Shown here: in pieces, positions 1-33,340 of the stretch
Position numbering within the stretch: the first letter of the stretch is position 1
Layout: the number at the start of each line of letters is the position of its first letter
From: Sedimenticola thiotaurini
Lineage (GTDB): Bacteria > Pseudomonadota > Gammaproteobacteria > Chromatiales > Chromatiaceae
Assembly: GCF_001007875.1 (NCBI RefSeq)
Contig: NZ_CP011413.1
Coordinates: 1 to 33,340 of the forward strand
Length of the DNA stretch: 33,340 nt
Direction: 5' to 3'
Position numbers and translations under genes: made by a program
Notes under the pieces: model-generated
What the model saw: the letters and a program-made list of their open reading frames with translations, nothing else
Told to the model about the DNA's origin: nothing
Databases searched by the model: none

Positions 1-148
1 CTTGATTCGCTGCGTTGTGGCGATCCACAAATTCCCTCATGAACTGGCGTAAGACCTGTGCAGCAGGTAGGTCTTGAGCCTTACAAGCAGCAAAGAATTC
101 GTCACGGAGGAGGGGTTCTAACCTTAGTTTATATTCTGCATTCTTCAT
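1..148 (-). CDS. Ribbon-helix-helix-like small protein, N-terminal part (runs off the left edge)
   Basis: Reading the minus strand from the ATG at 148, 49 codons run to the edge without a stop. The product begins MKNAEYKLRLEP and continues with LRDEFFAACKAQ and AAQVLRQFMREF. A short basic strand followed by two helices is the layout of small ribbon-helix-helix proteins, which act as antitoxins or plasmid repressors. If the sequence is circular, the frame continues at 33340 for 14 more codons, ends at 33297, and gives 63 residues that overlap the cytosine methyltransferase start by 8 nt. It would then be the first gene of the restriction-modification operon and a possible regulator of it. A -10-like TATAGT lies at 187-182 on the minus strand with no good -35. 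The family call is by pattern only. Confidence 0.7.
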   Translation of the reverse strand, partial: MKNAEYKLRLEPLLRDEFFAACKAQDLPAAQVLRQFMREFVDRHNAANQ

Positions 149-278
149 GTGGGCTCATTGTGGTCACGATGTACCCACAGAACTATAACAGAACAAACTC
201 ATATAAACCACAACCACGCCCGCTTGGCAATCAAACTTTCAAGCGCTATCTATCAACAATGAATTTATAATAATATTC

Positions 279-869
279 CTATTTCTTTTCATTATTTCCC
301 CAATTTGGTTTATCCACAAAAAGGACACTAATTTCGTCTTTACTATGCTCGTCAAGGGAGAAAGAAACCGACATATCAGCACCTGCAATGTCCTGGTTGT
401 ATCTCATACCATCGATCACGCGCCGGGCGTAGCCGTTGGCAATGCCGGCCCAAGGGCTGCCGGTATTGTAAACCGAAAGCGTAGCCTGTAGCCGAGCATA
501 AGGACTGGTGAAGTGATCGGGATATTTAGAGACCAGTTCAGCGGCCTCAAGATAAACCCGGGTCCCAAGCTCAATGTTCTTACAGGGATCGAAGGCCTCC
601 ATGATTGGCACGTTGAACCGGGCCAAATTGGCGCTATTCACCTGCATCAGACCCACATCCACGGTATACCCCTGGGATACCATCGAGACCGCGTAAACAG
701 CCGCATCGGTGGCACTGGTGAACTCGGGCACCGGAGGCGTCGGGACGCCCTCCGGAGGATTGACATTGAGCGCCAGGGGGATCTCCTGAGACTCCGCCCT
801 GATAATGGCCTCCACGACAGTCGGAGGCGCACCCAGGTTACATTGATCAATTAGGGCAGGGATATCCAT
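279..869 (-). CDS. VirB1-like lytic transglycosylase
   Basis: Predicted 196-residue SLT-domain lytic transglycosylase that locally opens peptidoglycan for assembly of the conjugation channel. Visible motifs are the catalytic glutamate E26 in IIRAESQE, the GLMQVN motif in the middle, and YNTGSPWAGIANGYARRV near residues 130-150. These match the order of family motifs in VirB1 and TrbN. The ATG at 869 was chosen because it overlaps the traB stop as TAATG, so translation is probably coupled; a longer frame back to 968 has no family match. No clear signal peptide is visible from this start, which is odd for an enzyme that must reach the periplasm. It is the last gene of the traJ-I-G-F-B operon. 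Confidence 0.85.
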   Translation of the reverse strand: MDIPALIDQCNLGAPPTVVEAIIRAESQEIPLALNVNPPEGVPTPPVPEFTSATDAAVYAVSMVSQGYTVDVGLMQVNSANLARFNVPIMEAFDPCKNIELGTRVYLEAAELVSKYPDHFTSPYARLQATLSVYNTGSPWAGIANGYARRVIDGMRYNQDIAGADMSVSFSLDEHSKDEISVLFVDKPNWGNNEKK

Positions 870-2038
870 TACTCGTTCACCGCAAATATCAGTTTGGTGC
901 CAAAGAGCCGGGACCAGGCGATGAGGGCAGATCGCTGAATGCCGGGGATCGATGTGCCCCGTGCCCACCAGTCATTCGAGACGCCCACGAGAACATCCGG
1001 ATCGCCAAGCATGACCACCAGCGGAGGCCATGCCATCAGTTGCTCATAGCAGATCAAAAAGGCCGTCCGCTGGCCGTCAATGATCGCTGTCTGAACCTCG
1101 AACCACTGAGGGATAGCACCGGCATCGGTCCAGGGCTTCCACATCGAGACCGGCACCGGCATAAGCTGACTGTAAACCGGGGTGGCCCCATCCACATCGA
1201 GACCAAGGACAGAATTCGTGTAACCGCTACCGTTCGCAAGCTCCGCGCCGAATAGTATGGTTTGCCCCTTGTTCCGGGCATGCTGGGCCAGCTCGCCCCA
1301 TAAAAACAGGGAAGCATCAGACCAGCGCCCGACGATGGTTTCCGGCAAGACCACCACCTTGGCATCCGACCGGTAGACATCTTCAATGATCGATTGCTGC
1401 CGCTGGGCATCAGCAAGGTAATCTTGCTGTCCGGAAGCCATCAAAAAGGATGTGTCATGGGCAACCCAGCCAGCAGGAGCTGGCGGGGGCTCCACCTGAA
1501 TCAGGGTAACGATCAGCGGCAGAGGTAGCGCCAGCAGTGGCCACCGGGTCAACGCCGCAAATAGGGCAATCACAGCGGCCAAGCCAAGCCACCCAGCGCC
1601 TGGGAACAGTACCCCGGCAGCCGTGATAGGGTTGGCCCAGCCGAACACACCGATAGGCGGAAGAGAGACCAACAGCAGCGCCAGAAGCCCACGCCAGGCG
1701 GTGAAATTGCGAGACCAGAGAGCCGCAAAGGGTAGTGCGTACAGGAGGCCCGCGCCAATCACCAGAAACCAGCCTGAAACATCGGCGGTGCCAAAGAAGA
1801 TGGCTGCGCCCTGGGGCACATCACGCGCAGCGGCTACATGGTAAACAAACGCCACCGCGCCGGCGCAGAGCCGGCAGGGAGCCAATGCCCATGCAGCGGG
1901 CAGAATCAGCGCCAGCGGCAACAACTCGGCATGGCCAGCCCAGGCCAAGGCCCCAGAAACACCAGCAACAGCAATGGAGAAGACCAGACGCAGTGTAAAC
2001 GGGTAGGTCAGAGGTTGATTAAGGGCTATTCCGTCCAT
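869..2038 (-). CDS. traB: Conjugal transfer protein TraB (membrane protein with nitrilase-like domain)
   Basis: 389 residues. The first ~180 residues hold several hydrophobic membrane segments. The C-terminal half is a carbon-nitrogen hydrolase-like domain resembling apolipoprotein N-acyltransferase. VLPETIVG supplies the conserved glutamate (E233) and LICYEQLM the conserved cysteine (C330). Where nitrilase-fold enzymes carry the catalytic lysine, about residue 291, this protein reads VYSQLMPVPV, so a lysine is not obvious. TraB of Ti plasmids follows traF in the same way. The gene overlaps the end of traF by 13 bp and touches the transglycosylase gene. The role in transfer is not well established for the family; it is usually considered accessory. 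Confidence 0.85.
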   Translation of the reverse strand: MDGIALNQPLTYPFTLRLVFSIAVAGVSGALAWAGHAELLPLALILPAAWALAPCRLCAGAVAFVYHVAAARDVPQGAAIFFGTADVSGWFLVIGAGLLYALPFAALWSRNFTAWRGLLALLLVSLPPIGVFGWANPITAAGVLFPGAGWLGLAAVIALFAALTRWPLLALPLPLIVTLIQVEPPPAPAGWVAHDTSFLMASGQQDYLADAQRQQSIIEDVYRSDAKVVVLPETIVGRWSDASLFLWGELAQHARNKGQTILFGAELANGSGYTNSVLGLDVDGATPVYSQLMPVPVSMWKPWTDAGAIPQWFEVQTAIIDGQRTAFLICYEQLMAWPPLVVMLGDPDVLVGVSNDWWARGTSIPGIQRSALIAWSRLFGTKLIFAVNE

Positions 2039-2541
2039 AGCGGTTTCACTTCCTTGAGAACTTGGGTAATCGGCATCGTGCCAAAATAGCGGCCATCGAG
2101 AGACCGGGGCGAGTAATCGGACAGCAGGAGAACATGACCGGGAGGCACTGTGCCGCCTGTGGCAGGGATCAATTGACGCCCGGCGCTATCGTATTCGAGC
2201 GGCCGGGTGTTACTCACCAGCTCGCCATTGACAACAACGCCCTCCGGAGTCACTGACCAGCTATCGCCTGGTCGTGCCCATATCCGCTTCAGCAGTGGCG
2301 CGGTCCCGCTGCAGGCCATACCCCAGGGCAGGTAGCCCCGCTCCTTATAAGTCTCGAAATCGGCCACATGGTCGGCACACGCCAGTACATAAGGCAGACG
2401 ATCATCACTACCACTGGTCTCTATCCAGAGGCCACGCGGGTAACTGGCCGTGTGGTTAAGATGTAGACCGGCCACCTCGCTACCAACCACGACGATAGCC
2501 AGCATCCCAACCGCTGCAACAATGGGTCTTGGGATGCTCAT
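2026..2541 (-). CDS. traF: TraF pilin-maturation protease (S26 signal-peptidase-like)
   Basis: 171 residues. In the RP4 system TraF removes a short C-terminal peptide from the TrbC pilin and joins the two ends to give a circular pilin. The sequence has an N-terminal membrane segment (about 5-25), the nucleophile motif TASYPRGLW with S33, the general-base motif PLLKRIWARPGD with K85, and the C-terminal box RSLDGRYFG shared by S26 peptidases. The length matches RP4 TraF (about 178). The start lies at the traG stop (shared base 2541), and the end overlaps traB. The matching substrate, trbC, is at 19143-19463. Confidence 0.93.
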   Translation of the reverse strand: MSIPRPIVAAVGMLAIVVVGSEVAGLHLNHTASYPRGLWIETSGSDDRLPYVLACADHVADFETYKERGYLPWGMACSGTAPLLKRIWARPGDSWSVTPEGVVVNGELVSNTRPLEYDSAGRQLIPATGGTVPPGHVLLLSDYSPRSLDGRYFGTMPITQVLKEVKPLWTE

Positions 2542-4433
2542 CAGTCAAAAAGTGCATCCAGCTTCGAGGCAGGCCGACTATCAGCGCCGACAGTATCTGC
2601 CTCTGCCACAATCCGGTCGGACTCAATAGGCGGCGAGAGTTTCGAGCGCTTGGAGAGCACCGGATCTTTGAAATAGAGCACTTGCTTGCCATAGATCGCA
2701 TTGAACCCGGACGGCATGATCAGCATGTCGCCGGGTTCCAGAATCTCCCGGCCATCCGGGGATTTTTTGGGACCGGGCAACCTCATGCACTCATCGGCGG
2801 TCAGTAGTGGCCGCTCGACCTCCTGCAGGTTCTCTGTGGCACGATCCAGCACAGCGCCGAATCGCCCACCGGAGACCGAGACAGATTTCTTGATGACAGT
2901 GGTTTTGCCGGTCATACGCGATAGAAGCTCGGCCGTCTCGATCTTGTTGGGCGCATAAGCAACCCGAACGTGGCAGGCGGATACCACCGCCTCATCCTTG
3001 GTATAGGCTTTATGCAGTTGCGCCAGGTCCTGGACAATGAGAAACGCCTTGATGCCGTATCCAGCCAGAAAGGCCAAGGATTGTTCTACCACCTCCAGCC
3101 GCCCAAGCGCCGGGAACTCGTCCAGAAGCAGCAGAAGGCGGTGCTTGTAGTGGGCTACCGATCGGCCACCCTCGAACTCCATGCGATCGGTCAGCTTCTG
3201 GATGATCTGAGTGAATATAAGCCTTACCAGAGGCCGCAGTCTCGGCAGATCGGCAGGCTTGACGACAATATAGAGGGATACCGGGTCCTCGTGATTCATC
3301 AGATCGTCTATGCGGAAATCGCTCTCTTCGGTGTTCCGGGTAATGACCGGATCACGATAAAGGGTGAGATACGAAACCGCTGTTGAATGCACAGACGATA
3401 GTTCGCGCTCTTCCCGGTTCAGCATATCCCGTGCAGCCTGGGCAACGGTGGGATGAGTGCCCTCGCTGGTATGCTCAAAATGCACCATTTCCTGCAGGGA
3501 GTCATACAGTGTGCGGGCCGGATCGGACAGAAAATAGGATAGGTCGGTCAGCGTAGCCACTCGCCCCTCCGCCTGTTTCTTATAGAGGCAATGCAGTATC
3601 ACTCCGACAAGTAGGGCATGCCCCGTCTTCATCCAGTGATCGTTGAGGCCTTTCCCCTCTGGATCGGCCATGATGGTGGCCAGGCCCTGGGCATCGCCCA
3701 CCTCATGTGGAGAACCAAGGCGGATCTCCTGCAGCGGGTTAAATCGCGCCCCGGTGCCACTCGCATCGGAGGGATCAAAACGCAAAACACGCTGCCCGGA
3801 GGCCTTTCTCCATCCGGCAGTCAGCGCCCAGTTTTCGCCCTTCATGTCGAAAACCACTACAGAATGAAGCCATGAGAGCAAAGTGGGGATAACCAGGCCG
3901 ACGCCCTTACCGGAACGGGTCGGAGCGAAGCCAAGAATATGCTCCGGTCCGTCATGCCGGAGGTATTGGATCATCTTCTTGTCCACATACCCGCCAACAA
4001 ATACACCATCCGCCTTTTTACCCTTCGCGGGCAGTAATCCCGCCTCCTGTATATCCTCCCGCGACGCCCATCTGGCCGTGCCATGCAGGGAGTCATTGGC
4101 CGTGGTGCGCCGGCGCGTCAAGGCTACCGCTATGGCATAGAAAGCAAAGACTGTTACCAGCGCAGAGGCCGCAACAAGATAGGCTGTCTGATACAGATCA
4201 GGATCTGTGTTACCCCACTGGAGTGACCAGGCAATAAAAGCCCACGGTTCATAGATACGACCAAACAAGGGCTCGCCTAGAGCGGGATCATAGGCATACT
4301 GATACGCCGTATATTGTGTCGCGGCGGCGAAGGCCAGCACCGCGCCGAGTAATACGAAAACAATAAGCAAGCCCCAGGACGGGGATTTTCGCTTTAGGGC
4401 TTGAACCCCGATCGAGGGAGTAGGGACGGACAT
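2541..4433 (-). CDS. traG: TraG, VirD4-type coupling protein
   Basis: 630 residues. This hexameric inner-membrane ATPase links the relaxosome at oriT to the Trb channel. Two membrane segments are visible at about 20-45 and 82-105. Walker A reads GFAPTRSGKGVG (168-179, K176), and Walker B reads LLLLLDEFPALG (433-444, D438 and E439), followed by the typical AGYGIKAFLIVQDLAQL segment. Length and motif order match RP4 and Ti TraG. The start codon at 4433 directly follows the traI stop at 4434-4436, so the two are translated from one message. Confidence 0.97.
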   Translation of the reverse strand: MSVPTPSIGVQALKRKSPSWGLLIVFVLLGAVLAFAAATQYTAYQYAYDPALGEPLFGRIYEPWAFIAWSLQWGNTDPDLYQTAYLVAASALVTVFAFYAIAVALTRRRTTANDSLHGTARWASREDIQEAGLLPAKGKKADGVFVGGYVDKKMIQYLRHDGPEHILGFAPTRSGKGVGLVIPTLLSWLHSVVVFDMKGENWALTAGWRKASGQRVLRFDPSDASGTGARFNPLQEIRLGSPHEVGDAQGLATIMADPEGKGLNDHWMKTGHALLVGVILHCLYKKQAEGRVATLTDLSYFLSDPARTLYDSLQEMVHFEHTSEGTHPTVAQAARDMLNREERELSSVHSTAVSYLTLYRDPVITRNTEESDFRIDDLMNHEDPVSLYIVVKPADLPRLRPLVRLIFTQIIQKLTDRMEFEGGRSVAHYKHRLLLLLDEFPALGRLEVVEQSLAFLAGYGIKAFLIVQDLAQLHKAYTKDEAVVSACHVRVAYAPNKIETAELLSRMTGKTTVIKKSVSVSGGRFGAVLDRATENLQEVERPLLTADECMRLPGPKKSPDGREILEPGDMLIMPSGFNAIYGKQVLYFKDPVLSKRSKLSPPIESDRIVAEADTVGADSRPASKLDALFD

Positions 4434-6299
4434 TTAACGCTCCTTGTCATGAGATTTACCCGAATGGGTTTCGGTGTTGATGCGAGAACCCAAACGCACA
4501 CCACGCAGCGCTTGGGCATTTTTGGTATCAACCGGCTTCACCAGGTACTCCCCGGCCTTCTCGAACAGCGCCACCATCGGGCCGCCCTTGGTGCTTCGAA
4601 GCCCCCGATAGATCGCCTCGCCAGAATCTTCCTGTGGGCGATAGCGTCGGTGGGGAAGGACGTCGGATACTTTACCTGCGGTAGTGTTACGCGAAGCAAT
4701 AAAGGCCTGTACCGGGTCAGTCCAGTTCGTGGTTTTCACATGTGAAACTTTTTCCGCTTCCAGATCCGGGTTGGTGAACGACACATCCATATTGAGACGC
4801 CCGGCGACCGCCGCCGCCTGGCGCTGGAACTCATTACTGCCCTTGAGCCGTAGATTCTTACCGAATTGGTTGCGAGCCATCCGCAACGCGGCCTCAATGG
4901 TCTTGTCATCGAACCGCTCGCCAACCCGTATCCGCTTGCCTTCATCGACGACCTGATGCTTACCGAGAAAATAGGTCACGTCGCCGTTACGACTGACCTT
5001 GTAGGTGAAAGACGGGAAAAACGAGGGCTCTGCAGCAGGATTACCCTCGACATAGGACGCACCGGGTTGGTCGCTACGGGGTTTTACGCGCCGTAGCGCA
5101 GCCAGGGCATCACTATTGCCCTGTTCGCTCTGTTCACGCAGAAAATCAGGCCAGGATTGTGACCGGTGCGCCGTTCTAACCGCCTCTCGCCGTTTAGCAA
5201 ACTCACTCTTGATCGACTCCTGCTTTCCCAGTCGCTCCATGCGCAAAACAGAATACTCGGCCCGTTTCTTCGGGCCTCGCAGGTCTCTGCGCTTTTTGAG
5301 GGCGGCCCGTTTGACCTGGTGTTCCTTCCGGAGCACACCATAAGCCTTGGATAGCTCAATAGAGAGCCGCTTCAGTTCTTTCTGTCGATCAGCGGCGATC
5401 GATGCCTGCCGATCCTTATAGGTCTTCCATAGTGCGTTCGCCGGCGTCTTGGCGAATGGCTTGGGTTCATAGCGCTTAGCCTGGGCGGGAGGTTTAGCGG
5501 TGATCACAGGCTCCTGATAGTCGCCCAAGCGCTTGGTCAACTCACCCTTGGACAAGGACCGGCTAACCTTAGAAGCGCGGATAGAAAGGTGATGATCGGA
5601 CTTGACCCGGATCACAAACCCGGCCCCACGAGGGGCGATCTCAAGACCGTACTCATCGAGCGCCTGGTGCAGTTGCTCCCAGTTCGGTTTCGGTCGCTCC
5701 ATCAGAGCGACCAAGCGCTGGCTTGGCTCACCCTTGACCCAGGACTGAAAGGATTCCTGCCCCTGCTGCGCCTCGAAATCCTGAGCCCTGGCTGAAACAC
5801 GCTCCGCCTCCGGATCACCCATATCCACGATCAGGCCATGCCGCTGCTCCAGCTCCCGACACGCGGCTTGTAGCAGGTGATAATCCCTATAGGGCGTGAT
5901 GTTTCTCAGCGTCTCAGGGTGGACCTTATTGATGGCTATGTGGATATGCAGGTGATCGGTATTGTCGTGGACAGCAGCCAATCGCTGATGGTCTCCCATC
6001 CCCAGCGCATCGGCCAATGTCTGTTCGATATCGTCTAGCTGGTCCCGTGCCGGACGCTCGCCCTCATGGAATGAGGCGATCAGATGATAGGTCTTGTCAG
6101 ACTTTGATCTGGTGTTGAGCGCCTGGGTTGCCTCGATCTCCTTGATCGCCAATTCCATTTCGCCATCCTCTGCTAGGCAGTTCGTAAAGTGGGAATATAT
6201 TAGCTTTTCTCCATCGTGTTGTGAATCCGCAATATAGCGCGCCAATTGCTGAAAACTGGATTTCCCATCGGATCGGCGATTGGAGCGCTTCGCTATCAC
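4434..6299 (-). CDS. traI: TraI relaxase (MOBP) with LPD7-like region
   Basis: 621 residues. This is the DNA-nicking relaxase that attaches covalently to the 5' end at nic and pilots the transferred strand. Motif I tyrosine is Y22 in LARYIADSQ, exactly the position of RP4 TraI Y22, and it is followed by HFTNC. Motif II serine is S76 in LIASFHEGE. Motif III is HDNTDHLHIHIAINKVHP (111-128), with metal-binding H118 and H120. The middle (about 300-380) is charged and helical. Residues about 430-520 (YKVSRNGDVTYFLGKHQVVD onward) resemble the LPD7 domain of large polyvalent plasmid proteins. RP4 TraI is about 732 residues, so this one is shorter. It overlaps traJ by 4 nt. One copy of the TTTCACATGTGAAA palindrome lies inside the gene at 4734-4747. 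Confidence 0.97.
   Translation of the reverse strand: MIAKRSNRRSDGKSSFQQLARYIADSQHDGEKLIYSHFTNCLAEDGEMELAIKEIEATQALNTRSKSDKTYHLIASFHEGERPARDQLDDIEQTLADALGMGDHQRLAAVHDNTDHLHIHIAINKVHPETLRNITPYRDYHLLQAACRELEQRHGLIVDMGDPEAERVSARAQDFEAQQGQESFQSWVKGEPSQRLVALMERPKPNWEQLHQALDEYGLEIAPRGAGFVIRVKSDHHLSIRASKVSRSLSKGELTKRLGDYQEPVITAKPPAQAKRYEPKPFAKTPANALWKTYKDRQASIAADRQKELKRLSIELSKAYGVLRKEHQVKRAALKKRRDLRGPKKRAEYSVLRMERLGKQESIKSEFAKRREAVRTAHRSQSWPDFLREQSEQGNSDALAALRRVKPRSDQPGASYVEGNPAAEPSFFPSFTYKVSRNGDVTYFLGKHQVVDEGKRIRVGERFDDKTIEAALRMARNQFGKNLRLKGSNEFQRQAAAVAGRLNMDVSFTNPDLEAEKVSHVKTTNWTDPVQAFIASRNTTAGKVSDVLPHRRYRPQEDSGEAIYRGLRSTKGGPMVALFEKAGEYLVKPVDTKNAQALRGVRLGSRINTETHSGKSHDKER
4734..4747. repeat. TTTCACATGTGAAA palindrome, copy 1 (parS/operator-like)
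   Basis: Perfect 14-bp palindrome followed by CTTTTT, within the traI coding sequence. Identical 14-mers occur at 11161, 13523 and 17044, with a one-mismatch copy at 23245. All share the longer oriented consensus TTTTCACATGTGAAACTTT. It resembles chromosomal parS (half site GTTTCAC) but has two extra central bases. It is probably bound by the ParB/KorB-like protein encoded at 11655-12668, which is an inference. Confidence 0.75.
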
Positions 6300-6637
6300 A
6301 GGGCCTTAACCTTCTTCTTGAGCTCACGCTGTGTGTTCTCGATATCGCGCAGCAGGGCGCGTATATCGGGAACCAGGTCCTTCTCGGCCCCCTTGGCCTG
6401 CAGCCAGTGCTTGAGCAATCCGCCCAGTCGCCCCAGGTCGGCATTGACGCGCAGCAGCTCAAGGATCGCCTGCTGATCCAGGGTGCTGGTCGGTTCGACA
6501 CCGGTCACCAGGTCCCTGATCAGGGATGCGACGGAGGGATAGCTGAAGGCCTTGGCCTTGCGCTCTGCTTCCTCGAACTCTTCTGGAAAAAAACGGATCG
6601 GGTAATGCTTCGTCCGTTGTCTCTTCTCACTTCCCAT
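6296..6637 (-). CDS. traJ: TraJ-like oriT-recognition protein
   Basis: 113 residues from the ATG at 6637, chosen because GGAGG lies 9 nt upstream; a longer frame back to 6682 lacks this. The N-terminus (TKHYPIRFFPEEFEEAERKAKAF) looks like a ribbon-helix-helix DNA-binding region. The middle reads LRVNADLGRLGGLLKHWL, closely matching ARINGDLGRLGGLLKLWL of RP4 TraJ as I remember it. In RP4, TraJ binds the inverted-repeat arm next to nic and recruits TraI. It is transcribed away from oriT and overlaps traI by 4 nt. A possible promoter on the minus strand, TTGCAA with TATAGG 16 nt on, lies in oriT around 6777-6750. Confidence 0.92.
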   Translation of the reverse strand: MGSEKRQRTKHYPIRFFPEEFEEAERKAKAFSYPSVASLIRDLVTGVEPTSTLDQQAILELLRVNADLGRLGGLLKHWLQAKGAEKDLVPDIRALLRDIENTQRELKKKVKAL

Positions 6638-6690
6638 AGGCGGTAGCCTCCAAGCCTCGCAGAGCAGGATTACGTTGAGCACGGTAGTGC

Positions 6691-6760
6691 GAATAAGGGT
6701 GCATTTGTGGCCCGCCGACTTGTTCGCGGTGTTACAAATGCCTATCCTGCCCTATATCTA
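6691..6760 (+). other. oriT: oriT with RP4-type nic site
   Basis: The core CCTATCCTGCCC at 6741-6752 is the RP4-type nic sequence; cleavage is expected between G6749 and C6750. An inverted repeat GCATTTGT (6701-6708) / ACAAATGC (6734-6741) sits upstream, and its right arm ends exactly 8 bp before nic, the spacing I recall for the RP4 TraJ-binding arm. GAATAAGGG at 6691-6699 also matches the RP4 oriT. The arms themselves differ from RP4, suggesting that TraJ specificity has changed. With this polarity the traK-L-M side would enter the recipient first and traJ-I last. Confidence 0.93.
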
Positions 6761-6816
6761 TGTCGTAACTATTTGCAATGATAGGCGAATATACAAGAAT
6801 ATGCACTTTCGTTCGA

Positions 6817-6847
6817 TTGCATAAAATCGCGCGGAATTGCATATAAT
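6817..6847 (+). promoter_or_regulatory. Putative traK promoter
   Basis: A perfect -10, TATAAT, lies at 6842-6847, with TTGCAT (6817-6822) as a -35 at a long 19-bp spacing. Transcription would begin about 6854-6855, at or next to the ATG chosen for traK, so the message may be almost leaderless. The promoter lies beside oriT, where TraJ and TraK are expected to bind, so autoregulation is plausible. Confidence 0.6.
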
Positions 6848-6854
6848 GCACCCT

Positions 6855-7259
6855 ATGAACAGGCAACGGCTGCTCGAACGCTTACGCAAAACCCGGTCCA
6901 GCGGAAAGACCGTAGTAATCGAGCGCTGGCCGGAAATAAAGGAGGCGCTACGCGCCGGCTTCGATAAGAAAAACATCCACCAGGAGCTGCTAAAAGACGG
7001 ACTGCAGCTCAGCTACGCACAGTTCGCCAGGCTTACCAAAGAGCTGTCCGACGAAGACAAGGAGGCCAACGACCAGACGCAGGAAACAGCACCGACAGCC
7101 AAGACAGAAAGGAAGGTCGCGGCTTCGCCTCGACCGGCCTCCAAAAAGAAACCGGCCAAGCCGGAAAGCAGAAACGAACCGCCAGAAGGAGCCGCCAAGA
7201 AAGGCGACCGGCGGGGGTTCAAATTCAATCCGAAACCGGATAAAGATGAACTCATTTAA
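6855..7259 (+). CDS. traK: TraK-like oriT-binding protein
   Basis: 134 residues from the ATG at 6855; an in-frame ATG at 6846 and a TTG at 6837 are alternatives. TraK of RP4 wraps oriT DNA and helps expose nic. The N-terminal ~70 residues (PEIKEALRAGFDKKNIHQEL, then LSYAQFARLTKEL) form a DNA-binding region like that of TraK. A Lys/Pro/Ala-rich linker follows. The C-terminus reads RGFKFNPKPDKDELI, closely echoing the GGFTFDATPKKEDLF end of RP4 TraK. There is no clear Shine-Dalgarno at 6855, in line with the promoter placed just upstream. The gene is divergent from traJ across oriT and is followed by traL after an AAGGAG. Confidence 0.9.
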   Translation: MNRQRLLERLRKTRSSGKTVVIERWPEIKEALRAGFDKKNIHQELLKDGLQLSYAQFARLTKELSDEDKEANDQTQETAPTAKTERKVAASPRPASKKKPAKPESRNEPPEGAAKKGDRRGFKFNPKPDKDELI

Positions 7260-7270
7260 GGAGAAAGCAC

Positions 7271-8011
7271 ATGGCAATAGCACACTTCACCATGCAAGGA
7301 AAAGGCGGGATTGGTAAGACCTTTGTTGCTGCGATATTAGCGCAATATATTAGCAGTACTTTAGATGAAAACGGGAAACTGGCAGTGGTCGATACTGACC
7401 CCGTGAACGCCACGCTTTCGCAATACAACGCCTTCGAGGTTGAGCACCTGGCGATCCAAGACAAGGATTCGACCCGAATCAATGAGCGGAATTTTGACCA
7501 GCTCATCGAACAAATGGCCGACGCGCCAGATACCCAATTTGTGGTTGATAACGGCGCCGCCTCTTTCGTGCCGCTCTCCAACTACTTGATCGAAAACACG
7601 GCTATCGAAATGCTCTTGGACATGGGCCGGGAGGTCTGGGTGCACCCGGTAATAACGGGCGGCCAAGGCATGCTGGACACGCTGAACGGCTTGGCTCAGC
7701 TTATCGACCAAATGCCGAAAACCGTCAAGATAGTGGTTTGGAAAAACACCTATTTCGGGGACATCGAGCAGAATGGCAAGCCGTTCGAACAAATGGCCGT
7801 CTATAAGAAGCACGCCGACCGCATTCACGCGGTCGTAGAGATCCCAAAATATTCCGCCGATACCTACGGTATCGACATCGAGCAGATGCTACAGCAAAAG
7901 CGCTCTTTCGCTCAGGCCGTGGAAAGCCCAGGATTCGGCCTGATGAGCCGCCAGCGCCTCAAGAACGCCCAGCGGGATATCTTCGAGCGCGTGAGCGAGG
8001 TATTAAGCTAG
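7271..8011 (+). CDS. traL: TraL, ParA/MinD-like ATPase of the leading operon
   Basis: 246 residues. A deviant Walker A, KGGIGKT (11-17, K16), and a following AVVDTDPVNATLSQY segment place it among ParA/MinD-type ATPases. Position after traK and length match RP4 TraL (about 241). In RP4 it is not strictly essential, and its exact job in transfer is unknown. AAGGAG lies 8 nt before the ATG. The stop overlaps the GTG of traM as TAGTG. It is distinct from the true partition ATPase at 12665-13420, which has the canonical KGGVGKST. Confidence 0.92.
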   Translation: MAIAHFTMQGKGGIGKTFVAAILAQYISSTLDENGKLAVVDTDPVNATLSQYNAFEVEHLAIQDKDSTRINERNFDQLIEQMADAPDTQFVVDNGAASFVPLSNYLIENTAIEMLLDMGREVWVHPVITGGQGMLDTLNGLAQLIDQMPKTVKIVVWKNTYFGDIEQNGKPFEQMAVYKKHADRIHAVVEIPKYSADTYGIDIEQMLQQKRSFAQAVESPGFGLMSRQRLKNAQRDIFERVSEVLS

Positions 8012-8442
8012 TGGAACTCGACAGAGAGCGGCTGATCCAGGAGGTCGCGGCTCGCTGGGGCTTGGTAATCAGTAAAGATGATCCCATCATTGGCGCTGTC
8101 GCGCTCAATGATGTGGTCCTGGATTTACACATGGGTCGCCTCTCGTCGGCCCTCGAAGACCAATCCACCAGGCTGGATTCACTCAACCAGCAACAAATAA
8201 ACGCCAGTAAGCAGATTGCCAAAAAGATCATTGGTGAGGCCCTGGCGCTGGCCACGACCGAAATCAGACAGCAGGCGAAACAAACCCAGCAGCAAACAGA
8301 TCAGGCGGTAGGTGATCAGATAAAGGCGCTCGGCGCTGCCCTGGATGACAGGGCGGCGCTCAAGCGGCAATTGATGTGGGCTTGGTCTACGGCGGGATTT
8401 CTGGGGTTACTGCTGGTAGTGGTACTTCTTATGGTGGCGTAA
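8011..8442 (+). CDS. traM: TraM-like membrane-anchored transfer protein
   Basis: 143 residues beginning with GTG at 8011, overlapping the traL stop. RP4 TraM is about 145 residues and occupies the same place. The central part (about 45-110) is rich in Gln, Ala and Leu and looks like a coiled coil (QQQINASKQIAKKIIGEALA). The C-terminus has a single membrane segment (about 120-142, TAGFLGLLLVVVLLMVA). The function of the family is unclear; it is encoded with the oriT-binding proteins, and the tail would hold it in the inner membrane. Confidence 0.88.
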   Translation: MELDRERLIQEVAARWGLVISKDDPIIGAVALNDVVLDLHMGRLSSALEDQSTRLDSLNQQQINASKQIAKKIIGEALALATTEIRQQAKQTQQQTDQAVGDQIKALGAALDDRAALKRQLMWAWSTAGFLGLLLVVVLLMVA

Positions 8443-8477
8443 GTGGTTACTTACCGTAAACCCACTTCAGAGTGATA

Positions 8478-8505
8478 TTTCTAGAAACTAGTCTACCCTT
8501 ATAAT
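8478..8505 (+). promoter_or_regulatory. Possible promoter of the small exported-protein genes
   Basis: A perfect TATAAT lies at 8500-8505, 30 nt before the ATG at 8536. The -35 region (TTTCTA at 8478, 16-bp spacing) is weak. It would make the two genes independent of the traK-L-M message. Confidence 0.4.
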
Positions 8506-8535
8506 TTGTGGACTCATCATCAAATGGAGTTGTTT

Positions 8536-8793
8536 ATGAAACACAGCAATATATTCTACCTATCAGTCAGCGTTCTCCTTCTCAGTACCTTCCAATCCCC
8601 CCTTTCCGCAGACTCACAGTTCGAAAAAAACATGGAAAATGCTCAAAAAATTGACGCGGAAATGGAAGGCGATAGACAGAAAGAAAATATGCGCGACAAA
8701 TCCCATGATTTCCCCCGCATAAAAACAGGGGAGGACACATCTATAGGTGCAGACCCCAGCAAGAAAGAGGTCAATATTAGGCACACCTACTAA
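8536..8793 (+). CDS. Small exported protein of unknown function
   Basis: 85 residues from the ATG at 8536, preceded by TGGAG with 6-nt spacing. Residues 1-25 form a signal peptide (NIFYLSVSVLLLSTF, then SPLSA). The mature part is hydrophilic and charged (EKNMENAQKIDAEMEGDRQK) with no cysteine. I do not recognise a family. Base composition is clearly AT-richer than traK-M or fic on either side, suggesting recent gain. As it follows the conjugation leading region, roles such as surface or periplasmic protection of the recipient can be imagined, but nothing in the sequence shows one. Confidence 0.65.
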   Translation: MKHSNIFYLSVSVLLLSTFQSPLSADSQFEKNMENAQKIDAEMEGDRQKENMRDKSHDFPRIKTGEDTSIGADPSKKEVNIRHTY

Positions 8794-8850
8794 GTAAGCG
8801 ATGATTTGGGGCACATATCGTGTCCCAAGAGAATATAGATGGAGGTGGCA

Positions 8851-9186
8851 ATGAGAGTTGCAATTGACAAGGCTGTAATAGCATTCATCCTAGTAGCCAC
8901 TAGTCTGGTTGAAGCGGCTCCTTCACCATCCTGTATTTTGATAGATGCAATTAATAACTCAAATAGTATCCAGATGTATTATCAAAATATGTGCGGTGAG
9001 TGCGTAGAATTAACACCATACATCAGAAGCTCTACCGGAAAATACAGGATGGGAACCAATCTCCCAACGTTATCGAGGGGTACCAACAGGCTTAGGTTGG
9101 ATGCAGGAGAAAATCAAAACGTCTTCTTTGATTGGCAGGTTGGGACTTGGACAGGAATATCAAAAAATGTGAAGGCCTGCCGGTAA
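8851..9186 (+). CDS. Small exported cysteine-containing protein of unknown function
   Basis: 111 residues from the ATG at 8851, preceded by GGAGG. Residues 1-23 form a signal peptide (AVIAFILVATSLVEA, then APSPSC). The mature protein has four cysteines (SPSC, NMCGEC, and VKAC at the C-terminus), so disulphide bonding in the periplasm is likely. The rest is rich in Asn, Ser, Tyr and Gly, as in a small beta-rich fold. I do not recognise the family. It is AT-rich like its neighbour at 8536 and ends before an inverted-repeat element shared as an end with the convergent fic gene. Confidence 0.65.
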   Translation: MRVAIDKAVIAFILVATSLVEAAPSPSCILIDAINNSNSIQMYYQNMCGECVELTPYIRSSTGKYRMGTNLPTLSRGTNRLRLDAGENQNVFFDWQVGTWTGISKNVKACR

Positions 9187-9202
9187 TATTCGGGTCGCCT
9201 GA

Positions 9203-9310
9203 CCACTGATACCACAGCCGCGCCGCTTCGCGTCGCCCCTCGCTTTGCCTTCGTTGGCCCTTTTAGGGGCCACTCCGGCAGTCTCAGGCACTGGGCTGTG
9301 GAATCCGTGG
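9203..9310. repeat. 108-bp element bounded by imperfect 17-bp inverted repeats, with inner hairpin
   Basis: The ends 9203-9219 and 9294-9310 are inverted repeats matching at 15 of 17 positions (both contain CCACAGCC on one strand). Inside is a shorter hairpin, GGCCC (9256-9260) / GGGCC (9267-9271). It fills the gap between two convergent genes and may act as a bidirectional terminator; it lacks a long T run. A small mobile (MITE-like) or REP-like origin is an alternative. Confidence 0.5.
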
Positions 9311-9321
9311 ACAGCCGTGTG

Positions 9322-11085
9322 CTACCGGCCCAGGTCGTGCCCCTTCTCATTACTGTCCGACTTCTGGTTAGGCTCGATCTTCTTTACCCTTTTGTCCGCC
9401 GCCTCTTGTTCCCGATCCGGTTGCTGGGAAATGGTTAGATCCATTCCTATCAGCTCATTGCCGGGATCTTGGAAATCATCGGCCCGGTGTGCGATCAGGG
9501 TATTGTCTGCCACCTGCTGATAGATGAATCGCTCATCAGCATCTACGATTTCACCACTGTACTGATAATCCGGCTTGGCAGGCCAGATCGTCGCCCCTTT
9601 CTCCTCGGCCACCTGGTTAAGATATTTCTCAGTTAGCTCGGCATATGGGCCATCGGCACGTTTCTGCATACGATCCATAATCGCATCCCGATCCATATCC
9701 GTAGAGGCCCAATCGTGGTCGGAAAATTCAGAAAGGCCCGCCTCCAGGGCCTCCATCATCCGATCCACCTCCATCAAGGCAATCCGGATATCCTCTAGGT
9801 TTCCGGATCGGATTGCATTCTCCACGACCAGCGAAGATTGAACGTCAGTGGACTCCATGAGTTCACTTATTTTCTCTTCCAGCGACTCCTGCTCTGGGGT
9901 ATCAGGGGCAAGGTTTAATTCCATAGGGTCAACTCCTTGTGTAGATCCACGGGTAAAGAAAGCCGCCTGCTGCGGCTCTGGGAACGCTATTTCATAGCGT
10001 GTGCTGCGGCCCTGGCCATGAGAGACCAAAGCCCCAATATCGCGCAGCTCGCCCAAGTCCCGAGTCGCGGTAGACTGGGAGCACTTGGTAATAGTCATGT
10101 AGTTTTTTCCGGACAGGCCACCGGCGAAGCCCTTTCGACCCTCCGCGAAAACGCGCGCTATGGCCTTGGCCTGGCGGTCGTTGAGATGATCGGCGAAGGC
10201 CTCATAAAAACGAGCCTTGTTCAGCACAAAATCAACCTCTTCCCGGGCAACATCCTGGGCTTTGTTCACGGTGGCAGTGAAGAAATCGATAAAAGGATTG
10301 ATATTCAAGCTAGCGCCCTTACTGGATTGGGCCAGTGCTGCATAGTAGTTCTTGCGGTCCTCGTTGATCGCCGTTGCCAGGCACGCAATCGTCGGTCGCC
10401 CCAGTGATTGAGAAAGCGCGTGGTCGGAAATGGCGCGCCCTACCCGCCCATTGCCATCATCAAACGGGTGTATGGACTCAAACCACAGGTGGGCGACTGC
10501 TGCTCGAATCGGGCCGGATATCTCCGGCGCTGTCGATTTTTCTGGATTGGTACTGTTGTACCAATCCAGAAAACGATCCATTTCCCCCTGCACGTCTTTA
10601 GCCGCTGGCGCTTCAAAGTGAACCTTGTAATGACCTATCGGACCGCTGACGATTTGCATGGCATCACCCCGATACATACCCCGCAACGCCAGGCTGGTTC
10701 TGTCCTCTGGACAGGCCATTGTCTGCCAGCCACCAAGTAATTCATGGGTGAGCGGCTGATCCCATTTTTTTCGAACATCTACCATCAGCGCCGCCGCACC
10801 TGCTGCCTTTTCATCGGAATTCGGCGACGCCACCTCTTTGCCGATCAGGTGCAGCAATGAGGAACGCACAGAATCACGGTCCAGGGTTTCACCCTCGATA
10901 GCGCTGGTGGTGATCGCCTCCGAAAGCATGAGGTCAATGACGGTATCAGACTGATAACGTTCGGCCATCCCCTCGATCCTGCCGGAGAGCCGTTCCGCCG
11001 AACGATAGAAGGCTTCGACTCGCTCCTTGAACAGAGACGGGTCGTACTCAAAATTGGGCCAATCAGGGTGTTGCCAGTTCCACAT
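9322..11085 (-). CDS. fic: Fic-domain protein with winged-helix-like and KfrB-like C-terminal regions
   Basis: 587 residues from the ATG at 11085; the frame also allows a TTG at 11091. Residue numbers here count from that TTG, two higher than from the ATG. Fic enzymes usually transfer AMP from ATP to a target protein. The catalytic loop is complete: HPFDDGNGRVGR (208-219) with H208. An inhibitory-helix motif T62-xxx-E66-G67 (in TTSAIEGE) precedes it, the layout of self-inhibited class II Fic proteins. The N-terminus (MWNWQHPDWPNFEYD) is typical of family members with the extra N-terminal domain. Residues about 320-395 look like a winged helix (TKCSQSTATRDLGELRDIGA). Residues about 505-560 (YSGEIVDADERFIYQQVADN, then TLIAHRADDF) resemble the KfrB domain of plasmid proteins. 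Its promoter is covered by an inverted repeat, so it may regulate itself. Confidence 0.88.
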   Translation of the reverse strand: MWNWQHPDWPNFEYDPSLFKERVEAFYRSAERLSGRIEGMAERYQSDTVIDLMLSEAITTSAIEGETLDRDSVRSSLLHLIGKEVASPNSDEKAAGAAALMVDVRKKWDQPLTHELLGGWQTMACPEDRTSLALRGMYRGDAMQIVSGPIGHYKVHFEAPAAKDVQGEMDRFLDWYNSTNPEKSTAPEISGPIRAAVAHLWFESIHPFDDGNGRVGRAISDHALSQSLGRPTIACLATAINEDRKNYYAALAQSSKGASLNINPFIDFFTATVNKAQDVAREEVDFVLNKARFYEAFADHLNDRQAKAIARVFAEGRKGFAGGLSGKNYMTITKCSQSTATRDLGELRDIGALVSHGQGRSTRYEIAFPEPQQAAFFTRGSTQGVDPMELNLAPDTPEQESLEEKISELMESTDVQSSLVVENAIRSGNLEDIRIALMEVDRMMEALEAGLSEFSDHDWASTDMDRDAIMDRMQKRADGPYAELTEKYLNQVAEEKGATIWPAKPDYQYSGEIVDADERFIYQQVADNTLIAHRADDFQDPGNELIGMDLTISQQPDREQEAADKRVKKIEPNQKSDSNEKGHDLGR

Positions 11086-11112
11086 GGGCAAATTATAACC
11101 GCTAATTTGCCC
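11086..11112 (-). promoter_or_regulatory. fic promoter and inverted-repeat operator
   Basis: A perfect 10-bp inverted repeat, GGGCAAATTA (11086-11095) and TAATTTGCCC (11103-11112), with a 7-bp spacer, abuts the fic ATG. On the minus strand TATAAT at 11098-11093 falls across one arm and lies 7 nt before the ATG, so transcription would start at or beside the start codon. A regulator bound here would block the promoter. The winged-helix-like part of the Fic protein is one candidate regulator (inference). Confidence 0.65.
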
Positions 11113-11160
11113 AGTAAACAGAGATTTTTGATTAGATTAAGCTGAGAAATCGCCTCAGAT

Positions 11161-11174
11161 TTTCACATGTGAAA
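11161..11174. repeat. TTTCACATGTGAAA palindrome, copy 2
   Basis: Perfect copy followed by CTTTTC. It contains the stop codon of the 84-residue gene and lies at the downstream end of the parA-parB operon, 50 bp from the fic operator. Confidence 0.75.
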
Positions 11175-11417
11175 CTTTTCAAAATCCGGATCGTGCTTTT
11201 TTAACCACTCTGCCGCTGCCAGCGCCGCCCATAATGGCGGCTTGCCGGATGCTGCCCAGTTGGTGAGGGTCTGCCCGGGAATATCGGTTCGCGGGCGGAT
11301 CAAGCGGCTCTTGACCGCAAGCCGTGTCAGCTCCGAAGCCGCCTGAGAAGGCGTCCCCTGAAAACCGGCTCGATATGCCCTTAATACCAGGCGGCGTTGA
11401 TCCATTGGTACGCTCAT
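11163..11417 (-). CDS. Hypothetical protein, last gene of the par operon
   Basis: 84 residues. Basic N-terminal half (DQRRLVLRAYRAGFQGTPSQ) followed by a segment that could form a helix-turn-helix (IPGQTLTNWAASGKPPLWAA). The C-terminal end, FHM, is encoded by the TTTCACATGTGAAA palindrome, which also supplies the TGA stop. I do not recognise a family. It starts 10 nt after the 76-residue gene, with a poor ribosome site, and is probably co-transcribed with parA and parB. A small DNA-binding accessory protein is possible but not shown. Confidence 0.6.
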   Translation of the reverse strand: MSVPMDQRRLVLRAYRAGFQGTPSQAASELTRLAVKSRLIRPRTDIPGQTLTNWAASGKPPLWAALAAAEWLKKHDPDFEKFHM

Positions 11418-11427
11418 AATGTTCTAG

Positions 11428-11658
11428 TCAGGGATGAATCTGATCTTTCAGTTTGGCGAGTACGGCATGAAGCTCCTGGATCTCCTCTTCACCCATGCTC
11501 GTTAAGCCATAATCATAGGCCGCTAAAATAGCCGCCTCCTCTTCTGCGGTGAGCTCAACCCTCCGCTCGCCGCCTTCGACCATATTTAGATACCTCTCCA
11601 TAATCATAACGTGTGCCTCTAAAAAGGCGGTGCCTTCTGGCACCGCCTCTTTATTCAT
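11428..11658 (-). CDS. Small acidic hypothetical protein after parB
   Basis: 76 residues, rich in Glu and Ala, and predicted mostly helical (VELTAEEEAAILAAYDYG and EEEIQELHAVLAKLKDQ). The ATG at 11658 overlaps the parB TGA as ATGA, so it is translationally coupled to parB. No family recognised. Coupling suggests a role with the partition proteins, perhaps as a modulator, but that is inference from position only. Confidence 0.65.
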   Translation of the reverse strand: MNKEAVPEGTAFLEAHVMIMERYLNMVEGGERRVELTAEEEAAILAAYDYGLTSMGEEEIQELHAVLAKLKDQIHP

Positions 11659-12668
11659 GAAATATGGTTCATCACTCGCTTGAGCTCGGCACGGTCAGCA
11701 AAATCAATTCGCAGATAACCGCCCTCCCCCTCTTCGTGCAGCGCTACGTTAACGCCCAAAAGACTAGAGAGATTCCTGGTCAATAGATCGATGGCTTGTA
11801 GCTCGGAGCCATCTTCACACGGCCCGCCCTCTTCCTCTGTAGATTCGGGTTCACTGCCCACCACCCGATCCAGCCGCTTAGGCTGATTCTCCCTCTTGGG
11901 GGCTGCCGGTAAGGGCTCCTGATCCTCGGATTGCCCTCCGCTTGGCTCAGTTACAGACTCTTGCACGGATTGCGCCTGAGCAGTTTCCTTCGGGGGGTCT
12001 TTCGGTTCTTCAACCCTGCCCTTTGCAATATCAACCGCCTGACGAACCATCGACCGGTTGATATCCGTCCGGCGTTGCAGTCGCTCAAAAGCTTCCGCGT
12101 CCAGCTTATGCAGATCCACCAGCATCGAGAGCGTTTCCGGATCTCGGGTCGCCCCGCTTTCCACAAATGGCGCTACCAATTCCAGACCTTTGGCGATCTT
12201 GCGACGTACCGACACCCACGCTGCTTTTTTCCCCAGCGCCTTGGCAACCTCACTGGCCTTACCCAGCTCCTTGACCAGGCGAGCCACTGCCTCGGCTTCT
12301 TCCAGGATCGGTACATTCTCACGATCCAGGTTTTCGCAGAGCTGTACCGCCAGCAAAGAACCCTCAAACTCCCGAATAACAACCGGGATGGTATCGAGGT
12401 TGGCTAGCTGTGCAGCTCTCCATCGCCGTTCGCCAGTGACCACAAAATAACCGTTTCCTTCGGGATCGGGTCGCACCACGATAGGCTGAATCACGCCTTG
12501 AGCAGCAATCGAAGCGGCGAGACTTTCGAGGCCTTCTGGATCGATGGTTTTACGTGGCTGCAGGGGATCACGCTCTATCAGTTCAACAGCTACTTCGGAT
12601 GGAGCACCGGTCCCAGCCTGGTCCGCCTCATCCATCAAGCTGGCAAGTGAAGAGATTCCTTTTTTCAT
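11655..12668 (-). CDS. parB: ParB/KorB-like partition protein
   Basis: 337 residues. The N-terminal ParB/Sulfiredoxin-like domain includes the nucleotide-binding box GERRWRA (79-85). A helix-turn-helix region follows at about 135-200 (GKASEVAKALGKKAAWVSVR). A low-complexity, Glu/Pro-rich linker (about 218-285) leads to a C-terminal dimerisation-like end (LGVNVALHEEGEGGYLRIDF). ParB proteins bind centromere palindromes, act with ParA to segregate the plasmid, and in IncP plasmids (KorB) also repress transcription from many operators. The TTTCACATGTGAAA palindromes are natural candidates for its sites. Start and parA stop overlap by 4 nt. Confidence 0.93.
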   Translation of the reverse strand: MKKGISSLASLMDEADQAGTGAPSEVAVELIERDPLQPRKTIDPEGLESLAASIAAQGVIQPIVVRPDPEGNGYFVVTGERRWRAAQLANLDTIPVVIREFEGSLLAVQLCENLDRENVPILEEAEAVARLVKELGKASEVAKALGKKAAWVSVRRKIAKGLELVAPFVESGATRDPETLSMLVDLHKLDAEAFERLQRRTDINRSMVRQAVDIAKGRVEEPKDPPKETAQAQSVQESVTEPSGGQSEDQEPLPAAPKRENQPKRLDRVVGSEPESTEEEGGPCEDGSELQAIDLLTRNLSSLLGVNVALHEEGEGGYLRIDFADRAELKRVMNHIS

Positions 12669-13420
12669 TTTGTAGCCCTCTCAATAACGGCGGTGACAAC
12701 GTGACGCATTTCTTTGGCTGCCATAGCAGCACTCTGGCCTCGGGTGTATTTCCATACAGGATGGCCGTTATCGATAGCATCGGAAACGGCCACTCGTGAC
12801 GGTAATATGTACGGAAGCACCTTATCCCCCAGCACCTGGCGCAGCTCGGACAGCCTGGCGGTTTGTGTCTTGCTTCGCTGGTTAACCAGGTTGGGCAGGA
12901 CGCCCAGATTTTTCAGGCGTGGGTTGAATTTCTTTTTGATGGTAATAATGGTTCGCTGCAATTCGGTTAATCCATCTATGGAGTAACCATTAAGCGCCAT
13001 TGGCGATACCACGGAATCCCCAGCAATCAGGGCAGCCAGCAGACGACGCCCCAAATTCGGCGGGGTGTCGATAATGCACAAATCGTAATCCTTTTCCCAT
13101 CTACGCAGATGCGCGGCAGGGTGTTCGATCGTGTCCAGCGGGAGTCCTTCAACATCATTTATCGCCATGTCTGCCGGAACAATAGCGAGTCGGTCGCTAA
13201 TAGCCAGTGGCGCACCACAAGATTTCTTTTTAAACAGATGGGAAGCGTGTGCACCGGTTGGCGCAATCTCTTCGATAAAGGTATGAGTAGAATTCGCCTG
13301 GCCGTCGAAATCGACCAGCAGGACGCGAAGCCCCTGTTCTACAGCACCCCAAACCAAATGGACAGCAACGGTGGATTTACCGACCCCGCCTTTTTGGTTC
13401 GCAATAACCAACGTTTTCAT
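12665..13420 (-). CDS. parA: ParA partition ATPase
   Basis: 251 residues. Walker A KGGVGKST (10-17) follows the first strand MKTLVIANQ. VLLVDFDGQANS carries the A' motif, and LCIIDTPPNLG the Walker B. There is no N-terminal helix-turn-helix, so this is a short (type Ib/IncC2-like) ParA that would not repress its own promoter alone. AGAGG precedes the ATG. The promoter region holds two operator candidates (13478-13499 and 13523-13536), and the leader shares 20 bp with those of two other plasmid genes. Confidence 0.95.
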   Translation of the reverse strand: MKTLVIANQKGGVGKSTVAVHLVWGAVEQGLRVLLVDFDGQANSTHTFIEEIAPTGAHASHLFKKKSCGAPLAISDRLAIVPADMAINDVEGLPLDTIEHPAAHLRRWEKDYDLCIIDTPPNLGRRLLAALIAGDSVVSPMALNGYSIDGLTELQRTIITIKKKFNPRLKNLGVLPNLVNQRSKTQTARLSELRQVLGDKVLPYILPSRVAVSDAIDNGHPVWKYTRGQSAAMAAKEMRHVVTAVIERATK

Positions 13421-13424
13421 GGAA

Positions 13425-13444
13425 CACCTCTTGAAGGCATGGCC
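13425..13444 (-). repeat. Shared 20-bp 5' leader segment at parA
   Basis: CACCTCTTGAAGGCATGGCC here differs at one base from 14807-14826 and 30107-30126. On the minus strand each copy lies immediately before a start codon and contributes the AGAGG ribosome site. Outside these 20 bp the parA leader is unrelated to the 314-bp repeat, apart from a second GGCC. Confidence 0.65.
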
Positions 13445-13477
13445 TTATGGCCGTGAAATTATGGCTGTAAGCCGAGG

Positions 13478-13499
13478 AAGTGCTAATATATTAGCACTT
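13478..13499 (-). promoter_or_regulatory. 22-bp perfect palindrome over the parA promoter
   Basis: The palindrome has the core GCTAATATATTAGC at 13482-13495 and four further symmetric bases on each side. On the minus strand its centre offers -10 sequences (TAATAT or TATATT), 16-19 bp after TTGAAA. The same core with one change occurs over the -10 of trbB at 18156-18169, and a weaker form upstream of trbA at 17620. A shared repressor, perhaps the TrbA-like protein, is likely. Confidence 0.7.
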
Positions 13500-13522
13500 T
13501 CGGCAATTTTTTCAACTGTTTT

Positions 13523-13536
13523 TTTCACATGTGAAA
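13523..13536. repeat. TTTCACATGTGAAA palindrome, copy 3 (upstream of parA)
   Basis: Perfect copy in a T-rich setting (runs of T on both sides of the consensus), about 100 bp upstream of the parA start and 24 bp upstream of the 22-bp palindrome. Position beside parA-parB makes it the best candidate centromere or ParB operator. Confidence 0.8.
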
Positions 13537-13567
13537 CTTTTTTGGGCCTTCCGTGGCCCCATTGTAC

Positions 13568-13909
13568 CTAAAAAAGTCCGGGTTGAATGGGTGGTGACAC
13601 CCGATATTTAACCCCGGCATTCTCATAGATTGCCGCCAGAATGGCACCGGCATCTTCACCCATCGGCTGCACTATTCGGGTATCAAGAAAGGTACTCCTA
13701 AACCCAGTTTCGGTCAGATCCTCCCAACCTTCGGAAGCCGCATAGAAGGCAATATGCGAAACGTCAGTAATACCGAAATAGTCATAGGACACGATCAAAT
13801 AGCAAACCCGTGTCACCTCGTCATGAGTCAGTAAGACCGTGGAATAATCGCGCCTTTCGGCGCGACCCTCCACGGTTCCACGATCATAGATTGTATAATC
13901 AGGCTTCAT
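13568..13909 (-). CDS. Hypothetical protein downstream of ardC
   Basis: 113 residues, mildly acidic, with a mixed strand/helix pattern (VTRVCYLIVSYDYFG; GAILAAIYENAGVKY). It starts 3 nt after the ardC stop and so must be co-expressed with it. No family recognised. Co-expression suggests a link to escape from host restriction during entry, without direct evidence. Confidence 0.65.
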   Translation of the reverse strand: MKPDYTIYDRGTVEGRAERRDYSTVLLTHDEVTRVCYLIVSYDYFGITDVSHIAFYAASEGWEDLTETGFRSTFLDTRIVQPMGEDAGAILAAIYENAGVKYRVSPPIQPGLF

Positions 13910-13912
13910 CGA

Positions 13913-14803
13913 TCAGCCTGCTTTTTTCTGCTGCGCGTCTGCATAGGCACTCATCACCCAGTCATGCGCCTTCTGCGCCTGAGCCGCCGCCTTGAAAATG
14001 GCCCGCTTGTCATTACGCAGCACTTCCAGCCAGCTAGACAGATAATCAGCATGGTCTTGAACCATACCCGGCAGCGAGAGCCCCGCCATCAGAAACGCCG
14101 CGCCAATCTCGGCCACCAGCTCCTCAAAGGCGTAATCTGCACCCCGGATCTCCGATTCGTATTTAGGACGGTCGCAACGGTGCTTTGCCTTGGTCGCGTG
14201 GGTCAGTTCGTGCAGCGCCGTAGCATAGAAATCTTCGGGATTGCCGAAACGGTCTCGGTCCGGCATATGAACCCGATCGGTAGAGGGCCGATAGAAGGCG
14301 CGGGTCCCACCCTCGACGATATCCACGCCGGAGGACTCTAGGATCTGCTCGGCCATCTGGTGAGGCTCGAACCCGCCACCAGCGGCCAGCTTGGCCGGGC
14401 TGTCTATCCCGTCGATCTGATCCAGATTGAAAACCGTGAAGGTGCGCAGCATGGGCACAGCCGCCTTGACCTCGTTCCCATCCTTGTCTAATTCGCCAGT
14501 GTCCTTCTCCAGGGTCTTATAGAAAATGATGGTTGTTCCCTTTTCGCCCTTGCGCACCTGGCCACCTTTCTCCTTGGCCTGTTTGTAGGTCATCCAGTGC
14601 GAAGAACTGAACCCTTGATCCTCCTGGGAGATCCACAGCAGCAGAATATTCAGCCCGTTGTAGTGGTTCCCAGTGTTGTGGTTGACCGGCAAGGTCAGCT
14701 CGCCCGAACCATCCCAGCGGGACCGGACAGGGTTTGCGCCTGCTTCCATACGGGCAATCAGTTTGTCGGTTACTTCCTGATAAAAATCGCGTTTCGCTTT
14801 CAT
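13913..14803 (-). CDS. ardC: ArdC-like anti-restriction protein
   Basis: 296 residues from the ATG at 14803, which has AGAGG 5 nt upstream; a GTG two codons earlier is less likely. ArdC proteins bind single-stranded DNA and protect incoming plasmid DNA. The N-terminal domain (about 5-130; YNGLNILLLWISQEDQGF, GGQVRKGEKGTTIIFYK) is the ssDNA-binding part. The C-terminal domain is a zinc metallopeptidase-like fold with HELTH (counting from the GTG, H200-H204) and a third ligand glutamate in FEELVAEIGAAFL. The leader is the start of copy A of the 314-bp repeat. Confidence 0.93.
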   Translation of the reverse strand: MKAKRDFYQEVTDKLIARMEAGANPVRSRWDGSGELTLPVNHNTGNHYNGLNILLLWISQEDQGFSSSHWMTYKQAKEKGGQVRKGEKGTTIIFYKTLEKDTGELDKDGNEVKAAVPMLRTFTVFNLDQIDGIDSPAKLAAGGGFEPHQMAEQILESSGVDIVEGGTRAFYRPSTDRVHMPDRDRFGNPEDFYATALHELTHATKAKHRCDRPKYESEIRGADYAFEELVAEIGAAFLMAGLSLPGMVQDHADYLSSWLEVLRNDKRAIFKAAAQAQKAHDWVMSAYADAQQKKAG

Positions 14804-15116
14804 AGTCACCTCTTCAAGGCATGGCCAAGGTTGGCCGGGGTTAAGGGTTTTGCTGTTTTAAGCATTGAGCGCTTGCGCTCCTGACCCACTGGCGAAGTGC
14901 GGGGGTAGAGAGTGCAAGGGGAGGGGGATCACCCGGCCTGCACAAATGGAGCGAAGCGGAATGCGGAAGGTTGGGGAGACCCCTTGCGCGAGCGAGGGGC
15001 GGAGCCCCTTATCAGAAGCCCGATCAGTTGGGAGCCCTGGCGAGCATCTGTGAGGGCGTTAGAAAAGAAGGGAAACCGATAGTCCCGATCAGGGTCTATC
15101 GGGCAATACCGAACAC
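14803..15116. repeat. 314-bp perfect direct repeat, copy A (leader of ardC)
   Basis: Identical base for base, as far as I can align by eye, to 30103-30416, 15,300 bp away. It begins at the first base of the ardC start codon and extends upstream. It contains GGCCAA/TTGGCC arms (14823-14836), GAGCGC/GCGCTC arms (14867-14880), GC-rich hairpins around 14975-15010, and a strong hairpin at 15077-15103 (CCGATAG/CTATCGG arms) followed on the minus strand by a T/C-rich tract. No clear -35/-10 pair was found. Short open frames inside it are not taken as genes. Confidence 0.9.
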
Positions 15117-15652
15117 AATGCCATCAACCTGGACAGCAAGCAGAGCCCCTTATTCGCCTCTAAAAGGCCCGCTAGGGCGGCCATAGGAAAGGTATGAGAA
15201 AGCCTTGCAAACTAGCTGTTATGTGGTCTGCGGGCTGCTCAGGGGCTGAGGCGCGAGAAAATGACCCAGGCCTTGGCAGGATCGCCCCCGCGCCTGGTAG
15301 ACCATTACTAGCCTTTCGTCGGCTGCCGGGCTAGCCCGGCGTAAGCCGCTTATATGATTTTGAGTTTTGAATAATTTGGCTGACCAGAGGGAAGCCAGTT
15401 GGATAGCATGCGAGCCGAGGCGAGCATTCATTATTGGTGTATCGATAAGGGGTATCGGCTTGCCGACTCCTTGTAGCTGGCCAAGGATGGCCAGCGTAGG
15501 CCGCGAAGCGGGGCGACTACAGGATGTAGGAGGGTAGGCGCTGCCGTAGGCAGCATTGCGATAGCGATGTGAAGTGCAAAGTCCTGTCCACAGGGCAGGA
15601 TGAGCGTTTAGCGAACACGGAACGTAGCGCCGGCGGAGCCGGATCGCTCAAG
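15117..15652. other. Non-coding, hairpin-rich region next to the origin
   Basis: About 540 bp without a convincing gene. Inverted repeats visible: GCCGGGCTAGCCCGGC perfect palindrome (15325-15340); GCTGGCCA/TGGCCAGC with a 4-nt loop (15476-15495); GCTGCC/GGCAGC near 15540-15554; and CCGGC/GCCGG near 15630-15642. CCTGTCCACAGG near 15583 holds a DnaA-box-like TGTCCACA. Such density of stems suggests a single-strand initiation site, a structured RNA or a recombination region, but I cannot tell which. Confidence 0.5.
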
Positions 15653-15843
15653 TTATCCACAGTGCACGGATTGTATCTTGTTTATGCTTGTTTATTATAC
15701 TTGTTTATAAGGCCTGAAAATCACAAATAAAACAAAAAGATATGTGGTATTCGGGTAACAGATTTACGGTTAAAAACTACAGATTTGCGGTTAAGAACTA
15801 CAGATTCACGGCTTAGCGCTACAAATTTACGGCGCTATCCACA
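15653..15843 (+). other. oriV: oriV: DnaA boxes and AT-rich unwinding region
   Basis: A perfect DnaA box TTATCCACA lies at 15653-15661, and a near copy, CTATCCACA, at 15835-15843 within the iterons. Between the first box and the iterons is an AT-rich stretch holding three direct copies of CTTGTTTAT at 15677, 15687 and 15700, typical of a DNA-unwinding element. Order DnaA box, AT-rich repeats, iterons, rep gene is that of iteron plasmids. Confidence 0.85.
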
Positions 15844-16006
15844 GGCTCCCAAAAACTGCTACAGATTTGCGGCGAGCGCGATAATGCTACAGATTTGCGG
15901 CTCGCTCAGGAAGAAAAGGCGAATTAGTAGTGCTACAAATTCACGGCAAAGGTATTCGTGCTACAGATTTACGGCAGAAATAAAGGACTGGTGCTACAAA
16001 ATCACG
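15757..16006 (+). repeat. Nine iterons of the replication origin
   Basis: Consensus GCTACAGATTTRCGGC with the variable positions A/T/C in the middle. Thirteen-base cores start at 15757, 15778, 15799, 15820, 15860, 15888, 15934, 15962 and 15994, all in the same orientation. The first four are spaced exactly 21 bp (two helical turns), the rest 28-46 bp. These are the expected binding sites of the Rep protein encoded at 16084-16800. Confidence 0.92.
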
Positions 16007-16030
16007 GCGAGAGTAACAACGCTAGCAGAA

Positions 16031-16072
16031 TGTAGCAAAATAGAATATGCTACAAAAATAACTGCATGTAGC
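16031..16072 (+). promoter_or_regulatory. rep promoter with inverted iteron half-sites
   Basis: TGTAGCA (16031-16037) and TGCTACA (16048-16054) form 7-bp inverted arms around TAGAAT (16041-16046), a -10-like hexamer; a further TGTAGC lies at 16067-16072. These are half-iterons in opposite orientation. In iteron plasmids Rep dimers bind such sites to repress their own gene, which fits here. The -35 is not clear. Confidence 0.65.
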
Positions 16073-16083
16073 AAGAGGCCGCA

Positions 16084-16800
16084 ATGGAAGCAAAAGAAAA
16101 AAATAAAGCACCGGAAGAAACCAAGGCGCTACTGGTAACAAAGGCCAACTCGCTCATTGAGGCGGCCTACACCCTCTCATTGAACGAGCAAAGAATAATC
16201 CTGGCCTGCGCTGCCCAACTCGACGGGCGCAAACCTCCCCCTAGAAACACCTTCCTTCTCACAGTGGATGAATTCCAAGGGCTGTTCGGAACCGACCCGA
16301 AGAGCACCTACAAAGAAATGGAAGAGGCCACCAATCGACTATACGAACGGGATATTCGAAAGATCGACGGGCAGACCAGAAAACGCATGCGCTGGGTTTA
16401 CATGGCCGAGTATCAGAAAGGGGAGGGGAGGGTAAAACTCGGATTCTCCCCCGAGATAACTCCATACCTCACCATGCTGAACAAACGCCATACCACCTAC
16501 CAGCTAAATGAAGTAAGAGGGCTAGGCTCTGCCTATTCGATCAGGCTATACGAAATGCTGGCTCGGTTCCGGGACACGGGATGGTTTGCCATTTCAGTGG
16601 ACGACTTCAAAGAGCGGCTGCAATTGGTCGGCAAATACCCAAGGTTCTCGAACCTGAAAGCACGGGTTATCGATCCGGCAGTTAAAGAGATAAGGGCAAA
16701 AACATCACTGGATGTGAGTTGGCAGCCAATAAAAAAAGGGCGGACCGTGGAAACAATACGCTTCTCCTTTGAGGAAAAGGCGCAAATGGAACTCCTATAG
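16084..16800 (+). CDS. rep: Replication initiator, Rep_3 family
   Basis: 238 residues. Two winged-helix domains are expected: ALLVTKANSLIEAAYTLSLN marks the start of the first, and YQLNEVRGLGSAYSIRLYEM is the typical entry to the second. SLNEQRIILACAAQLD and KYPRFSNLKARVIDPAVKEI are also characteristic of the family. The protein binds iterons to open the origin and, as a dimer, represses itself. AAGAGG lies 5 nt before the ATG. The replicon is thus Rep_3-type and not the TrfA type of IncP plasmids, although the transfer genes are IncP-like. Confidence 0.95.
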   Translation: MEAKEKNKAPEETKALLVTKANSLIEAAYTLSLNEQRIILACAAQLDGRKPPPRNTFLLTVDEFQGLFGTDPKSTYKEMEEATNRLYERDIRKIDGQTRKRMRWVYMAEYQKGEGRVKLGFSPEITPYLTMLNKRHTTYQLNEVRGLGSAYSIRLYEMLARFRDTGWFAISVDDFKERLQLVGKYPRFSNLKARVIDPAVKEIRAKTSLDVSWQPIKKGRTVETIRFSFEEKAQMELL

Positions 16801-16824
16801 GGCACATAGAATGAGAGAGGCAAG

Positions 16825-17031
16825 GTGGACTCCTTAAAGAACCTGGCGCGAATGATCGCGGAAAATCCAAACAACCAAAAGATATACGACAAGATGGATT
16901 ACACTTTGGACAAGGAAATGTTTGTGAAGCGTTACGGGAAACAGATAGCGAAACTGCTATCCGGACTGATTTCCGAAAAAGTGGGGCAGGAGGCCGCTCG
17001 CATGGTCTGGGAGCAAAAAAAGAGGGGCTAA
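16825..17031 (+). CDS. Small hypothetical protein after rep
   Basis: 68 residues beginning with GTG at 16825, preceded by GAGAGG 4 nt upstream; an ATG at 16852 is an alternative start. Basic and helical (DKEMFVKRYGKQIAKLLSGL, EKVGQEAARMVWEQKKRG), no membrane segment. It begins 24 nt after the rep stop and is probably co-transcribed with it. No family recognised. Confidence 0.6.
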   Translation: MDSLKNLARMIAENPNNQKIYDKMDYTLDKEMFVKRYGKQIAKLLSGLISEKVGQEAARMVWEQKKRG

Positions 17032-17043
17032 GCACCCCTAAAG

Positions 17044-17057
17044 TTTCACATGTGAAA
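17044..17057. repeat. TTTCACATGTGAAA palindrome, copy 4
   Basis: Perfect copy. The extended consensus reads on the minus strand here (GTTTTTCACATGTGAAACTT). It lies between the convergent ends of the 16825 gene and the small membrane protein gene, close to rep. Confidence 0.75.
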
Positions 17058-17060
17058 AAC

Positions 17061-17201
17061 TCACCCCGGCAGTAACGTCCGCCAGAGACGCCGCAGAAAG
17101 GCGCCCAGGGTGATCCAGACTGCACCAAGGATGATGCCCAGCACAAAGGCTACCGCATACGCGAGAGCGAAAGCAGCGGCTAAGGAAAGCAAGAAGTACA
17201 T
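17061..17201 (-). CDS. Small membrane protein (46 residues)
   Basis: From the ATG at 17201, with a GGGGGG ribosome site 5 nt upstream, a 46-residue frame ends at TGA 17063-17061. The product begins MYFLLSLAAAFALAYAVAFV and continues with another hydrophobic stretch (LGIILGAVWITLGAF) before the basic end RRLWRTLLPG. It is one long or two short membrane helices with a positive C-terminus. No family recognised. It lies 46 nt after the 17248-17454 gene on the same strand, probably in one operon, with a hairpin between. Confidence 0.6.
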   Translation of the reverse strand: MYFLLSLAAAFALAYAVAFVLGIILGAVWITLGAFLRRLWRTLLPG

Positions 17202-17216
17202 AATGATCCCCCCTAT

Positions 17217-17236
17217 GGCCGGGCCTCAGCCCGGCC
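17217..17236. terminator. Strong hairpin between two small genes
   Basis: GGCCGGGC and GCCCGGCC form a perfect 8-bp stem with the loop CTCA. There is no T run on the minus strand side, so it may reduce read-through into, or protect, the message of the small membrane protein rather than end transcription fully. On the plus strand it is followed by TGATTGTTTGGTT. Confidence 0.45.
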
Positions 17237-17247
17237 TGATTGTTTGG

Positions 17248-17454
17248 TTAGTCCTCTGCCGGCTCGGCAGGGACCCGCTCCTTGGGCGGCAGCAAGACGA
17301 TTTCACCGTTTATCGGCGTGGCAAAGAGGCGAACCTGAAATCCGCCCTTGCTGTTGGGCCAGGCTGCGCCGACCCGGTTGAAGTAACTTTTTTCGTCACT
17401 ACCGGACACGGTATAGGCGATTAGGCTTGGCTTGTTGGTGCTTGCTTCTGACAT
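17248..17454 (-). CDS. Conserved small plasmid protein of unknown function
   Basis: 68 residues from the ATG at 17454 (AGGAGAG upstream); a longer frame to 17529 is less likely. The pattern IAYTVSGSDEKSYFNRVGAA followed by WPNSKGGFQVRLFATPINGE and IVLLPPKE is one I recall from many proteobacterial plasmids and integrative elements, always as a short uncharacterised protein. It is mostly beta-strand by appearance. It is divergent from the TrbA-like gene. Confidence 0.75.
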   Translation of the reverse strand: MSEASTNKPSLIAYTVSGSDEKSYFNRVGAAWPNSKGGFQVRLFATPINGEIVLLPPKERVPAEPAED

Positions 17455-17619
17455 GTTACGCTCTCCTGCGTTGTGTGAATTGACGTCCTGTAAAGCCGGG
17501 TAAATAAACGATGACAAAGGGCCAGGCAAGTGGATGGTGCGACCCGCAGCGAAGCGAGGACAGGGTAACGCAGCCTGGGCACAGCATTCCCTTTTTATCG
17601 AAAGCGACCGGCTAAAGTC

Positions 17620-17634
17620 CTATTATATTCCCAC
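17620..17634 (+). promoter_or_regulatory. Operator-like element upstream of the trbA-like gene
   Basis: CTATTATATTCCCAC matches CTAATATATTACCAC at the trbB promoter (18157-18171) at 13 of 15 positions. TATTAT at 17621-17626 could be a -10, though no good -35 is seen. It suggests the TrbA-like protein controls its own gene. Confidence 0.45.
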
Positions 17635-17717
17635 TACTGGAAAAAGAAACTGGAAGCGAAAGCCCGAGCAAGGCAAAATAAGCACATACACGGAAGTAAC
17701 AATCTAAAAGGGAACTG

Positions 17718-18056
17718 ATGAGTGACATGCCAACAGGGCTGAACGATAGTCCGCAAAACATCGTCCAGCGCCTAACAAGAGTGGCCCGTGAAAGGATGAA
17801 CAACCAAAACAATAGCGGGATCAGCAAAAGTGCACGGGCGATCTTAGCAAAGAACCTACTCCGACTCAGAAAAGCCCACGGATACGGCCAGCAAGAGCTT
17901 GCAGACCTGTCAGGACTATCCAAATCATTCATCGGTGGGCTGGAAAACGCACGGATGAATGTCAGCCTGGATAACCTGGAAAGCCTCAGCCGAGTTCTTG
18001 GGGTAGAGGTGTTTGTGCTGCTTATACCCCCCGACGACCCAGACCCCGACAAGTAA
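17718..18056 (+). CDS. TrbA-like XRE-family transcriptional regulator
   Basis: 112 residues. Residues about 42-98 form an XRE/Cro-type helix-turn-helix (LRKAHGYGQQELADLSGLSK, SFIGGLENARMNVSLDNLES). The C-terminus is short and acidic. AAGGGA precedes the ATG. In RP4, the similarly sized TrbA lies immediately before trbB and represses the transfer genes, so position, size and fold support the same role. Candidate operators GCTAATATATTA at parA and trbB, and a weaker one before this gene, would couple transfer to maintenance. Confidence 0.85.
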   Translation: MSDMPTGLNDSPQNIVQRLTRVARERMNNQNNSGISKSARAILAKNLLRLRKAHGYGQQELADLSGLSKSFIGGLENARMNVSLDNLESLSRVLGVEVFVLLIPPDDPDPDK

Positions 18057-18137
18057 GCCAATCCACGCCGAACAGAATTCCTTACCAATATGCTAGGGCA
18101 ATATGCCCTACGCCTCGAAGATAGATAAAAACAGGGC

Positions 18138-18169
18138 TTTACAACTGCCAAAAGAGCTAATATATTACC
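18138..18169 (+). promoter_or_regulatory. trb operon promoter with overlapping operator
   Basis: TTTACA (18138-18143), a 17-bp spacer and TATATT (18161-18166) give a good promoter before trbB. The -10 is embedded in GCTAATATATTACC (18156-18169), which differs by one base from the core of the perfect palindrome at the parA promoter. A repressor binding here would shut off the whole mating-pair operon. Confidence 0.7.
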
Positions 18170-18195
18170 ACCAGAATTAAAGGTGGAAATTAGCT

Positions 18196-19146
18196 ATGGA
18201 ACGGCTCGCTAGACTGACCCGCAAGTTACAAACCGAACTCGGAAGCGATATTGTCTCCGCTCTTAAAGACGGCTCCGTCACTGACATATACCTGAACGAC
18301 GATGGCGCGGTGTGGGTACACCGCGCCGGAGAACCGAAGAAGGTTCTCACGAAGATGAGCGCCACACAGGCGGACAACCTGATTCGCACCGTGGCCTCTA
18401 TGTCCGGGGGCATGATCACCGACAAGAAACCCGTGGTAGAAGCAAGGCTCCCCAACGGCGAGCGCTTTATCGGGGACATGGCCCCAATCTCACGACACCC
18501 GACATTCTGTATCCGGAAGCCCGCACGAGTCGTCTACACCCTCGAAAGCTATGTCGAAAACGGCATGATGACCGAGGCACAACACCAGGCCATCAAACAG
18601 GCCGTCACAAACCGTAAAAATATACTGGTCGTCGGCGGCACGGGCTCAGGAAAAACCACGCTTACCAACGCCATTCTGGGCGCGATAGCCGAGATCACCC
18701 CGGAAGACCGAATCCTGATTTTCGAGGACACCCAGGAGCTGCAGTGCAGCGCTCCGGATCGCTCATTCAAGCTGACCAGCGATGAAGTGGATATGCGAGC
18801 ACTGCTACGCGCCAGTATGCGCCAGATGCCGGACCGGATCGTAGTGGGCGAGGTGCGCGGCGCAGAGGCGGAGGTGGTGCTCAAGGCATGGAATACCGGT
18901 CACGAGGGTGGCGTGGTCACACTGCATGCAAATTCAGCAAGGGAGGGCGTGGAGAAGTTCCAGGAATACGTGGAAGAAGGATTGCCGGGTACTGACAAAC
19001 GAAGGGCCATCGCTTCAGCGGTGGACCTGGTTTGTTACATGCCCAAGCGCAAGAAAGGAGTGCCACCCAGGCTTGAAGAGGCGGTATGGCTCGAAGGGCT
19101 AAAGGACGGCGAATATTTTTTTACAACGCACAGGAAAGAAGGATGA
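18196..19146 (+). CDS. trbB: TrbB, VirB11-like ATPase
   Basis: 316 residues (RP4 TrbB about 320). Hexameric cytoplasmic traffic ATPase that works at the base of the type IV secretion channel. Walker A is GGTGSGKTT (147-155, K153). ILIFEDTQELQCSAPDRSF is the Asp box. MRQMPDRIVVGEVRGAEAEV is the Walker B region, and the His box HEGGVVTLHANSA follows. The start has GGTGG about 10 nt upstream. First gene of the trb operon; its stop overlaps trbC by 4 nt. Confidence 0.97.
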   Translation: MERLARLTRKLQTELGSDIVSALKDGSVTDIYLNDDGAVWVHRAGEPKKVLTKMSATQADNLIRTVASMSGGMITDKKPVVEARLPNGERFIGDMAPISRHPTFCIRKPARVVYTLESYVENGMMTEAQHQAIKQAVTNRKNILVVGGTGSGKTTLTNAILGAIAEITPEDRILIFEDTQELQCSAPDRSFKLTSDEVDMRALLRASMRQMPDRIVVGEVRGAEAEVVLKAWNTGHEGGVVTLHANSAREGVEKFQEYVEEGLPGTDKRRAIASAVDLVCYMPKRKKGVPPRLEEAVWLEGLKDGEYFFTTHRKEG

Positions 19147-19463
19147 ATCTGAAAAATACAAAGATACTGATGGTCGCTACGGCGGTACTGCTGTTCTTTA
19201 TCGCAGGTGAAGCCCTTGCCGGTACGGCCACAGGTCTGCCGTGGGAAACCCCGCTGCAAACCCTGACCAACTCCATCACCGGACCTGTTGCGCTGGCTAT
19301 CTCGCTGATCGCCATCGTTGTCGGTGGCGGCATGCTGATCTGGGGCGGTGAAATCAACGATTTCGCCCGCAAGATGATTCTGATCGTGTTGGTGATCGCG
19401 CTCATCGTCATGGCCACCAATGTTCTGACCACACTGTTCGGTGCAACTGGCGCGGTGGTGTAG
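19143..19463 (+). CDS. trbC: TrbC pilin precursor
   Basis: 106 residues from the ATG at 19143, overlapping trbB by ATGA. A signal peptide ends at about A26 (AGEALA before GTATG). Two membrane helices follow at about 47-68 and 77-95 (GPVALAISLIAIVVGGGMLI; MILIVLVIALIVMATNVL). It is the major pilus subunit. In RP4 the C-terminus is trimmed and TraF cyclises the pilin; there the mature end reads FFGRG before AEIA. Here the protein ends FGATG-AVV, so only three residues would follow the ligation point and the long C-terminal propeptide of RP4 is missing. Confidence 0.95.
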   Translation: MNLKNTKILMVATAVLLFFIAGEALAGTATGLPWETPLQTLTNSITGPVALAISLIAIVVGGGMLIWGGEINDFARKMILIVLVIALIVMATNVLTTLFGATGAVV

Positions 19464-19466
19464 CCC

Positions 19467-19790
19467 ATGTCTCAGGAACTGCAGACCGTGCCGATCCGCA
19501 GTTCTTTGACTCGGCCCCGGTTAATAGCCGGGGCCGAGAGAGAGCTGTTTTTGTTCCTGCTGTTGATCTGCACATCACTGGTGTTCGTGTTGATGAGCCT
19601 GCCAGCCGCAATAGCTGGCGTGATCATCTGGAGCGGCGGCTATTGGGCACTACGTGAAATGGCGAAGGGCGACCCGATGATGAGCAAGATCTTTTTCCGC
19701 CATATCCGCTATCGGCCATTTTACCGGGCCAGATCATCCAGGACGGTGATCGATCAGAAAAAAGGAAAGAAAAAGCAATGCTACAGCTAA
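19467..19790 (+). CDS. trbD: TrbD, VirB3-like membrane protein
   Basis: 107 residues with the conserved start PIRSSLTRPRLIAGAERELF, followed by one or two close membrane segments (LFLLLICTSLVFVLMSLPAA, IAGVIIWSGGYWALREMAK) and a basic tail with RHIRYRPFY. VirB3-type proteins sit at the inner membrane beside the TrbE ATPase. It starts 3 nt after trbC and overlaps trbE by 13 bp. Confidence 0.95.
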   Translation: MSQELQTVPIRSSLTRPRLIAGAERELFLFLLLICTSLVFVLMSLPAAIAGVIIWSGGYWALREMAKGDPMMSKIFFRHIRYRPFYRARSSRTVIDQKKGKKKQCYS

Positions 19791-22201
19791 AGGCATTCCG
19801 CACCAAACACAAGGGCTTGCCCGACCTGCTGAACTATGCCGCCGAAATTGAGGATGGCGTCATCCTTGGCAAGGACGGGGCACTCATGGCCGGTTGGATC
19901 TATCGCGGTGACGATCAATCCTCCGCCATGCCCATGCAACGCAATGCGGTCGCCGCTCATGTCAACTCTGCACTATCGATGCTCGGCAGCGGCTGGATGA
20001 TACACAATGACTGCATCCGGACACCCGTAGCCGCCTATGCCAAGCGCGAACTGTCACACTTTCCTGACCCGATAAGCAAACTGATCGATGAAGAGCGCCG
20101 AGCGCTGTTTGAAGAGCAAGGCAGCTACTACGAGTCTCTGCACGTACTGATTGTCACCTATCTGCCGCCAACCACCGGCAGATCTGCCGTCAAGGCGATG
20201 ATGTACGAGGAAGACGGCAAGCGGAAAAAGGCGACAGCAACCATCGAGCTGGACCGCTTTAAGCGGACCATTTCAGAGCTTGAAACCCGACTCGGTGCCC
20301 TGGTCAGCCTGGAACAGCTGAATGGCCATCCGGTAGAAACCGAAGACGGCAGGACCGAGATTCAGGATGAACTCCTCGGCTACATCCACTGGGCGCTAAC
20401 GGGCATCAGACAGCCGATCAAGCTGCCCCCGGTACCGATGTACCTGGATGCCGTTATCGGCGGTCAGGATTTTGTCGGCGGTGTGGCCCCACGAGTCGGG
20501 AATCAGCATATCCGGGTGGTAGCGATTGAAGGATTCCCCCAGGAGTCCTATCCGGGCATTCTGGACGCCCTGGATCAGATTCCGATCCCATACCGCTGGT
20601 CTACGCGGTTTATCTTCCTGGACGCCTACGAGGCCTCCGCAGAACTGGAAAAATACCGCAAAGCCTGGGAGCAAAAAGAGCGCTCTCTGCGCGACCAAAT
20701 ATTTAACACACAAAGCGGGCGGGTTGATCTGGATGCCCATTCGATGAAGAAAGACACCATCGATGCCCAGGCAGAGGCCAATAGCGGAATCGTGCGATTC
20801 GGCTATTACACTTCGGTAGTCGTTCTCATGGATGAGAACGAGGAAAGGGTGGAGGATACCGCCAAGACTGTAGCCCAGGCAATTCGGAATCTCGGGTTTG
20901 CATCCCGCATCGAGACGATCAACGCCGTCGAGGCCTGGCTTGGAAGTCTGCCCGGTCATGGGGTACAGAATATCCGGCGACCGCTGCTGCACACCTTGAA
21001 CCTGGCGCACATGCTGCCCCTCTCGTCGGTCTGGGCAGGCGAGGCTAACAACCCCTGTCCGTTCTACCCGGCTGGATCACCGCCGTTACTCTACGGAGCC
21101 ACGGACGGCTCCACCCCCTGGCGATTCAATATCCACGTGCATGACGTGGGCCATACACTGATATTGGGACCAACCGGGTCGGGTAAATCAACCAAGATGG
21201 TCCTGATGATGGCGCAGTTTCTGCGCTATCCGAAGGCCTCGGTCTTTGCGTTCGACAAGGGCTATTCAGCCTACGTCATGTGCAAGGCGACCGGAGGGGA
21301 TCATTACGACCTGGCAGGCGACGACACCAGTATTGCGTTCGCCCCGTTTTCGCATGTGAAATCGGATCGTGACATGGCTTGGGCAAGAGAGTGGGTCGAA
21401 AAGATCGCCGAGCTGCAAGGTGTGAAACTGCAGCCGGAACACCGCAAGGAAATCCATCGGGCGCTGACCTTACTAAAAGAGTCAGATCACAAAACACTCA
21501 CCGCCTTTCACGCGACGTTGCAACACCAGAAGCTCAAGGATGTTATTGAGCCCTACACTATCGACGGGCCTTATGGCCAGTTGTTCGATGCGGAAACCGA
21601 CAGCCTGAAAGAGGGCCGATTCCAGGTCTTTGAAATGGAACAGTTGATGGGCATGGGGCAACAGGCCGTCCTGCCGGCGCTGGATTATCTGTTTTATCGC
21701 ATTGAGAAACAGCTACAGGGCCAACCAACGTTGATCGTCCTCGATGAGGCCTGGGTGATGTTCGAGCACCCGGTATTCCGGGAGAAGATCCGCGAATGGC
21801 TCAAAGTGCTGCGTAAAGCCAATGCAGCGGTGGTGATGGGCACCCAATCCCTTTCCGATGTGGCCGGTAGCGGCATCCTCGATGTGATCAACGAAAGCTG
21901 TCTAACAAAAATTTTTCTCGCCAACCCGCTGGCTCACGAAGACGAAGCAACCGCGCTTTACCGCAACCTGGGCCTGAACGGAACCCAGATCGATATCGTC
22001 AGTTCGATGGTGCGCCGGCGCGACTACTACTACACATCACCACTCGGACGGAGACGCTACCGGCTCGACCTCGGACCTGTGGCGCTCTCCTTTGTCGCCG
22101 TGTCCGGAAAGGAAGAGGTCGCCGCTGCACGGCATGTCATGGAGAAGCACGGGCAGGGCTGGCAAATGCGCTGGCTGGAACAGAAAGGAGCAAGGCAGTG
22201 A
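19778..22201 (+). CDS. trbE: TrbE, VirB4-like ATPase
   Basis: 807 residues, the usual size for TrbE. It is the largest ATPase of the channel and is needed for pilus assembly and substrate transfer. Walker A is GPTGSGKS (464-471, K470) and Walker B is LIVLDEAW (652-659, D656-E657). The N-terminal CagE/VirB4 region precedes these. A one-mismatch form of the TTTCACATGTGAAA palindrome, TTTCGCATGTGAAA, lies at 21348-21361, but it lacks the CTTT flank. The stop overlaps the trbJ GTG. Confidence 0.97.
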   Translation: MLQLKAFRTKHKGLPDLLNYAAEIEDGVILGKDGALMAGWIYRGDDQSSAMPMQRNAVAAHVNSALSMLGSGWMIHNDCIRTPVAAYAKRELSHFPDPISKLIDEERRALFEEQGSYYESLHVLIVTYLPPTTGRSAVKAMMYEEDGKRKKATATIELDRFKRTISELETRLGALVSLEQLNGHPVETEDGRTEIQDELLGYIHWALTGIRQPIKLPPVPMYLDAVIGGQDFVGGVAPRVGNQHIRVVAIEGFPQESYPGILDALDQIPIPYRWSTRFIFLDAYEASAELEKYRKAWEQKERSLRDQIFNTQSGRVDLDAHSMKKDTIDAQAEANSGIVRFGYYTSVVVLMDENEERVEDTAKTVAQAIRNLGFASRIETINAVEAWLGSLPGHGVQNIRRPLLHTLNLAHMLPLSSVWAGEANNPCPFYPAGSPPLLYGATDGSTPWRFNIHVHDVGHTLILGPTGSGKSTKMVLMMAQFLRYPKASVFAFDKGYSAYVMCKATGGDHYDLAGDDTSIAFAPFSHVKSDRDMAWAREWVEKIAELQGVKLQPEHRKEIHRALTLLKESDHKTLTAFHATLQHQKLKDVIEPYTIDGPYGQLFDAETDSLKEGRFQVFEMEQLMGMGQQAVLPALDYLFYRIEKQLQGQPTLIVLDEAWVMFEHPVFREKIREWLKVLRKANAAVVMGTQSLSDVAGSGILDVINESCLTKIFLANPLAHEDEATALYRNLGLNGTQIDIVSSMVRRRDYYYTSPLGRRRYRLDLGPVALSFVAVSGKEEVAAARHVMEKHGQGWQMRWLEQKGARQ

Positions 22202-22992
22202 AACGCATTATCGCCGCAGTATTGATGCTGGTATCGGGGTCAGCAAGCGCCGGAGGCGGGGGCCTCGCTGGTGGAGCCACCGAGATAACCCAATTAGCCA
22301 ACAATGTGGAGCTGGGGGCAATCTTCGGGGAAGAGGCGCAGCAGGTGGCCCAGCAAGCGCAGCAGCTCGCCCATGAAATCCAGATGATTCAGAACCAGCT
22401 GAACATGTATCAGAACCTGCTGGACAACACCTCCAATCTGGGCAGCTTCATTTGGGGTAACGTATTCAGCGACCTGCAGGCTCTTGCCTCGGCAGTACAG
22501 CAGGGCAACGCCATTGCCTACAGCGCATCCAACATGAACGCGCTGTGGCAACAGCGCTACCAGGGCTATTCAAACTACCTGGCGAAAACCTATGGTCCGG
22601 GCAACTTCCAAAGTGATTATAGGCACTGGTATTCCACCCAGCGCGACGGCCTTCACGGGGCGCTTCGCTCGGCCAACCTCCAATCCCAACAATTCGCCAC
22701 CGAAGAGGCGACATTGAACACGCTGGAAAATATGTCTCAGACCGCATCAGGCCGGATGCAGGCTATCCAGGTCGGCAACCAGATCGCTATGCAGCAGGTC
22801 CGCCAGTCCCAGAAGCTGCGCGAGCTGGTCATGGCCCAGATCCAGGCACAAACCAACTACCTCGCCTCAGAGGCGGAGAAAGATGCCGCCAACCAGGCGA
22901 GGAATGAGAAATTTTTCTCAGGAGCATCGGGCGTCACCGTTGGTAATGAAGCCCAATACAACCCAGGTAATTTGTCAGGAACGAACCCATGA
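22198..22992 (+). CDS. trbJ: TrbJ, VirB5-like periplasmic/pilus-tip protein
   Basis: 264 residues starting with GTG, overlapping the trbE stop (GTGA). Signal peptide to about residue 18 (IIAAVLMLVSGSASA). The body is Gln-rich and coiled-coil-like (EEAQQVAQQAQQLAHEIQMI, QNQLNMYQNLLDNTSNLG), as is usual for TrbJ. The last ~20 residues, SGVTVGNEAQYNPGNLSG plus TNP, are almost repeated at the end of the next protein, TrbK. VirB5-like proteins are minor pilus components and adhesins. Confidence 0.95.
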   Translation: MKRIIAAVLMLVSGSASAGGGGLAGGATEITQLANNVELGAIFGEEAQQVAQQAQQLAHEIQMIQNQLNMYQNLLDNTSNLGSFIWGNVFSDLQALASAVQQGNAIAYSASNMNALWQQRYQGYSNYLAKTYGPGNFQSDYRHWYSTQRDGLHGALRSANLQSQQFATEEATLNTLENMSQTASGRMQAIQVGNQIAMQQVRQSQKLRELVMAQIQAQTNYLASEAEKDAANQARNEKFFSGASGVTVGNEAQYNPGNLSGTNP

Positions 22993-23198
22993 AAAACATA
23001 GCCCTCCCCATAATCATGCTGTGTACAACCGTGGCAATGACCGGCTGTGGCGAGAATGATACCCAGGTCAACCAAATCACCATTGAGGCCAAACCAGAAC
23101 CGGCGCAAGAGAAAGAAAAACAACCCAGACGGCGCTCTGGTGTTGTTGTGGGCAATGAAACTCAATATGACCCCGGTAACTTATCGGGCCGTAGATAA
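22989..23198 (+). CDS. trbK: TrbK-like entry-exclusion lipoprotein
   Basis: 69 residues. The signal peptide ends in a lipobox, VAMTGC, with lipidated C20. The mature part is short, charged and Pro/Lys-rich, then ends SGVVVGNETQYDPGNLSG plus RR. In RP4 the small lipoprotein TrbK prevents entry of the same plasmid into a cell that already has it. Position between trbJ and trbL matches Ti-type operons. It overlaps trbJ by ATGA. The C-terminal peptide is 15 of 18 identical to that of TrbJ. Confidence 0.85.
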   Translation: MKNIALPIIMLCTTVAMTGCGENDTQVNQITIEAKPEPAQEKEKQPRRRSGVVVGNETQYDPGNLSGRR

Positions 23199-23244
23199 TG
23201 ATCGAGGCAGGTATTTTAGAAAAGTGCAAGGCGATCTACGAAAG

Positions 23245-23258
23245 TTTCACATATGAAA
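23245..23258. repeat. TTTCACATATGAAA, one-mismatch palindrome copy 5
   Basis: On the minus strand the surroundings read TTTTTCATATGTGAAACTTT, matching the extended consensus of the other copies except for one base. It lies in the 72-bp gap between trbK and trbL, the only sizeable gap in the operon, and covers the upstream candidate start of trbL. Confidence 0.6.
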
Positions 23259-23270
23259 AAGGAAACACGG

Positions 23271-24455
23271 ATGAAAAAAGGATTACTGTTACCGCTGATC
23301 GCCCTGGCCCTACTGGCCTATGGTGACGCTGCCTTTGCGGCAATTAACGAAGATAACCTGCTTGATAGCATCGTCAATCAGTACCGAACCTCCGCTAGTA
23401 ACTGGTCTGCTGTGATCACCAATGCCGCCCTTTGGCTGTTCTGGTCACTGGCGTTGATTGAAATCGTCTGGACCGGCATCACCCTGGCGATCAGGCAGGC
23501 CGATTTCGTAGAAGTCATATCGGAAATCGTCATGCGCGTGATATTCATCGGTTTCTTTTTAACCTTGCTGACCTTCGGTCCAGCATGGGCCGCTGATATT
23601 GTCGATTCTCTCGGACAGCTTGCCAGTCAAGCCAGTGTTGCCGGTGGGGGACTCGGAACCGTGTCACCTGGCGCAGTGTTCGATGCGGGCCTGGACTTGG
23701 CCGATCAAATGACGTCCTCAATCTCATTCTGGGACGACGCGGTAGATTCCCTCGGCCTCCTGATCGCAGCGCTAATCGTCATTATTGTCTTCGCGCTGAT
23801 CACCGCCTTTCTATTGATGACAATGGTCGAGGTCTGGATTGTCCTCTTTGCCGGCATCATCCTGTTGGGTTTTGGCGGCTCCCGCTTCACCAAAGACTTT
23901 GCGCTGAAATACCTGATCTACGCCCTTTCGGTGGGCATAAAGCTGTTCGTGATGTTCCTGATCATCGGCATTGGCCAGAGCTTCATAAATCAATGGGTCA
24001 CCAACTGGGAGAACGAGGATAGTCAGGTCCTTCTGGCTATCGGTGCAGCCATTGTCCTGCTCGCCCTGGTTCGCGAGATCCCCAACATCATGCAAGGCCT
24101 CATGTCCGGTATGAGCTTCGCCACGGGTGATTCCCTAGTTCGTAGCGGTGCCCAGGTGTTAAGGGGTGGCGCTGTCGCTGGTGCCGCCGTCGCAGGCGCT
24201 GGCATGGGCTTGGCCGGTGGTGCATCTGCCATTAGGGCCGCAACTAATCTCGCACATGCCCAGGGCGCATCTGGATTTGGCCAGACCGCCGTCGCGGCAG
24301 CCCGCAACCTCGGCAGCAGCTTTAAGAGCGAAGCCGGGGAACACGCCAGGCGCGGACAGTTTGCTGGCCCCAAAAAGGGCATGGGCTTCCGCATGGCCGA
24401 GGCCATGAAGGTAGCCGAGAAGGAATTGAACAGTAACAGCATCGAAAAAGGATAA
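23271..24455 (+). CDS. trbL: TrbL, VirB6-like inner-membrane protein
   Basis: 394 residues from the ATG at 23271, preferred over the ATG at 23253 because AAGGA lies 7 nt upstream. A signal-like segment (GLLLPLIALALLAYGDAAFA) is followed by several membrane helices (about 50-75, 85-105, 165-220, 225-245, 260-280). A Gly/Ala-rich tail (GGAVAGAAVAGAGMGLAGGA) and a basic end complete it. VirB6-type proteins form the inner-membrane part of the substrate channel. It is the only trb gene that does not touch its upstream neighbour closely. Confidence 0.95.
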   Translation: MKKGLLLPLIALALLAYGDAAFAAINEDNLLDSIVNQYRTSASNWSAVITNAALWLFWSLALIEIVWTGITLAIRQADFVEVISEIVMRVIFIGFFLTLLTFGPAWAADIVDSLGQLASQASVAGGGLGTVSPGAVFDAGLDLADQMTSSISFWDDAVDSLGLLIAALIVIIVFALITAFLLMTMVEVWIVLFAGIILLGFGGSRFTKDFALKYLIYALSVGIKLFVMFLIIGIGQSFINQWVTNWENEDSQVLLAIGAAIVLLALVREIPNIMQGLMSGMSFATGDSLVRSGAQVLRGGAVAGAAVAGAGMGLAGGASAIRAATNLAHAQGASGFGQTAVAAARNLGSSFKSEAGEHARRGQFAGPKKGMGFRMAEAMKVAEKELNSNSIEKG

Positions 24456-24459
24456 GTAC

Positions 24460-25140
24460 ATGTCAGAAACAGCAAACCCCTACCTGGAAGCCCGGCGCGA
24501 ATGGAACGAGCGCTATGGCTCCTACATCGCTCAAGCGGCCACCTGGCGCATGGTCGCCGTTGTGGCCCTCTTGCTTGCCATCGTCAGCGTCGGCGGGTTG
24601 ATCTATGTCGCCGGAAAGTCTCAATTCATCCCCTACCTGGTCGAGGTAGACGGGCAGGGTAGGGCCGCAGCAGTGGGTCCGCTCACCGAGGCCAACGAAC
24701 AGAATCCGATGGTAACAAAGGCCATGCTCGCGGGTTTCATCAGAAATTGGCGCGAGGTTACGGCGGATATCGAGATCCAGAAGCGCCGGATCTTCGCCGC
24801 CTACGCCCACATATCACAGGCAGACCCATCTTTCACAACGGCCAACGAGTATTTCAAGGCTAACGACCCCTTTGAAAGAGCCAAGACCGAAACCGTGGTG
24901 GTAGAGGTCGAAAGCCCGCTATCTCTGGGTAAAGGGGTCTGGCAACTGGAATGGGTGGAACGTCGCCGCGACAGGAAGGGAAAGACACTGGGTAAACCGA
25001 CACGCTATCAGGCAGTGTTGCACACGGCACATGCCAAGGCGAGCCGGGACATCAAGCGGATACAGGTCAACCCGGTAGGGCTCTACATCACTGAATTTAA
25101 CTGGACGGAAATGCTGGCTACAGCAGGGGACGCACAATGA
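24460..25140 (+). CDS. trbF: TrbF, VirB8-like protein
   Basis: 226 residues. Short cytoplasmic N-terminus (NPYLEARREWNERYGSYI), one membrane helix (about 26-50; MVAVVALLLAIVSVGGLIYV) and a periplasmic NTF2-like domain. The motif FIPYLVEVDGQGRAAAVGP after the membrane helix is typical of TrbF. VirB8-type proteins are assembly factors joining inner and outer parts of the channel. It starts 4 nt after trbL and overlaps trbG by ATGA. Confidence 0.96.
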   Translation: MSETANPYLEARREWNERYGSYIAQAATWRMVAVVALLLAIVSVGGLIYVAGKSQFIPYLVEVDGQGRAAAVGPLTEANEQNPMVTKAMLAGFIRNWREVTADIEIQKRRIFAAYAHISQADPSFTTANEYFKANDPFERAKTETVVVEVESPLSLGKGVWQLEWVERRRDRKGKTLGKPTRYQAVLHTAHAKASRDIKRIQVNPVGLYITEFNWTEMLATAGDAQ

Positions 25141-25976
25141 TACGCACTATCTTAATTGCCATCGGCCTGGTGATGGCCACACAGACCGCCAGCGCCGCCA
25201 AAATATCTCCCCGTGACCGCACGGGCGTCGAACTGTCAAAAGCATGGATGACCGAGGATATAAAGCCGCGCAGATCCGCCGATGGCAGTGTGGTATTCCA
25301 ATATGGTGCCACTTTGCCGACCGTGGTCTGTGCCCCCCTCCGGGTGTGTGATATCGCCTTGCAGCCCGGGGAAAAAGTGATCAGCAGCCCTAAACTGGGC
25401 GATACCGTCCGCTGGAAACTCGCCCCCGCCAAGAGCGGCCCGGAAGGAGCGGAAATCATACATGCCGTAGTCAAGCCGACCGAACCGGGGTTGGATACCA
25501 CGTTAATGATCCCAACGGATCGGCGCATGTACCACCTTCGCCTGGTCTCCACGAAAACCGACTGGATGCCCTTCATATCCTTCGAGTATCCGGAGGATCA
25601 CGAAAAGGCATGGGCAGAAATCCAGGTCGCCCAGGCCGAACAGCAGCGCCGCGAATCGATGCGCAAGCTGGAAGTGGGTGCATCCCGTATGCCGGTCGAG
25701 GATCTGAACTTTGAATACGAGATAGACGGGGAAAGCCACTGGCGGCCTGTTCGCGTGTTCGATGATGGCAGCCACACCTATATTGACCTGCCACACAAAG
25801 CAAAGCATCGAGACGCACCGATTCTGTTGGTTAATGACGCTGAACAAGACCGCCTGGTCAACTACCGGATGCACGGCAGCCGGTTCATCGTCGATACCCT
25901 GTTTGATCAAGCCAAGCTGATTTCCGGTGTTGGCGACAATCAACAAAAAGTGGTCATCCGGAGGGCAGGGCAATGA
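25137..25976 (+). CDS. trbG: TrbG, VirB9-like outer-membrane-complex protein
   Basis: 279 residues with a signal peptide (LIAIGLVMATQTASAA). The N-terminal domain contains YGATLPTVVCAPLRVCDIAL, and the C-terminal domain carries DGSHTYIDLPHKAKHRDAPI and NYRMHGSRFIVDTLFDQAKL, both hallmarks of VirB9/TrbG. It forms the outer-membrane core with TrbH and TrbI. ATGA overlaps at both ends show tight coupling. Confidence 0.96.
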   Translation: MIRTILIAIGLVMATQTASAAKISPRDRTGVELSKAWMTEDIKPRRSADGSVVFQYGATLPTVVCAPLRVCDIALQPGEKVISSPKLGDTVRWKLAPAKSGPEGAEIIHAVVKPTEPGLDTTLMIPTDRRMYHLRLVSTKTDWMPFISFEYPEDHEKAWAEIQVAQAEQQRRESMRKLEVGASRMPVEDLNFEYEIDGESHWRPVRVFDDGSHTYIDLPHKAKHRDAPILLVNDAEQDRLVNYRMHGSRFIVDTLFDQAKLISGVGDNQQKVVIRRAGQ

Positions 25977-26398
25977 GTAGAGTGATTATAGGGATCTTGA
26001 TTGCCGCCCTACTGGGTGGCTGCCAGAACCAGATGATCCGTGACGATCTGGCACCCGTGAAGGCCGGCGCGGCCGGCTCTATCGTGGCCGACTGGGCGCA
26101 ACTGCTGCAGGACCGCTACCCGGCCACGACAGTATTTGAGATCAAGGGTATGGGTAAGATCGGCACCGCCCTGGCGAAGGAACTTCGGAGCCTAGGATAT
26201 GGCGTCGCAGATACCCAGGATCAACCGACCACAGAAAGCGTGCCTATTGAGGTACGCAGCGACAAGCTCGGCAGCAAGGGGATACTGGTCTCCCTCATCA
26301 TCAAGGATCAGATTATTTCCCGGTCCTATACGGTATCTGAATCCGAAGCGGCGGCAGACAGCGCCTTTAGTGAGCTGGCAGCAGGAGGGAAACTGTGA
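25973..26398 (+). CDS. trbH: TrbH, VirB7-position outer-membrane lipoprotein
   Basis: 141 residues. Signal peptide with lipobox LLGGC (C17). The mature domain (VKAGAAGSIVADWAQLLQDR onward) fits TrbH of Ti and RP4-type systems. It is probably a lipoprotein of the outer-membrane core next to TrbG. Overlaps trbG by 4 nt and the GTG of trbI by 4 nt. Confidence 0.93.
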   Translation: MSRVIIGILIAALLGGCQNQMIRDDLAPVKAGAAGSIVADWAQLLQDRYPATTVFEIKGMGKIGTALAKELRSLGYGVADTQDQPTTESVPIEVRSDKLGSKGILVSLIIKDQIISRSYTVSESEAAADSAFSELAAGGKL

Positions 26399-27654
26399 AA
26401 TCAACGGAAGAGACACCAGAAGGAATTGCCCTGTCGGGCACCCCGACAGGCATCCGGCGCTTAAACAAAATCCCCCTGCTGATCATTGGGGCGGCTGGAA
26501 TCCTGATCGTGACCGTGGTCGCTTATGCGTTACATCAGCGATCCCAGCCGGTCACACTGGAATCTGTCCAGGAGGATACCAGGCGGGAAGCCGATGAGAC
26601 CTCTGTCAGAGCACTGACAGAAGGCCACCATGGGGCCTACATAGAGGAAACCACTGCGGAAATAGCGCCTCAACGGCAAAGGCCGGCAAAAACGCCTAAG
26701 CCCAACTCGCCCGCCAATCCGGCACAGACGGCTGCAACAGCCCCCTATGCCCCAAGGCCCGTTGCCGCGCCAATCCGGCGCAGCGCCGTCGAGGATGCCA
26801 AAGAGCGCCAAGAGGCCAAACGCTTGCAGATGCTCTATGGCGCAATGGAAGCGCCTATTGGTGTCGATTTCAATCAAAAGGGTGAGGCGCAGGCCACCCC
26901 TATCACTCTCACACAACCACCGCGAGATAACCGCTCTCAGCTCCTGGGAGAAGCCATCAGGAATGCGCTAGGCAACCAACAGCAAGAGACCGACCCCAAC
27001 GGCCAGGCCGATAAGACGGCATTTTTGCAAGGCAGGCAGGAACGGACCCCTGTCATCTATGGCCGGGATAGGCCGGTAACACCCTGGGAGATCCGCAGCG
27101 GTACGGTGATACCGGGAGTCTTGATTACCGGCATCAATTCCGACCTGCCAGGTAACATCAAGGGCCAGGTGTCGCAGAACGTCTATGACACGGCCACCGG
27201 TAAATATCTGCTGATCCCTCAAGGCACCCAGCTTGTCGGCACCTATGACAGCCGCGTTACTTACGGACAGAACCGGGCTCTGGTCGTGTGGACCCGGCTT
27301 GTATATCCGGACGGCTCTGCGCTGGAGCTCGGCAACATGGGCGGAACAGACATGGCCGGATATGCTGGATTCGAAGACCAGGTAGATAACCACTATTTCC
27401 GAATATTCGGCTCTGCACTGCTGATGTCGGTAATCTCGGCCGGGTACGCCATCGCTACGGATGATGATTCACAAAGCGACAACGAACAGAGCGCCCAGCA
27501 GGAAATAGCCCGCGAAATGTCACAGACCAGCGACCGCATTCTCAGGAAGAACCTGAACCTGCAGCCAACTATCAAGATTCGACCTGGCTACAAGTTCAAT
27601 GTGTTTGTGAACAAGGATATGAGATTCAGAGAACCGTACCCGGCACAAGGGTAA
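26395..27654 (+). CDS. trbI: TrbI, VirB10-like protein
   Basis: 419 residues beginning with GTG after GCAGGAGGG. One membrane helix (about 26-46; IPLLIIGAAGILIVTVVAYA), a Pro/Ala-rich periplasmic linker (about 90-125), and the C-terminal VirB10 domain (YDTATGKYLLIPQGTQLVGT, ALELGNMGGTDMAGYAGFED, TIKIRPGYKFNVFVNKDM). It spans both membranes and transmits energy to the outer pore. Last gene of the main trb series. Confidence 0.97.
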   Translation: MKSTEETPEGIALSGTPTGIRRLNKIPLLIIGAAGILIVTVVAYALHQRSQPVTLESVQEDTRREADETSVRALTEGHHGAYIEETTAEIAPQRQRPAKTPKPNSPANPAQTAATAPYAPRPVAAPIRRSAVEDAKERQEAKRLQMLYGAMEAPIGVDFNQKGEAQATPITLTQPPRDNRSQLLGEAIRNALGNQQQETDPNGQADKTAFLQGRQERTPVIYGRDRPVTPWEIRSGTVIPGVLITGINSDLPGNIKGQVSQNVYDTATGKYLLIPQGTQLVGTYDSRVTYGQNRALVVWTRLVYPDGSALELGNMGGTDMAGYAGFEDQVDNHYFRIFGSALLMSVISAGYAIATDDDSQSDNEQSAQQEIAREMSQTSDRILRKNLNLQPTIKIRPGYKFNVFVNKDMRFREPYPAQG

Positions 27655-27679
27655 GTAAGGAAGCGCCTGACGGAATGGA

Positions 27680-27754
27680 AGCCGCTCGCCCTGGGTCTAG
27701 CGGCTGCGACACCTGCCCAGTGGTGTGACTGCCGGGAGAGTCCGGCCTCGTTTT
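27680..27754 (+). other. Hairpins between trbI and the small terminal gene
   Basis: AGCCGCT (27680-27686) pairs with AGCGGCT (27699-27705). A second stem, GCCGG (27731-27735) / CCGGC (27742-27746), is followed by CTCGTTTTA. Together they could act as a partial terminator or as an mRNA processing site, lowering expression of the last small gene. Confidence 0.4.
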
Positions 27755-27778
27755 AACAAGCATAAGGAAGAAAAATAT

Positions 27779-27940
27779 ATGTCAAACTGGACGACTATCG
27801 AAGCCTGCGCACTGCTCTCCCCTTGCGCATCACTCATGCCAATACCAGCCGCAATACTGTGGGTCGCCGCACTGACGATCTTGATGTACTGGGGCAGCAA
27901 GCTGCATCCAATATTTGCGGATAAAGAGAAGAAGGATTAA
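27779..27940 (+). CDS. Small membrane protein at the end of the trb operon
   Basis: 53 residues from the ATG at 27779, with AAGGAAG 8 nt upstream. One membrane helix (about 18-40; MPIPAAILWVAALTILMYWG) is preceded by a polar N-terminus with two cysteines (EACALLSPCAS) and followed by a charged end (FADKEKKD). No family recognised. It is directly followed by the operon terminator, so it belongs to the trb transcript; a small accessory role in mating or entry exclusion is possible but unproven. Confidence 0.65.
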   Translation: MSNWTTIEACALLSPCASLMPIPAAILWVAALTILMYWGSKLHPIFADKEKKD

Positions 27941-27961
27941 AAGGCCGAAACCCCGCCTTTT

Positions 27962-27986
27962 ACCCGGCCATCTGGCCGGGTTTTTT
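27962..27986 (+). terminator. Rho-independent terminator of the trb operon
   Basis: ACCCGGCCA (27962-27970) and TGGCCGGGT (27973-27981) form a very strong stem, followed by TTTTTT. It ends the plus-strand trb transcript. On the other strand there is no T run, so it should not stop the convergent minus-strand genes. Confidence 0.92.
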
Positions 27987-28027
27987 AGTACACGAGACAG
28001 TCGATCTTACATGTTATTCGAGAAACC

Positions 28028-28753
28028 TCATTCCATGGCCATAGAACGCGCAATGTCGAGTGCGTCTTCCAGGGTGCCCACCATAGATAAACAGGTAGAC
28101 CGGTCCCAAGCGCCACCATCCAGGCAACGGACATCATAACGAACACCCGTAGGCCATGACTCAAACCACTGGATACGTCTAGCTTCCTGATCGGCATCGA
28201 ATTCTTCACGGCTTTTTGGGATAAAGTCACCCAGACCAGGACGCGACACACGATTAATATAATCAGAATAGGACTCGACCATATCAGCCCATGAATATGA
28301 CCGAATGAAGGGACGCCCCCACCAGTCATCGACCTCCTGGGGATCCCGATCATCATTAGGCGTGCTGTCAAACCCATCTCGCAAGCGAGGATTGAACGGC
28401 ACCCCCTGAATCATCGGCTGGTTCTCCGGTCGATGGCAGTCCTCATAATCGTGCAAGACAACTCTCTCACCACAATAGTCGATGACGCGTAGCTCCTCGC
28501 CTTCTTCTTCGGTATCGAACAGTTGTTTGACCGGGGCCGTGAATTTCACTTCCAGGCCCACGGAACTCGGCGTACCGTCCGTGTGGTAATAATCAGTAAA
28601 CTCAATCGCAGCGTAGTCGAGATAGAATCCGTCCTCTCCCACCATATCAACATTGAAGGGTAGGGAACGATCAGCAACCCTCATAAGACGATCAATCACA
28701 TCCTGAACCGAAGGCTTCTCAAAAACATCGGAACTCTTAGTAACTTTTTCCAT
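28028..28753 (-). CDS. Highly acidic hypothetical protein
   Basis: 241 residues from the ATG at 28753 (GGGA about 10 nt upstream; a TTG two codons earlier also fits). By count it has about 51 Asp/Glu against some 28 Lys/Arg, so the net charge is strongly negative. Stretches such as DTEEEGEELRVIDYCGER and DSTPNDDRDPQEVDDWWGR are especially acidic and aromatic. No family recognised. It lies in a stretch with an AbrB-like regulator and a methylase-like gene. Strong acidity is a known trait of DNA-mimic anti-restriction proteins, so that role is a guess worth testing. Confidence 0.6.
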   Translation of the reverse strand: MEKVTKSSDVFEKPSVQDVIDRLMRVADRSLPFNVDMVGEDGFYLDYAAIEFTDYYHTDGTPSSVGLEVKFTAPVKQLFDTEEEGEELRVIDYCGERVVLHDYEDCHRPENQPMIQGVPFNPRLRDGFDSTPNDDRDPQEVDDWWGRPFIRSYSWADMVESYSDYINRVSRPGLGDFIPKSREEFDADQEARRIQWFESWPTGVRYDVRCLDGGAWDRSTCLSMVGTLEDALDIARSMAME

Positions 28754-28794
28754 GTGCAAATCCCAAAATTGATTATTGGTGGTACGGACGCCCG

Positions 28795-28989
28795 TTAATC
28801 AGACTCCAAGCGGTTGCGGTTCGCTATTTCCACGTAGGTATCCAAGCGAGTTTCCAACCGAATAACCCGCCCGTCGATGCCCTCTACTTTCTCCTGCAGC
28901 TTCATATTGGCTGCATTCAGCCGCTCTACGGAATCAGTGAGTTTTACCGTGTCTTTCAATATCGACATGAATTCCTTTCCAAGGCCCAT
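28795..28989 (-). CDS. Small coiled-coil protein paired with the AbrB-like gene
   Basis: 64 residues from the ATG at 28989, which overlaps the stop of the AbrB-like gene as TAATG. Residues about 10-55 have heptad-like spacing (LKDTVKLTDSVERLNAANMK, LQEKVEGIDGRVIRLETRLD) and should form a coiled coil. Its place after a MazE/AbrB-type gene is where a toxin normally sits, but it has no resemblance to MazF or other RNase toxins that I know. It may be an oligomerisation partner or a novel toxin. Confidence 0.65.
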   Translation of the reverse strand: MGLGKEFMSILKDTVKLTDSVERLNAANMKLQEKVEGIDGRVIRLETRLDTYVEIANRNRLESD

Positions 28990-29297
28990 TAGCTTTGCTC
29001 TCCCAGTTTTTCGATCAGCGCGTTGCAACGCTCGGTGGTTTCGTCAGTGAGGGTGATAGCCCGGCTCAAGCTCTCCTTAGCTAGGGCCAGCAGTTCAGCG
29101 GCACCAGGCTCATCGGCCAGCAGTTTGTCGAAGGTTTGTTCCAGTGTGCGTTCGTGTAATTGAATCACCACGCGCCCATCGTCCACCTGTATATCCACCT
29201 CGCTATCACTATTAAACCCGGCAGCGGCCAGCACCTTTGCCGGCAAGCGGATCGCCGAGCTGTTGCCCCATTTCTGTATTTTGCCCTGTGCTTCCAT
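28989..29297 (-). CDS. AbrB/MazE-like (SpoVT-AbrB fold) DNA-binding protein
   Basis: 102 residues. The N-terminal ~45 residues, GKIQKWGNSSAIRLPAKVLA followed by VDIQVDDGRVVIQ, are a clear SpoVT/AbrB swapped-hairpin domain as in the antitoxins MazE and PemI. The C-terminal half is helical and acidic, where an antitoxin would hold its toxin. No MazF-like gene follows. The promoter region upstream holds a 20-bp palindrome, fitting autoregulation. GGGGGA precedes the ATG. Confidence 0.85.
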   Translation of the reverse strand: MEAQGKIQKWGNSSAIRLPAKVLAAAGFNSDSEVDIQVDDGRVVIQLHERTLEQTFDKLLADEPGAAELLALAKESLSRAITLTDETTERCNALIEKLGEQS

Positions 29298-29313
29298 GGA
29301 TTCCCCCTATAAG

Positions 29314-29373
29314 GTATCTACATATGTAGATACTATAATACCCACACCAATGTGTCAACATATGTATCTACAT
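29314..29373 (-). promoter_or_regulatory. Promoter and palindromic operator of the AbrB-like operon
   Basis: On the minus strand TTGACA (29358-29353) is followed after 15 bp by TATAGT (29337-29332). The perfect 20-bp palindrome GTATCTACATATGTAGATAC (29314-29333) overlaps the -10 and start site, and another half site, GTATCTACAT, occurs at 29364-29373, upstream of the -35. Two sites around a promoter are typical of antitoxin autoregulation. Confidence 0.8.
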
Positions 29374-30101
29374 TAGAATAAAGATAACTGCGATAAACCG
29401 TCAGAGGGCGAGGCAGTAACGGCCTCAGCAACCGCCTTCTTGATAGCCGGATGGTCCGCCGGCGTCGGCTGCTCCGGAAGATCGCGCCGGGAATAATGGC
29501 AAACAGTCTGCCAGGCGGCAGGATCACCCAGGGTGTTGCCCTGGTAGGAAACCAACTCGCCAAGGCCGAGCTGATTTACATACAACGAGGAAAGCACCTG
29601 TACCGGGTACATACGGGCACAACGATGATCGATATCTATCCCGGTGACAGAGACCCAGGCTAACGCCTCCGGGCCATGTGTAGCGGTGATATGATCCAGA
29701 GCAGCCAGCAGCATCCCTCCAGCGCCCACGGCGGGATCACTGATCCGGATCAGCCGCGCCTGGTCTTTATCAAACCTGAGTCCCTGCATGTTCATCTGGG
29801 CAATCATTCTGCACAGCTCGGTCGGGGTGAAGAATTGGCCGGAGCCTTTCTGTTGGTAACGGCTCACCAGTTCCATGTGAACCGGACCAAGAAGATCAGC
29901 AAAGGGGGCCTCTCTGATCACTTCCTGGGCATACAGCCCGGACAGGTTGAAAAGCACCTCTCTCACCGCCTCGGTGGGGATCTCCGTTAACCGGATACCG
30001 AATCCGGCCAGCACATCATCCAGCATGAGATCGAACCACTGTTCTGCTCTCAAGCCCTCCTTGCCATGCAAGGAAATCAATTCATTCGTAAGTTTATTCA
30101 T
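29373..30101 (-). CDS. Truncated N6-adenine methylase-like protein
   Basis: 242 residues. The beginning of a type I-like (HsdM-like) N6-methylase is clear: GSGQFFTPTELCRMIAQM (86-103), the SAM-binding motif SDPAVGAGGMLLAAL (121-135) and VTGIDIDHRCARM (152-164). The catalytic motif NPPF/NPPY that should follow is absent; after LVSYQGNTLGDPAAW the protein turns into an unrelated tail. It should bind SAM but probably does not methylate by itself. It starts right at copy B of the 314-bp leader (AGAGG 7 nt upstream), the same leader as ardC, so a role in anti-restriction is plausible. Confidence 0.8.
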   Translation of the reverse strand: MNKLTNELISLHGKEGLRAEQWFDLMLDDVLAGFGIRLTEIPTEAVREVLFNLSGLYAQEVIREAPFADLLGPVHMELVSRYQQKGSGQFFTPTELCRMIAQMNMQGLRFDKDQARLIRISDPAVGAGGMLLAALDHITATHGPEALAWVSVTGIDIDHRCARMYPVQVLSSLYVNQLGLGELVSYQGNTLGDPAAWQTVCHYSRRDLPEQPTPADHPAIKKAVAEAVTASPSDGLSQLSLF

Positions 30102-30102
30102 C

Positions 30103-30416
30103 TAGTCACCTCTTCAAGGCATGGCCAAGGTTGGCCGGGGTTAAGGGTTTTGCTGTTTTAAGCATTGAGCGCTTGCGCTCCTGACCCACTGGCGAAGTGC
30201 GGGGGTAGAGAGTGCAAGGGGAGGGGGATCACCCGGCCTGCACAAATGGAGCGAAGCGGAATGCGGAAGGTTGGGGAGACCCCTTGCGCGAGCGAGGGGC
30301 GGAGCCCCTTATCAGAAGCCCGATCAGTTGGGAGCCCTGGCGAGCATCTGTGAGGGCGTTAGAAAAGAAGGGAAACCGATAGTCCCGATCAGGGTCTATC
30401 GGGCAATACCGAACAC
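30103..30416. repeat. 314-bp perfect direct repeat, copy B (leader of the methylase-like gene)
   Basis: Identical to 14803-15116, offset by exactly 15,300 bp. It begins one base upstream of the start codon at 30101-30099, and the flanks differ immediately on both sides. It carries the same hairpins, including CCGATAG/CTATCGG at 30377-30403, and the shared ribosome site. From 30417 to 30495 nothing further was identified. Confidence 0.9.
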
Positions 30417-30495
30417 CTGGCCGGGCCGGGAGACCGCGACCGTTTATGCGTAATTAAGCGAACCTTACACCTCACGATTCCGAGTGAGCGAGGTA

Positions 30496-31137
30496 TTACC
30501 TTGTATCCCATGCTTGCATGACCAAGTGACGCTTTTCATAGCCGATAGCTTGTAGATAGATTTCCGTGGTCTTCGTGTCACTATGCCCCATCAGATCCCG
30601 TAACACATTCAACGGCAGCGGAGTAGGGCCTGAGAGCATGGCGATCCCGAACCCGTGGCGCAGGCCCTTGGCTGTCGCCTGGGGTCCGGAGATTCGTGCA
30701 CGGGCCATCACCCGTTTGACCATGCGCCAGGCGGTTGATCGGCTCATGGTCCAAAGGAGATCATCCAATCCCTTGCCCGACTGATAGCGCCGGCGCAGAT
30801 CAAACACCAGGTCGATCTGATCCAAGAGGAACGCCGGGACCGGCACCGCACGAAACTGAGGCCGTTTCTCGCGGCCTTGGGCATCCCTGAGTCGCTTCTT
30901 CAGTGATCGGAAGACTATCTCCCCAGTATCCACATGTACACGCCTGGTAGTCAGTTCCAGGGCCTCGGAGGGTCGGCAGCCGGTGTAGTGGAGCACATGA
31001 CAGAAGATCCGATCTTCCCGGTTCTCCTGGGCTGCGGCTTCGAGGAAGCGGCCACGCTCATCGGCTGTGAGATACAGTCGATGGCCACATTCATCAAACA
31101 GGCGCATTTCGGGGGCAATATCGAGGCTGGAAGACAT
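30496..31137 (-). CDS. Short tyrosine recombinase
   Basis: 213 residues. Catalytic residues visible: R55 in YTGCRPSEAL, K80/K81 in RSLKKR, R160 in TAKGLRHGFG, H185 in LMGHSDTKTT and nucleophile Y194 in TEIYLQA. In the usual HxxR box, lysine (K157) occupies the histidine position. A full-length integrase would have an N-terminal arm and core-binding domain; here only a shortened stub precedes the catalytic domain. Possible jobs are plasmid multimer resolution or cassette integration. The start codon lies inside an inverted repeat (31136-31165), so it may regulate itself. Confidence 0.9.
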   Translation of the reverse strand: MSSSLDIAPEMRLFDECGHRLYLTADERGRFLEAAAQENREDRIFCHVLHYTGCRPSEALELTTRRVHVDTGEIVFRSLKKRLRDAQGREKRPQFRAVPVPAFLLDQIDLVFDLRRRYQSGKGLDDLLWTMSRSTAWRMVKRVMARARISGPQATAKGLRHGFGIAMLSGPTPLPLNVLRDLMGHSDTKTTEIYLQAIGYEKRHLVMQAWDTR

Positions 31138-31165
31138 GAAACAGTACCTATGTGTTTTGTTTCAT
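31136..31165. promoter_or_regulatory. Inverted repeat over the recombinase start (possible core site or operator)
   Basis: ATGAAACA (31136-31143) and TGTTTCAT (31158-31165) are 8-bp inverted arms with a 14-bp spacer containing GTACCTATGTG. The related element at 31233-31259 shares TGAAACA, ACCTAT and GTGTTT. TAGAAT on the minus strand (31167-31162) is a -10 candidate for the recombinase. Confidence 0.45.
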
Positions 31166-31174
31166 TCTACCCAT

Positions 31175-31205
31175 AAAAAAAGCCTGATCAAGGGTCGGAT
31201 CAGGC
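31175..31205 (-). terminator. Rho-independent terminator of the restriction operon
   Basis: GCCTGATC (31182-31189) and GATCAGGC (31198-31205) form an 8-bp stem. On the minus strand it is followed by seven T (31181-31175). It terminates transcripts coming from the methyltransferase and restriction endonuclease genes before the recombinase. Confidence 0.88.
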
Positions 31206-31232
31206 ATTATTGGGGGTTAGCAGGGGCCGGAT

Positions 31233-31259
31233 TGAAACACTATTACCTATAGTGTTTCA
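31233..31259. repeat. 10-bp perfect inverted repeat with 7-bp spacer (candidate recombination core site)
   Basis: TGAAACACTA (31233-31242), spacer TTACCTA, and TAGTGTTTCA (31250-31259). Arms of about 10 bp around a 7-bp centre have the form of a tyrosine-recombinase crossover site. It lies between the recombinase gene and the restriction cassette, 74 bp past a similar repeat at the recombinase start. Confidence 0.5.
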
Positions 31260-31281
31260 GATTAGTCACAAACATTTAGAC

Positions 31282-32127
31282 TTATCGATTAACTCGCAAA
31301 ATCCGAGGCCTTGTCCTCTGGGGGCCAGTTAACTTAGTCTGCAGTTCATGGACTATTTCTGATGGCTCGGGGGGAGAACCCTCGCGTAGTGAATTTTGGA
31401 CCTCATCCCATTCTGAATAGACAATCATGGGCTCTTGAATGGTGTAGTTAGAACCGGTTTTCTTTAAAGGATATGAAAGCCAGGTTAATTCGCTATTTGC
31501 TTGGGTTGTAGAAGAAAAAGAGGGCAGTGAACGAAAAAATTGTGTATCCACAACAACAAAAAACTTCTTCCCCCAGCGCCTAAAGACAGGCACCTTTAAT
31601 TGGAGCTGAGGTATAAGGCGCTTCTGTGCGGATGATCGGAAATCAGGCCGCCGATCAGAGCTTTCTATATCTAGTGCCCCATGCGCAAGAAAATAATTCA
31701 TGGCTGTCCTGATTTCCCTACCAGAAAAATAAACCGCCTGCACCTCTACTGCGGCAAAATCTGTGATTTCACCAGACTCAACACGCCCGAGAATATAGTC
31801 TACCTTACCAATCTTCCGGTCCCTTCCCCCCTCTTGATCAGAAGGAATCTTTAATATCCGTACTTCTGGGAATACACCAAACGAGGCATCAGGGCCAAAG
31901 GAAAGACGGGCAGCGTCGGTAAAAATGCGATCTGATTCCAGAAAACGAAAAGGGCAAAGAGAAGCAGCCTCTACCCCATCAGATAAGCTGCATATTCCTA
32001 TCGGATCTGTCGTGCTAGATTTTGTACAAGCTGAGCCCCGAAATCGGCAGTTTTTATGCCTGCGATCTGATTGAGCGTCGTCCGTAAGGTCTTCTACACC
32101 ATGTCCAAATACTTCAGAAATCAGCAT
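31282..32127 (-). CDS. NotI-like type II restriction endonuclease
   Basis: 281 residues. Four cysteines near the N-terminus (C27, C34, C46, C58, in NCRFRGSACTK, IGICSLSD and SLCPFRF) match the iron-binding Cys4 site of the NotI family. The catalytic part reads GKVDYILGRVESGEITDFAA then VEVQAVYFSG, a D110...E128-x-Q130 variant of the PD-(D/E)xK site with Gln in place of Lys. It follows the cytosine methyltransferase by 19 nt, so the two should form a restriction-modification pair. NotI itself is longer (about 383). The region is AT-richer than the transfer genes, suggesting acquisition. Confidence 0.82.
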   Translation of the reverse strand: MLISEVFGHGVEDLTDDAQSDRRHKNCRFRGSACTKSSTTDPIGICSLSDGVEAASLCPFRFLESDRIFTDAARLSFGPDASFGVFPEVRILKIPSDQEGGRDRKIGKVDYILGRVESGEITDFAAVEVQAVYFSGREIRTAMNYFLAHGALDIESSDRRPDFRSSAQKRLIPQLQLKVPVFRRWGKKFFVVVDTQFFRSLPSFSSTTQANSELTWLSYPLKKTGSNYTIQEPMIVYSEWDEVQNSLREGSPPEPSEIVHELQTKLTGPQRTRPRILRVNR

Positions 32128-32146
32128 TCACATCCCTTATTATTAG

Positions 32147-33304
32147 TTATCCAGATGCTGATCTAAGCATAGATTGACTAGAATATTCCACTTCAGACAT
32201 TAAAGAGAGTATCGACTTTGCAACAGTTCGTCCAAGGATAGGAGGCACTGCATTACCTACCTGAACATATTGATCGGTTCTTGAGCCAGAAAACAAGTAT
32301 GTATCTGGAAAAGATTGAAGTCTTGCAGCCTCTCGTACGGTTAGAGCACGATCCTGAGTAGGATGAAAGAAGGCCCCCCAATGGGGATCACACTTCGTCA
32401 ATATGGTACTGGCAAGCCCTTTTGGCATCAAACGACCGTATCTCTTAGTGTGATCGCTTCGTCGCGCACGCTTCATACCTTCTGGTAAGAGTTCATACGG
32501 AATATCTCGCCAACTACCACCCTGAGGAATATGCTTTAAGCGAGCAAGATTGACACTACCCAGTCTAGGAGCAGAATGATTGTAAACTAGGGTTTGATTG
32601 CCCCGTAGCTCTTTTTGATATGAATTGGTGGCATCTGCACCATATGGCCCAGGGGGAGGATTCTCACCGTTCTTCACGACTGGTAAATCACCTATCGCAT
32701 CCCACACCGTAGTATATGGTCGAAGTCCCGGCCCGTGAGTAGGGGACGGCCAGGGTATGGGAAGGCCTAATCTATTCCCAATAAACAAAACCCGCCTCCG
32801 CTCTTGAGGAATTCCATACTCTTCCGCTTTGAGTACCCTCATTTCAGTATGGTAACCAAGCGACCGCAGTTTTGTGGTTATCTCCGCTACAGCGTCTCCG
32901 CCTCCGGCAGACATAATGCCGGTTACATTTTCCATAACAACCCATTTCGGTTGTAAGCCTCTCACAATGCGCAGGTAGTCTCTAAAAAGGCTACTCCTTT
33001 GATCGTGCAACCCACGTTTATGGTTATAAACACTGAACGCCTGACAGGGTGGACCACCTACCAAGCAATCCAGATCACCTTTTTTCAATCCTGTTTCACG
33101 GAGTAGACGTGGTGCGGTAACACGATTAATGGGGCCAGGTATAAATACTGCGTTAGGATGGGTACGCTGGAAAGTCTCCCCAGCAAAAACATCCATATCG
33201 TTACCCGCGAGTATTTTAAATCCTGCCTGCTGGAAGCCCTCTGATAGACCTCCTGCGCCACAAAATAAATCTATTGCCGTTGGTTGGTTGTGATTTTTAT
33301 CCAT
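32147..33304 (-). CDS. C5-cytosine DNA methyltransferase
   Basis: 385 residues from the ATG at 33304; an ATG at 33325 is in frame. Motif I is DLFCGAGG (12-19), motif IV GGPPCQAFS with nucleophile C87, motif VI MENVTG (E125), motif VIII QERRR (167-171), and motif X QVGNAVPP near the end. It transfers a methyl group from SAM to carbon 5 of cytosine in the target of the partner endonuclease. The 33304 start is preferred because, across the circular junction, it overlaps the end of the ribbon-helix-helix-like gene (ATGGATAA). The target sequence cannot be read from the protein. Confidence 0.95.
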   Translation of the reverse strand: MDKNHNQPTAIDLFCGAGGLSEGFQQAGFKILAGNDMDVFAGETFQRTHPNAVFIPGPINRVTAPRLLRETGLKKGDLDCLVGGPPCQAFSVYNHKRGLHDQRSSLFRDYLRIVRGLQPKWVVMENVTGIMSAGGGDAVAEITTKLRSLGYHTEMRVLKAEEYGIPQERRRVLFIGNRLGLPIPWPSPTHGPGLRPYTTVWDAIGDLPVVKNGENPPPGPYGADATNSYQKELRGNQTLVYNHSAPRLGSVNLARLKHIPQGGSWRDIPYELLPEGMKRARRSDHTKRYGRLMPKGLASTILTKCDPHWGAFFHPTQDRALTVREAARLQSFPDTYLFSGSRTDQYVQVGNAVPPILGRTVAKSILSLMSEVEYSSQSMLRSASG

Positions 33305-33340
33305 GCTTCCGTTCTCGCATGCCATTACTGAATAGGTCGC
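33297..33340 (-). CDS. Ribbon-helix-helix-like small protein, C-terminal part (continues from position 1)
   Basis: If position 33340 is followed by position 1, the minus-strand frame that leaves at base 1 continues here as GDLFSNGMRERKHG and stops at TAA 33299-33297. The total, 148 + 44 = 192 nt, is an exact 64 codons. The stop overlaps the methyltransferase ATG by 8 nt, giving translational coupling. If the molecule is not circular this stretch has no assigned meaning. Confidence 0.6.
   Translation of the reverse strand, partial: DLFSNGMRERKHG

Follow-up and report, generated by a model that had tools for sequence, protein, structure and literature searches.

The parABS system of IncA and IncC plasmids (R55, pRA1) has a 14-bp parS core, TTTCACATGTGAAA, in dispersed copies, one of them at the parA promoter, together with a ParB that carries a KorB domain and a small extra gene after parB; in the gel shifts described, IncC ParB bound this core with its flanks but not the 14 bp by themselves (PMC10954446). 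In NAH7 (IncP-9), the parABR/parS-NAH system comprises dispersed CATG-centred palindromes near the par and T4SS genes, a ParB that takes part in the expression of transfer genes and a small partner protein (PMC12421886), while the KorB-KorA system of RK2/IncP, with its OB/OA operators, has a ParB/KorB-domain protein, dispersed operators and a partner operator beside core promoters (PMC11790492). The plasmid locus analysed below resembles each system in these components, a role of its ParB in transfer-gene expression being possible and the partner operator beside core promoters being predicted only.

A dispersed palindrome confined to the plasmid

The window (the whole stretch of DNA analysed, 33,340 nt) is the entire contig C2 of a 3.96 Mb genome consisting of two contigs. 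A mismatch scan located exact copies of TTTCACATGTGAAA at positions 4734, 11161, 13523 and 17044, single-mismatch copies at 23245 (TTTCACATATGAAA) and 21348 (TTTCGCATGTGAAA), and two further copies with three mismatches. A sequence-only reading of this DNA had listed five copies, the four exact ones and the one-base variant at 23245, all of which were recovered, but had missed the sixth at 21348. The flanked form that it described as common to the five is equally real: the asymmetric 19-mer TTTTCACATGTGAAACTTT occurs exactly at 4733(+), 11160(+), 13522(+) and 17040(-) and with one mismatch at 23241(-), against a shuffle mean of 0.00. Its claim that the repetition is not due to chance also holds, given that a first-order model predicts about 0.0001 exact 14-mers and that eight matches were found at up to three mismatches, compared with a mean of 1.06 and a maximum of four in 100 shuffles. 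TTTCACATGTGAAA is the sole 14-mer with at least four occurrences in the window, and a palindrome enumeration run free of any preset motif placed it first among window 14-mers.

Within this genome the exact core is confined to the plasmid, with four copies on C2 and none on the chromosome (C1), which instead carries a different parS-type repeat, TGTTCCACGTGGAACA, in two copies. The textbook parS half-site, TTTCAC, is common to the window site; chromosomal systems are alike in their ParB domains, whereas their parS differs from the window site in having no 2-bp AT spacer.

Position of the sites and the par operon

The sites had been assigned to traI, the two ends of the par operon, the vicinity of rep and the start of trbL, and their coordinates agree. 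Core 1 (4734..4747, plus strand; 19-mer 4733-4751) lies within the relaxase/TraI gene, and core 2 (11161..11174, plus; 19-mer 11160-11178) overlaps the stop codon that closes the final ORF of the par operon and stands upstream of the minus-strand fic-kfrB ORF, 70 bp from its 5' end (11091). Core 3 (13523..13536, plus; 19-mer 13522-13540) has predicted promoters next to it and precedes parA by about 100 bp; no other strong site lies beside a predicted promoter of the operon that follows it. Core 4 (17044..17057, minus; 19-mer 17040-17058) falls between the 3' end of the rep operon and that of a convergent 46-codon ORF, and core 5, with one mismatch (23245..23258, minus; 19-mer 23241-23259, also with one mismatch), just before trbL. 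Three of these five strong sites are strictly intergenic by an ORF list of our own choosing. The weak sixth copy (21348..21361, plus), inside the trbE/virB4 gene and without the flanks of the 19-mer, is possibly non-functional.

The par operon, on the minus strand, encodes a Walker-type ATPase, ParA (12665..13420), and a ParB (11655..12668) with ParB_N, KorB (PF08535, E 8.6e-6) and ParB_C domains, which is the predicted binder of the sites. This ParB contains CTP-type motifs and the stretches QPR, GERRWRA and ENLDR, and solved ParB and KorB structures exist among its relatives. Two small ORFs complete the operon: one of 76 aa (11428..11658) and, last, an 84-aa protein (11163..11417) with no Pfam match, modelled from its single sequence as all-helical at low confidence (mean pLDDT 63). 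As in ParABS systems, parA adjoins parB, the products have ParA and ParB_N domains, and centromere-like repeats, recognised from sequence, occur on the same replicon, one of them near parAB.

The palindromes are very probably the dispersed parS (centromere) sites of the plasmid's own ParABS system, and a role in partition is well supported by sequence comparison. The ParB/parS interpretation already offered in the sequence-only reading gains strong support from the ParB domains, the co-distribution of the sites with ParAB and the IncA/IncC core as published in the account cited (PMC10954446). ParB would recognise TTTCACATGTGAAA together with its asymmetric flank (AAAG on one side) and, if it behaves like its relatives, would form a CTP-dependent clamp loaded at the site; ParA would act on the plasmid coated with ParB, moving it and so separating the copies. 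Through the copy upstream of parA, ParB probably also represses the operon that encodes it, and fic-kfrB and trbL may be influenced by the copies that precede them.

Distribution among relatives

A ParB of the window type (44-100% identical) was found on six contigs. The motif, which had to be present in relatives carrying the same ParB for the sequence-only reading to hold, occurs as exact TTTCRCATGYGAAA on five of the six and, with one mismatch allowed, on all six, the remaining contig (G512C380) having one single-mismatch copy upstream of parA. The top 14-mer palindrome of G512C380, CGGCGAATTCGCCG, forms a tandem array and was rejected as a dispersed site. Three backbone relatives, similar in Rep, relaxase and coupling protein but with a ParA of just 26.6% identity, have zero, zero and one site, the last at 65185 of G452C30; similarity in TrbB, TrbE and TrbL is seen in only two of the three because contig G456C99 stops short of the trb genes. 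In this comparison the sites track the predicted ParAB cassette more closely than they do the backbone of the plasmid.

A motif of the same architecture is the top 14-mer of pTHIMO01 (8 copies within two mismatches), pThsub (10; 150,000 of its 151,453 bases were read) and a Nitrosospira plasmid (5), although shorter sequences (12- and 13-mers, GC-rich or unrelated) equal or exceed it in loose matches in the first two, and it comes first at length 14. The first 50 kb of the IncA plasmid pRA1 contain seven exact cores. Site counts are limited on G514C16, G514C28 and G512C380, which are short contigs, and L049-L051 are partial records. The ParB of G074 is identical to that of pThsub at 315 of 328 residues, and the pThsub-type TTTTACATGTAAAA is present in this genome eight times exactly within 10 kb of contig C9, a different contig from that encoding the ParB, which has no sites. 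A tryptophan in the recognition helix was considered as a mark of CATG-type sites and discarded, the pRA1 ParB having phenylalanine there.

In the window, pTHIMO01, G418, G512 (one mismatch) and pRA1, parA is preceded by a site at a distance of no more than about 160 bp, and pThsub has a degenerate one there. The 260 bp preceding parA are free of sites in G514C16 and in Nitrosospira, where an exact and a two-mismatch copy lie about 330 and 400 bp upstream, respectively.

Genome G565 contains two exact cores, and its sole ParB match is of the strength seen with chromosomal ParBs; the site can thus occur without a window-type ParB. These cores would suit a host-encoded or other factor that uses the palindrome, or a selfish short repeat, an explanation we regard as scarcely credible: the host chromosome has no exact copy, the exact core is present in just three of 194 family genomes (host counted), and site variant and ParB change together between plasmids. 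It is also very unlikely that the 84-aa protein, instead of ParB, binds TTTCACATGTGAAA. Its homologues do co-occur with sites in pTHIMO01, G418C14 and G514C16, and one adjoins a site in G565; however, none turned up around the second G565 site at E 1e-4, at E 1e-6 none was found for pThsub, Nitrosospira or pRA1, all of which have sites and ParB, and the protein that binds the identical core in the published IncC assays cited is ParB (PMC10954446).

At E 1e-20 the window ParB matched 332 of 369 class genomes, among which only G074 stands out besides the host, and at E 1e-36 the host was the sole match among 398 phylum genomes. No relatives of this ParB were found in genome_contigs or viral_contigs using patterns from stretches that are unconserved in relatives, and a search of PLSDB for near-identical DNA, with positions 9300-20000 of the window as query, returned just two Thiothrix records, each covering 1% of the query. 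The exact 19-mer was found on three contigs of genome_contigs (two Photorhabdus, one Lentisphaera MAG; about two expected by chance by our own estimate) and on none of viral_contigs.

A second palindrome and possible transcriptional control

A second palindrome, GCTAATATATTAGC, overlaps -10 boxes predicted for parA and for trbB. Upstream of parA, where three promoter-like matches overlap one another, it is part of a perfect 22-bp palindrome (AAGTGCTAATATATTAGCACTT, 13478..13499) that overlaps the -10 of one of them, and upstream of trbB/virB11 a one-mismatch copy (GCTAATATATTACC, 18156..18169) covers the -10 of a further such match. An XRE-type HTH protein (17718..18056, plus strand) is encoded upstream of trbB, a position that we take to be TrbA-like; this protein and the 84-aa par-operon protein are candidate binders of the second palindrome, the latter also being a candidate KorA-like partner. 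No KorA-family Pfam match was obtained among the 33 window ORFs scanned, and GCTAATATATTAGC itself gives hints of a KorA/KorB-like pairing.

Global control of transcription from the ParB sites is plausible, although their positions fit it only partly. In such a KorB-like arrangement, a sharper form of what the sequence-only reading proposed, to which we give slightly less than an even chance and which is compatible with the parS reading, partition would be one of two jobs of ParB, the other being control of par, fic-kfrB and the transfer genes by a clamp that, starting at the sites, slides to promoters bearing the second palindrome. The KorB domain, the site near the predicted parA promoters and the placement of GCTAATATATTAGC all favour it, as does the distance from the 17044 site to the trbB palindrome (1.1 kb, less than the published 1.5 kb range of KorB); sites are also intergenic above background in pTHIMO01 (7/8) and the first 50 kb of pRA1 (5/7), but not clearly so in Nitrosospira (2/4, P 0.2). 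Against it, the 4734 site is within traI and the 17044 site between convergent genes, and the promoter calls, being consensus matches, are near shuffle background (seven found vs 5.3 expected). NAH7 ParB affects transfer-gene transcription from its dispersed CATG-centred sites, but the effect in the account cited is activation, not repression (PMC12421886). A more specific version, a clamp-and-lock network like RK2 KorB-KorA built from other parts, seems improbable: ParB loaded at CATG-centred parS would be halted by a non-KorA partner (the 84-aa or XRE protein) at the GCTAATATATTAGC boxes that cover the -10 elements of parA and trbB, and the 17044 site, at no predicted promoter, would thereby silence the trb operon from 1.1 kb away.

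Comparison with known systems

Taking the palindromes as parS sites of the plasmid's ParABS, the remark in the sequence-only reading that they are a parS variant was right but incomplete, because the core was already known from IncA/IncC (PMC10954446). The flanks differ, being AAAC/GTTT with a conserved right GT in IncA/IncC as described there and T/CTTT in the window; with unlike flanks and an unbound bare core, the IncC binding result is not directly transferable to the window. The window and pRA1 ParBs are not close either (26.6% identity, unlike recognition helices), and five strong sites compare with 12-14 in most IncC plasmids, according to the same account (PMC10954446). NAH7, whose ParB shares 24.6% identity with that of the window, differs in its 18-bp site, TTTCTCGCATGCGAGAAA, and its KorA-family ParR (PMC12421886), and RK2/IncP in its 13-bp OB, TTTAGCSGCTAAA, with a one-base spacer, and its KorA partner (PMC11790492). 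OB, the top 13-mer of two IncP-like plasmids that served as positive controls for the same enumeration, is absent from the best window palindromes.

Since its parS core was previously known from IncA/IncC, the locus would be a new example of a known system and not a new system. It extends that core to a ParB that is only distantly related, carried by a small conjugative plasmid, and to another bacterial family, that of Thioflavicoccus, and the natural site variants TTTCACATGTGAAA, TTTCGCATGCGAAA and TTTTACATGTAAAA, with their matching ParBs, provide material for studying the evolution of ParB specificity.

Repeated palindromes and the plasmid gene map

The palindromes dispersed over this plasmid are a real, conserved set of predicted parS sites. 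A motif scan of the window bore out the positions given by the sequence-only reading and added a one-mismatch copy at 21348. Palindrome enumeration with no preset motif returned TTTCACATGTGAAA as the top 14-mer of the window, and its repetition is, as had been claimed, hardly attributable to chance: a first-order model gives ~0.0001 exact 14-mers expected, and no second 14-mer of the window reaches four copies. An asymmetric 19-mer, TTTTCACATGTGAAACTTT, was found four times exactly, in both orientations, and once with one mismatch (23241–23259); dinucleotide shuffles of the window contained none at up to three mismatches. The genome comprises 3.96 Mb in two contigs: the window makes up all of C2, and the chromosomal contig contains no exact copy of the site motif. 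The chromosome encodes a ParB separate from that of the plasmid and carries, in two copies, the chromosomal-type parS TGTTCCACGTGGAACA, a known consensus.

The first site (4734) lies within traI, the second (11161) where the par operon ends, upstream of fic-kfrB, the third (13523) ~100 bp upstream of parA, the fourth (17044) between the rep operon and a 46-codon ORF that converge on it, and the fifth (23245) immediately before trbL, the start of which is likelier at 23271 because, as read by eye, AAGGA precedes it. Pfam analysis of 33 distinct ORFs identified an SLT transglycosylase (279–968), a CN-hydrolase domain (869–2038), a signal peptidase (2026–2541), VirD4/TraG (2541–4433), the relaxase TraI (4434–6299), NikA (6296–6682), a ParA/ArsA-like ATPase scoring under Pfam's cut-off (7271–8011), TraM (8011–8442), Fic and KfrB domains in a single ORF (9322–11091), ParB (11655–12668), ParA (12665–13420), ArdC (13913–14809), a Rep3 initiator (16084–16800), an XRE protein (17718–18056), VirB11/TrbB (18196–19146), TrbE (19778–22201), TrbL (23253–24455), VirB8 (24460–25140), CagX (25137–25976), an N6 methylase (29373–30101), an integrase (30496–31137), a NotI-like endonuclease (31282–32127) and a C5 methylase (32147–33325). 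Seven direct repeats TACARATTYRCGG resembling iterons (15777–15976) precede the Rep3 gene and likely represent oriV. The NotI-like restriction endonuclease gene adjoins that of the C5 cytosine methylase (31282–33325), and GCGGCCGC is absent from the whole plasmid sequence.

Sites in plasmids with related ParB proteins

Among 210 same-order genomes (E 1e-36), window-type ParB was encoded on five contigs besides the window. One of these (contig C2 of genome G516) is Thioflavicoccus mobilis pTHIMO01, by identical coordinates, and the host therefore belongs to the same family as Thioflavicoccus. The expectation that relatives with this ParB keep the motif held: exact TTTCRCATGYGAAA occurs in five of the six contigs (five copies in the window including that at 21348, eight in pTHIMO01, five in G418C14, two in G514C16 and one in G514C28; expected count per contig ≤ 0.002), and the sixth, G512C380, has TATCGCATGCGAAA upstream of parA. 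The start of this last contig (L090, 1–430) also contains a CRISPR-like array of six repeats spaced by 71–73 bp.

The enumeration without a preset motif also covered other plasmids. In pTHIMO01 and in a Nitrosospira plasmid the leading 14-mer was TTTCGCATGCGAAA, in the Thiothrix plasmid pThsub it was TTTTACATGTAAAA, and in two IncP-like plasmids the KorB operator OB, TTTAGCSGCTAAA, ranked first among 13-mers. A full-text literature search returned no paper for TTTCGCATGCGAAA and no occurrence of TTTTACATGTAAAA. Among 12 other records or contigs with a ParB, TTTYRCATGYRAAA was present in three (pThsub, 7; Nitrosospira, 4; first 50 kb of pRA1, 7) and absent from G074C62, NAH7 and the Vibrio, Xanthomonas, Methylophaga, Falsirhodobacter, Eikenella, Leisingera and Aeromonas records, some of these nine having other palindromes. 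The zero for genome G074 covers contig C62 alone, which encodes a ParB identical to that of pThsub at 315 of 328 residues; a separate contig has, in a 10-kb stretch (C9, 24611–34234), eight exact copies of TTTTACATGTAAAA together with two of TTTTTCATGTAAAA. Together, these sites and ParBs provide a comparative series of ParB/site variants.

Three records deserve closer mention. pThsubDNT52_1 (L041–L043) encodes two ParAB pairs (88758–90572 and 111615–113365), with one ParB IncA-like and the other window-like by eye, and carries two site types (TTTCACATGTGAAA, twice; TTTTACATGTAAAA, five times), an exact TTTCACATGTGAAA at 90606 lying 34 bp upstream of parA of the IncA-like pair. In the Vibrio cholerae RFB16 plasmid (L051, 15565–21505), seven near-palindromes TTTCGC(TT or AA)GCGAAA surround the ParB gene, showing the window-site architecture with a different central dinucleotide. 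A stretch of Aeromonas pAh2111-2-KPC (L049), a plasmid encoding a ParB relative, contains eight TTGCAGTACTGCAA within two mismatches, a candidate unrelated parS.

Replication and transfer genes related to those of the window are found on three contigs (G452C30, G370C89 and G456C99). Identities for G452C30 are 64% for TraG, 51% for relaxase, 70% for Rep, 71% for TrbB, 68% for TrbE and 62% for TrbL, with similar values for G370C89; G456C99 stops before the trb genes. Their ParA is 26.6% identical to that of the window, and no window-type ParB was found in their genomes (best 35–37%, E 1e-30 or weaker). The site is absent from G370C89 and G456C99; G452C30 has one, inside a segment aligning to the window rep-to-XRE DNA (393 of 447 positions matching). 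By its presence per contig, the site thus tracks ParAB and not the replication and transfer genes, with this one exception.

Predicted mechanism and regulation

The window ParB contains KorB and ParB_C domains and the stretches QPR, GERRWRA and ENLDR, presumably the CTP-binding stretches of CTP-dependent ParBs. By analogy, ParB would load onto the sites, close as a clamp and spread from them, and would be moved by ParA. The 84-amino-acid protein, product of the last par-operon ORF (11163–11417), might bind the sites instead of ParB, as it is found together with several of them, but its homologue is absent at E 1e-6 from pThsub, the Nitrosospira plasmid and pRA1, and we regard such a role as very improbable.

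With ParB as the predicted binder, a site upstream of parA is common to the window, pTHIMO01, G418, G512 (one mismatch), pRA1 and pThsub (degenerate); in G514C16 the site is ~330 bp from parA, and near the Nitrosospira parA there is only a two-mismatch copy, ~400 bp distant. This shared position makes the predicted autoregulation of the par operon by ParB likely. Intergenic placement of sites (7/8 in pTHIMO01, background 0.18; 5/7 in the first 50 kb of pRA1, 0.14; 2/4 in Nitrosospira, 0.22; 3/5 in the window, 0.14) is consistent with a regulatory role.

A second, operator-like palindrome, GCTAATATATTAGC, has five matches in the window at up to three mismatches (shuffle mean 0.90). Three promoter-like matches overlap each other upstream of parA, and AAGTGCTAATATATTAGCACTT (13478–13499), 27 bp from a ParB site, overlaps the -10 of one of them. 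GCTAATATATTACC (18156–18169), 1.1 kb from a ParB site, overlaps the -10 box of a promoter-like match upstream of trbB; the promoter scan overall was near shuffle background (7 found vs 5.3 expected). The remaining three loose matches lie at 6191, 7328 and 7341. The perfect palindrome is present in the window and genome G565, and none was found within one mismatch in 11 other records scanned (G452C30 past 60 kb with the 12-mer only). Its predicted binder may be the 84-amino-acid protein, present in both carriers, or the XRE protein; a search of stretches of G565 yielded no homologue of the latter.

Cores in a genome with only a chromosomal-level ParB match

The exact core occurs in three of 194 family genomes, namely the host, G452 and G565. 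The single-contig G565 has two, and its sole ParB match (36%, E 5.1e-32) is comparable to chromosomal ParBs. The core at 1910600 (L101) lies 28 bp from a perfect GCTAATATATTAGC, between homologues of Rep (70%) and the 84-amino-acid protein (50%), the latter followed by a fic-kfrB homologue (48%), in a chromosomal stretch also containing transposase genes. That at 2598726 (L117), directly upstream of a fic-kfrB homologue split in two pieces (72–74%), is the counterpart of window site 11161, with 14/14 bases kept in an alignment of 205/277 identities. These cores may be relics of integrated plasmids, SGI1-like users of another replicon's ParB, or sites for another reader.

Comparison with known partition systems

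In the full-text search, the only printed match to the window 14-mer was a study of IncC plasmids (PMC10954446). It describes a 22-bp inverted repeat present 14 times in R55, with the core TTTCACATGTGAAA fully conserved and one copy overlapping the parA promoter, and two copies in SGI1, which relies on the plasmid's partition system (PMC10954446). Three probes, two of them R55 sites and the third an SGI1 repeat, were bound by the purified IncC ParB; the bare 14-bp core was not, and a central 4-bp insertion abolished binding (PMC10954446). NAH7 is reported to have six dispersed sites resembling TTTCTCGCATGCGAGAAA and a ParB that activates transfer genes (PMC12421886). KorB of RK2 is described as a CTP clamp with a sliding range of up to 1.5 kb, which KorA locks at operators next to core promoters (PMC11790492).

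The second palindrome of the window hints, though the reading is rather improbable, at a pairing like that of KorA and KorB in which another protein would take the place of KorA. The window shares the 14-bp core of the IncA/IncC parS, but its flanks differ and its ParB is only 26.6% identical to that of pRA1 (IncA); strictly speaking, the window system is therefore no IncC parS.
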